Below are positions 1 to 64,000 of a DNA stretch of 64,000 bases, piece after piece. Where the stretch lies: assembly GCA_037074765.1 (NCBI GenBank), contig JBAMDO010000135.1, positions 80,729 through 144,728 of the forward strand. Reading direction: 5' to 3'. The DNA is from Mansonella perstans. Taxonomy: Eukaryota; Nematoda; Chromadorea; Rhabditida; Onchocercidae. The position numbers and the translations under genes were made by a program. The notes beneath the pieces were generated by a model that did no database searches, was not told where the DNA came from, and worked only from the letters and a program-made list of their open reading frames with translations. Every line of letters begins with the position of its first letter. The first letter of the stretch is position 1.

Positions 1-96
1 GGCGATCTTAACGGCAGTGGTGACAGCAATGGTGACACTCTTCCGCTTTCTATCAATTCACAACACAATGTTATTCGTTTGATCAATCGATCATAG
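1..96 (+). CDS. C-terminal end of an unidentified gene, cut by the window edge
   Basis: Frame 1 is open from the first base and ends at TAG (94-96), giving 31 residues rich in Gly, Asp, Asn and Ser (it begins GDLNGSGDSNGDT). The stretch is clearly less AT-rich than the DNA that follows, which is why I read it as the end of a last exon. No domain can be recognised in so short a piece. It could also be chance, since the reading frame is short and its start lies outside the window. Confidence 0.4.
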   Translation, partial: GDLNGSGDSNGDTLPLSINSQHNVIRLINRS

Positions 97-185
97 ATTA
101 TCGCATTTTTTAAATCATTTTTTTCGACATTATTAATTGCAATGATTTAGTTTTATGCATTTGAGTGTAAGTAAAGAAAAATTTT

Positions 186-402
186 GCAATTTGCAAGAAT
201 GCAAAGAGTGCGATCAGTGCAAACAGTGCAATCAGTGCAAATAGTGCGATCGGTGCAAACAATGCAATCGGTGCAAGCATGATAGATTTACAGACATAAG
301 ATGATTGCAAGAATGCAGACAGCGCAATCAGTGCGAGCAGTGTGATTAGTGCAAACAGTGCAATAAGTGCAAGCATAACAAATTTGCGGACATAAAAAGA
401 TG
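186..402. repeat. Two ~110-bp copies built of 9-bp units (CAGTGCAAA-like)
   Basis: Units of the form CAGTGCAAA / CAGTGCAAT / CGGTGCAAG follow one another. The block occurs twice, and each copy begins GCAAGAATGCA and ends with a GCAAGCAT...ACAGACATAA-like tail. Because the unit is 9 bp, the minus strand reads as a hydrophobic run of Ala-Leu-Phe / Ala-Leu-Ile triplets. I regard that reading frame as a by-product of the repeat, not a gene. Confidence 0.75.
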
Positions 403-3030
403 AAATTTATTGAGTATTATTGATTTTTTTTTTCGAATCCTCAATATGAAAATTTCTGGATGCGACAAATCAAATGATGACTTCAAAAAAACCAAAACTT
501 TTTCAAGTGGACAGGTCATGGATGTATAACGTAGGATGTGACAGAATTAGTTAAATAATTTCAAGCTTATATTTGCCCATCCTGATCAATTATAATTAAC
601 CTGTAATTATTTCTTCAGAACAAGTAAAGTGTGCAATGAAAATTCAAATTGTGCTGCTAATGTTTCAAAACCACTAATTATTTATATTATCAACAGCTGT
701 GCAAATAATTACCCGGCATAAATATGTCAGCAAAAATAATTTCGAAACTATTTCATGATTTCCATTTTGTTTAAATTTTTTTAATTTAAATTTTCATCAT
801 TAAATTTTACTGTTGAAAAATTGCAGCAAAAAAAATTTTAAAGTAATTTGCCTGCTGTTAATTTTAGAATTTGCAAAAATCAAAAGAAAAAAAAATTTAG
901 AAAAAGAAGATTAATATGTTAAACGTTCAATTTCCGATGAACTTTTTTTTAAATTCTGTAATCATCATTTTCATCATTTAATTTGATGCTTAAAACTACA
1001 CACTTAGCCAGTTTCAGTCATATAAATTCATAAAAATAACTACTCATTTAAATTGGGCAAAAAAAATAATTGATGCTATCAATTAAATTGGCAGCAGAAA
1101 TAAAAATATTTTACCAAATCAAATTTTCCATTTCAAAATAAAAAAAAATTCAAATTATACAGATGATGTCTTAGTTCTAACTTGACTTAATCAACAGATG
1201 ATGTTTTAATTCTGATTTGATTTAATTTATAAATACTTATCTTTCTACTGGTTTTGACTTGATTTATTAACAGATGATGTTTTAGGACTTGATTCAACTC
1301 ATTAATCCTTAACTTCCTATTAGTTGTGACTTGATTTAATTCATATTTACCTTTCTAGTACCAGATCAATAAAGTGCATTGATAAAGTTTGAAATTCAAA
1401 TTGTTGAATAAAAAGAAATATGCAACAAATTCTCGGAGTACACAAATGCTTTAAAATGAAAGAGATTTTATTTGCAAACTTTGCTTTGTAAAACTCAATA
1501 AGAATTAAAGCAAACAGAATTTTAAAATTGGAGTTATTTTTTAAAGGACATTTCTGTTGAATTTTTCAAAGGTCATTTTTCTTGAATTTTTTTAAAGGTC
1601 ATTTATTTCCGAGAAAATATTTTTTAAGATTATTTATGTAAGGAAAATGATTCAAAGAAAAATTATCCTCGTAGTATTAAATGATCAAATTTCAAGCTTC
1701 AGTTAATTTCAAGCGATGTGTTTATTTTTTCTTGTTTTCATCCTTTAATTCCATTTGATGAAGACAACATGATGCATTACATTCAGAAAAATAATTAAAT
1801 TTTTCAATTTCACTTAGTCATACTTAATCAGATATATCTGTGATGTAAGCACTAAGAATTACAATGGAACTGCTAGTGTTTGCCATCTACTAAATATGTC
1901 ACCTAGTAAATAATCGTCCGATAAAGCTATAATGAAAAAGAAAAAACTGATTCCATTAAATGTTTTTTGATCGTATCTGTAATTTCAACAAATTTGCATA
2001 AACATAAACCCAAATGGACAATGATTGACAATGATAATAATCAGTAAATAATGACAGAATCAAGTTCCTGTATTAATGCATTTATTTTAAATGTATCGGA
2101 TTTTAATCTGACAGTTACATTTTAAATTTTATTTAAAATTTGCGTTACAATCATTACCGTTTTAACAAATCGTTTATATCTTTTCTTTTTTGAGAATTGA
2201 AAAGAATAGAGAAAAAGAATCGAAGAAAAGAATTCGAATAATTAAATTCTGATAACGAAGATTTTCCATTTCATTTCATTTGATTTTTTCGACGATAATT
2301 AATTAGCAAAGACATTAGGAGTTCAATAAAAGTTGCAAAAATTAAACTTTTCACTCTTCCACTGATTTAGGTTAATACTATGCATTCGGATGCATTTCAA
2401 GTTTATTGTATCCGTTAATCAGTAGAACATCAAAATAATGATAATATATAATTACTGATAATATAAATAATTGGTAATATAATAATTTAACTACTGAACG
2501 AGGCAGTATAGTTGTTCAAATAAATTAATAGCTAAAACTTGTAATTAACAAATTTGGAATTATTTTTCAAATGGAATTCAATTGGTTTAATGATTTAAAG
2601 TTTTCGTTTTTTTTTTCTCAGGCTATTGAACTACCAGTTTAATGTCACTGAAATGAGTACCGCCTCTTTTTTTTTTGTGTGGAAATAGCCTATTAGCTTA
2701 AATGTATGGTGTATTTATTATTTTTTAACTGTTTTAAAATTTAATGAATTTGAAAAAAAATTTTTGAAAAAGGAAAGGAAGTTTTTCAAGTTTTTTTTTT
2801 TACAGTAACTTTTTTCTTCTTTTGAAGATTACTAACTAATAAATTTAAAATAAGAATAAATATTAAACAGAATTTACAAAATAATTTATTTAGTGATAAA
2901 TAAAATTATTTACAATAATTTTATTCTTTGATAGTAACTAATCAAATTTGTTGAATTAGCAAAAATAATACAACAAATTTTTATCAAGATATAATCATCA
3001 GCAGTACAATGGTTATACAGAAATTAGCAT
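403..3030. other. AT-rich stretch without a recognisable gene
   Basis: No frame on either strand shows a recognisable protein or consistent splice structure. Between about 1160 and 1370 the phrase CAGATGATGT(C/T)TTA recurs three times in an irregular repeat with TGACTTGATTTA phrases. The rest is homopolymer-rich AT sequence. Confidence 0.5.
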
Positions 3031-3034
3031 ATAT

Positions 3035-3118
3035 GCACTGACATACTTATACATACATACATGCACATACATATATACACATACATACATACACACATGC
3101 ATACACATACACATGTAC
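3035..3118. repeat. (ATAC)n-type microsatellite
   Basis: An imperfect run of ATAC, ACAT and ATGC tetranucleotides, just downstream of the 3' end of the SXP/RAL-2-like gene. Confidence 0.8.
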
Positions 3119-3248
3119 AACTATTAATGCAAATCAAAAAGTCCGTTCTAACCTTCATCAAAATAATATCACAGAAAAAGATAATTAATTGATTGTTAAT
3201 TAGAAAATAGTTAATTTATATGAAGACAGTTAACTAATATGAAGATAG

Positions 3249-3998
3249 TTAATTAATATGCGCTGGATCTAATAAATTCCAAATTTTTGTTGCTTCCTGT
3301 AATACAGTAGGCGAAATTAAATGTCGCATTTCCTCCTCTCTTATTTCATACATTTGAAAAGTTACATTCATATTACTTTGAAGATCAAGTAATTCATATA
3401 TATAATTCTTTGCTTCATTACTACCATTCATTCGATCCAATCGATCTTTGAGGATTCGATCACGTTTCACGATATATCGTTCTTCACTACGACGAAACTT
3501 TCGAAATTCTTTCTACAAAATTGCATTTCAACCAAATTTTAAAAATTATCCAAAAATGACTAAAATCAATTTAAATCTTTCATTCAATCAAACATCACAA
3601 TGATTTCAAGAAATTTTAAAAATTTTGAATTCTGTCAAATTTCCCTAGTAAATATTGCAAATAATTATTTGCGGGAAATTATTACTATTATCATTATTAT
3701 TATTGTTATTATTATTATTAATTATTATTGTTATTGTTTATTATTATTATTAGTTTTTATTGTTATTGCTAATTATTACTATTGACTTATTAATTGCCTT
3801 AATTTTAGCTCCTTGTTTCTGTGCCCAATCTTGGCGTAAATTATAAAATTCAGTTCTCGTTAGGTTTGATCTTTGTTGATATAACGCTTCATATTCTTCC
3901 CGTTTCGCTGTGGGTATTTTTTTGACAAAATCTGGCAGACAAAAAATTCCGCTTGCAAGCGTCCAAAGAAGGTAGCATTGCCAAAGTCTCTCATTCAT
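3249..3998 (-). CDS. SXP/RAL-2-like (DUF148) secreted protein, two exons
   Basis: Exon 1 is 3998-3780 and exon 2 is 3512-3249, joined in phase 0 across a 267-bp intron (donor ATA|GTAATA, acceptor TTTTGTAG|AAA), giving 160 residues. The N-terminus (MNERLWQCYLLWTLASGIFC) looks like a signal peptide. Next comes LPDFVKKIP, the opening seen in SXP/RAL-2 proteins, then a central WA (DWAQKQG). The second half is helical and charged and ends in an ILSPTVLQEA-type segment (here HLISPTVLQEATKIW). Length and layout fit the DUF148 family, nematode-specific secreted antigens whose biochemical role is unsettled. A TTTAG acceptor lies shortly before the ATG (suggesting trans-splicing). The family call rests on pattern, not on an alignment. 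Confidence 0.62.
3668..3778. repeat. (TTA)n-rich tract in the intron of the SXP-like gene
   Basis: A run of ATT/TTA trinucleotides fills the intron next to the 5' splice site of the minus-strand gene. Reading frames through it (poly-Ile/Val) are artefacts. Confidence 0.8.
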
Positions 3999-4009
3999 TA
4001 AGTTCTAAA

Positions 4010-6070
4010 TTAATCTTTTTCCGTAAAAAGAAAAATTTAAAAACAGCATAAATGTTCCGGCAATGTTCCGGGATCTGTTCCGGAATATTTTTTTAAACAA
4101 ACATCCACAAAACACAATTAATTAATATTGCTCATTTTCTGCAAAACGAAAAGTCAACATCATATTTTTTAAATTAAGCATTCAGGAACAAATTTATTCC
4201 GGAAGTTTAACATCTGTAATTAAACATGCTCGAAATTAATTGTTTAAGAAAATGCAAAAATATCATATATGTCATATACTGTGTCATATACAAAAATGTC
4301 ACATACAAAATTGTCATATACTTTTCCTTATGCTGAATTTCCCTTAGGCTCATAGGTAAAGCTAAATGCTCAATGTTTCATGTCTTCCGACTAATCAACA
4401 CTTATGGATACTTTGAAATTTTTCTTTTTTTTTACTATTGTTTCTTTCAATTTTACTGCTGACAATGACAAGTTGACAATCACCCTCTGCCAACCATTTC
4501 TTATTTCCGATTAACAAAATCCCAGAACTTATCGCTCAATTATCATTTTCTTTATTCGCGATTAGCAATGCAACAAAACTCAATGTAATAAAATGACATA
4601 CTAAATCACATGGAAATATGACAATAAATGATAGTATTAAATTTATAAATGTCTCTTTAAAAAAAAAAACCTCACTGAGTATCGTTAAGTTAAAATTTTA
4701 ACTGATGACATCACTTTCATTTTATTATAAATCAGTTAATGTTATGCAAAAATGTCAATTATAAAGTTTGATTGGCTTTTATCATTCAAATTTGTTTGCT
4801 GAATGTTTTCAATTTTTAATTTTTAAAATGAAATGAAATGGAAAAAAAAATCAAAAAAAGCGATTCGCTTTTATCAAACTTTTCCATTCATTCATTTTTA
4901 TTTCAAATACTTTTTTCAGAATACGAAATGCAAACAAAAAGTGAACAATATACCTCTCAAGTAAATCATTCGTTGAATTTTGAAATATTTCAATTTTGCC
5001 AATATTAATTTCGATTATATAAAATGCGTTTAAATTATTTTTAATTGAAAAATCCCTCAGCCGGTAATTAATCATCATTTGATCTCTAATTAATTAAGTC
5101 TGATTTTTTTTTTTGTTTTATCAGTTCATTTTGAAATTATTTCACAAATAACACTGTCTGTATCTTATGCAATTAATTTCTTTAATAATAATTAAAATTT
5201 TTATGTAATTATGGAAGTGTGTGTTTTATGTGAATAATTTTATTAATAATCACACCAGCATTGTTGATTCAGTGTGTTGAAAGATGCAAAATTAATTTGA
5301 ATGATTTTTTTTTTAATTCAAAACTTAATACAGTTTTTTCTGATTTATTTTTCTAGAACTTTAGTGCTTTTTTAAAAAGATGTTTAAATAATTTTTCCCT
5401 GTTCAATTTCTTCATGTAAAAGGCCAGTAAATGTTTAAATAAAGGCATAAGGCATGATATCGAAATCTTTTTAAGGCCTTTCTTATAGTTAGTTTTTTGA
5501 AAAATTGTAAAATGTAATATAATTAATCAATTTGAACGATTTCAAAAAAAATCTTCTAATTTAAAAATTAGCAATTAATGAATCATACGATATTTTAAAT
5601 AATACATTCGAAATTATAATTCGAATTATTTATCGGAAAGATTTCTTGTATTTCTCTAGACATACCGGTCAATTGGAATTGTTGATAATTTAGGAAAAAA
5701 AGGATATTGCACAGCAGAGCAGTGAATGAGGCAAAGGAAAAAAATTTACCTGTAAGAACTTGTAAATATCACTTCGAGATCATTAGCTAAGACCAATTAA
5801 AAAATCTTTAGTAAAATTTTAATAAATAATCGTCATCCAGCACCTTCCACTTAACTCATATCATATTCAGCATAAGTTCTGAAATAATATTTACAGGCAT
5901 TGTTAACCCGTTCCAGTAGCAGATAAATTTGCTATCTTTAAACGATTTCGAAAAAAAAAAGATTTTTTAGTTAAAATTTTAACAATTAGTGAATCATGCG
6001 AACTCCTATAATCCATCGTATGATTGGAATTATTTATTACAAAATATTTTCGAATTTCTACATTATGATC
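4010..6070. other. AT-rich stretch without a recognisable gene; one diverged internal duplication
   Basis: No supported exon on either strand. A segment near 5525-5660 (AACGATTTC...ATTAGCAATTAATGAATCAT) recurs in diverged form near 5938-6060, so a local duplication about 415 bp apart is likely. Confidence 0.5.
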
Positions 6071-6075
6071 CTCAA

Positions 6076-6622
6076 ATAGTTGTAGGAAATGTCCAGCGGT
6101 TCAGATAGTTGCAGGAAATGTCCATTGGTTCAGATAGCTTCAGGAAATATCTATTGGTTCGGATAGTTGTAGGAAATCTCCAGCGGTTCAGATAGTTGCA
6201 GGAAATGTCCAACGGTTCAGATAGCTGCAGAAAATGTCCATTAGTTCAGATATTTTGCAGGGCATGTCCATTGGTTCAGATAGTTTCAGGAAGTATCTAT
6301 TGGTTCAGATAATTGCAGGAAATGTTCAATGGTTCAGATAGTTTCACGAAATATTTATTGGTTCAGATAGTTGCAGAAAATGTCCATTAGTTCAGATAGT
6401 TTGCAGGAAATGTCCATTGGTTCAGATAGTTTCAGGAAGTATCTATTGGTTCAGATAATTGCAGGAAATGTTCAATGGTTCAGATAGTTTCACGAAATAT
6501 TTATTGGTTCAGATAGTTGCAGAAAATGTCCATTAGTTCAGATAGTTTGCAGGAAATGTCCATTGGTTCAGATAGTTTCAGGAAATATCTATTGGTTCAG
6601 ATAATTGCAGGAAATGTCCATT
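6076..6622. repeat. 29-bp minisatellite with a 146-bp higher-order unit
   Basis: About 18-19 monomers of roughly 29 bp with the core GGTTCAGATAGTTGCAGGAA followed by ATGTCCATT. The right half has a second periodicity: the TGTCCATTGG variants at 6265, 6411 and 6557 are spaced 146 bp apart, and each 146-bp block has the same ordered set of five variant monomers (for example the AGTATC, TTCAATGG, CACGAAATATT and CCATTAG forms). It lies about 730 bp downstream of the collagen stop codon. Confidence 0.9.
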
Positions 6623-6624
6623 TA

Positions 6625-7340
6625 GTGGTTGTCTTGAATGTATTGAATTAAATTGAAATTAAAATTGCAAATTGTTTGTGCTAAAACAAAGCTGTGAAAA
6701 TTTTGTTGATTTAAAGTTAACACCTTTGCTAAAGTCATTTCAGTATATTCCAAATCAAAATCTGATGCAAAAATTTTTTGTAGTAAAATCCAGTGAACAT
6801 TTTACAATATAAAATCGAACTTACAATTTGTTCAAGCATTTTTTGCTTTTCTTTGTTTTCCCACAATCGCAGGTATTTTAATTAATGAAAGGTACGCTAG
6901 AGATGCAACAAAAAAATGCTGTCACATGACAAAGTTCTAATTAATTCATTTTGCATAGAAGTGTTTTTTTTTGAAAACTTTTTTACTAACTTGTCAAACT
7001 TATTTTCAGCAAGTTGTCAAAGTTTAAATTTTATTTTTAATCAATAAATTTATTGTTAAATTATTTCATGCAAGCATTATTGCCAATTCCACATTCCGTA
7101 TGAGACATAGCACGATGATTTATTGAACAATGATTTGAAATTCAGTAATTTAAAATAGTACTGGAATTGAATTAAAATGATTGAAAAAAGATTGGCTTCA
7201 CCATTTCAGCCATTGATGGCACAATTATTCAATGCAGTTTAGCAAGTTTAAAACAATAAAATGTTTAGATGGGAATTTTAATATCACAAAAGTAGCGCCA
7301 ATCAATGGTAGTAGTAGTAGTAGTACGGAATGGTCAGCAG
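6625..7340. other. Intergenic, downstream of the collagen gene
   Basis: Nothing gene-like is seen here. A short (TAG)n run occurs at about 7306-7325. Confidence 0.5.
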
Positions 7341-7355
7341 CTTGAATTATTTTTT

Positions 7356-8611
7356 TTAATAACCGGGTGCTGTCCTTGGCAGTGGACAAGCATCACAGCT
7401 ACCATGAGGTCCAGCTTCTCCATCTGGACCCTTATCTCCATCAGATCCAGGCTTTCCAGGTGCTCCATCGGCACCTGCATCGCCCGGTGGTCCTTCGGGT
7501 CCGTCTGATCCAGCCTGACCAGGTGCACCTGGCTCGCCTTCAGGTCCAGGTAAACCTGGTTGACCCTGCAATCCTGGAGGTCCTGGTGGACCCCCCTTTT
7601 CAGTGAGAATGCCTGGTGGCCCAGAAGGACCTTTTTCACCAAGTAGTCCAGGAGGTCCCGCTGGTCCTTGCGGTCCCGGTTCACCAGGTAAACTTCCGCT
7701 GTCTGCAGGTCCATCTGGACCTGGCAAACCTGGTTTGCCTGGTGCTCCTTTTGGTCCTGGTATGCCGGCTGGTCCTGCAGGTGCATCAAGACATTCAAAG
7801 CACCAATCAACATTCGGCTGCTCCATGGGTTTCTGTGCAGCATCAGATCCACCTTTACCTGGTGGCCCACTTCCACCATCAGCACCGTCATTACCATCTG
7901 GACCCGGTGGACCAGGTGGTCCCGGTAGCGATTTACCACATCCGCAACAACCATCTGATGGTGTTAATCCGACTTGTCGCACTTGTCGAACATGTCCTCC
8001 TACTTTTGCGAACACCTAAGTATCAAATAAAATTACTCGAAAAAAACAAAGTGCTGCTGAGATTTATTCAAAATTATTTCAGTGAATAAATAATTTTTAT
8101 GCACAGATCTCAGTTTTCTGTTCTATTTCAAATTTCTTCCTTAAAATTTAAAATTTCAATCAATTGAAGCAGCCAAATAATCTTGAATATAGGGCATAAA
8201 ATTTAACCCAAAAATGTTCTTTTAATAACTTCAAAAGAGATGATTATAATGAATATGAATTTTAAATTATTATGATTAAGTATAATGTCTTCGAAACTAA
8301 TTTCAAATCACCCAAAATTTCGCAGTAACTAATTGAGGCTATGTTTGAATCAAACTTTGCACTGATAACTTTTAAATTTCAAATTGAATTTAGCTAACTT
8401 GTGCACGTGTCACCTCTCGCCATATGTTACTGGACCGAAACTTGCAAAAGTCTACTTCAGATTGCATCGATGAATGCATTTGTTGCAAGTAATTGTAAAA
8501 CAGAGGTACTGAGATCACACAAACTATTGTTGCGACAGTTGACATAACTACACCAATAAATGCCACAAATTTCAAACTCCTGCATTCTTCCTCCCTTTCC
8601 TTCTCGTACAT
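7356..8611 (-). CDS. Nematode cuticle collagen, two exons, 290 residues
   Basis: Exon 1 is 8611-8399 and exon 2 is 8015-7356, phase 0, donor CAA|GTTAGC, acceptor TACTTAG|GTG. Residues 15-39 form one membrane segment inside a nematode cuticle collagen N-terminal domain ([20 protein letters not shown] ... [13 protein letters not shown]). RQVR at 81-84 fits the RXXR site cleaved by subtilisin-like proteases in these collagens. Cysteine group CCGC lies at 94-97, Gly-X-Y block 1 at about 103-127, an interruption with WCFEC at 142-146, then a long Gly-X-Y region with short breaks and the C-terminus [13 protein letters not shown], a typical ending. The start is chosen because a TTTTATCAG acceptor (8620-8619) precedes the ATG by 7 bases, as expected for SL1 trans-splicing. 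The product is secreted by the hypodermis and crosslinked into the cuticle. Which C. elegans member (rol-6/dpy-type N-terminus) is the ortholog I cannot say. Antisense frames through the Gly-X-Y region are shadows. Confidence 0.95.
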
Positions 8612-8865
8612 ATCGTATCTGATAAAACATTTTAATATCAATAAGTATATTTGATAAATCAACACTAAAATTTACATGCGCAATTTTTAATTTAAATTTT
8701 GTTGTCAATTTTGTTAACTATCATTTCGCAGCATATTTTAATTAATTACTAAATCTAATTTATTTAGCTTTTTCGGGAATTTTTCATAGTCATATAACTT
8801 TTCCGCATACGTCCATATTCATAGTCACATCCAGACTTTTTGCTACCCTTCCTCAATGCATTGTC

Positions 8866-8882
8866 CTCACTCTCTCTCTCTT
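8866..8882 (-). promoter_or_regulatory. GA-repeat upstream of the collagen gene
   Basis: CTCACTCTCTCTCTCTT on the plus strand, that is (GA)n on the collagen sense strand, about 255 bp upstream of its ATG. GA-rich tracts occur in many nematode promoters; a regulatory role here is inference only. Confidence 0.25.
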
Positions 8883-9933
8883 GAAAAAAAGCACTTTGTC
8901 ATTTTCCATGTCAAAGGTCAAAAGTATTGAGGTTTTTTATACCAAATTACGCAACGAGGAATTTATTTGCCACTGTTTCTTATTTGTTTTCAATTATTCC
9001 TTTCTTTAATTGTCATACGAAGGATTATTACAAATTAATTATACTAACTGACTATGAACTATGAACTTTGTAATTTAAAAGAAAGATCGCTGGTTCTTAT
9101 TGGAGACAGTTTCAAACTATTTGCATAAGGTCCTCATAAATTTAAAACTCTAATTTCATGCAAACATCAGAAGTGCTTTGAGCACCGAAATGTATTTACA
9201 ATAAATGCAAAAAAAAAGAAAGAAACAAAATTAAATAGAAATTCAAATTTTTTTAAAATTAAATAAATCTCCAAAAAAAATTTATTCGAAAATTTTTTTT
9301 TTAATTATTTGCTGTAACAAATTATTTCGGAAGTCGCAGTTAGATTTCCAGTGAACTACTGATGAAATATTAATATTGACTGAAGCTTACAGTTCAGAAT
9401 AAAAATTTAAAAAGTTTGCATAAAATTAAAATTTTTTTAATAAATGAAATATTTAGTGGAAAGCTTGAAAATGAAAAAGACCCAATTTGCATTAATTGTT
9501 CAGAATGGATTTCTATCCTGAAATTAACTTTAGAAATTAGCAAAAGAAAAAAACCGCATGTAAATAAGTGTGAAACAAATTTGAATTGTAAGCGCAACTA
9601 TTTCAATTGATCGTAATCGTAACATCGTCAAATTTGGGCTTGGCCTAAATATTTTATTGAATTCTTTGTAAATTTGCAAAATGCAAGAAGAATCCTGATC
9701 ACTAATAATCCAATTTTTCCCAGATTACGCAAGAAAAAAAAATTGATGATAATAAGATGACCTGATAGTTTACTAAAACGATTTGAAATATTAAAAAATT
9801 TTAATGTCCCAATTTTCTATTTGCTGCAGTACAAACATTCGAACTAAGAAAATTAGCGTTTATCACAATATCTCATTCCATTTTTCTGTTAATTTTAATT
9901 GTCAGTATAGAATTTTAAGTCGATATGTTGAGA

Positions 9934-10037
9934 GCATTTTTACCTGTGCAATTTGGTTAGCATTCTTATCTGTGCGATTCTGTTAGCACTTTTACCTGTG
10001 CAATTCTATTAGCATTTTTACCTGTGTAATTCTATTA
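9934..10037. repeat. 26-bp tandem repeat, four copies
   Basis: GCATTTTTACCTGTGCAATT-type units begin at 9934, 9960, 9986 and 10012, exactly 26 bp apart, with a few substitutions between copies. Confidence 0.9.
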
Positions 10038-10424
10038 CAGTTCAGTACTTTACAAATTCACCAATTCTTTCCTCATTAATCTTTTTAAAACAATTTATTT
10101 CTTTGAAAAAAAATTTGAATAAAAGTTAACCAGATAAGTTAACTGTATATTTCATTACAGTTAATTAGTTGTATGAAGTTGGATTAATTAAATGAAATTA
10201 ATTGTGATTCTTTTTTCTGACAAAATACTACAGATACGGGTTAACAACGAATGCTAAGATTCTCATACTGTATTCACTTTGAACGTTTTAAATTGATCAA
10301 TTTTGAAGTTTATTTTCCATAAAAAATTTTTGCAGAAAATTTTTCTCCCACTGAATAATCGCTTTGTTAAAAATTTGCACGATAAATTAATTAATTGATA
10401 TACAACAGGAAATGATAAATAGTG

Positions 10425-10640
10425 TTGGAAATGGATATAATTTGAATTATGAAAATTTTTTCCAAAACTATCGTATTTCTTAAAACTATAGTTTTTCTAT
10501 AACTATTGTAATGCAAATGGCATAACTATCGTATTTCTTGAAATTAAGAAAAGTTTTCCTACATCTATCGTAATGAAAATGGGTATAACCTGAGTTATGA
10601 AAACTTTCACTAGAACTTACCGTATTTGCTTGGAAAAAGA
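10425..10640. repeat. Two diverged ~130-bp repeats
   Basis: GAAATGGATATAATTTGAAT...ACTATCGTATTT near 10430 is repeated as GAAAATGGGTATAACCTGAG...ACTTACCGTATTT near 10573, with a shorter partial copy between them (GCATAACTATCGTATTTCTT). Confidence 0.6.
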
Positions 10641-13094
10641 TCCTAGTAAAAATAAAGTGATTAATCGTATTAGCTAGATGAAAAATTCGGCGTTATAAGC
10701 TAAAGAAGTTAGAGAAAGATGAGAAGCATGCTGTAATTGAAAATATTTCTTGACATAGTGAAAGGTAGGAAAAAAGTCACTAGAAAATCTATAAAAATGG
10801 TTGAAACAATAAAAAATGCGCTGAATATGAGACATTTTTTGTAAAACATTGAAATAGAAAATTTTTAATGTGAAAATTACAACTAATTAACATTACAACA
10901 AACGCTTCAATTAACATCACAACAAATTTTCAACAAAACTTCCCCAAAATAAATTTGAAAAATGTTATTTAATTTAAGAGTCATATTTTAAACAAAAATA
11001 TCAACAAACATTTATTTGTCACTTGATACTTTAAAAAGTAAACCAACAAACTTTGATAAATCCATCGTAATCATTTTACGTATTTTATTAATGAACAATG
11101 AAAGAAAGAAAAAAAAAACCAATCCTGCGATTAATTAAGATAATGAAAGGTAAATTAATATGCAAAAAAAAAAACAAAGACATGTTCTCTTGAATTATCA
11201 AAAAATGTAGTGAATATTTTATCCGATAGTTATTTACAGCAATTATTTTAATCGATAATTATTGTTCTAATAAATTCCTGTTGTTGTGTAATTTTCATGT
11301 TGAAATATTAGTTTGAATTGATGAAGTTAATTTTATTAAATAAATTTGAAACATTTATGCTTAATAGCTTTGGACTTGTATGATGCGTTGCAATATTGAA
11401 AGAAAAATGGTTGTGATGTCGCAAATATAATTTCTGGAAGGAGGAAGGAGATTTACGAGATTTGTTTAACTTACATATGACCGGGATTTTCTGTCTGGAT
11501 AAATACATCGTTGTAAGATATTTTACATTAAATATGAAATTGCAAAAAAAAAACAGTGGCAATTAATTGTTAAGTTTATGATGATAAGTGATAACAATAG
11601 CTGATAGCAGCTAATTGCTAATTGCAAATTAATTTATTATATTTATGATAACTCTATGCCGTATCTTCTAAGATTGCTCAAATAAGATATGAATAAATAA
11701 AACTTGTAACATTCAACAATCCCATTGATCAGTGGAGAAGTTGAAGAAGAAGCTCTGAGATGACATCTGTTGTGGGAAATGTTTGAGTGGACACTAAAAG
11801 TTAATTGCTAACATCATAGCTTAAATAAAGCCAATGTGAATGGAAAGGGTGGTGAATAGAAATTAAATTAATTGCTAAAAATAGTTCATAGATGGAAGAG
11901 AGAAAAAAACAAAAACATATTTTCATCGCTTCCTTTTGTCAATTTCCTTTCAGTGTCATTATCATTTTCTGTGTTATTTTTCAAAAAAAAATTTTTTTTC
12001 AAAAAAACAAATGAAAAAATAAAGTGAAATTGATGAGAGTACAAGAGTAAATGATAAAGAAAAAAACGAATGAAGAAAATATAATTGATATTTTCGTAGT
12101 GAAATATGCCGGAAATATTGCAAAAATAACACAGTACTGTTGTAATGTGAGAGAGAGAAAGAAAGAAAAAAGAGTGGGAGGAAGGGAGATAAATGAAATA
12201 AATGATAAATTTGCTAAATAATATTTTAAAAATTTAATTCGAAATGAACTAATAAAATGGATGACGAGAAGATTGAAATTATAAATGATAAGCAAAATTT
12301 TTTTTTTTATTTCGAATCTTTCAATTTTTTTTGTTTAAAACATTAAATAAATTTTCTTGTTCGGTTCATAGTTCACCCGTTATCAACTGCTATCGGTTGA
12401 ACATTTGTAGTTTACTGATAAAAAAGAACCGGAAATTTTTTTAATAAGTTGTTGCTAAACCTGAAAGTACTAATTCACACTGTGTAGAAATAATAATGCT
12501 AAATCAGTTTGCAGTTTTACAAATTTTTTTTTTCAATCCTTGAGAAAAGTTATTCGGAATGAAATTTTGTCAATCCTTAAGAAAAGTCATCCGGAAAGAA
12601 ATGCTTTGGAAATTGCAAAGTGGGTTAGCTATCAGTTTTACTGCTCGATTTCATATTATTATTATGTTCGTTGACAGAATTCAAAAAATTCAGTGTTTTT
12701 TGATTTCTGTTCACTTTTCTGAAATGTTACGGTCAATTAGTCAATTAACAGCGTCAACTGGTCAATTGGTACTACTAGTCTGGCAAATATACATTGTATT
12801 TTGACTTCAAAAAAATTCGGAAGAAGTGAAGTCTATTAAATAAAATTTAAAATAGATAAAATGAATTTTAAAGCACATTGGGAATTCGGGTGTAAGATTT
12901 TCTATTTCTCTTATTTCAATTTCTATGCAATGAATAGATACAATAAATTGGTTAATTAATTAATTTGCAAAATAATGTCAAAATAATTACATCATTGTTT
13001 TTCCTGCTTTTTTTTTTTTTGTTTCTCATTTCATTGTTTTACATCGAGGAACAATTCTCATCGATTAATTACCAAGTCTTTTGCCTAATTGAAT

Positions 13095-13190
13095 GAGTGC
13101 TCAAAGATGAAGAAGCAAGAGAAGAAATGAATCTAGTATTTCTCGGGCGATGATGATTGCTGTTGTTGTACTGTTAAAGAATCAGCAAAA
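13095..13190. repeat. First copy of a dispersed duplicate with a TATTTCTCGGGCG core
   Basis: GATGAAGAAGC...TATTTCTCGGGCGATGATGA...AAAGAATCAGCAAAAGATT. The second copy lies at about 13610-13697. The GC-richer core is the best conserved part. Confidence 0.6.
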
Positions 13191-13609
13191 GATTTGCAAT
13201 GTCAATGATAGAATTTTTTTTTAACTAAGCAAAAAAAACCGGAAATTAATTTATTGAATACTAACAATACATACTTGTATTTTATATGTATTTTATAAGT
13301 AAGATAAATAAGTTAAAAGCAAAATTTTTTTTTTAAAAATAATTTTAATTTTAAAATTTGATTTTTCTCAATGAAAGTACATCATTTAGAATCAGCAAAA
13401 ATTAATTGCCTTAATTACTCATCAACCACTCAGTATAATCAGTATGTACAGTAATCTTTGAATCATTTTACAATAATCTTTAAAAAATAATCTCTAGTTC
13501 TTGAACTGATTAAATAGTAATAAATTTTTTTTTGGGAATTTTTTATATGAGTATTACATTGTTGCTCAGTTTTCAGTTTACACAAGGATAGAATTGAAAT
13601 AATTGCTTG

Positions 13610-13697
13610 AAAATGAAGAAGCTCAAGAAAAATGTATAAAACTGGTATTTCTCGGGCGGTGATGAGTTGTTTTTAAAACTAAAGAATCAGTGAAAGA
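13610..13697. repeat. Second copy of the TATTTCTCGGGCG duplicate
   Basis: AATGAAGAAGCTCAAG...TATTTCTCGGGCGGTGATGA...AAAGAATCAGTGAAAGATT, about 510 bp from the first copy and in the same orientation. No reading frame is shared convincingly. Confidence 0.6.
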
Positions 13698-14054
13698 TTG
13701 AATTTAAATGAGCATAAAGATTGGCAAGTCTAAATTGTCAATTATAAGTTTCACCGAATGTTTTTTTCTTTATTACATTGGTGGACAGCGTCAACTTGAA
13801 ATGCTTAACATAAATATCTAATATCGTAGCACTATGTGAATGTTACATGCAAGAATGCATTTTGTTGAAATAATTTGATTTTTTTTTTTTTTTTTTTAAA
13901 TTCATTTTTATGCATGCTTGTTGTAGTGAATGATTATGGAAGAAATGGAATAAATTTGAGATTGAATTAATTTGTGTAACAAATAATAAACAATGAAAGA
14001 TTTTCTGTGAACAAAAGTGGACAAAAAAACAAACAAACATGTAGAGAATTAGAT

Positions 14055-14165
14055 AAACAAACGAACAGTAAGAATTACATAATGTGTTTATTAGTGGACA
14101 AACAAACAAACAAACAGCAAGAATTACATAATGTGTTTATTAGTGAACAAACAAACAAATAAATA
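14055..14165. repeat. ~54-bp tandem duplication with (CAAA)n ends
   Basis: AAGAATTACATAATGTGTTTATTAGTG is present twice, each copy followed by ACAAACAAACAAA runs. Confidence 0.8.
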
Positions 14166-14798
14166 CGTATGCATATCAGTAAACAAAACGACATTTTAAT
14201 TTTCCCTTTAATCTTTTAAATTCGTCTCTGACCATTCTCATTTCTTTCTTTACCAAAAAACCAGCGGTGAACAACAAATTTAAGAAAATAAGTATTTTGC
14301 GAAATCCTTTTTTAACAGAAGAAGAATTTTAGCATTATTTGATTTTTCGTTTTCCTTTTATAGCTCCCAGGAAAAGAAAGAAGGAAAGTAGCATCAAACA
14401 AATTTTCTGTTAAAAAAGAATTTTTTAAAAAAAGCAATAAATTTAAAAAAAATAAATTCGCAATAAAATTTAAAAAAAAGAAAAGCAAAACACTTGTTCG
14501 ATAATTTTTCTCATTTTCAAAAATTAAATTTTGAACCTGAACATTATTTAATGAGACTGATGAGACGACTATTGAGGAGGTTTTTTTTTTCTGTTTTTTC
14601 AAAAAGTATTTTTGACAGAAAAAAATGCAATTAAATATTCATTGAATTCACTAACTAACTGATTGCTTAACTAATATGAACTGAAATATTTTGAAATTTA
14701 AAAAAATAAAAAGTCATGAATTAAAAAAAGCTAACAACAGATAGCGAGAAAGAAAAAAAGTAAAAGCTAAAATAGTTTTATAAAATTGAAATCTAAGA

Positions 14799-15030
14799 AA
14801 TGATTAATGGATATTTTAATAGTAAAATAAATTTCTCAATTGCTCTGTTTGATTAAATTCAAAATTTTGAAACCACCCTTTTGGCGCAGTATTTCAAATT
14901 ATAGCTATTAATGTTACAAATGATTAATGGAAATTTTAATAGTAAAATGAATTTCTCAATTGCTTTGCTTGCTTAAATTCAAAATTTTGAAAACACCTTT
15001 TTAGCACAGTATTTCAAATTACAGCTAATT
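14799..15030. repeat. 120-bp tandem duplication, two copies
   Basis: TGATTAATGGATATTTTAAT starts at 14801 and its counterpart at 14921, a 120-bp period. Copies share the inner phrases AATTTCTCAATTGCT and CAGTATTTCAAATTA with scattered substitutions. Confidence 0.85.
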
Positions 15031-17337
15031 AAACACTTGTTTGTCAACTAGATTAGCTCACCCTAAATGAATCACATAAGATTCGAGGAAAACCAGTTCT
15101 TGTGGGAATGTAAGTCAACAATACATTTAAATTAACTTATTTATCATTTTTTCTCTTTGTTATTCCTTAAGTAATAACTTCGTCCATTTGTTCTTTCTGC
15201 CTGAAAAATATTTGTATAAAATAAAGGGAACTTTCTAAAGTTATCAATTATCTTTGGCAAAACATGAACCAAAAATGATTGCTGTCGAACTAAATTAATT
15301 AATTGATCCTTATAAATTAATGATAATATCATAAATAGTCATTTGTTGGCTTACGTTGATCAGAACGCGTAAATTTTCAACATATCCATATGAAAAATTA
15401 AATTTATCGAATTTTTTTTCCTTTCATAAACTTTTCAACATTTATTTTAAAATGCAAATTCATACAAATCACAAAATGTTGCATGATTGAGTTATTTGAA
15501 TTGGAGTTTTTGAATTGGAGCATCTGAATCATTCTGTAGTTGAATGAAAGTAAAATCATTGCGCAAGACTGTAAGCATTTGGAATTCATTATATACAAAC
15601 CGGTTTCATTGCTATTTCGATGAAATAATAGAGTTAATAGCAATTGGAAAACTTTCACATATTGAATTAATTTCGAAAATTTTGGATATCAATAAAATTG
15701 TTTTTTTTTTCATTGTGCTGTCAACATTGAAATAAATATTTTCATTTGTTCTTCCGGATTATTTCCAATGTTTATCCTGTACTTATATTTGCAAAGATTG
15801 AAGGAATTATTGCACCCTGTCTGCAGATGTTTCAGGAGGAGAAAATTCATTCAATTCTAAAATGTAATTCGGAATTGGCAATTTGAAGAAAGCACAATTT
15901 TTCACAGCCTTAATGCAAGCATGGATCATTTTGTTCATCTTTCAGAAAGCAATTCAAATTAATTCTTTGACAAAAAAAAATTCCACAATGCTTTTTCGTT
16001 TTTTTTCCGCTTGGAATGTTTTTTGCTGAGAATTTATTGAAGTCTTATCAAAGTTAATTAAAATCGAGGAATCATTAAAAAACTCATTTAACTTTTTCTA
16101 ATTACAGTTGCTAGAGAAACAATATTGTGATAATGCATGAGTAATTAAAGTAAAATTTTTGTTTGGCTATTCCATTTCTTTTTGAATTAAAAAAAAATTA
16201 AATTAATTAAATTTTAAAATGATTAAAGTGATCAAAGAAGTGATTAAATTCAATAATCAATAAATGATTTCTCTGTATAAAATTCCAACCAAAAGGCTAC
16301 ATCAATGAATATACGACTGATTCCGCTCGTCGATTCTGAAATTTTTTCTCCAACGTTCATACTTTTCTCAAAATCTAATACGACAATTAATTAATTAATT
16401 AGCTATTGATTAGTTTTGCTACTTTAATTTTTCTCCTGCTCGTATTTGCTATTTGCTTATTGTTCAAATTCAACTGAAATGCTTATTAACTGAAAAAAAG
16501 CACTGAAAATTGAGTTCGAAAGAGATGCATAATTAAAAAAATAATTTCAAAAAAAAAAATGAAGTAAAAAATTTAAAAAAAAAACTAGCGCCAAACAGGT
16601 TACCGTTTAAATGCCGCAGGATATTATTGTTATTATTTGCATTCTACGTCATTCGTTTCTTTTTGTTCACTTTTTTTTCAAAAAATTTTAAAAATTTTTT
16701 TGTGTTTCCGTTTTTTCTCTCATTTGTTTTTTTGCCTTTTCTTTTCTGTGTGTTTTCTTTTGTTCAAAAAAATTCGTAGTTAAATCTAAGGAACAAATGA
16801 GAAAATTTTATTTAATGATTTAATTAATAAATATGACCATTTTAATGATTGCGACTGATGTTCAATGATTACGATTGATGGTTAATGATTATGATTGATG
16901 ATTATGATCATTGCTTCTACTAATTTTCCAGAAGTATTGCAATGATATATGCATGAAGAATAAGGCAATGCGCCCTTTTAATCATTCCTATCAAATTAAG
17001 TTCTAATTTAAAGTATCTGTAAGAGTTGAAAGAGAAAACGGAACTTAATTGCAAAAATATAAAATACCCTGAGTGCTAATTTTCAGGAGTCAAAGATTAA
17101 ATTTTTCATCTTTGAAGGTGAAGTGAAGTAAGTTGAATAAAACATTGAAACAGATTTCCTTTGATAATGATTGTCTTCCTGACCATTCACATATTTTTAG
17201 TCACTTGTTTATTTAAATGTCCATTTTTAAAATATTTATCTTTTCCACGTTGGCTTTTTAAATATTTGAAGCATTCCTTTGAATGCGGCATTCATTGTGT
17301 TTTCTAAAAAAATGTTTGATGAATTTTCTGCAGCAAA

Positions 17338-17829
17338 ATGACGCGGAATATAAATGCAGATGATAGCGATTCATTAAAAACAATCACAAACAAACTTTTC
17401 CATACTGGTCAATTTCCGAATTTCAGTGTACCATGGGGGTTGAGTAAGGTAAGAACAGTTTAATTCATTACAAGTTGCCCATCTATTTTTATCATCAAAT
17501 GGTCATTGTCAATCTAATCCACAATGTCTGGTCATTATTTTAGCATTGTAATGGCTTAAAAAATTAATTAGTGGTTGGATACATGAAAATATGCTTTTAA
17601 ATATTTATGAATGCAGTGTTCACAAGACAAGACAAGAACTATGCAAAAAAATTTTCCTAAATTTTCAAAACTGAACAACAACATTCAGCATTATTACTTA
17701 CTCACTGATTATTGTTGTTGGGTTTTAACATTAATGACCATTTTTTTATTCGTATTCCTCTTTACACCAAAAAGTAATCCATTAATTAATTTAATTAAAA
17801 GTGAAAATTTTACAATGAAGAAGAAATAA
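17338..17829 (+). CDS. Small single-pass membrane protein, two exons, function unknown
   Basis: Exon 1 is 17338-17448 and exon 2 is 17617-17829, joined in phase 0 (donor AGTAAG|GTAAGA, acceptor GAATGCAG|TGT), giving 107 residues. The ATG sits 4 bases after TTTTCTGCAG, a good trans-splice acceptor, which supports this start. The product has a soluble N-terminal half (MTRNINADDSDSLKTITNKL...), a Cys-Cys pair, one hydrophobic segment at about 74-90 (WVLTLMTIFLFVFLF) and a short basic tail ending MKKK. The orientation is probably N-in or N-out single pass; no signal peptide is seen. I do not recognise the family. Support comes only from matching splice phases and start context, so a chance model cannot be excluded. 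Confidence 0.5.
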
Positions 17830-17879
17830 TTTTCGAAGCAAAATAAATATTGATGAAATGAAATTTTTGGACAATAAGA

Positions 17880-18060
17880 CTAATCACTATTGCTGAACCT
17901 TAATACCTATCACAATAATACTAATCAATAATATAATAATAATGCATAATATTAATCATATTCTTATAATACTAATAATGCAATAATACTAATAATAATA
18001 CATAATACTAACCACAATAATGCTAATAGGACAATAATACTAATTACTATTGCTGAACCC
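17880..18060. repeat. (TAA)n-rich tract framed by a short duplication
   Basis: Imperfect ATA/TAA trinucleotides lie between two copies of ACTAATCACTATTGCTGAACC (17879-17899 and, with one change, about 18039-18059). Confidence 0.7.
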
Positions 18061-18069
18061 CTCATTAAT

Positions 18070-19550
18070 GTCCAATTAGCGGCGTTTCTTTACAAAGCTC
18101 AAAATTATTCAGTTTATTGCCATTTCAATTTCTTTCTGAAAATTTAATATCATCACAAATAATCTTAAATACATCAGTCAAAGTGCGCGGTCATTAAAAC
18201 AATGTTATTAATACATAAACTCAAAGAATCAATCAAAAGAAAGCAAATACCTTGAAGATTTCAGTTCATTCTTCATCTCTTTTTATTTCCGATAATTTGT
18301 TGGTGTTAACCGGACGAAACAAAACATTCACCGTTTACATCTCTTAATAATTTGATAAGAAATAAAAACTTTATTTTGAAGAGTAATATCAAAGATCTTT
18401 GCGTATCTTAGAGAATCAAGGTGAATTTAACAATGGAATGCATATATCGCGGGTGATCTAATCTGGCTATACATTCAGCAACAATCCCGAGTTCTAGCTG
18501 AATCAAACAACTCAAGCAGACTTGTCAGCTAAATGCTCTTTCTACGAAACATTATTGCAAATATAAAATCAAATTAGAAGCCACTTCATCCTATGCTAGT
18601 CATTATAAATGACTGATAGATGATTGTCACACAAAATTAAATGATTGATAGACGACTGTCACACAGAATTCTTACTTCTTTCTGTTCAACTACTTTAAAG
18701 GTTAAGCGGCTCTTAACATAATACATTTATACATGTATTTTAATTTATCGAAACAAACAGCATCATTTACTCATGATTGTAATGATTGAACAAAATAGAT
18801 TAACTTCAAGCAAATCCTGACATATGACATTTCCTTGAGGACACTTTCGATGCTCTCATATTACTACTAGATAGGCTGTAGATATTTAATCCATTGTTAT
18901 TAGTGAGAAATTTACGCTAGCAATATACATCTCTGCCTATCTATGTATTTTTGCCTTGGGAGCAAAAAATGCGTCTATTGGGAGCAAATGTCGATAATAC
19001 TTGTTGCTACCTGAACTTTACATGAAAAGTTGAAGACAATCAATTTAGGTAAATCACCTTAGCGACCCTAGCTCTTTATACTTGCATGTTCCAACATCAT
19101 ATGTTTACCAGCTGCTAAAAAAAAAAGAAAAAAGGAGAAGAAATAACTTCTTTTTATATATTCCGTAGCATTTTATTCAGTCCATTAATTGCAATATTAA
19201 ATTTTAGTAAATTTTAAATCAAAAAAGTGACATGATACGGGCGATAAAAAACATTAAATACCAACAGTTTAAATTATTTTAGTGTCATCTCATTTTAATG
19301 ATATACTATGACATTATTTTATACTTCGAAATCTAATAATTCCAAAAATATTTCCGGCAAAAATTTTGGAAGCGTATTTAATGCCGTTGGAGCAATATGT
19401 AAATTGGATGTTATGACTTGCTGATGAACTGATTAATTAAAAATCATAAAGAAGTTAATTTAAATGCACTAGTCTACTACTTATACTGAATTTTCTGGAT
19501 GTAATAAATTAACTTGGTATAAAAAATGAAATTCTATACTATAATTTGAT
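18070..19550. other. Intergenic, no gene seen
   Basis: No supported exon. A short duplication near 18596-18670 (AAATGACTGATAGATGATTGTCACAC / AAATGATTGATAGACGACTGTCACAC). Confidence 0.45.
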
Positions 19551-19656
19551 TTTTTATTGTGTTCATCGAAGAGACGGCAATGCTTGCATGCCGACCAATT
19601 CCTTGTAACCATGGATTGCGTAACGACCGATATGCGATGATGATTGCTGTGGTCTG

Positions 19657-19680
19657 GGACGTGGCATTAAGGACGTGGCA
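19657..19680 (+). promoter_or_regulatory. Direct repeat of GGACGTGGCA upstream of FIS1
   Basis: GGACGTGGCA occurs at 19657-19666 and again at 19671-19680, in a GC-richer patch 67-90 bp upstream of the FIS1 trans-splice acceptor. The ACGTGG core resembles bZIP (ATF6/XBP1-type) sites. That it is a promoter element is inference from position and repetition. Confidence 0.35.
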
Positions 19681-19748
19681 GTTGTGTTTCTATTTTTTGT
19701 CAATTTGGAGGTTTGAGTTAAGTCGGGGAGGAATTATTATTTTCAGGG

Positions 19749-21405
19749 ATGGATGCTGGTGTAATTGTGGATGAACGGATTGATCCAGATGTTTTGGCTG
19801 TATGTTGGTTATCTTATTTATTCCAGTAGTATGAATTCCTCATTTTAAATATGTAGTTCTAGTATTTTGAATTTGATTTGGTAGAATTTAACTATCCGAC
19901 ACACCACTTACCTAACTGAATTCATTATGTATTTTCGGTATTTAAGTACCATTCCTTCGTGAAATGAAAATATCTGTTCTTCCCTCCCTAATAATTAACG
20001 ATTCAATAATAATGATCACTTATTTACATGATACTGTCATTTTTTCCAGTGGTGAGCTTGCATTTACATTATTAGATTTTAAATCATTCTGGAACTTATC
20101 GATTTTTACTACTGTGATATTATTAATTTGTCCTTTTATAATTTACATTATTGCATGTAGTAACATAGAAAATTGGTTAGAAATAAAATAATTTAATTCT
20201 GTTCTTGTTGAACGTATGGGATGATAATTGGAAATGATGACAATGGTTGTGATTAGTACTTTAGTGCATTTTATTACAACAGATTGTTTTAATGATGATT
20301 GATTTTTTTAATTATCAAAGCTAATGTATTGTCCTTTTATGATCTGTGGCATGACCATCTGTTCTTTTACGAACATTATTGCGACCATTTGTTGTAAATG
20401 TAGTTTTGTTCTTAGAGAAATTAAGAGGATTTAAATGATAACAAATATGTTTTAGTCAACTTGAGACATATTGAATGAAGAGATTCACGGAATTTTGTTT
20501 GAAAATAATAGAAGACATTAGTCATCATTAACTATAAAATGTTTTTGCTTTAGAACTTGGAAAAGACCTATAATGAACAAGTTTCACGTGGTAGTCCAAG
20601 TGCTGTTGCAATATATTCCTATGCTCATGGCCTGATCAAATCGAATAACAATAATGTACATGTGGGAATCAAATTGTTGGAAGGTTATTATTGGTATTAT
20701 GTTCTGTTATCATCATTTTTCTCTTATTTCATTAGAGAAAAAACTAACTGATCTGAACACTGGTCGTAATGCATTGGTGAACAAATCAGGATGCATTTTC
20801 ATACAATGTACATTTTCATACGATTTCATACGATATGTATTAGAGGACTGTGTTTGAGTATACAATGTTTCAGTAACAGTTAATGCTATAATAGCAGCCT
20901 TAATTGCAGCAAAATTATTGCTGTAATACTCGAGTAGGCCTGGCAGTTTATTTTTTGATATGTTTTAGATTTACTACGACGAGAAGTTGAAGATATATCA
21001 AAACGTAATTATGTGTATTATCTTGCAGTAGCACATACTCGCTTGAAGGTAAAATTTTGTGTTGTAAGGACTTTTTCAAAGTGGCAGTAGCATTGACAAA
21101 AGTTCAAATTTTCAGGAATACGATCGAGCTCTTGCATATGTTGATGTTTTACTCAGTGCGGAATCAAATAATCGTCAAGCATTAGATCTGAAGGATTTGA
21201 TTAAATATAGAATGAAAAAAGGTTTATTAGTTTTCTTTTCGGAATGTCGCTTCATCTGATGGTTTGATGAAATATCTCTTTCATTTGTTTCCAGTTTTAA
21301 TCTAAAATTCATTTAGATGGAATTATTGGTATGGCAATATTGGGTGGCGGGATTGCTGTAATTGGTGGGTTAGCGATTGCTGCTTTCGCTGCCACGAAAA
21401 GGTGA
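19749..21405 (+). CDS. FIS1: Mitochondrial fission protein FIS1, five exons, 151 residues
   Basis: Exons 19749-19799, 20554-20683, 20969-21048, 21116-21221 and 21317-21405; every junction is GT-AG and in phase. A TTTTCAG acceptor (ending 19746) lies two bases before the ATG, fitting SL1 trans-splicing. The protein opens MDAGVIVDERIDPDVLANLE; its helical TPR-like core includes the family hallmarks YAHGLIKS, GIKLLEG, RNYVYYLAVAHTRLKEYDRA and VDVLLSAESNNRQA. After DGIIGMAILGG comes a Gly/Ala/Ile-rich tail anchor (about residues 123-147) and the short basic end TKR. Length matches known FIS1 (about 150). The protein is a tail-anchored adaptor of mitochondrial and peroxisomal outer membranes that helps recruit the fission machinery. 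C. elegans has two FIS1 paralogs; I cannot tell which this corresponds to. The translated exon 2 alone runs on into the intron as a shadow frame. Confidence 0.96.
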
Positions 21406-23237
21406 TCCTTGTTTGTGCTTAAAATTACACTTTTTTGGAAAAAGCATAAAAAATGACAAGTTTAAACTGATGCTTTGATTGAGTAGGATCGAAGAAGATG
21501 AGTTATTTTGTTCAAATATTTCGTTCAGAAATTTCAACTTCTTGAATGGTTTGCAGGAATTCTCATTCGTAAAGGGTGGTATTATGTATTTACTAATATA
21601 TATTCATTATTGCTTATTTATGGACCGCAGTGTTTTTTTTTTTTTAATCATTTGTAAAACTAGTTTGTTCACTTTGTTCAGTGTCAAGTCAGAACTTCTC
21701 ATTCCGGGTTATCCTAAAATTTTCTCGCGTTCGGTTGGATAAGGTTTTGATCTGGAAAGCATATTTTTAAGGACAAGAAAAGGAGAAGTAATGTACTGGA
21801 CAGTATCTTGTTTATATCTTTGTACGTTGCCCATCTTGCCCATCTAGAATTGCTCGGTAGCCAAGTTTATTTTCCTCATATTAGTAACAGGTATCCATTC
21901 AAATAGAAATTTTGTTCACCATTCCAAATAGTTTTTCTTGTTTACTTATTAAAACGTGTTAGAAGTGTTGAACTTTCCAAAATTTGTGAAAAGCTGGATA
22001 ATTTTGATAAAGCCTACTTCAGCTGCTTCTTTGGATCTGTGCAAAATATGATATAAATATATAGGTAAATACATGGGCAGAAGTGAAGCTTACCTAGCAT
22101 TCAGGCATTTACAACAGTTTTTTTTTCAGCTTGTGTTTGTTGCAGTGAATGTCATACATTTTAGTAGCGAATTCTCTAAAATTACAGCTGCAGCAGATAA
22201 ATGTATACTTTGTAGGACATTGATCATTCATTCACAGGTGGAAATATGAAGTGATTGAATGATGCCTAAAACATTTGGTGAAGTCAAATTTTGTAGCTTT
22301 CGGGGAAGTGAAGGATTTCTTAAGCAAAAGCGAGATACTGGAACGATCGATGAATAAAAACTCAAAAAGTGAAGCTTTGGTCAAACTAACCGAGAGATTA
22401 GCTGTTCAATCTAGTATAAGAAATTACGAAGCATTTTGCTGGTACTGTATGCGAGAATGAACAGTTCGAAGTTTTCATAATTATTTGTACAGTACTCATA
22501 ATTTCCTGGTTAATCCAAACTTCAGAACTAAAGAGCGCTACAAAATACATATCAGCTTTGGTTTTTTAAAAACTTAAGAAATTTCGCATGCATTAATAAA
22601 TCTGGAAAATAATTTAAATTCCTAATTGGAAAATAATTTAAAGATACATGCAGAAAACTATTACAAAAAACCAAGTAGTCAGTTGGGTTAATAGTTGGGT
22701 ACGAAATTAGACAGTAATATGCATATGGATAATGTAGAATGTCGGAATATGATGCAATGAAATAAAAAAGCTTTTTGAACAAAATCGAGATCTACACCAT
22801 TCATCTTCAATCACCCTGGTAACTCATTTAGCACTCTTGTTAATAAGCTAGAATGTTATCGTTTGTCATATCTTATATAAGTTAATTTTTTTGTCACCAG
22901 TTTTACTATTCGAAATTTTCACTTCTCAAATATGTTGGTTTCTTTTTTTTTCCAGCTTTTAAATTACCTTAATTAATTAAAAAAGAGTACTAGATTTCTT
23001 GAAGTTGGTCATGTAGAGTGATATGTTGCTTCGTTGGTTATCTGATATTTGGTTATTTACTTTGATTCAGTTGTGGATTTCATTATCCTGACATGGTCAT
23101 TGAAATCTTTTCCGTGAATTACAGCACATTTTTTTTTGCCAGTTTCAAATTTTATTTAAAATGTTTAACGGACTTTCAGTTCACACTCACAGTACGCTGC
23201 AATTCATTCTTCGATCTGGCAACGATATTTTCTATCG
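21406..23237. other. Interval between FIS1 and the four-TM gene; no firm gene
   Basis: The two genes are convergent. An open frame at 22263-22460 (+, without ATG, ending FCWYCMRE) has fair complexity and a possible TTCACAG acceptor before it, but I find no partner exon in phase, so I do not call it. Confidence 0.4.
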
Positions 23238-25628
23238 TCATTGTTGTTTCTCTTCATCTTCTTTCTGAAAACTAAAGTTGGGATTCGAAAATGTGGTTGA
23301 TGATTTTGAATTGGTCGGAGTACATGCCCTAGCTGCTGCTGCTGTCTTTGGTATGTCACTTGGACCGAATGGTGAGATTATAGTAACACTTGTGGTGGAA
23401 CCACTGTTCTGCAAATGGACTAATATTAGCTTCAAATTCATTTAAATGAATTGTTTAAACTTGGAAAGAAGGACTTACTTATCTCCATGTTGCAAGTTAA
23501 CATTTTATTTCAGGCTATTATCTCTTTTGCTGAATATGTACAATTGGGAATAGCAATTCGTAGTGATTATCTTTTTGATGTAGGCCATGAAAATCAGATT
23601 AGATGAGTTTGTAGAGGATTCCATATTATTTCAAAAGGACAGATAAAGTTGCTTTTTTTCCACAGAGATTCTGTATATCCCAGTTTTCAGTAAATTAAAT
23701 TTAAACTGTAGCGAAAACTTTTTTGATCTGTAACTTACGTGAATAGTAACTGCGGGGAAATTTGTTTCAGTTCTTTTTCGATCACTAAAATACACATAGC
23801 AAGCGAGCAACACACGAATCACCCATATCAACATCAGTGCAAAAGAAAGTGGAGATATGGCATAAATTAAAGCATTTAGTCGAATAGCTGAAATGATAAT
23901 CAAACAAAAGAAAGATTGCTGCCGTGGGAAAAAAAGTGAAAAGTTCTCAAGTTCCTCGAATTTCGTGAAAGTTTTTTTTTTTTAACAGCTGCATGTTCAT
24001 AATAGCATTTAAGTGTTATATATCAATTACTTGATATTTGATGTCTCTTAATTTGCCAAAAAAATAATTACTGTTACGCTTCTATGTAGTAACATCATTT
24101 TACTATTCATTTTTCTTTATTAACTCATCTTTGATAGTGATTATTATTTTTATTGTTGGCGGATTATCTTTTATTATTGCTTGCCTTACTTTGATTATAT
24201 GTAATCTTCAATCTTATCTATTTTTATCTTCAAGCTTATCTCTTATAGATTACGCATTCATTTTTGGTCATAAATTTGCATCGTACCAAGACGGCGATTA
24301 ACTTGGAAAAACCATTGAACTTTTTTTACTGCTATAATGAGTGAAAAAAAAAAGGAATTTGTAAAATTGAATTTTTTCTTTCTTGATAAATCGTGTGTTG
24401 TGAAAGTGATTTTTGCAGGTACTGTAGGATTAACACTCTGTTAAGGTTCAAAAGCTTTGTGGAGACAAAGTATTATTTTACGAAATGTACAGAATTATAA
24501 ATATTTGAAAATTTAAATCTCACTTGATAGTTTTGTTGATGAATAAGAATGAAAGCTCGACGCCCAGGAATTTTTTGGCCATATTATAGTTAAAACACTT
24601 ATGCAAAATAAAATCATTGAAGCAATCAAAGAAAATAGCTAAAAATTGAATTTCATTAAACTTTCGAAATGCCTCGAAATTTCGATGAAAATATTTCAAG
24701 TGCGCTTTTTACAACAAGCATATGCTTAAGCTTATATTCCTTCTTCTTGTTCTTGCAAATATCGTAAAGATTTGACAAACTACGATTAAACAGAAAAAAA
24801 TTATGCTGAAAACCTGTAGCTGCAGAAAAAGATATGATAGTAAAAACCTGTAGGAAAAGATACGGTAGTAAAAAAGACGCTGATTTGAAACAGTAAGCAA
24901 TGATCAAGGAAATGCCAAATAAGGCGTTGCAAATTTCCGCAAAAATTTCTATCCATCCTGTAAAATAGAGCTATTTTTCAAATCCGAATTTCATCAATAT
25001 TAATTGAGTATTGTAATAATTGGTAACAATAAAACATCTAATTAAAGCAACTTTATAAATATCAATGAAATAGGAGTTTTAAGGAAATATGAACTTATAA
25101 ATTTTGATAAATGCAGTAATTGGTAATAGATAATATGCTAAAGCAATAACATTTTATTAACTTTTTAATTAGTGCAAAACCCCTAATTGGAAGCTATATG
25201 ATGGACATTATAAAAGCTAATGGTAACAATAACATTTAATTAGCTTTTTAATTGGGGCAAAATCCCTAATTGGAAGCTATTTGATGATCATTGTAAAAAA
25301 TAAAGAAAAAAAAAGTAAATTACCGAAAGTTATTCCTCGATTGACAATGAAGTCGATCCATCGAAATATATCCCATGCAAATGTTGCAATTATAATAAGT
25401 TGTAAGGCAATCTGGAAATGATTAATTTAAATAATTTATTTCTCGTTGAAAAGTAACTTTGAAGTAATAACAGTTGAATGGAATTAAATCAAAATATTTC
25501 AAATGAACTGAATTTATCGTAATCTGGATAGCACATACTTGAACATGTACTCGTCCAAAACAAGTGTAATATTGAGGGGTCGTATGATTTCGAGATGGAA
25601 AATTTGATTTTAAATAATCCAGTAACAT
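23238..25628 (-). CDS. Four-transmembrane protein, five exons (LAPTM/DUF7027-like layout)
   Basis: Exons: 25628-25539, 25411-25324, 24957-about 24784, 23887-23739 and 23408-23238; junctions 1/2, 2/3 and 4/5 are clean GT-AG in phase. Model length is about 223 residues. Layout: a short N-terminus with YYTCFGRVHV, then TM1 (IALQLIIIIATFAWDIF), TM2 (AEICNALFGISLIIAYCF), TM3 (FLLPYLFLQ...), TM4 (YAISPLSFALMLIWVIRVLL) and a Ser/Thr/Pro-rich cytosolic tail ending EKQQ. This four-helix order with a cysteine-containing N-terminus resembles nematode DUF7027/LAPTM4-type endolysosomal membrane proteins; I offer that as a resemblance only. The 3' end of exon 3 is unsure: the chosen donor C|GTAGTT keeps phase, but a near-duplicate of about 34 bp inside the exon (24818-24872) shifts into a second frame that reads as a better TM3. 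The antisense of exon 5 is open too (GVHALAAAAVFG...) but lacks splice support. Confidence 0.7.
25143..25300. repeat. ~80-bp tandem duplication inside intron 2 of the four-TM gene
   Basis: CAATAACATTT...TTTTTAATT(A/G)G(T/G)GCAAAA and CCCTAATTGGAAGCTAT occur twice about 80 bp apart. Confidence 0.8.
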
Positions 25629-28600
25629 CGTTTTCAAATTTGCTAAGTGTTCGTAAAGGCAAAAAAACGCTTTTTAATTATCAATTATTTTCGTACTACT
25701 AATTTTTAAATTTTTGAAATAAATTTCGCGATATGATCGGCATTTGATTTATATTGCAAACCTGAAAATTCGACAAATTAGCCTATCCAGTACTATGGTA
25801 CTTAAAAGTACTTAAAAAGGGCTTAGAATTTAATCACTAAAACAAATTCAATTAAATTGAAAACAAGGTTGAAAATGATGAAAAAAAGTACTGTGAAAAG
25901 GCCATGAAAACTTGCATAATTAATTTAATTTAGCAATTTTTAAATTTTAATTTTTTACCTATTTACATAGTGTGAATTGTTTTTAAGTTTTAAAGTTTTT
26001 TTTAATTAACATTATAGAATTAATTTTGCGAATTGTTTATGCAATTCTAATCATTTTAATTAAATAATTGAAGTTATATCTTTCTCATGAAAATATATAT
26101 ATACATGTTCGCATGATCGGTAGTAGTACAAACAATTTCAACATTAGCTTTCAAATTTTAGATATAATTATTATTAGATAGATTGTTACAGTATCTTCTT
26201 GTCCTTGTAAACGATCCTTTATAAAAATCTTTTCAATCAATGATTACGATTATTTTGAGTTATAAAACTGTAAGCATAAAAAAAATATGAAAATAAATGC
26301 AAATTTGATGATGAAAATAACAAATAATTAGCACTCATCTAGTTCAAAATTAAAATTAATTAAAATTTAATAGGTTTTCAACAGCAATAATACAACAATA
26401 ACAGCAACAACAGCAGTAATATATATATGAAACAGTTGTAATAGTCTAATAAATACATTACTACTATTATCAGTAATTGAATAAATTAATGGAGAAATGA
26501 AAGATGCTGCTTTTTTTAAAGCTTGAAATTGTAATTGAAATATCGCAAATTAACTATGTGAAAAACTTAATTAATTACTCATATTTCTTTTCATTCACTT
26601 CATATCATTTCTATTTTTTTTCCTTCTAATATCATAAACTTTAACATTTGATAAGTTCTATAAAATATTTAAATCAGTGCGTGATGGTGCCAAATGTCGC
26701 CTCTTAAATATTTGGCGCTATTTTTCTTGGCACCAAAACAGTAGTAAACTGATGGTTTTAACGATGCCAAATGCTACATATAGTAGTGCCTAATATTCTT
26801 GGCTTCTCAAAACATCAATCTCTATGATAAGTGGAAATTTCTTAATGCTAAGCAAATAATAGCTAATAGCTAGGAAAGGAGGGGGGAAAATTTTGAACAA
26901 TGAAAAAAATTATTAAATTTTAAAGTGATTTCAGTAATTTGTTACATCAACTATAGGTAACTATATATATATATATATTGGTGGAAATTGTTGTTTTTCT
27001 TCCTTCAAATGCATCTTACATCACATCACACATTATCCAAAAATGTAGCATTAAAAAAAATTGAAATGTAAAGACCAAAAATCGATTTACAAAATTTTGA
27101 ACTTAAAAGCACAAATGAAAAAAAAAAAAACAAAATATTCAATCATATCTAAACTGGATGATCATTACAATATTTTGTAAGTATGAACAGTTGTTTTTAA
27201 AATCACCCATTTGACTGAATGGATAGAATTGAAATTTAAGCAAATATAACTTTGGAAAAAGTAAAGAAAAAAGAGGGACAAAAAGAAATGATAAGAGATG
27301 AAAGTGAGATGGTATGAGTGAGTGAGAAAAAAAGAAACCGATTAAATATTCCTGATGAAAAAATTGCTGAATAAAATATGAATGAATGAAGCACTTTCAC
27401 AAATTTGTTTTTCAAAAAAAAAATTTCTATCTCGGAAAGAAATTTTTCCTTTATCAAATTGATTTGCAAAATTTTCAAATTAATTAATTTGATTTCAATT
27501 TAATCAATTTCACTAATAAATATTTAACATTTTAATTTTAAAAGCATAAAGAGTAGCTAGTTTGTAAAGATTAGATGTTCACGAAGACATTGATTGGGTG
27601 TAATAAAATGTGATTAATATTAGTTGCAACAACAAATGCTAAAACCTGATCGATCAGTTTGTTTATCAAAGTTCTCCAAACATTGCTTATTAAATCTGCT
27701 TGTGGCTAAAAATAAAACTATCTTAAAAACATTTTATTCAGTGAAAAAAAAAACAAAAAGAATACATTTATGAGAATCATAGTAAAATTGATTGGAATTG
27801 TTTCAATAGTACTTGCACACCAAAATATTAGGTTTTAAATTAAATTAAATTATTAAATGTTTCAATTTCTTTTATCGTTGTTAAATTTCTCAAAAGATTT
27901 TAGTTAGTACAAAGTTTTAGTACAAAGTAGATAGTCAGCATTGAAATATTTATAAGCAAATAATGCTCATTTGAAACTAAAGATACATCTTCATCCCCGC
28001 TAACTGCTCATGCACTTAAACTAGAGGATTATAACCCCGCGGAAGTAGTAGTGAGCAGAAAATTAGCAAAGACTGCTTTCAATTGCAAAATTCAAATTCG
28101 AATTGATCAAGTTAATTTATCAATTAATTTTCAAATTCAAATTGACCAATTCAAATTTCTCAAAAAAAAAATTTTTTTTATTTATTTGTTTTTTCAAGTT
28201 CAAATTTTTTCACATTTAAATTCAAATTAATCAAATTAATTTCTCAATCAATTACTGATTAATAAAATTGTATAGGATTGATTGATTGGTTTAATGAATA
28301 GAATAAATGGTTTAAATAAAATTTAGCAGTCGTACTTTGATTGATTGATTAATTTAGTATTATTTCATAACATGAAATATTCATTATTTGTCAGATTTAT
28401 TTGATAAATCGTCTAAATTTTTTCCGATAGAATTTCTTTTCGTTTTTTTTTCTTGTTTTTGTTTTTTAAGTATAGTGCTACTATATCGTTATTTGAATAC
28501 ATAGATCAAATATAAATAAAATGACAAATTTTAAGGATGAAAAATAGTCGAACTCATGCAGAAGCTTTAAAGAAAAAAGAAAGCGAAAACCAGTCGATTA

Positions 28601-28784
28601 AGAGGAAAGACAAACTTTTTTTCTTTTTTGTTTTTGTTAACGAAATAAATAATGGCTTGTGGAATTTTATCTTTTCAAAAAAGTTTTTTAGAAAGCAACA
28701 CTTTGAAGTGTAAAAGAAAAAAATTGACATATTGAACGCGCTAGTTAAAAGTACAACAGAATGGAAATTACTGTAAAAATATCC

Positions 28785-29095
28785 TGATGCAAATAATTAA
28801 TGATCGATATTATGGATTTCAGGAGAGGAAAAATTGGGCTCACAAGAAATGCTGGAAAAGAAATGAAAAGTATGATATGAGTGAAATAATTAAAATAAAC
28901 CAATTTAAATAAGATGCAAGTAATGAATGGGTATGATACAAATAATTCATGATCGATATATTTCAAAGTTATGAACTTCAGGAGAAGAAAAATTACAGGA
29001 GATGCTGGAAAAAAATGACAAGTACGTATGAATGAAATACTGCAAAATTATTAAAATAAACCAGTTTTAAAGAAGATGCAAGTAATGAATGGATA
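28785..29095. repeat. ~155-bp tandem duplication, two copies
   Basis: First copy begins AAATAATTAATGATCGATAT (28791), second AAATAATTCATGATCGATAT (28939). Both contain TTCAGGAGA(G/A)GAAAAATT, GATGCTGGAAAA-like phrases, ATTAAAATAAACCA and AAGATGCAAGTAATGAATGG in the same order. Confidence 0.85.
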
Positions 29096-29996
29096 AAGTA
29101 AATTAGCATGTTAGATTAATAAGCCAAACAAAAAAGTAATTGGCCAAATGATTGTATTGTTGTGAAAAGTGTTGTTTTCGTAACTTGTCATTGTTTGTCG
29201 TTAGTTTCATGAATAATTAAATAAAGTATGACAAAAATCAATAATTAAATCAATCTGTCAGTTATTTAACTTGCATTCTAATGGGACGATAAATTGTTAT
29301 TGTAAAAGAAATAATGATTTCATATCCTGACATACTGTTAAAAGTATATTCCTGTGCCATTCATTTTTTGATTTGCAAGAAGGAAAAGTGGTGACGAAAA
29401 TATAAAAAAAGTTTTTACCAAAGGAATTATGCAAATGATTTATGCAGCACTGGAATGGTTACTGAAATGCTATTAGTATGTGAAAATTATATTTTTAAAT
29501 TCTGATTTGTCCAATTTCATCTCGTTAACAGCAGTTATAACAAATTGATGCTTTCTGAATTAATAAGTGTCAGGGTCAGCTGCTATTCTGCAAAGTTGAA
29601 ATGTCATAATTTGATATCAAATAATGCTGTATCATTGTTAAAATTTTATTGAAATAATTTGTTCAGTGTATCACTGAAATATATTACTAATCAATTTTAC
29701 GGAAAATTTTCAAGTATGAACTTTGAAAGTGAACTTAAAAATTATTAATTTATTACTAAGAATGGAATGCACAAATTATTGCACAGATTTATCACAAAAT
29801 AAAAAGAATTGACACTGAAAAAATTTCACCCAAATTTATTTGAATTTAACTTTTTTTCCTATTTACATGGAAAATTTAAATATGGACTTTAAAATATTAT
29901 AAAGTGAAATTTTGACAGAAATATGAAACGTGTAAAATTGCAGTTTAAAACAAAAAAAATGGAAAAACAAAAAAAAAAACAGTTTATTTAAGATTT

Positions 29997-30090
29997 TTTG
30001 AAGATGACGAGAATTTATTGAAATTTATAAAAGCAACAAAAGTTTTGAAAATTGAAATGAAGTGTTATTGACAGTTATTGCAAAAATGAA
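29997..30090. repeat. Source or sister of a duplicated segment found again at 42518-42610
   Basis: GAATTTATTGAAATTTATAA...AAAGTTTTGAAAA..TGAAATGAAGTGTT...CAGTTATT is shared with 42518-42610 in the same orientation. Confidence 0.7.
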
Positions 30091-30280
30091 AACGTGAAAT
30101 GTAAAAAAAATTGGAATTTTTTTCTGCCTAAAGATTATAATTTGATAAAAGTTTGGTCAGAATGAAAAATTTTTCCCCGCCAATGCAAGCTGAATATCAT
30201 CAGGAGAAAAAAAAATTGAATTTGATAAGGATTAAATTTAATTTTATGATTATATTTACTTAAAAGAAAAAAAAATTCAG

Positions 30281-31343
30281 CTGATTGAAAATGATGGAAC
30301 ATTTGAAGAAAAGACGGGCGAGAAAAGCATTTGTTTAATAAAACGTTATCTCACCAAACATTTGTTTGTACAACCTAACTCTGTAAAGCCTAATAACATT
30401 TGTGGCCTAACAAACGTATCTAAAAAGCATCTGCGAACACCTGCCTACTGTCCCATTTTCATCGAAGGATTGCGAAAAATGAAATTGCTGTAAAACTCTT
30501 ATTACCGAAAAAATTTCCAAAAAATGAAAAAATCAGATAAATGAAACGCGTTTACGTCTGCACGCTGTAAATTTGTTTCTGGAAAACATTTTCAGAAAAA
30601 CTTTCTGGACTCCAAATTTCACTTTTAAATCATATCAATCTAAAGTAGCATCAAAAATTACTGATAACAAGCATATTTGAATTTAATTGTAATAGAAGTG
30701 ATTTGATCGTATTTTATTTTGGTTATTATTGATAAAAAAATTTGCCAATAACTTTTAACTGAATGAAAGTTAATAAATCAGAAAAATACTAAATTTTTTA
30801 TTGGAAAAAATATGAAAAAAAAACAACTATATATAACTATATATAATATATATATACTCGTAAGATGAAAAAGTCGTTTAATTGATCAAATGATTTTTAA
30901 ATTCATTTCATTTATCTTCGTAAAAATTTTGTTACTAACATTGAAACAAATCCAAATGCAGCTAATTTAAAAACATTGATTTTTCTTCTATATTTGAATT
31001 AAAATTGCAAGAATGTAAAATATGAAATAATAGCAGACATGATTCTGACTTTTCCAATACTTTTGATCGCCTTCTGAGAATGGAAAGTAAGAACAAATTT
31101 AAATTTTATTTTAATACTTTTGTTATTTGCCTCATTTTCAGTGACATTATTATTTTAACCACGATAACACTCATTCCGTTTACTGTTGTCATTATCAGCA
31201 CGATGATTCATATTTTGAAATCTTATCGAACGGGAAAAACAATAAGATCCTTATTTGTTGCTGATCACCGTTGGACACCAGAATTAGGCACCAATCGACA
31301 ACAGGCAGTATACGACGAAAGAGCCTCACGTGCGATCATTTAA
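30281..31343 (+). CDS. Single-TM protein, two exons seen, 5' end not found
   Basis: Proposed exons 30281-30489 and 31142-31343. Acceptors are AAATTCAG|CTG and CATTTTCAG|T, donor is TTGCT|GTAAAA; the junction is in phase 2 and gives 136 residues with no ATG at the start, so an upstream exon is missing from my model. The second exon is the firmer part: a hydrophobic helix (DIIILTTITLIPFTVVIIST) followed by a soluble tail (KSYRTGKTIRSLFVADHRW ... DERASRAII) that looks like real protein. The first exon has normal residue composition (KPNNICGLTNVSKKHLRTP). An alternative is an unspliced 87-residue protein starting at ATG 31080, which reads through the 3' splice site in frame. Family not recognised. 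Confidence 0.4.
30880..31030. repeat. Segment duplicated at 42660-42830
   Basis: GATTTTTAAATTCATTTCAT...TTTGTTACTAACATTGAAACAAATC...GCTAATTTAAAAACATTGAT matches 42660-42800 in the same orientation with scattered changes. Confidence 0.75.
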
Positions 31344-31780
31344 TCACTTATTTATGCTGCAGAAAAAAAAAATCTTTTTTCTTTGTTGTTAAATTATTGA
31401 TTATGAATGTTTTTATTTCGTAAACAATCTCTAAAATTGTTTATAATCCTCGAATGATCGTAGCACTGCTATAATGATATGGTATTTAATGGAAATTGAA
31501 ATGATACGAATTTAATTCTCGATAATACGGAGTAACTGATGTTGGGATATTTCTTTTTTCTCTGTGCTAAAATCATGCATTGAAAATTCATTCAGTTCTA
31601 ATGTTTCCTGACTCCTTTGACATGTTTGTTTTCGTTTTTTCAGGTTTGAAAGATTAATGTTGCTTTCTATCTGCTCGTAATATAGGGAATAAGTTAATAA
31701 TTAATGTTACTGAGTAATAATTATTTTGGTTTTCAGCCTTCTAATAAGTTAATTACTATTAATAATTGTTTATTTCTGTC
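31344..31780. other. 3' flank of the single-TM gene; no further gene seen
   Basis: AT-rich, no supported feature. Confidence 0.4.
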
Positions 31781-31791
31781 GAGCTTACCTC

Positions 31792-31998
31792 ATGCAAAAT
31801 TATGTTGTTAATGTGGATGCCGTTAATGAGGGCTTGCCTTTTACCGTTAAATCTCCAGAAAATAGATCATGGTTTCCAGAAAGGCACGACCAAATTGATT
31901 TACGTTTATTTCAATTTTCTTGTCTTCCATCATTTCCTGAACGCTGGTTATATTTCCACTTCTGCTATGAAATATCTCTTGCGGATGAAGTCTTGTAA
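31792..31998 (+). pseudogene. ORF running into an LTR; possible truncated host exon
   Basis: From ATG 31792 a 68-residue frame (MQNYVVNVDAVNEGLPFTVK ... FPERWLYFHFC) continues across the proposed LTR start at 31966 and stops within it at 31998. The part before the LTR has balanced composition, unlike the surroundings, which suggests an old coding exon interrupted by the element. No splice partner or family is recognised, so this is weak. Confidence 0.22.
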
Positions 31999-32530
31999 TT
32001 GAACTGTGTGTGAGGGCACAAACCTTCTATATCTTATTCACTTTCGATGGTGCACTTTGTATTGATGCATTTCTCTGACTCAACTTTGCTTGCATAATTA
32101 AATTTTATTGCGCAAGCACTAATACAAGACACAGTCTAATATAAAATAACTCAAAAATGAGCGAAACACACAGGAGAATTAATCGGAACCGCTTGATGAT
32201 GGAATAAAAGGGCAAAGTAAAGAGCAAAAAGAAACTGTCAAATGATAATGTAAAAGGATTGATGATAAAAGATAAAGCTTTTGGGTAAGCCACTGTTTAT
32301 TGCGAGATAAGTGCGTTTGGCTTAAACCATTTTCACATGACCTTTGGACATCAACCAGAAGATAACTGTTTTAACTTTTCTTGATAATCGTACATAGAGT
32401 GTTTAAGAACAAAAATGACAAAAAGTGACTTTGTTATAAGCGAGAGATTCCTTACAGCATGCCGACGGTGCATAATTTGGACAAAGAATTTATCAAATCA
32501 TTTGTTTCATAAGCATTTTAGTTTGAAACA
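31966..32530 (-). mobile_element. BEL/Pao-type LTR (apparently solo) at the outer end of the left arm
   Basis: Begins TATGAAATATCTC and ends ..TTTGAAACA; it shares end motifs and internal order (GAAGTCTTG, GGCACAAACCTT, GCGCAAGCACTAATACAA on the plus strand, CATTTGTTTCATAAGCATTTTA near the right end) with the LTRs at 38900-39430 and 54512-55086. Sense orientation (that of pol in the other copies) is minus. The matching copy at the outer end of the right arm starts at about 63503 and is cut by the window end. Open frames inside it (for example 32105-32293, -) are not genes. Confidence 0.7.
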
Positions 32531-34130
32531 ATTGATACTAGAAGTTGCATTGTAACCGAAAATTTTCCGACAACACACACATCTGAAAATCTTTTATAAA
32601 TTTTTTACAGATTTTAAGAGGTAATCTATCACTCTGTGGATTCGCACATAACTTATTTGCTTATTGCATTTGATTTATCTATTAAATAAATTTCATTTAT
32701 CTTTCAAACTGACTTAAAATGAAAGAACTATCATCAAAAATTCTAAATAAAGGAACGAAATTTTTTTCTCAAATATTAATTCAATTAAGAAAGAATTTTC
32801 CACATTAAAATGGAAAAACTTTTTTCAAGTTAGCAGGATGAAATATCATATCATGTTGATTATTATCTTCGGGATTTCGCGAGTTTTCATGATGGTTTTT
32901 GAGGAGAACAATTTTTCAATATTATAAATCATAAGAAAAAGTCAGCTGATGTTTCTCTAGGACAAATCCTCTTAACGTTTCTATATCTATTTTTAAGCCT
33001 TCCGGTTTCTTCTTCGGACAGATCGTACGGAACAAACTAAAATGAATTAAAAACTGGGTTTTTTTTAGTTTTTAAAAAATTTCTTGCTATTTATTAAAAT
33101 ATTACTTAACAGGTGTGAAGGTTAGGATATGCCGAATCAATCTTTACGATCAGTTTTGCAAATGTTCCATTCACCAAATCGTATCCGTTTCACATTTCTC
33201 TTTCTTCAAATTTCATAAGTTGCTCTTTAAAAGCATTCATTAGTACTATCATATGCTACACTTCAATGACATTATTCGTACGCTATTAGCTAATGTGTAA
33301 TGTATACATATAATTTGATCGCTCGGCAGTTTTTTAATATATGACATGTACTGGCTAATTATCAGAAAATCTATTGATCCCACGTCATTCCTGAAATCTT
33401 CTCAAATCAAGCTTCAGCTAATAGCGCTTTCTTTAAGCTATTTGTAAAATAGTCCTTAATCATTTCTTTTATATAAGCACTTATATATTTCTTGATTATA
33501 AATTTCTAAATAATCCTAGCATCATAAAGATGATTCATGTTCACAAACAAGTATATTGTGAAATTAATTGTGAATGAAATTGTAAATTAGTAAGTTAGTG
33601 TAAATTAATGTAGATTAAACTAAACTTTCATTTGTTATTAGCGTCGAGATTTGACACTTGAATTACAAAAATTTGTATCTCTCTCAACAGGATAAAATTG
33701 CTTAAAAATGAATTATTCACTTCAGTTTTTTTCACGTAATGTGATTCAGCTGCAGATGGATGACAAAAATAGAGTAGGAAGATGAAAATAAGTTATAAAG
33801 TGAAAAAATTTAAAAAAAATTAAAATTCATCTTCTATTTATTATACATAATGCGTGAGTATGAAAATAATGCAAAAATTGAGAATAATGAAAAAAATGGA
33901 AAACTGACAGTTGATATTCCAGCTCATTTGACAACTCGATTCGCGCTATTTTTTTTCTAAAACATCTATAATTTATGTTTTATTTTTAGAACGTTTGGCA
34001 ACTGCAATTAAAATTCATGCATGAAATATTTAAGTGAATTTGAATATTCTTTCGGATTTTCATAACGATTGTCCTAAAATACAGCAAGTCGAACAAAGTT
34101 AATTTAAAATGTCCACTAGGATTATAGTGA
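32531..34130. other. Intergenic part of the left arm
   Basis: No supported gene. The same sequence in inverted form occupies about 61880-63500, so neither copy has acquired or lost an ORF here. Confidence 0.5.
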
Positions 34131-34136
34131 ATGATA

Positions 34137-34328
34137 TCATTGAATGCAAATATAGTCCAATATTTTTTGTGCAGCATATATTTTGTTCAGGATATTCAAT
34201 ATATCTTTAAGTAACATCAGTCCATCAGCCCATGATTTTCCTGGAGGCAAGTTTTTTTTTTTTTTTTTGCTCATCCTGTAACTAAACATACTAATAAAGC
34301 CCGTTTCCGCTTGATTCCTTGTTTTCAT
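34137..34328 (-). pseudogene. Exon-like segment (RNQAETGFISMF...), homologous to 34574-34676 in inverted orientation
   Basis: A frame of 63 codons on the minus strand begins MKTRNQAETGFISMFSYRMS, runs through a poly-Lys stretch encoded by poly-A, and ends DYICIQ. The plus-strand segment at 34574-34676 encodes RNQAEIDLISMFAHRPSKKK. Two similar peptides in opposite orientations about 250 bp apart suggest an old local inverted duplication of an exon. The right-arm counterpart (61685-61870) differs by two lysine codons. Function unknown; no complete gene model. Confidence 0.35.
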
Positions 34329-34573
34329 GAGATCATGGACTGATGAACATATATCAAAGATTTCAATTTTTGTATGCTAATTAACTAGCACATCAAAAAA
34401 TCTAGCATTAGTTAACAAATATTTCATGTTTATCATGCAGTAATCTTAATCTTTGTATATCCATGCATTATATGATGCATATCAAATAAATCGTTAATTA
34501 ATAGGAAGATGATTTTTGTGTTTATTTGTTAATCAGTGTTAGATTTTTGATGTAATAATTAATGATTTTCTAG

Positions 34574-34676
34574 GAGCGAGAAATCAAGCAGAAATCGACT
34601 TAATCAGCATGTTTGCTCACAGGCCGAGCAAAAAAAAATTGATTGTTGAATATCCTGAGCTAATATATACTGTTTA
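34574..34676 (+). pseudogene. Exon-like segment (RNQAEIDLISMF...) after a TTTTCTAG acceptor
   Basis: After TTTTCTAG|GA the frame reads ARNQAEIDLISMFAHRPSKK and stops at TAA after VEYPELIYTV. It parallels the minus-strand segment at 34137-34328. It might be a terminal exon of an unknown upstream gene, but I cannot find the earlier exons. Confidence 0.3.
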
Positions 34677-34895
34677 AAAATCATAATAGTACGTAGACGT
34701 ACATTTTTTTATATTGTATTGCAAGGTTATTAGTTATTTTTCATCGCATTGAAAGGCTAATTGAGATTACTGTAAGGTAAAACTTGAAATATTATTTTAA
34801 ACTTCTTGCAATTTTGTTTATTATTGATCTTTTTACTTTTATTTATCAGTATTATTGACTGTAAATTACTGAAACCAGTAAGCTTCAGGTATATT

Positions 34896-37150
34896 ATGGG
34901 TGTTGATCCATGTACGGAAGCAAGTGAGTTGGCTCACAGCACAGTATTTAATTCTATTCTTCTTACTGAAACTGTTTTATCAGCTACAGCAATTGCTCTT
35001 GAAATATGGGTAATGTTAAAAACAACAAATCGTATTTTGTTACATCAAAATACTCGAATTTTGCTTATCGTACATCAACTATGGCTGGTTTCTCATTGTG
35101 CTGCAAGGTTATTGTTTTAAATATTTCAAAAATGAAAAAATTTTCCATGAATAGTAAAATAACAATATAATATTCATAAATTCTATCAGATCATTCAGGT
35201 GGTTCAATCAGTTAATCATTTGTATGTTGTGAAAAGATAAACAAATGTACAAAAATTTGGAGGAATTTCTATAGGCGTTGTAAGAGTGAAAGAGAAACTT
35301 GGAAGTTGCATTAAAATGAAATAGAATAGGAGAGGAATTAATTTGATTATCATTATCGCTCATTATCACAATCAGAATTCCCGAAATCTCCCTTATAACT
35401 TTCTTAACATCTTAATTTCAGTGATACTGTGGAATACAAAAACTTCATTTTGAAATTTTTTTTCTAGTCATTTTACGATAGAAAAAAGTTAAAATACTTC
35501 AAAAAACAATGCCAATTGTCCCTTGGCATCTATTTATTATTTCATTTTAGAATATTTGCCCATACGTATGTGTTGATAGGATATCGGAAGACTTATGCTG
35601 ATAATTGTGGATATATGAAATTTCCATGGGAATGTTTTATGATGCGAACACCGATTACTTTGACACTATTCTTAAATGCGGCATCGTTACCTGCAATAGT
35701 TGTGGAGCGAACTATCGCTACATACTTTGCAGCAAAATACGAAAAATTTGGCAAAAGCATCGCTGTTATGCTTATTATAATGCAAGTATGTATGAAGAAT
35801 TTAATTTTGCCTTAAACAATTTCGAAATATTTTTAACTCATTAAATAATTTGCAGATATTACACAATCTGAGCTTTAATTCCGTTTATATTATTGAAATG
35901 ATGAAAAAAGCTTCTAGCTAGTTCCTTGAACCATTTTTAAAACAACATAAAACTTGGAAAGAATAATAAAAACTTTTATATTACCACACAGCCAGTCCTA
36001 GGTTAGCCTCAAATACCAACAAAATTTGAAGATGTTTTGTAATTTTGTCATTTTAGCTAGCTATTGGTTTTGGAAGTTTCGCGTTTCTTGCTAGCAATTT
36101 TTCATTATTCAGTTCAAAGAAAATGATTTACTGCTCTACAGCGAATAAGGGAAATATACTGAAATCTGCTATTCTCTTCGGATTTCACGCAATTATTGAA
36201 ATCATCTCTTCTTTGAGCATTCCAATTTTGATTTTTATCAATAAGGCAATTTTCACTTATAAATACATGCATTAACAGATCAATTAATTGATTAAGTGAT
36301 CAATCAACTGATTAATTTAATGTTGTTAATCCCAAATTATGCTATCTTATGCATGCGTCGTACATTTTTGAAACTAAAATTTAAACTAAACTGGAAACGA
36401 GATTCTTTTACTTTCACTATCACGTCAACCTGTCACAAGTTATCATGTAACTGATAATTTATTCAGAAATTTCGTCTTAACAAAATTCACGTCAACCTGT
36501 CACAACGTTATCAGATCACAGAAAATATAACTTCACTTCGAACATTAGCACCAATGCTGGGATTTCATTCTTTATTTCTGGCATTTTATTTGGGCGCACT
36601 ATTTGTGTATTTTGCTGCTGGGATCGAGTTTAACCACAAACAATTTGCTTTTTTCGTGGAAGGTTCATTTTCTCTCTCTTAAAATTTTACTCGCTTTGTC
36701 AGACACACAAAGACCATTACAATAACCATAATTGAAAATTTTTTTTTTTAATTGAATAAAATATATGAATAGCCAGCAACAGACAAATATGATTATGCAG
36801 TAATGAAATTTATTATTGCCAGCATGAAATATTGCTGAATAATCGATGTTATATCGAATTTCTAAAGTTTTGTCATTACCTTAGAATTAGTCCAATTACT
36901 GAAAAATTGACCATTAATATGGGAAAATATTTCTACATTTGAGTTATGTGAAAACTTTCATTCAAATTCAGCTGTACAACAAACCCCGCTATATGCATTA
37001 AGTTTACCGATTGCAATAGTATGGACAGAACAACATGTCAAGAAAAGTATCGCAGATGAGCGCCAGAAGGCTATACGATTAAGTGGTCAAGAAGCAGCTA
37101 ACCATTACTTTGTATCTATCTTCATGCATTTTTATCATTTAATTTTATGA
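34896..37150 (+). CDS. Srab-type chemoreceptor (7TM GPCR), left-arm copy, five exons
   Basis: Exons 34896-35107, 35551-35785, 36057-36245, 36467-36662 and 36972-37150 give 336 residues, a usual Sra/Srab length. The ATG lies 7 bases after TAAGCTTCAG, a trans-splice-like acceptor, so I start there and not at the upstream in-frame hydrophobic run. Seven hydrophobic segments follow. Family hallmarks: FAHTYVLIGYRK after TM2, WECFMMRTPI in TM3, ERTIAT at 123-128 followed by YEKFGKSIAV, QRYQITENITSLRTLAP before TM6, and the C-terminal SGQEAANHYF. Such receptors act in chemosensory neurons in C. elegans. Junctions 1-2, 2-3 and 4-5 are GT-AG in phase; intron 3 has no GT donor before the in-frame stop and fits only AAG|GCAATT, a GC-AG intron. 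If that donor is not used the protein would end after TM5. The gene points toward its inverted twin. Confidence 0.8.
36421..36514 (+). repeat. Short direct repeat across the exon 4 acceptor of the chemoreceptor
   Basis: CACGTCAACCTGTCACAA followed by (C)GTTATCA occurs at 36421-36444 in intron 3 and at 36488-36513 in exon 4, 67 bp apart. Only the second is in the frame that encodes HVNLSQRYQ. The right arm has the same pair. Confidence 0.85.
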
Positions 37151-38085
37151 ACGAACTCAAGTAGAAAGAATCCATTTTAAAAAAAAAATGAAAAAACCTT
37201 ATTTGTATGGAAAAAAAAGAAGTGGCTTAGTATGGGATAATAAGAAAGACAGAATGTCGATTCAAATGACAAATTAAAAAGGCTTCAATTGAATCTTATA
37301 GCTCAATTTGGATTTAACCTTAGCAAATTTTAAAATCTTCTATGATATCAATATTTCTATTTAAACAGCTACAAACTTTTACTGCTTTATTACTTTTGCC
37401 TCTTTCTTCAGCTATTGACTTTTCTTTATATTCATTTCATTTCTTTGTTTATTTATATTATGTATTATTAATTACAGTCAAGTTATTGTTCATTTCAAAA
37501 TTATTAATTGGATAAAATTAATTAGACAGCTATTCAGATATTTGCTTAGCTTCTTTATTAACATAACCATGGAATGGATATATCAAAACAATAAAATTTC
37601 ATAATTTATATTTTTCAGACTCTCTTCGAAGGATCAGCAATAAAGAACACTAACAAAGTGCAACAAAAATGACTTCCCAACAGTAGATGTACTTGAAAGG
37701 AAATAAACAGTTGAAAATTTGATGAAGTAAAAAGTATCATAAATTTGATTGGTGGCACATATTTGATATAAATAAAGATGTTGTAAGTGGTATTTAAGCC
37801 GGAAGATAATTGCTTTGACGATATTGTAATACTTAAATCTTTGCTTCATAGTTTTCTTTCGATATTATTTAATTGATGTCGGTAAACAACGAATGTTTTG
37901 CCGTTTATTGTACAGATATTTTCAAATTTTTTTTTTTACTGCCAACGCTTTCTGGATATGAACTTCAAATGCATAAGGAAGTGAGATCGACATGAACAAA
38001 GAATATTTCGATAGTAATATTATACTGTAACTTTTTGGCATTTTTGTTGCTTTCCTTCTATCCAGTGGTTATTGTCGTTATTGTT
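37151..38085. other. Inner part of the left arm; no gene
   Basis: Downstream of the receptor gene. Near-identity with the right arm stops at about 37712; beyond that only diverged homology is seen. No supported exon. Confidence 0.5.
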
Positions 38086-38175
38086 GTATTAGTATTAGTA
38101 CTTGCGCAATAAAGCTTAATTACGCAAGTTTGAGACTGAGACAACCATCAACACAAAGTCCTCCCATCAAAAGTG
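38086..38175 (+). mobile_element. BEL/Pao LTR fragment, sense on plus strand
   Basis: ATTAGTACTTGCGCAATAAAGC...GAGACTGAGAC corresponds to the reverse complement of the LTR interior at about 54573-54670 and contains AATAAA at 38108-38113. It sits exactly at the inner end of the left arm homology and is opposite in orientation to the LTR at 38900. Confidence 0.7.
38113..38134 (+). other. SL1-like 22-mer inside an LTR fragment
   Basis: The 22 bases starting in the AATAAA match the known nematode SL1 leader at 19 of 22 positions, including the block CAAGTTTGAG. The copy in the LTR at 54626-54647 (minus strand) matches at 20 of 22. Confidence 0.55.
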
Positions 38176-38209
38176 AGCACGCAACACGATGTTTGTTGCA
38201 GTACTAAAT

Positions 38210-38345
38210 TCGAAATGCTTTTTTGAAAAAGACGGATCTTAATTAAAAGAAAAGGCTCTGGTCTCAATTATCGATAACTCAAATTCCAAACCTTTAACGA
38301 TTTTTGACAGTTTAAAGGAGTGATTAGCTCCGATACGCATATGTA
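38210..38345. repeat. Segment repeated in inverted form at 54264-54400
   Basis: GAAATGCTTTTTTGAAAAAGAC...CCTTTAACGATTTTTGA...GGAGTGATT(A/G)GCTCCGATACG; the reverse complement at 54264-54400 shares the same order of motifs with moderate divergence. Confidence 0.75.
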
Positions 38346-38899
38346 GTAAATATTGAAAAAAAATTCTTTTTTTTTTGATTAGAACCGTTCAGAAAACAGT
38401 GGATAGGTAATACAGCAGTCAAAAATTATAGAATTTAATAAATTGTTGAATAAAACAACAAATGATAAGCAAGTAAACAAAAAAACAATGAAACGTATTA
38501 AATTTGAAGAATTTTGAAAGATTAGTCTTCAAATGATAACAAAATGATTTGGTGAACAAAACTTGTTAACAATTCCCTTAAGAATCACATACTGAAAAGT
38601 AACATATATTGTAATGTAAGTCCAGAAGTATTATGTTTATCGATTTCTAATGTTCCAAAGACAGCCATTTATTTTTTTAGGTTATGATATCACTTGAATT
38701 TATCTTACTTTAATTCAACTTTTCATAATGCATTTTTGTAAAGTATTTGGACAGATGATGTTGGAGGCTCGTAAATCAATCAGTACATTTCTCGGACATA
38801 TGGACACTCAATTCTTGTCGATAATTAATCCATCAAAATTGTTCGATTACCGTAATTCGACAAATTATGTGTTGCAAAATCGGTTAGCGATCGCACTGT

Positions 38900-39430
38900 T
38901 GTGAAGTATCTCCTGTGAATGAAGTCTTGCGGTTGAACTGCCTGTAAAGGTACAAACCTTTTGCACAAACGCTTTTCGATAGGAGGACCTTGTTTTTCTG
39001 CTTTTCTCAGCCTCAGTTCGGATTTAGGGAATTAATTTTTATTGGGCAAGTACTGATACAATATAACAAAAAGTAACAATAAATGAGTGAAACGGTGGGG
39101 AGAATTAATCGAAAGCGCTTTAACAAATAATAATGAAATAAAAGGGAAAAGTGAAGAGCAAAAACAAACTGTCGAAGGATGATATAAAAGGATTGATAAA
39201 AAAGGATAAAGCTTTTTAGTAGACGTCACATTTTATAGTGGAGATAAGCAGGTTTGGCTTACAACATTTCAACATGACCTTTGGACATCAAGCAGAGGAT
39301 GAGATATCAAAGGTTACAATATTCTGGCTTCGTTATAAGTGAGAGGTTCCTTAGGATGTGAGGACGGTGTATAATTTTGGACAAAGAATTTATCAAATCA
39401 TTTGTTTCATAAATACTTTAATTTGAAACA
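38900..39430 (-). mobile_element. BEL/Pao LTR (3' LTR of element 1)
   Basis: TGTGAAGTATCTCC at the left end and ..ATTTGAAACA at the right end match the other LTRs. With pol on the minus strand at 39431-41480 this is the 3' LTR. The matching 5' LTR is not found, so the element is truncated. The frame at 39032-39229 (-) is an LTR-internal artefact. Confidence 0.75.
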
Positions 39431-41480
39431 AGTGATACTAGAAAATCGCATTGTGACTCGGAAATTTTTTGACATTCCCGACTAAGAAGAAGATTGCCTT
39501 CAAGAGTTTTAGTGCTAGAAGTATTGCATTTGTTTAATTGCTCATTGGAATTTTGTGTTGTTTTTGTGGTTATTGGAGCAGTTTCCCGTTCTCTATTTTC
39601 TGGTAAACAATTTTCAGTGAACAGTTGTACAATTTCCATGAGGATAGCTATTACTTCTCCTTGGGTGGGAATTTTAGTACATGATGGACAAAAAATGGTC
39701 TTAACCAAATCAATTTTCATTGCGAATATTCGCATGTTGGTTCGAGCAATCTTGGTTGATTTCGGATTGTGTTCTATGATTCCATTATAATTCCATTTGT
39801 CAGGAACGTTGATTTGGATGCCGGATATCTTGCACCTTTCTTGTAATGTTTTTGCCCGCTAGTACAAACCATTAGGTTTCCAAAAGCTGACGGTTGAATT
39901 TCCGAACTTTCTTCAGCGGTTATTTTTAAGGTATATAGTGCCTTTATTGAGCTAGTGAGAAGTTTCCCGTCGGACATCTCTACTAATGCGCTTCTTTGTC
40001 ACTGCATTTCTACATTCCTTGTGTTACTTTATCCTTAGCACTTTCCACAAACCTCAAGGCTTTTCTCGTTCATCTACTAATACGATTTCATGTTGTCTTG
40101 GTTGACGATCCTTCTTGCTTTTAGGATTTTCGTGTTCCTTTTGAGTTTTTTCCCTGAGACTCGCTAAGTACTCCAGCTTTCATATTTCCCAAAATATATC
40201 GAGCTCTTTGAATGCTCCCAACCAGTATTTAATTATCCGTTTTCTCGTATCAAGGTTTCCTAGTTTGAATTCGTCCTGAATGTCATTACCAGTTGGGATA
40301 ATTAAGGAATCATAAGAAATTGATCAGGCGTAGTATCACCTTACAGTTATCGGAGTTCGCATAAGTCAGCGGCCTTGTATTCAATGCACTTTCGATTTCT
40401 ACATATCAACGTTATGAGTTTCCTTCCGCATAACAGTTTTCGTCTAATATCTCTTCTCATAGCCTTCTTCGTTAGTCTTATCAGCTGTCCATGAAGTCCA
40501 ACATTCCAAATGACTCTCGATATTGCATTTTCCCAAACCATTCTTCTCTATGCGAGGAATTTATCTATCCAGTCACTCCTTTAAAAAATTTTTCTTTCTG
40601 AACAAAGAAAATTTTTCACGACACCCATTTGGCTAATGTAAAATCCTCCGATTAGTCGCTTCATTTCTGGCGATATCAGTTGTATCCATGCTATCTTATC
40701 CTTTGTTGTGACTTTAATAAATTTAAGAACCTAAATGGTGGTTCTTATAAGTCTGGACCATTTGCTGAACAGATTAGCATCTATAAGTGAAAACTGTATT
40801 ACCACACTTGCTTGAGAGATATCTTTTGCAACGATTCGTTCTTTTTTGTTTTCAAATTATTCTGTTGACTGATGTTCCCATTGAGGCCATTCGCTTTTTG
40901 GTCCCGTCAACCACGATGGCCCTAATATAAACTACACAAACTATGTTTGTATAGTCTATACTTTGCGGGAGAAAATCCTTCGGTTGAAATATCGGTTGAA
41001 TTATCTTCATTTGGTACATATCGAAAGGAAAAATTTACCTTTCGTTTTCTTCTATCCAGTTTTGTATAAATTTAGATAACTTTGATCGATTTTATAACCA
41101 ATGTAATGCGCATTTCGAATCCTATTAGGATTTTTTCCAAATCTAACTGCTTTATAACAAAATTTATAACAAAAATAACAAAATTTCATATCTCATTTAC
41201 ATCCCGAATTCCTCAGATTAATGTATAAATTCTATCCATTATCAGTGATAGAGGGGCTGGGTAAAGATATACTACCGGATAATAATAAAAAATACTAATT
41301 CTTTTTCTTTTCGATTTTCTTTCCAACCGGATCTAGAGTAACGGTCACTTGATTGTTGATATGTTCAATGAATGAGTACATTTGAGAGTTTTTTATTTGA
41401 ACATCAATGAAAATCTCAACCAATCAAAAAGCATTTTGATTAACAAAATTCATTTTTGGAATATTTCATCGTAAAACTTA
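39431..41480 (-). pseudogene. Degenerate BEL/Pao pol, element 1
   Basis: Going 5' to 3' on the minus strand: a frame at 40541-40347 (MVWENAISRVIWNVGLHGQL...), then at about 40300-40060 a DUF5641-like integrase C-terminal domain (IIKYWLGAFKELDIFW, then EYLASLREKTQ, then HEIVLVDER) with an in-frame TGA where a Trp codon is expected, then at 39977-39774 the end of that domain (DGKLLTSSIKALYTLKI). A further frame at 39735-39418 contains MEIVQLFTENCLPENRERET. Stops and frame changes break it throughout, so no functional product is expected. DUF5641 is characteristic of BEL/Pao elements. Confidence 0.75.
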
Positions 41481-42140
41481 TTGCACTGATCGCAGCTTGC
41501 AATGGATTTTGTAATGAAATATTTAGAAATTTTTCTGTTTTTCAAAAGTATAGGTAAATGAGAAAAACACATACATCGTAGATCTTTTCAAAATTAGAGA
41601 GGGATCCATCGAATTTTCTGTGAGAAATTGTATCGAATTTTTGTTGTTAGAATACAGAAACATAATATATAACTGGTGCTTAACAAATCCATCCCTATCG
41701 ATGTCCGAAAATGATATCAAACACATGAGATACTTATGGAAGATCATTTGTTGCAAGAGTAAGCACCTTAGTAGCTGCTTCACGGTTCGTTTTGGTTAAT
41801 TGTGACAACTTGGCCGTGTATCATAACGATCCTTGGTTTCAGCGTCGCTCTGATTGTGTCTTTGTTGTTGTTTATCCAAGTGATGCTGGGAATTTTTGTT
41901 GCACTTCCTTGATTCTGTTTTGTTTCGGTATTGCCTTATTTATGTTATGGTTATTGAAAAGAAATTTGCGAATATTCTTTGCCGCATTCTTAGAGATATC
42001 CTTTACTTCGCGATATTGATTTCCCTTGTTCCATTTGCTGGAAAAATGACATTATTCACATAAATTCTTTCTAGCGCTGCTTGGCTTCCGATTGTCTCTA
42101 GATGGTGATTGAGTGTTGCTACTAGCAAAAATAGTCAGTC
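41481..42140. other. Mixed repeat-derived stretch, unresolved
   Basis: Part of it (about 41650-41770, AACAAATCCATCCCTATCGA...CATTTGTTGCAAGA) is found in inverted form within 56690-56830. Short open frames here do not show a recognisable product. Confidence 0.4.
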
Positions 42141-42142
42141 AG

Positions 42143-42508
42143 ATCTCCCGATTAGAAAATACACATTTTTTGGGACTATTTCCATGATATGCTTCTGGAA
42201 ATTAATACATTGCCCAGCTGATCACTTCTTACTGCTAGCTTTTGAAACTATTTCATTTTTAGTTTTAAATTAGTGACAAATTGGTCAATTAAAGGTTTTA
42301 CATATTCATATCGCAGTTAAGTTAATTATAATCCCTGCAAATCGAATAAAACACTTTAAATCGCTATCAGCAGCAATTGATTGTGACGACAACTAGATAG
42401 TCGTAAAACAATTAGAATTCTTCAAATTTCAAACTTAATAGTTAACTTACTGTCTGGTGAAAGAGCAACATAAAACTAAACAATATCACCAAATTTATCA
42501 GCTCATAT
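42143..42508 (-). pseudogene. Inverted fragment of the cuticlin-like ZP gene (end of exon 4, intron 4, start of exon 5)
   Basis: The reverse complement aligns with 51410-51780: GAGCTG(C/A)TAAATTTGGTGAT, TTTTATGTTGCTCTTTCACC, the GACAGTAAGTTAAC splice donor, AAGTGATCAGCTG, and the TTTCCAGAAGCATATCATGG acceptor with the exon 5 start are all present in order. The intron is kept, so it arose by DNA duplication and not by reverse transcription. It carries a stop (GTTGAATTT in the gene, GTTTAGTTT here) and lacks all other exons, so it is dead. Confidence 0.9.
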
Positions 42509-42517
42509 CTAAGATAC

Positions 42518-42830
42518 TTGAAGATGAGGGAAATTTATTGAAATTTATAAAAGAAATAAAAGTTTTGAAAAGTGAAATGAAGTGTTGTTAGCAGTTATTT
42601 CAGTAAATTATTTAATTTTTTTTATTCAAAAAAACAAAGAAACTCGATAACTATATTTACTGATCAACTGATTTTTAAATTAATTTCATTTTTCTTTGTA
42701 TAAATTTGTTACTAATATTGAAATAAATCTAAATGCTTAAAAAGCTAATTTAAAAACGTTAATTTTTCTTGTATATTTGAATGTAAAATTTGCATGATTT
42801 TTAGAATTTTATATCAAATAATTAATGGTT
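42518..42830 (+). repeat. Duplicate of parts of 29997-31030
   Basis: 42518-42610 matches 29997-30090 and 42660-42830 matches 30880-31030, both in the same orientation. The exon between them (30281-30489) is absent, so this is a partial, internally deleted copy. Confidence 0.75.
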
Positions 42831-43443
42831 ACTGGGAAAATTCTATAAATAAAAAAAATTATGTACGATAATTTTACACGTTATTCGAGTTGTTGTCCAC
42901 AACAACGCGGCATGAAAATGCATGTGATTTCATTGCTACGCTCGAAAATTGACGAATCTATGACCATCATCTAGACTGATCAATTTGTAAAAGCATTTGT
43001 TTTTTGGCATCTGATATTTAGTTGAATATATAAATGATATGAATGAAATACGTAGATGGCAACTGATGATGGAAATACAACATAAAATTTTTTTTAATTT
43101 GGAGAAAAAACGAGCATTTACAAAATTCCTGTGGTTTTTGTAATGATCAGTTGTTTTTAGCATTACATTTCCATTTAGTGCTTTGAAATATTTTGAAGAT
43201 GCAAAATAACAATTAAAACATCAATTAGTTCTTTGAATTTGACTTTTATAAATGCAAAAGTTAAGTTTGGTCAGTAATAATTAAAAATCTTTTTAAAAAA
43301 AATTGGATTCAAATGATAGAGTGCTAAAGTTATAATAACGAATTAGCTGAATATCATGGAAATTTTCCGCAATAAAAAGGAAAATTCCGGAAGATTTTCT
43401 AATTTGATATCATTCTGCCTCTCAAAAAATGATACGAACTGAG

Positions 43444-43545
43444 ACACGGTAATTTCTCGAAAACTGTCAACTATGAAGACGACAAGCAAAGGGCTCAATT
43501 GCTGATGCAGAAAAATTCAAACGAATTTACTGGACAAATAATGAA
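43444..43545 (+). repeat. Coding-like duplicate A (GNFSKTVNYEDD...)
   Basis: GGTAATTTCTCGAAAACTGT...GAAGACGAC is shared with 44417-44510. The frame reads GNFSKTVNYEDDKQRAQLLM and stops soon after. An upstream in-frame TGA lies close by. Probably an exon fragment; family unknown. Confidence 0.45.
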
Positions 43546-44406
43546 AACATAATTTTGAAAAAAAAAAAAAAAAAAAAAACTTCTGCAATTTAACAAATAA
43601 TTCTTACATTAGAAGAGTGTTGTCTTATTGCACTAGTAACTTGTTATTCTAGCAAACTGATTTCACTTCCTCTATTACATAAATATAATATGTATGAAAA
43701 TGTTAGCACAATGTATTTTTCTTTTTTTCCACTATACGATTTTTAATCTATCTTTTGACTTGTTTAATAACCTCATTTTTGAGAGATGATGATTGCTTTT
43801 TTTCCGGCAAACTTTTTCTAATAATTAAAAGTTTTTTTTGAAATTTCAGAAACACAGAGCTGAAATAGAGGCAATTGTTTTGTCAACATATGTTAATAAT
43901 TAACTTTGTATTTCGTTTTTGCATGTATGCGTGCTGCTGAATGCGTGAACGCTGTTGCAAAGTTTGATTGTTCTTAAAATTTAAGCTTTATTAACCTTTT
44001 ATTAGGTTATTTTGCCTGTAGTTTGTGTGAGAAAAGTAATAATTAAATAATTTTTCATTTAAAATTATTCAACTAAGAGTGTTTAGTGAAAGTATCGATT
44101 GATTGAAAAAAAAATTTCACTTAAATAAGTATTTCAATGTCTTAATGAAATGAATTATTTAATTTTATTCATATATAGTTTAAATGACTTAGTGCTTCTT
44201 TCATTGTTTCGTAGTTTTCTTTTTGTGCAAATTTTATGAAAATTTAATCATGATTTATTCTTCGCATTAGTTGCATGCACATAGATTCATGTGGAAATGA
44301 ATTACCGTAATCGAGAAAAGTGCTTTGATACATTTCGCAATTTTTTTAAAATGTTTTTTGTGCAAAAAAAGTGAATTGAATTGAAATGTAACCATTTATC
44401 ATTGAT

Positions 44407-44548
44407 ATGCTTGGTACTGGTAATTTCTCGAAAACTGTCAACTATGAAGACGACAACAAATTAGCTCAATTGTTGATGCAGAAAAATTCAACTGAATTTG
44501 CTGAGCGGTTATTTTTATCAATATTTGCTGATAAATCATTAATTTAAT
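44407..44548 (+). CDS. Coding-like duplicate B, possible small ORF or exon
   Basis: ATG at 44407 opens a 46-residue frame, MLGTGNFSKTVNYEDDNKLA ... IFADKSLI, ending TAA. The first 30 codons match duplicate A at 43444. Most base differences between the two still leave similar residues, which hints at past coding function. No TM segment, no splice partner and no recognised family; a pseudogene exon is as likely as a gene. Confidence 0.25.
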
Positions 44549-45267
44549 AGTAAGTATCATTACTTGTTGTAGGCACAAGTAATTACATTCAAAGTGGGAG
44601 TTAATACTAAAAACTGATCAAAATAATGTATGTTATTGCCTTCTTATCAGTATTAAAATATTTGTTTGCTGCAAATTTCTTGTCATGTATTGAATAAAAA
44701 AAATTTGCAGACGAATAAAATATGGCAAGCATTTGGTTTTTTTTTTTAAATAATTGAAAACCAAAAAGTTGGTAGTTGAAAGTTGAAAATTTAATCATTC
44801 ATTAGCAAAAATACTTGGAGATTTACTTTCATTGCGTTGAATATTAATAAAGTTTCCAATAAACTATGAAATACTGCATTTCATTTGCAATCTAAAAATC
44901 GTGCAGAGAATTTTACTAAACTATTATTGATTAAACAGTGTTAAAAGAATTAATTAGTAGCAATGAGTGGATAGCCAAATAAATTAACTGATTGCTTTTG
45001 TATGTAGATGCAAATACTGTGACAATATGATTGTCACAAAATGCAGACAATTTTGAAGATAGTGTATGTTGATTCCTGATTTCTGAAAGACTACAGAAAT
45101 TGCTTTATATTTGCCAATCATTCAATAATTATTAATATTCTCGTTGCAATCATAATTAAATTTGAGCAAAACAGTACCATAAAATGTATTATTTGTTCAA
45201 ATAAACAAATATATCTTTTTTTCATACCATAATAATTTAATTAATTGTTTTAAAAAGTTGCAGGCAA

Positions 45268-45492
45268 ATGTTAGTATCTCGATATGCATCATTTGTTATT
45301 CTTGGTCTTATAGTATTGTTTATTATTATTACTTACATTCAACATGTCTGCATGAAATACGAAATACGCATTCCTTCCAGACATATGAAGCGTCAAGTGC
45401 TTACAGTATGCTTACTAACATACAATTTTAATGTCATTTAAAATTTTATGAATTAAGCTTACGCATAATTTCAGGTTGAAGAATGCATCTAA
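45268..45492 (+). CDS. Very small single-pass membrane protein, two exons, 51 residues
   Basis: Exon 1 is 45268-45405 and exon 2 is 45475-45492, joined in phase 0 (donor ACA|GTATGC, acceptor AATTTCAG|GTT). The ATG lies 4 bases after AAAAGTTGCAG, a trans-splice-like acceptor. Residues about 8-24 form one helix (SFVILGLIVLFIIITYI), followed by a basic, Cys-containing tail (HVCMKYEIRIPSRHMKRQ) ending VEECI. Family not recognised; small size makes the model tentative, but start context, splice sites and phase agree. Confidence 0.45.
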
Positions 45493-48400
45493 CATAAGAA
45501 ATATGGCAAAAAAGGAACTATGATAATTCGCTATTTTTTCAAATTTATGTAATATTGATAACGTCATTAGCTTGTGATATTATAAATTTTAATTTCATTA
45601 ATTCATAAAATTCTGTAAGATCAATCAAAAAAATTCATTTTGTTCAAATTTTTTTTCCTTATTTGCTTGAAATAATATTTATCGATATAAAGTGAAATAA
45701 TAATTGATGTAATCTTTTTGCTGTAATTGTCCAACGTATTAAATTTCAAATCAGTTTGAAAAAATAAAAAATGATCAATTGTAATATTTTGAAATATCAA
45801 AGCCATCCGCAGATTTTTTAGACTTGGAGCTTTTTTTCTACTAGCAAATTTGGTGTAAAAATTATCAACAATTTGAATGAACGGAAGAATGAAATTGAAA
45901 TGGAATTTTCCGTTCGAAAGTTAAAAATGAACGATTTAAGGAAATTCTTGAACAGCGCCTAAATTTTAGTTTCTTTTTCTTAATTGAAAAAGTGTAGTGT
46001 ACATTGAAATGGATGAATCCATAATGTATCACAAATAAATCCATAGTGCCATAATTAATTATTACGTTTTTTTTTAAACTTGGAATGCTTGTCATTAAAA
46101 TACTTTCCGCTCTCACTCAATCTTTTGATTATCATATAGCAAAGCTATTCTTCAGAGATAACTTTTTGTTACTGAACGGTAAATTGAAATCTAAGAACAT
46201 AATGTTGCCTATTGACAAAAAAAAAATTTATTTGATAATACTAGCTATTTAATTACCAAAATTATCAAATAATCAATAAATGTTGAAATTTTGAAAATAG
46301 CTGAAATGCCATTCAAATCGAATTGTGCCAAATAATCTGCTTATTAAAGATAATCAATAATGAGTTTGTCTGCACTAATAATTAGGACAATGGTCTTTTT
46401 TAAGCGTTTGTTTTAATTTGGCATCTCATAGAGCTTTAGTTTCAATATTCAGTGAGAAATTGTTTTTCAAAGTTAAAAAAAAGAAATTAAATTAATGAAG
46501 CACATAGTGCTGATCATTACAATAAAAATTATATGGGATTGAGGGAAAAATAAAATCAGAAAACGGTAAAATATAAGATTTCAACAATGGATTTGTTACT
46601 TTACGATGCTAGGAGTTTTAAACTAATTTCCGTATGAATTAATTTAGGAACTCATAAATTTTAATATTTATGAATTTTACCTTTAATTACTATGAAGTGC
46701 TGAAGTCTCTAAAGTTATATGACATTATTAAGTATTTTGATCATCATAAGACTATTGGAAATGATGCAATTAAAATAATGGGTGAATAGTGGTTAGTTTC
46801 ATAAATTAATGATGGTAAATACTTTAGTCATTTGGGAAATTCATGGTTATAATTACGATATCATCATATATTATTTCACATTATTTTATTAAGCTTACTG
46901 AACGGTTCTTTTAAATTAAATGGCTAGAAATAGATTAGCAATAATTGTAAATATATAAATTATTGCTAACCTAACTCTATCTATATATGCATGCAACTTT
47001 TGCGCTCATGATTTGAGCGCAGAAAAGCGGGCTGAAATTTAATTTGAAAACTAAAGTCTTTTATTTCTGATTTATTTGGAAGAAAAAAATATGAATTGAA
47101 AAAAAATGCAAAAAATTAATGAGTTTTTAATTCGTCAAATATTGGAAGAATTGTGAAAATTCTTTTTTATTGCTATAAAAATGAATCCGATTTTTGATAA
47201 TTTTATTATTTTCAATTCACACAAACCCACATCATGAATTGATATATTACTATCCTAAGTTTTTGCAATGATATTTTATCAGTTATTGTAACTGAAATCA
47301 TAACTTACATTTACATAAGATACTGATAAAATTCAAAACTCAAATCCCATTTTGAATATGAAATTAAAATAGTAAAGTTTGAAACTGAGCCTAATTTCAA
47401 ATTTCACTGTAATATCAGTGCGACTATTGTGATTGAAACTGTTGCAGTATTTTTCGGATCAGAAATAGTCTTTTTGCTTATACCCTGTAATAAAATGAAT
47501 GTATTTGTTTACATTTGAACCAACAAGGTTACAATCGTCAAGGTTATAGCTCTTTTCACCCGCTTATTCGATCAATTTGAGTTCATACCACTCGACCGCT
47601 TTTCTTGAAATAAGAGCCCTTTCGCAGAATCCAATCGGATGGATGAAATTTCATTCTGCAAGTTTTGAAATTCTCGGATTATGCAAATGAAATGTTTTAC
47701 CATTTCAATGTGCTATTATCTTCGCTTGCAATATTCATCGTTTACTAATAAATCCGTGGCGACTCTATGGTTTTCATTTTTACGTAAAAGGTTAAGGTCC
47801 AAAGAGCAATGAAAATCCAAGGAGATTCATAGAAAACACTGGAAAAGGTACACCGCAAATAATATTATTGTTTTTCTTGCATGATTCTTTCCCTCTGTGT
47901 ATTCATCGATTGTAAATAAATTATGAGCACCATTCAAAAAGGTGCTATTGCTATTAATTGCATTCAAAGGTTAATCAATAGCGATACGCTAATTAATCTG
48001 TGAGAGGTTTAATAAGGTTAAAATATTTTTATTCAGTGATGCGTTAAAATTAATTTTCAATTCCTAAACTAATTACTGATTGCTCACATTCATTGCGATC
48101 ACTCTTTTAGTGATGCGATCTCTCTTTTACTGATCAATCATTTTCAGAATTTTACCATTTTTGCCATCTATTTCCATTTTTAATGGATCTTTTTAAATTT
48201 TCCTTAAAATATTTTGAAGACACCTTTTGTTCTAAAAAATTTATGCAAGTTATCTAAAGTATATCAGAATATCAAAAGTACCGTAGTTCATTTCATTTTT
48301 ACTGAAATTTAAAAAGAAAAACTTAAATGATAATTATAGATATGTTCGTTATTATTCATTATTATTTAGCGTAGCAACAAAAGCAGCATTTAATTTCAAG

Positions 48401-49740
48401 ATAATATGCAGTTGTAGTATCCATCATCTAAAAACATGGTAACCAATGAATCTATTGGTGGTGGTCGCTAAGGACTGAGGTGTAATAATTTACTTTCAAT
48501 CCCTGTCTGTCTGTCTCTTATATCCAAATGTCCTCATCGTGCCCTCATTCATCCTAACAATGAATGACCAGTATTCATATACATACAATACATTATCGGG
48601 TTTTGAGTAAATGAACCATTCGTCAAGATTTATTTCCCAGATTCATATGGGCGATCGGTGACAATGCACAATTGTTGGCCTTGTTAAATAAAGCACTCAT
48701 CATTTTCACTTTTTTTTCTAAAAGGTTTAACTGGTACAGCACAAAAATCATTCCGAATTTATTCTCATATGTATATATGAGAAATGAAATAAATTGTTTG
48801 ATTTTCAATTTTGACTAAAAATATTTTTCCTTCTGACTTTTTGCAATCATTTAACAATTTTTTCATTATATATTGCAACCATTCCATTTTCAAATTCTTA
48901 TTTAACTTACGGTTTTATTTTTTCAAAATTTTTCGATAATTTTATATTCTTCGCTTTTTATAATCAAGTTAATAAAGTTCGACTTTTTTCTTTGTCTAGA
49001 ACTTCATTAAAACATTCAAATAAATTCAATTTCATTTAAACGAATTCGAATAAATTGGAAATAAAACAATTACGATTTTTGATGATACGAAATGATTATT
49101 CATTTATTGAAATTTCTAAAAAATATGTCCACATTACTGTAATTGTTTTAATACCATTTTTTGTTTACCTCAAATGATAGAATAATTTTCCTAATTTACA
49201 AAAATTGTTGCTAATGTAATTATCTACTGAAAATTGCAAAGTAATACTAAATTACATAGAAAATGAAAAAACTCAATATAAGTACTTATTAAAAATTTAA
49301 ATAAAAAAATAATATTGAAAAATATTTTTAAATTAGCGATATTTTGGTCGGAAAAACCTTATCAAACGAAAAATGAAAAGCGTTAATAAACAGGTGTCAC
49401 CATAATTACCTGTACATAGTTTATGAGCTTCCCATATTTATACCATTTCATTATTCATTAATTTTTATTTTCATTTTTGAACCTTTTCTTTTTCAATTTT
49501 TATGAAACAAAAAAAAATTATTCCTATTGCGGAAGAATAATTAAAATGGTGTGATTAGAATATAAAATAATTGCCGATAACATAAAATAATTAGCAATAA
49601 TCTACTTTTATTATTTAATCTCTTCTCCTTTTTTTTTGTTTTGTAATATTTTTGTGTTGTTCATAACTTCATATGTAATTTATTTACATTTGAACGATGT
49701 GTTTGGTAATTTGCAATGTTCCATTTCAATTTCTAAATTA
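45493..49740. other. Intergenic region upstream of the ZP gene
   Basis: About 4.2 kb with no supported exon. The patch 47510-47830 is GC-richer and of higher complexity than its surroundings but has no long frame on either strand. Near 48500 there is a short (CTGT)n run. Confidence 0.4.
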
Positions 49741-49766
49741 TCGAAATATTTCAGAGTGACAAAGTT

Positions 49767-52700
49767 ATGGTACCAGTAAAGGCGCTGCTGATCTTATTTA
49801 TACTAGCAAATGTCATCAATGCCGAAGGTTTTGGTATGTAAAAAAGTTATACAGCTATATTTGATTTTATACATATTTGAGAAATTCCATCGTTAGATTT
49901 TTTAGCTTTTAGTGAAAAAAAAAATTGATACAAGGAAATTTAAATTCCTATCGGAATTCTTCACTGAACAAAATTTCAAATTGATCTTTAGCGTGAACTT
50001 CGGCTGAACTTCGATTTAATTGAATTTGCAGTGCTGGATTTATATGATTATTTTTAAAATTGAACCAATAAATAAATTCTCACATTTTATGAATAAGCCA
50101 AACTTAATGAATATTTTAATTAAACTCAATCTTATCCTTAACATTATTGAAATAAATTATTCATGCATCAATAATTTATTAATGCTACATTGAACTGATA
50201 AATTGCGTAATTTGCAGTTGGGAAAATCTTATTGTCTTCTACAGTTCATTCAATCAATATAACATTTTTGGTAATAAGTAATATTCATCTACATTTCTAA
50301 CAGTAAATTACTGTTTACATCAAATTCACCTAAGCATTATTTTATTAATTCAATTCCAAATTTATTTGGTCAATTTCATATTAGCGATGTTTCAGTTGAA
50401 GAAGTTTCCTGTACCGCTGATGCTATAAATGTTGTTTTAAATAAGACCGATCCAGATGTTCAGCGCTGGATATCAGATCCAAAAGCTCAACCAGTTGCTT
50501 ATGTTTATGAGCATAAAGCTCGTCCACCATGCGGTACAGCAATGAAAAAAGGAAATTTGATTAATTATAACTTTACAATTCCATATGGCAATCATTGTGA
50601 TGTACATTTAACTGATTTGGTTTGTTGTATATTCCTTTTTGGATTATGAAAATGTTTTCAGATTTAAAAAATTATGCCTGAACATTGTTAGTTTTGAAAT
50701 GGAACATTTATTTCTTTATATCATTTGCACAATATATAATTTTGAAATTCTTTCATTTCTTATTTCGGCTGAAAAACGATAACTTGCTATTTTTGACATT
50801 GTTCTAGTTTAAAAAAACTTTCAGCTTTAGCAATTAAATGAAATAACAATACAAATAACTAAATATCTTTTATAATTTAAAAATTTTTAATTTGTAAAAG
50901 AAAATTCAATTTTTTCATAGTTTTAAAACCAAAATCTTCCTAGTTTTCTTTTTTACATTGTTTTATTTCGGATTTAAAAAAAATCCTTTTTTTCAAAATT
51001 TTTAGGAACCAAATTATCGTAATGCTGAGACGACAATAGCTCTTGAAGATAATGCTGATACTGCGCCATCGAAAACAATACGCGTTAATCATGTATTCTG
51101 TTTATATACCAGAAGTGTTCAAACTATAAGATTTAATGATATATCAAGGTTATTTTGAATATAAAATTTGCTTCAATTCAGTGATTTCATTCTTATCATC
51201 AAAATTTATCATTGTAATACAATTAATAATAGTTTGGAAAAGTCAATTCAATCCTAAAAATTCTATCTTAAAATCTTTGTGAAGGAAATGAAATTCCAGT
51301 AAGTCAGTAATTTGCATTACAGTGGTCATCAAGTGGTTGCATCAACTGGTGGAAAACCAAAGCCCAAAGTTGAAATGATCTTTCGTAGCATTGATGGGCG
51401 ACCTCTACGAGCTGCTAAATTTGGTGATATTGTTGAATTTTATGTTGCTCTTTCACCGGACAGTAAGTTAACAATTAAGTTTAAAATCTGACGAATTCTA
51501 ATTGTTTGTGCGATTATCCAATTAATATTGTTAATACAAATTAATTGTTGCTGGTAATGATTTGAAGTACTTTATTCAATTTACAAACAATATAATTAAT
51601 TTAACTACAGTATGATTATGTAAGACTATTAATTGGCACCAATTTATCAATTTAAAACTAAGAATGAAATAGTTTTAAGAGCTAGCAGTAAGAAGTGATC
51701 AGCTGTTCAATGTAGTAATTTCCAGAAGCATATCATGGAATTAGTCCTAAAGAATGCATGTTTTCTGATCGAGAGGATATGTCATCACCTGATGCTAAAC
51801 ATTTAACATTTGTCCAAAGCAGGTTAATCAGGTTTTGACAGATATGAATTTTTAATTTAGCCAATAATAAATTATTGTGTTAATCTTTGGTTATTTATAC
51901 AAATGCATATCCAACGATTAACAAGTTTTAGTTAGTTTTATTCATTGTAATAATAATTGGAAAAATTTATTATATAAATTCGGTTCTACGATTTTTTAGT
52001 TGTCCAGTAGACGAAATGAGTGAAATCATTGATCCGCTGTCAAATGTCAACGAAGAGGTGTATTTTTCAAAATTTAAAACATTCCGTTTTGGCAATCAAT
52101 CGACAGTATTTGCTCATTGTACCGTCCAAGTTTGTCTCACTACCGCAGAATGTGCACAGGTATTAAAATTTTTGCATTATTTTCTACTGAAATATTAAAT
52201 TAATCTTGCTTATACTTTTTCTGAACTGCAATTTAGTGTTTCGGAAAAGTGCTTCGTTTTGACTGAGATTCAAAAATTAATTGGAATGTGATTTTGAAAA
52301 AGTTAAACAAACTTTAGCATAATTGAAATATTCATATGATCGAAGTGCTTATTAATACTGTTTTAAAAAAAGAATCATGCAAAGATTCTCCAACTTAATT
52401 AACTTTTTTTTTGAAAAAAAAAATTCTGGATTATAAAATTACCAAAAAAAAAATTCCTTCTATTAAATTGGATAAAAAATTAAATCATATTAAATTGTAT
52501 TATTTTTTGATAGACAATAAATTTTTTATTTTATTCTACTGAAACATTAATTTCATCATAGAAATGTTTCAAACGAATCAGCAATTCCAATTTAACTGCT
52601 GAGCGATTACGTTTTCGACATAGACGTCAATTAGACAATAATTATGATGCTATGATGACTCGTAAGCAAAATGGTTTCAATGAAATTTCATTAACACGAC

Positions 52701-53722
52701 CATTGACTATATTGGATGATATAGAAAACGTTGAAGGTTGTAGTACTTTTTTCTTTCTTTCTCTTTCTCTTTCTCTCTCTTTTTGTTCCGCAAAGTGTTA
52801 TCTCATACAATCTGACAAATATTCACTGTCTTCGAATTCGAAAATGTCAAAATGTGATCTTTTGCGTATTGAATGGTTTCTACTACGGCATTAAATTATT
52901 TAAGAATGAAATTATCGTTTATTAATTGAAATATTTGTTTTCGATATTTCTTTTCAGTAACTGATAAGAAGGTGGAACAATGTCTTATTAACAATGCTAT
53001 CGTACCATTACCAATCATTATCCTTATCTTATCTCTTTCAATCTTATCAATTATTTGCCTCATTGGATTGACATTTACTCTAAGACGATTGGCCACTTAC
53101 AGAAAACTTGCTCCATACAGTTTTGGCATATACAGGTAAGTAATATTGATGAAACAGATTTCGATTTGTTATAGTTACTCTAAATATCATTCAGAATGCC
53201 ACCAATTAAAATTTTTAATTTTGATTATTAAAAATTAATTTATAAAACAGCTATAAGTTGTCATTCAAAAATAGAAAAGAAAACATAAAGGTAAACAATT
53301 TCTTTATTTTTCCTTTGTTTTGTATCTTATAAAGTTAAAATGTAGTGTTAACTGTTATTGCTATTGCATTTCGCATCAGGAATCATGAAAATCTAATCGG
53401 AGAAGGGAAAAATGTAAAAATAATCCAAAACTAAAATCTTCATCTTGAATAAATGCCGAAACATCGTATAATTCTAATGTTAAAGTTTTACTGTGAAAAA
53501 AAGCTCCTGAAGTGAAGTTATTCTTAATTATAAACTATCTTAATTAGGTCTAAATCATTTGATTGCTTCTGCAGTTCTTATTCTGGACCAACAGTGCCGC
53601 TTCCAATACGTTCGCTAACCGATTCTGCAGCACGTAATTTGTCAAATAACGGTAATCGAACAACTTGGATGGATCAATTATCAACGAGAACTGAGTATCC
53701 GTATGTCCGAGAAATGTACTGA
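49767..53722 (+). CDS. Cuticlin-like ZP-domain membrane protein, nine exons, 443 residues
   Basis: Exons 49767-49833, 50396-50619, 51006-51148, 51323-51462, 51726-51822, 52000-52159, 52562-52736, 52958-53135 and 53575-53722; all junctions are GT-AG and in phase. The ATG follows ATATTTCAG by 12 bases (trans-splice-like). Residues 1-19 are a signal peptide (MVPVKALLILFILANVINA). A ZP domain spans roughly 27-280 with cysteines in family contexts (EEVSCTADAI, RPPCGTAM, GNHCDVHL, NHVFCLY, PKECMFSD, SSCPVDEM, AHCTVQVCLTTAECAQKCF). RHRR at 296-299 is a furin-type site as in cuticlins. A single TM helix lies at about 350-372, then a cytosolic tail ending VREMY. After cleavage the ectodomain would polymerise in the cuticle or apical matrix. 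I cannot assign a specific cut gene. Part of exons 4-5 also exists as a dead inverted copy 9 kb upstream. Confidence 0.95.
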
Positions 53723-54260
53723 TTGATTTATAAGCTCCAACACCATCACCTATCCAAATTCTTTACAAAAATGTATTATGAAAATTGAATGAAGTAAGAT
53801 AAATTCAAGTGATATCATAATCTAAAATAGAGATTGTCTTTTGCATCAGAAATCAATAATCATGATACTTTTTGACTCAGTATTGCATTACAATATGTAT
53901 TACTTTCCATTTTAGATATACTGATATGATCCTTAAGGAAATTGTTAATTAGTTTTGCTTACCAAATCATTTTGTTATCGTTTGAAAATTAATCTTTCAA
54001 AATTCTTCAAATTTAATCTATTAAATTGTTTTTTTTGTTCATTTGCTTATCATTTGCTGTGTTTATTCATTATCAGTTCCTTAAATTTTATAATTATCGA
54101 CTGTTTTATTACCTGTTCCTGTTTTCTGGAAGTTTCCTAAATCAGAAAAAAAATTTTTTTTAATATTAACTATCGCATTTGCCAATTTTTTTTAATATTT
54201 ACTATCGCATTTGCCTTGAGCAACATCCCATTGCAGCTTTCAAAGTAAAAATTTCCCTGC
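53723..54260. other. 3' flank of the ZP gene; nothing further seen
   Basis: AT-rich, with a near repeat of TTTTTTTTAATATT(A/T)ACTATCGCATTTGCC at about 54155-54215. Confidence 0.45.
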
Positions 54261-54263
54261 AAC

Positions 54264-54511
54264 GTATCGGAGCCAATCACTCCTTTAAACTTCAAAAATC
54301 GTTAAAGGTCAGGAATTTGAGTCACTGATAATTGAGATCAGAAGCGTTTTCTTTTTCCACTACAGTCTTTTTCGAAAAAAGCATTTCGAGTTTTGCATTG
54401 CATGGTCCCTACCTTTGAATGATAAAACTTCCTGACTTAGTTGCAATAATCATTTTCAAATCAATGAAAAACATTATAAAACTGGCATTTTTACAGCTAA
54501 ATTACATCTGC
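54264..54511. repeat. Repeat-derived segment (inverse of 38210-38345, and direct match to 57600-57725)
   Basis: 54264-54400 is the reverse complement match of 38210-38345. 54410-54511 (GATAAAACTTCCTGACTTAG...AAATTACATCTG) matches 57620-57722 in the same orientation, so similar DNA lies on both sides of element 2. Confidence 0.7.
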
Positions 54512-55086
54512 TGTAAAATATCTCCTGCAGAAGAAGTCTTGTCGTTGAACTATGTATGAAGGCACAAACCTTTTATTGCTTACTCACTTTCAAAGGAAGG
54601 ACTTTATATTGATGGTTGTTTCAGTCTCAAACTTCGGTAATTAAACTTCATTGCGTAAGTACTAATACAATGGAACAATCTAATACAAAATTACGATAAT
54701 AAAACTGAGCGAAACGGTGCGAAGAATTAATGGAGAGTACATTAACAAATGATGATGAAAAAAAATAAAGTGAAGAGCAAAAAGAAGCTGTCGAAGGATG
54801 ATGTAGAAGGATTGCTGACAAAAGACTGAGTTTTTGGATAGATAGCGGAAATAAATAGGTTTGGCTACAACATTCCAGCATGACCTTTGGGTATAAGCAG
54901 AGGATAATTATTTTAACTTTTCTTGACAGTCGTATGTAGGGCGTTAAAGACCAAAAGTTATAATATTCCGATATAAATTGACTTGATTATAAGTGAGAGC
55001 GTTCCTTACAATGTGCTGACGATGTATAATTTTGGACAAAGGATTTATCAAAGCATTTGTTTCATAAGCATTTTAATTTAAAACAA
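54512..55086 (-). mobile_element. BEL/Pao LTR (3' LTR of element 2) with an SL1-like site
   Basis: Left end TGTAAAATATCTCC, right end ..TTTAAAACA, aligned with the LTRs at 31966 and 38900. Pol remnants on the minus strand lie to the right, so this is the 3' LTR. Positions 54626-54647 on the minus strand match SL1 at 20 of 22 bases. Confidence 0.75.
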
Positions 55087-57330
55087 CTGATACTAGAAAG
55101 ATTACCTTAGGAGTTATTGTTATAGTATTGCATTTTTAATTGATTGTTGGAATTTTGTGCTCTTTTTGTGATTACTAGAGCAGTTTCCCGTTCTCTATTT
55201 TCTGGTAAACAATTTTCAGTGAACAGTTGTACAATTTCCATGAGGATATCCATTACTTCTCTTTGAATGGGAATTTTAATAGACGGTGAACAAAAAATGG
55301 ATCTAACCAAATCAATTTCCATTGTGGATATTCGCATGTTGGTTCGAGCAATCTTGGTTGATTTCATATTATGTTCCATGATTCCATCAAAACAATTCCA
55401 ATGATAAGGAGCGTTGAATTGGAGGTTGGGTATTCGTTTGCACTTTTCTTGTGATGTTGCTTGCACCATAGTACAAAAATTAGAATCATTAAGATTTGGC
55501 TTTGTATTACTGAGTTTAACTTACTGGTGTTTTGAATTCGTCGCTGAGTAGCATTCCTAGTTCTTGAGGCTATAAGATTGCATTTCAATGGGATGGTATA
55601 TCGTGCAGAATACTTTTATCTGATTCTTAATCAATTTTAGTACCAGTGTTGATCGGATGCAAGCAAATTATTCGTTAATACGATTTAGTCGTTTTTCTTA
55701 CTCTTGTGCTCGACGCAATGACACAGATCTGAAGTCCCAGGTAATTCAGTCTACAGGTTCTTCTTGTTGATCTGATTTATCCATTAGATTTCCAGAAGCT
55801 GTCGGTTGAATTCCCGAATTTTCTTCAGCACTTACTTCTAAGGAGTATAGTGCATCTATTACACATTTGATTTGCTGAACCGACCCCCACCTATATGTGA
55901 AAAGTGTATTATCGCGCTTGGATGAGAGGCAACATTTGCAACGATTCGTCTTTTTTGTTTTCAAATTCTTCTGTTCACTGATATTCCCATTTGGGCCATC
56001 CGCTTTCAGGTCATGTTAACCACATGGGGGTTCTTCTTACTACAGCTTGTGTTGTCCAAGCTTTGCGGGAGAAAGTTCTTTAGTTGCTATATTAACTGAA
56101 TTATCTTCATATCGAAAGGAAAGATTTACCTTTCGTATTTCTACCCGGTTGTATGAATTTAGGTAGTATTTTTGATCGATTTTGTATCCAGTGTAACTCG
56201 CATTTCGAATCATACTACAACACAACTGGGATTTTTTCAAATCCAATTGCTAGCAGTTTCAACTATGGTGTATTCACATCTTTGATTGGAGCAGTTCTTG
56301 GTTTGGTGAAGAGCATTTTGTAATTTCTTTCGTTGATATATTTGTTTAAAATGTATACCGTCGCTGAATACACAATGCGTTCGTGAAATCTAAGAGCCTG
56401 TGGCTAGCTTTGGTATCTCGATAATATCCGCGAGCCATTTCTTTGTCAGAGATCACATGCTTTAATGTAATCATCAAGGACTTGATCCCAAGAATGGTCT
56501 CTTTCCCATAAGCTTTGGAAAATAATTTGAATTGGATCATTGCATGGACCAAAAATCCTAAAAGATTGTATTGCGAAGCAACGAATGGCAAGACATTTCT
56601 TTCAGTGAGTGTCACAATTAATCAAAAGGAACCGTTAAGCAACCGCTGTTATTTTTATTACCGTGCATATTCTTGCAACAAATGTATCTGATGTCATTTT
56701 ATATCACTTATATTCTTGCAACAATATCTCATGTCATATCATTTATATTCTTGCAACAAATGGCCTCATACCATTTTATATCATTTTCGAACATTGTTAG
56801 GGATGGATTTGTTAAACACTAGTTATATATTATATTTTTGCATTCAAACTATACTATCTCAGTCCTTGGCCAAGAGCAAAAACTGGCTGTGTCCTTATTA
56901 CAATCAAATATGCCTTATATGTGAAGTATTTCATTTTGTTACTTTCTCTGTTGTATAGCAAAAAGGATAACATACTAGAATTCTTTATATAACTGTTCTA
57001 GGCTTCATTAGATTAAGCCTTTGTAAAATTTCGGGAAGAAATTCTAATACTTCATATCTCAATTTTATCCCGAATTCCTCAAATTAATGCATAAATTCTG
57101 TGCATTATCAGTGGCAAAGAGGTTCGGTAAAAATATACTACGGACATTGAAACCGATACCAAAAAATTTTTTCCAACTGGATCCGGAAGGCAGAAACAAC
57201 TGATCGCTTGATTGTTGATATGAGTGAGCACATTTGAGAGTTTTTATTTGAACCAGTCAATGAAAATCTCAACCAATCAAAAAACGTTTTGATTGATCTA
57301 TTTTTGGAATATTTCTTATAAATTAAGCCA
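55087..57330 (-). pseudogene. Degenerate BEL/Pao pol, element 2
   Basis: At 56615-56346 the minus strand reads NVLPFVASQYNLLGFLVHAM then IQFKLF, recognisable as the BEL/Pao pol region after the reverse transcriptase (usual form: VLxFVASxYDPLGxLxP). Further on come 55964-55746 (ALYSLEVSAEENSGIQPT), matching the end of the integrase region in element 1, and 55469-55107 with the same MEIVQLFTENCLPENRERET segment. The DUF5641 core is missing. Many stops and frame shifts; not functional. Same orientation as element 1, about 15.6 kb away. Confidence 0.72.
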
Positions 57331-57848
57331 AATGAAAGCTTCATGGATTGAGCCAAATGAAACTTAGGTTGCCACAAATTTCGTGTATTTGTCATATTCG
57401 GGAAAAAAAATTGTCGTGTATTTGTCGTTTCCACGAAAAGTAATTGAAAAGTAATTCAACAATGCAATGAAGCAAACTAACAACAGCTGAAATAGGGATA
57501 ATAGCAAAATTTTATACGGATATGCTGTCAATTATCTAATCTATCCCAACGAAACTTTGGATTATATTTGACATGTTAACATTCTTACATGGAAAAAAGG
57601 TTGAACGATGCTCTCTATCTGTGACTGATAAAACTTCCAGACATGATTGCAATAATTCCTCGTTTTCGAATCAATGAAGAACATCATAAAATTGGGATTA
57701 TTACAACCAAAATTACATCTAGTGGATAGAGAAAAAAAATTCGTTTAGTTAAGCAATATCCAATATTCAGTGTTTGATAATTATCAGTTTGATTGTTATT
57801 TGGAATACTACTTCAAACTCACATTAAATGATACTTTGAGTACTTGGA
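57331..57848. other. Repeat-derived stretch at the inner end of the right arm
   Basis: 57600-57725 matches 54410-54511 directly. The remainder shows no gene. Confidence 0.4.
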
Positions 57849-58859
57849 ACCCTTCAAGTAACAATAACGACGAATAACCCACTTGAAAGAAGGAAAGCAA
57901 CAAAGATGTCAAAAAGTTACCTTATAAGATTACTGTCGAAATATTTTTTTGTTCATGTCAATCTCACGCACTTATGCATTTGAAGATCACATCCAGAAAA
58001 CATTTACAGTAAAAACAGTCTTTGACGATATTTTTACAATAAAAACAACACATTCTTTGCTTACCGACATTAATTAAATAATTCTAAAGGAAAACAATTA
58101 ACTCGTCAACTGTCTATCGGATTTGAACTTGCTGCCTATCAAAAATTACAGTTGATAGCGTTTTCTGGTTTGAAATATTACTTGCAACATTTTTAATTAT
58201 ATCAAATATGTGCTACCAATCAAATCTACGATGCCTTTCTACTTCATCAAATTTTTTCTCGTGTATTGGTTTTCAAATTCACTTGAATTACAGTATCCAC
58301 TGTTTATTTCCTTTCAAGTACATCTACTGTTGGGAAGTCATTTTTGTTGCACTTTGTTAGTGTTCTTTATTGCTGATCCTTCGAAGAGAGTCTGAAAAAT
58401 ATAAATTATGAAATTTTATTGTTTTGATATATCCATTCCATGGTTATGTTAATAAAGAAGCTAAGCAAATATCTGAATAGCTGTCTAATTAATTTTATCC
58501 AATTAATAATTTTGAAATGAACAATAACTTGACTGTAATTAATAATACATAATATAAATAAACAAAGAAATGAAATGAATATAAAGAAAAGTCAATAGCT
58601 GAAGAAAGAGGCAAAAGTAATAAAGCAGTAAAAGTTTGTAGCTGTTTAAATAGAAATATTGATATCATAGAAGATTTTAAAATTTGCTAAGGTTAAATCC
58701 AAATTGAGCTATAAGATTCAATTGAAGCCTTTTTAATTTGTCATTTGAATCGACATTCTGTCTTTCTTATTATCCCATACTAAGCCACTTCTTTTTTTTC
58801 CATACAAATAAGGTTTTTTCATTTTTTTTTTAAAATGGATTCTTTCTACTTGAGTTCGT

Positions 58860-61115
58860 TCATAAAATTAAATGATAAAAATGCATGAAGATAGATACAA
58901 AGTAATGGTTAGCTGCTTCTTGACCACTTAATCGTATAGCCTTCTGGCGCTCATCTGCGATACTTTTCTTGACATGTTGTTCTGTCCATACTATTGCAAT
59001 CGGTAAACTTAATGCATATAGCGGGGTTTGTTGTACAGCTGAATTTGAATGAAAGTTTTCACATAACTCAAATGTAGAAATATTTTCCCATATTAATGGT
59101 CAATTTTTCAGTAATTGGACTAATTCTAAGGTAATGACAAAACTTTAGAAATTCGATATAACATCGATTATTCAGCAATATTTCATGCTGGCAATAATAA
59201 ATTTCATTACTGCATAATCATATTTGTCTGTTGCTGGCTATTCATATATTTTATTCAATTAAAAAAAAAAATTTTCAATTATGGTTATTGTAATGGTCTT
59301 TGTGTGTCTGACAAAGCGAGTAAAATTTTAAGAGAGAGAAAATGAACCTTCCACGAAAAAAGCAAATTGTTTGTGGTTAAACTCGATCCCAGCAGCAAAA
59401 TACACAAATAGTGCGCCCAAATAAAATGCCAGAAATAAAGAATGAAATCCCAGCATTGGTGCTAATGTTCGAAGTGAAGTTATATTTTCTGTGATCTGAT
59501 AACGTTGTGACAGGTTGACGTGAATTTTGTTAAGACGAAATTTCTGAATAAATTATCAGTTACATGATAACTTGTGACAGGTTGACGTGATAGTGAAAGT
59601 AAAAGAATCTCGTTTCCAGTTTAGTTTAAATTTTAGTTTCAAAAATGTACGACGCATGCATAAGATAGCATAATTTGGGATTAACAACATTAAATTAATC
59701 AGTTGATTGATCACTTAATCAATTAATTGATCTGTTAATGCATGTATTTATAAGTGAAAATTGCCTTATTGATAAAAATCAAAATTGGAATGCTCAAAGA
59801 AGAGATGATTTCAATAATTGCGTGAAATCCGAAGAGAATAGCAGATTTCAGTATATTTCCCTTATTCGCTGTAGAGCAGTAAATCATTTTCTTTGAACTG
59901 AATAATGAAAAATTGCTAGCAAGAAACGCGAAACTTCCAAAACCAATAGCTAGCTAAAATGACAAAATTACAAAACATCTTCAAATTTTGTTGGTATTTG
60001 AGGCTAACCTAGGACTGGCTGTGTGGTAATATAAAAGTTTTTATTATTCTTTCCAAGTTTTATGTTGTTTTAAAAATGGTTCAAGGAACTAGCTAGAAGC
60101 TTTTTTCATCATTTCAATAATATAAACGGAATTAAAGCTCAGATTGTGTAATATCTGCAAATTATTTAATGAGTTAAAAATATTTCGAAATTGTTTAGGG
60201 CAAAATTAAATTCTTCATACATACTTGCATTATAATAAGCATAACAGCGATGCTTTTGCCAAATTTTTCGTATTTTGCTGCAAAGTATGTAGCGATAGTT
60301 CGCTCCACAACTATTGCAGGTAACGATGCCGCATTTAAGAATAGTGTCAAAGTAATCGGTGTTCGCATCATAAAACATTCCCATGGAAATTTCATATATC
60401 CACAATTATCAGCATAAGTCTTCCGATATCCTATCAACACATACGTATGGGCAAATATTCTAAAATGAAATAATAAATAGATGCCAAGGGACAATTGGCA
60501 TTGTTTTTTGAAGTATTTTAACTTTTTTCTATCGTAAAATGACTAGAAAAAAAATTTCAAAATGAAGTTTTTGTATTCCACAGTATCACTGAAATTAAGA
60601 TGTTAAGAAAGTTATAAGGGAGATTTCGGGAATTCTGATTGTGATAATGAGCGATAATGATAATCAAATTAATTCCTCTCCTATTCTATTTCATTTTAAT
60701 GCAACTTCCAAGTTTCTCTTTCACTCTTACAACGCCTATAGAAATTCCTCCAAATTTTTGTACATTTGTTTATCTTTTCACAACATACAAATGATTAACT
60801 GATTGAACCACCTGAATGATCTGATAGAATTTATGAATATTATATTGTTATTTTACTATTCATGGAAAATTTTTTCATTTTTTGAAATATTTAAAACAAT
60901 AACCTTGCAGCACAATGAGAAACCAGCCATAGTTGATGTACGATAAGCAAAATTCGAGTATTTTGATGTAACAAAATACGATTTGTTGTTTTTAACATTA
61001 CCCATATTTCAAGAGCAATTGCTGTAGCTGATAAAACAGTTTCAGTAAGAAGAATAGAATTAAATACTGTGCTGTGAGCCAACTCACTTGCTTCCGTACA
61101 TGGATCAACACCCAT
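58860..61115 (-). CDS. Srab-type chemoreceptor (7TM GPCR), right-arm copy, five exons
   Basis: Exons in transcript order: 61115-60904, 60459-60225, 59953-59765, 59543-59348 and 59038-58860. These mirror the left-arm exons base for base in length. The translated exon 1 and exon 2 are identical to the left copy, and splice sites, the trans-splice-like acceptor before the ATG, and the GC-type donor of intron 3 (AAG|GCAATT) are all conserved. No stop or frameshift was seen, so both copies look intact and would give the same 336-residue receptor. Expression of the two could only be told apart by the few flanking differences. Confidence 0.8.
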
Positions 61116-61334
61116 AATATACCTGAAGCTCACTGGTTTCAGTAATTTACAGTCAATAATACTGATAAATAAAAGTAAAAAGATCAATAATAAACAAAAT
61201 TGCAAGAAGTTTAAAATAATATTTCAAGTTTTACCTTACAGTAATCTCAATTAGCCTTTCAATGCGATGAAAAATAACTAATAACCTTGCAATACAATAT
61301 AAAAAAATGTACGTCTACGTACTATTATGATTTT

Positions 61335-61437
61335 TAAACAGTATATATTTAGCTCAGGATATTCAACAATCAATTTTTTTTTGCTCGGCCTGTGAGCAAA
61401 CATGCTGATTAAGTCGATTTCTGCTTGATTTCTCGCT
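61335..61437 (-). pseudogene. Right-arm copy of the RNQAEIDLISMF exon-like segment
   Basis: Mirror of 34574-34676, same reading (ARNQAEIDLISMFAHRPSKK). Confidence 0.3.
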
Positions 61438-61684
61438 CCTAGAAAATCATTAATTATTACATCAAAAATCTAACACTGATTAACAAATAAACACAAAAAT
61501 CATCTTCCTATTAATTAACGATTTATTTGATATGCATCATATAATGCATGGATATACAAAGATTAAGATTACTGCATGATAAAACATGAAATATTTGTTA
61601 ACTAATGCTAGATTTTTTGATGTGCTAGTTAATTAGCATACAAAAATTGAAATCTTTGATATATGTTCATCAGTCCATGATCTC

Positions 61685-61870
61685 ATGAAAACAAGGAATC
61701 AAGCGGAAACGGGCTTTATTAGTATGTTTAGTTACAGGATGAGCAAAAAAAAAAACTTGCCTCCAGGAAAATCATGGGCTGATGGACTGATGTTACTTAA
61801 AGATATATTGAATATCCTGAACAAAATATATGCTGCACAAAAAATATTGGACTATATTTGCATTCAATGA
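61685..61870 (+). pseudogene. Right-arm copy of the RNQAETGFISMF exon-like segment
   Basis: Mirror of 34137-34328 with a shorter poly-A, giving two fewer lysines (MSKKKNLPPG). The change in a homopolymer, kept in frame, is the main difference noted between the arms here. Confidence 0.35.
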
Positions 61871-61879
61871 TATCATTCA

Positions 61880-63500
61880 CTATAATCCTAGTGACATTTT
61901 TAAATTAACTTTGTTCGACTTGCTGTATTTTAGGACAATCGTTATGAAAATCCGAAGAATATTCAAATTCACTTAAATATTTCATGCATGAATTTTAATT
62001 GCAGTTGCCAAACGTTCTAAAAATAAAAACATAAATTATAGATGTTTTAGAAAAAAAAATAGCGCGAATCGAGTTGTCAAATGAGCTGGAATATCAACCT
62101 GTCAGTTTTCCATTTTTTTCATTATTCTCAATTTTTGCATTATTTTTCATACTCACGCATTATGTATAATAAATAGAAGATGAATTTTAATTTTTTTTTA
62201 AATTTTTTTCACTTTATAACTTATTTCATCTTTCCTACTCTATTTTTTGTCATCCATCTGCAGCTGAATCACATTACGTGAAAAAAACTGAAGTGAATAA
62301 TTTCATTTTTAAGCAATTTTATCCTGTTGAGAGAGATACAAAATTTTTGTAATTCAAGTGTCAAATCTCGACGCTAATAACAAAATGAAAGTTTAGTTTA
62401 ATCTACATTAATTTACACTAACTTACTAATTTACAATTTCATTCACAATTAATTTCACAATATACTTGTTTGTGAACATGAATCCATCTTTATGATGCCT
62501 AGGGATTATTTAGAAATTTATAATCAAGAAATATATAAGTGCTTATATAAAAGAAATGATTAAGGACTTATTTTACAAATAGCTTAAAGAAAAGCGCTAT
62601 TAGCTGAAGCTTGATTTGAGAAGATTTCAGGAATGACGTGGGATCAATAGATTTTCTGATAATTAGCCAGTACATGTCATATATTAAAAAACTGCCGAGC
62701 GATCAAATTATATGTTATACATTACACATTAGCTAATAGCGTACGAATAATGTCATTGAAGTGTAGCATATGATAGTACTAATGAATGCTTTTAAAAAGC
62801 AACTTATGAAATTTGAAAGAAAGGGAAATGTGAAACGGATACGATTTGGTGAATGGAACATTTGCAAAACTGATCGTAAAGATTGATTCGGCATATCCTA
62901 ACCTTCACACCTGTTAAGTAATATTTTTAATAAATAGCAAGAAATTTTTTAAAAACTAAAAAAAACCCAGTTTTTTAATTCATTTTTAGTTTGTTCCGTA
63001 CGATCTGTCCGAAGAAGAAACCGGAAGGCTTAAAAAATAGATATAGAAACGTTAAGAGGATTTTGTCCTAGAGAAAACATCAGCTGACTTTTTCTTATGA
63101 TTTTATAATATTGAAAAATTGTTCTCCTCAAAAACCATCATGAAAAACTCGCGAAATCCCGAAGATAATAATCAACATGATATGATATTTTCATCCTGCT
63201 AACTTGAAAAAAAGTTTTTCCATTTTAATGTGGAAAATTTCTTTCTTAATTGAATTAATATTTTGAGAAAAAAATTTCGTTCCTTTATTTAGAATTTTTG
63301 ATGATAGTTCTTTCATTTTTAAGTCAGTTTGAAAGATAAATGAAATTTATTTAATAGATAAATCAAATGCAATAAGCAAATAAGTTATGTGCGAATCCAC
63401 AGAGTGATAGATTACCTCTTAAAATCTGTAAAAAATTTATAAAAGATTTCAGATGTGTGTGTTGTCGGAAAATTTTCGGTTACAATGCAACTTCTAGTAT
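61880..63500. other. Intergenic part of the right arm
   Basis: Mirror of 32531-34130; no gene seen in either copy. Confidence 0.5.
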
Positions 63501-63502
63501 CA

Positions 63503-64000
63503 ATTGTTTTTCAAAACTAAAATGCTTATGAAACAAATGATTTGATAAATTCTTGTCCAAAATTATCCACTGTCGGCATATTGTAAGGAATCTCTTGTTT
63601 ATAACCAAGCCACTTTTTGTCATTTTGTTCTTAAACACTCTATGTACGATTATCAAGAAAAGTTAAAACGTTATCTTCTGGTTGATGTCCAAAGGTCATG
63701 TGAAAATGGTTTAAGCCAAACGCACTTATCTCGCAATAAACAGTGGCTTACCCAAAGCTTTATCTTTTATCAATCAATCCTTTTACATTATCATTTGACA
63801 GTTCTTTTTGCTCTTTACTTTGCCCTTTTATTCCATCATCAAGCGGTTCCGATTAATTCTCCTGTGTGTTTCGCTCATTTTGAGTTATTTTATATTAGAC
63901 TGTGTCTTGTATTAGTGCTTGCGCAATAAATTTAATTATGCAAGCAAAGTTGAGTCAGAGAAATGCATCAATACAAAGTGCACCATCGAAAGTGAATAAG
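63503..64000 (+). mobile_element. BEL/Pao-type LTR of the right arm, cut by the window end
   Basis: Mirror of 32033-32530. AATAAA at about 63925-63930 is followed by a diverged form of the SL1-like site. The frame at 63642-63929 is an LTR-internal artefact. Confidence 0.7.

What the first reader, a model, noticed from the sequence alone, without database searches (positions are those of the whole stretch)
32033..64000. Two ~6-kb inverted arms, the outer 5.7 kb nearly identical, flank a 20-kb unique spacer
Coding, intronic and intergenic DNA match over the arms with only small indels. Such similarity in non-coding AT-rich DNA implies a very recent duplication, continuing gene conversion between arms, or an assembly artefact. 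If real, it resembles the gene-bearing palindromes of sex chromosomes, and BEL/Pao-rich DNA is known from filarial sex-linked sequence, so sex linkage is a reasonable guess.
Basis: partly seen in the sequence, partly recalled or inferred. Interest (0 to 1): 0.85.

Follow-up and report, generated by a model that had tools for sequence, protein, structure and literature searches.

The report
Near-identical inverted chemoreceptor gene copies
In a filarial worm, two almost letter-identical copies of a chemoreceptor gene face each other about 20 kb apart, probably on the X chromosome, and abrupt drops from about 99.9% to about 78-82% identity at the edges of the copies suggest that old copies were recently overwritten from one another; raw reads are still needed to confirm the assembly.

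Summary
The inverted pair is in the assembly at the stated coordinates, as part of a larger cluster. Window position 64000 is the end of its contig, so the right arm is cut there. Contig C222 carries a copy reaching 1 kb further (left-arm equivalent 31032). Contig C488 carries about 1.56 related head-to-tail units.

Each arm holds one six-exon Srab chemoreceptor gene; the predicted protein is identical in left arm, right arm and C488. Most arm indels are one-base, confined to patches, typical of consensus error. Over 3,536 aligned core bases the arms differ by 2 substitutions, then fall to 77.5% at the inner edge; right arm and C488 share 4,384 bases with 4 substitutions, then fall to 82%. Such steps inside older homology favour recent gene conversion over simple recent duplication.

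The "unique" spacer has 71-87% old duplicates at both ends and a dyf-7 gene. Receptor, neighbouring transporter and dyf-7 relatives share X-sized contigs in D. immitis, so X linkage is likely, by synteny only.

Weak points: no reads; the right arm's outer 2.2 kb and a 1.2-kb left-arm patch are poorly supported.

The parts
31032..37714 (+). Left arm, full extent of the block shared with C222 (as far as C222 reaches) and, from 32033, with the right arm
   Evidence: 34170-37711 has 2 substitutions in 3,536 aligned bases against the right arm
58296..64000 (-). Right arm, cut by the contig end
   Evidence: 57446-61830 also matches C488 with 4 substitutions in 4,384
34896..37672 (+). Left-arm Srab chemoreceptor gene, six predicted exons, 341 aa, open frame
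   Evidence: Pfam PF10292 E 1.3e-38 for a slightly shorter splice; exon model, guided by filarial homologs
58338..61115 (-). Right-arm copy of the Srab gene; predicted protein identical to the left-arm copy
31140..31340 (+). Last coding exon of an SLC6 (sodium:neurotransmitter symporter) gene, the only piece of that gene found in the window; most of the gene's exons are on C222
   Evidence: tblastn with an A. viteae SLC6 protein: 13 hits on C222, 1 in the window
31958..32543 (.). Dispersed repeat in the left arm
   Evidence: 67-75% matches on 30 other contigs, a lower bound
63492..64000 (.). Same dispersed repeat in the right arm; the contig ends inside it
37715..38085 (+). Inner edge of the left arm, diverged from the right-arm counterpart
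   Evidence: 83 substitutions in 369 aligned bases, 77.5%
57860..58295 (-). Inner edge of the right arm (counterpart); near-identical to C488
38080..41721 (.). Stretches matching the right inner flank at 71-87%, rearranged; includes a copy of the dispersed repeat
53609..57315 (.). Stretches matching the left inner flank at 71-87%; includes a copy of the dispersed repeat and a sub-threshold Pao peptidase trace
49767..53139 (+). dyf-7 ortholog (ZP-domain gene) in the spacer, hand-spliced model
   Evidence: ZP-C domain on one exon; exons; 81-89% identical to filarial ZP proteins, one named dyf-7, and 55% to C. elegans dyf-7

Best explanation
This is a small, probably X-linked cluster of Srab chemoreceptor gene copies in a filarial nematode, with two copies in inverted orientation about 20 kb apart. 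The copies descend from older duplications whose unconverted parts are now about 20% diverged. Recent gene conversion between copies then overwrote blocks that contain the receptor gene, so that the arms look newly duplicated. Shown: the inverted pair in one contig, identical predicted proteins, abrupt identity steps, further copies on two contigs. Inferred: that conversion and not re-duplication made the identical blocks, its direction, and X linkage. The left copy most likely derives from a copy next to the SLC6 gene, because it carries only that gene's last exon.
For: Left against right arm: 2 substitutions in 3,536 aligned bases at 34170-37711, then 83 in 369 at 37715-38085; the step lies within a few bases in the alignment. 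The inner-edge piece (query positions 1-355) matched only the right arm and C488 among the 40 of 60 candidates scored. Right arm against C488: 4 in 4,384, then 71 in 387. C222 against C488 is a mosaic of 98-100% blocks and blocks of about 60-87%, with windows of 91-94% between. Only 1,026 of 3,545 core bases are coding, so selection on the protein does not explain the identity of the rest. Predicted proteins identical in left arm, right arm and C488. SLC6: 13 tblastn hits on C222, last exon only in the window. X linkage: D. immitis Srab (3 rows), SLC6 and dyf-7 all show a contig length of 27,526,700; A. viteae Srab, SLC6 and dyf-7 all show 12,729,914; two B. malayi Srab show 24,943,668. The D. 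immitis X is given as 28.2 Mb against 14.0-15.6 Mb autosomes, the B. malayi X as 24.9 Mb.
Against: No reads were available. On the outer side the left flank shows no convincing collinear homology to the C222 flank (best hit 37 bp, E 1.7e-4, inverted), so the boundary at 31032 looks like a duplication edge, not a conversion edge. C488 could have been made by unequal exchange. Each copy has stretches of poor consensus, so the arms may be closer still, or partly mis-joined. Other rows of the same searches sit on shorter contigs (for example a D. immitis Srab and SLC6 both on 5,307,330, a B. malayi Srab on 880,453) and say nothing about the chromosome. PMC10817185 warns that the D. immitis assembly it used was scaffolded on O. 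volvulus. PMC7302863 (passages) reports that B. malayi chemoreceptors lie mainly on chromosomes II and IV, so an X location is not the rule.
Confidence: 0.6

Rival explanations
1. Recent inverted duplication without conversion: a 6.7-kb block from an SLC6-linked copy was inserted in reverse about 20 kb away, beside an older diverged relative.
For: The outer boundary at 31032 cuts off the SLC6 gene and separates unrelated flanks; the arms are almost identical throughout.
Against: The inner boundary falls where diverged homologous sequence continues, and a second such step exists between the right arm and C488. Two coincidences would be needed.
Confidence: 0.2
2. Partial mis-assembly: the inverted receptor cores are real, but the right arm beyond about 61.83 kb is a chimeric extension; the right core would really lead into the C488 tandem array, and C222 would sit elsewhere in the cluster.
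For: C488 and the right arm agree to 61.83 kb and then part; the contig ends 2.2 kb later inside a dispersed repeat, with degraded consensus, some of whose variants equal the common base of other repeat copies.
Against: C222, a separate contig, differs from the right arm at only 4 columns over the equivalents of 32587-33960.
Confidence: 0.15
3. Pure artefact: only one receptor copy exists and the second arm is an assembly duplicate.
For: Near-identity; poorly corrected patch at 32715-33909 in the left arm; no reads to check.
Against: The two arms have different, diverged inner edges; C488 independently supports the right inner junction from 57446 onward and has a different outer part.
Confidence: 0.05

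Closest known systems
Gene-bearing palindromes of mammalian sex chromosomes (recalled; Rozen et al. 2003 seen only as a reference-list entry)
   Same: Near-identical inverted arms with genes, a spacer between them, likely sex-chromosome location, signs of conversion
   Different: Arms are short (6.7 kb), the locus also has tandem copies, the gene is a chemoreceptor; location is by synteny only
Inverted GSTT2 duplication of apes (PMC3375281, passages incl. parts of the abstract)
   Same: An old inverted gene duplication, 99.4% alike in humans, with gene conversion between the copies
   Different: Autosomal (human chromosome 22), 29 kb, vertebrate
Nematode chemoreceptor clusters (PMC2576165 and PMC7302863, passages)
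   Same: Srab genes form lineage-specific expansions and clusters; filaria are enriched in srab
   Different: The term gene conversion occurs 0 times in the main text of either paper as held; here inverted orientation and identity steps point to conversion

Membership tests
Srab chemoreceptor (Pfam PF10292) | Near full-length match above the curated cut-off | tested here: met
   133.2 bits against a cut-off of 21, residues 6-308 of 317
Srab chemoreceptor (Pfam PF10292) | Expression in sensory neurons and ligand response | not testable with these tools
   no expression data
Sex-chromosome gene palindrome | Inverted arms at about 99.9% identity carrying a gene | tested here: met
   2 substitutions in 3,536 core bases, gene in both arms, in the assembly as given; 98.8% counting indels
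Sex-chromosome gene palindrome | Location on a sex chromosome | tested here: inconclusive
   synteny of Srab, SLC6 and dyf-7 with X-sized contigs; no depth data in this species
Sex-chromosome gene palindrome | Arm-to-arm gene conversion | tested here: inconclusive
   sharp identity steps; no second species or population to prove it
Sex-chromosome gene palindrome | Arms of at least about 8 kb (a convention recalled from primate work) | tested here: not met
   6.7 kb for the left arm
SLC6 transporter gene on the C222 flank | SNF domain (PF00209) | tested here: met
   one exon above the cut-off, two below, three further pieces without a match; the 8 homologs of the spliced protein all carry PF00209

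The most novel reading that the evidence does not exclude
A small X-linked chemoreceptor palindrome in a filarial worm is kept identical by continuing arm-to-arm conversion, and the inverted arms let the dyf-7 spacer flip, so that natural populations carry both orientations. This would be a nematode parallel to mammalian X and Y palindromes.
Probability: 0.25. Interest if true: 0.7.

Novelty: new member of a known kind. Interest (0 to 1): 0.45.

Why it matters
If real, it shows that receptor copies in filaria can look newly duplicated because conversion overwrites them, which distorts estimates of gene age and copy number in draft parasite genomes. It also offers a compact, probably X-linked locus for measuring conversion; chromosome X of Brugia is reported to lack diversity (PMC8575316, abstract start in the listing). 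Even if partly mis-assembled, it is a worked case of telling consensus error from divergence in repeats.

Tried and rejected
Species identification: no own-species protein appeared among homologs (best near-full-length Srab 64%, SLC6 63%, dyf-7 89%). A COX1 family search of the genome gave 20 matches, none of them a clean mitochondrial gene as far as the table shows. None of the 22 assembly spans in Table 1 of PMC12693587 (section 8 read) is 75.73 Mb. I leave it as an unidentified filarial nematode.

Arm indels as evolution: mostly rejected, since they cluster by copy and are mainly one-base. A comparable control: the two C488 copies differ by 30 bases missing from the copy at the contig start against 1 from the other, with 8 substitution columns in that alignment.

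The cluster of 13 substitution columns at 32428-32525 as real divergence: doubtful. It lies in the last 0.6 kb of the contig within a dispersed repeat, which holds 24 of the 27 columns where the right arm alone differs. Several right-arm bases equal the common base of 12 other repeat copies aligned, others do not.

Missed-adapter read palindrome: rejected by reasoning, because a 20-kb spacer with different inner edges separates the arms.

Non-coding RNA in 30-64 kb: 0 Rfam matches at gathering threshold. Paper searches: palindrome + inverted repeat + nematode + gene conversion + X chromosome (5 papers); Caenorhabditis inverted-duplicate terms (4 papers, 2 papers); chemoreceptor concerted evolution (1 paper); filarial srab (2 papers). 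From the listings none appears to describe this locus; only open-licence papers are held, so absence from print is not shown. A find in PMC10817185 gave 0 for palindrom, inverted repeat and gene conversion. The whole text of PMC7291094 was read and adds nothing on this locus.

Protein tree of the arm protein and 25 of the 38 homologs: the arm is a long branch and its place is unsure. I left out 13 homologs, mostly short or partial, by no fixed rule.
Full report
What is there. The window is contig C135:80729-144728 of an unnamed 75.7-Mb, 539-contig genome, and its last base is the contig's last base. Self-comparison gives one long inverted pair: 32033-37714 against 64000-58296, 98.8% over 5,722 columns with 13 mismatches and 51 gap openings. 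The left block extends further: C222:1-5954 matches it back to 31032. Left of 31032 the window and C222 share no convincing collinear sequence (best hit 37 bp, E 1.7e-4, inverted), and the left flank 29000-31031 has no second full copy in the genome (4 matches, itself and three short ones).

More than two copies. A 1-kb arm probe finds five places: both arms, C222 at 98%, and two on C488 at 71%. C488 (13,766 b) holds about 1.56 head-to-tail units of about 8.84 kb; its two ends match each other over 4,933 columns at 99.3% with 30 gap openings and 3 mismatches. That fits a tandem array or an over-assembled circle; I cannot tell which.

Differences between arms are largely consensus error. Of 44 left/right gap events in the MAFFT alignment (which has 25 substitution columns against BLASTN's 13), 40 are one base and 35 lie in homopolymers. 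In the outer region, with C222 as third witness, 29 indel columns are one-base deletions in the left arm alone, all at 32715-33909; 12 indel and 15 substitution columns are odd in the right arm, 24 of these 27 in its last 0.6 kb; 8 substitution columns are odd in the left arm, and 1 indel column in C222. The right-arm end lies in a dispersed repeat found on 30 other contigs at 67-75% (a lower bound). Over the core 34170-37711 left and right differ by 2 substitutions and 4 gap events in 3,536 aligned bases. C222 is poor in the part of the core it covers (40 indel columns against the right arm).

Identity steps. At the inner edge the left/right identity falls from 99.94% to 77.5% (83 of 369). 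The inner-edge piece, query positions 1-355, matched only the right arm and C488 among the 40 of 60 candidates that were scored. Right arm against C488: 4 substitutions in 4,384 at 57446-61830, then 71 in 387. C222 against C488 alternates between windows of 98-100% and windows of about 60-87%, with some at 91-94%. Only 1,026 of 3,545 core bases are coding, so selection on the protein does not keep the rest identical. Blocks of near-identity set in about 20%-diverged homology are a usual mark of recent gene conversion (general knowledge); unequal exchange or re-duplication could mimic it.

Genes. The arm gene matches Srab, PF10292, at E 1.3e-38. A six-exon model (34896-37672; 58338-61115 in the right arm) gives the same 341-aa protein in left arm, right arm and C488. 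A family search of the genome gives 18 exon-level matches on 6 contigs, a lower bound that misses the C222 copy. Next to the arm on C222 lies an SLC6 transporter gene (13 tblastn hits); the window has its last exon only; C488 has some exons, with a stop codon in the last one in both units. The left copy is therefore probably derived from an SLC6-linked one. The spacer holds a ZP-domain gene, 81-89% identical to filarial ZP proteins and 55% to C. elegans dyf-7. The spacer's outer parts, within 38.1-41.7 and 53.6-57.3 kb, match each other at 71-87%; part of this is the dispersed repeat, but 38197-38893 matched only its partner in the spacer.

X linkage. In D. immitis three Srab rows, one SLC6 row and the dyf-7 row show a contig of 27,526,700 b; in A. 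viteae one Srab, one SLC6 and the dyf-7 row show one of 12,729,914 b; two B. malayi Srab rows show one of 24,943,668 b. The listings give lengths, not chromosome names, so sharing of a contig is read from equal length. Other rows sit on shorter contigs and are uninformative. PMC10817185 (sections 6 and 7 read) gives the D. immitis X as 28.2 Mb against autosomes of 14.0-15.6 Mb, with a warning that this assembly was scaffolded on O. volvulus; PMC7181701 (passages) gives the B. malayi X as 24.9 Mb. The C. elegans dyf-7 row shows a longest contig of 17,718,942 b, which I recall as the length of its X. Because the Dirofilaria and Brugia X chromosomes gained different autosomes, a gene on both most likely sits in the ancestral part. 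No row named B. malayi was listed for dyf-7 or SLC6. A. viteae chromosome sizes were not looked up. This is synteny, not a depth test.

What remains weak. No reads were available. The right arm beyond 61.83 kb could be a chimeric extension, and the left-arm patch 32715-33909 is weak consensus. The core inverted pair does not depend on the right arm's outer part: C488 supports the right inner junction (57446-61830) independently.

Novelty. Gene-bearing inverted repeats kept alike by conversion are known (GSTT2, PMC3375281, passages; sex-chromosome palindromes, recalled). Local expansion of Srab genes is known (PMC2576165, PMC7302863, passages). I file it as a new member of a known kind.

Noticed in passing
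window 6072-6626: Tandem repeat whose shifted copies are 84-92% alike (shifts of about 87 and 145 bases), about 0.7 kb from an open frame with collagen repeats at 7359-8015 (-).
   Followed up: no
C488 (L011, L012): 13.8-kb contig with 1.56 copies of an 8.84-kb receptor-plus-transporter-fragment unit; tandem array or circular molecule.
   Followed up: partly
window 42506-42790: Two short pieces of the left flank (29985-30082 and 30883-31006) recur side by side in the spacer at about 85%; one ends 26 bases from the left arm boundary.
   Followed up: no
G000 C25:105373-106254 and C25:371383-372093: COX1-like stretches with in-frame stops, possibly nuclear copies of mitochondrial or endosymbiont DNA.
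   Followed up: no
window 39418-39858 and 55107-55520: Two related open frames on the minus strand in the inner flanks, with no confident Pfam family.
   Followed up: partly
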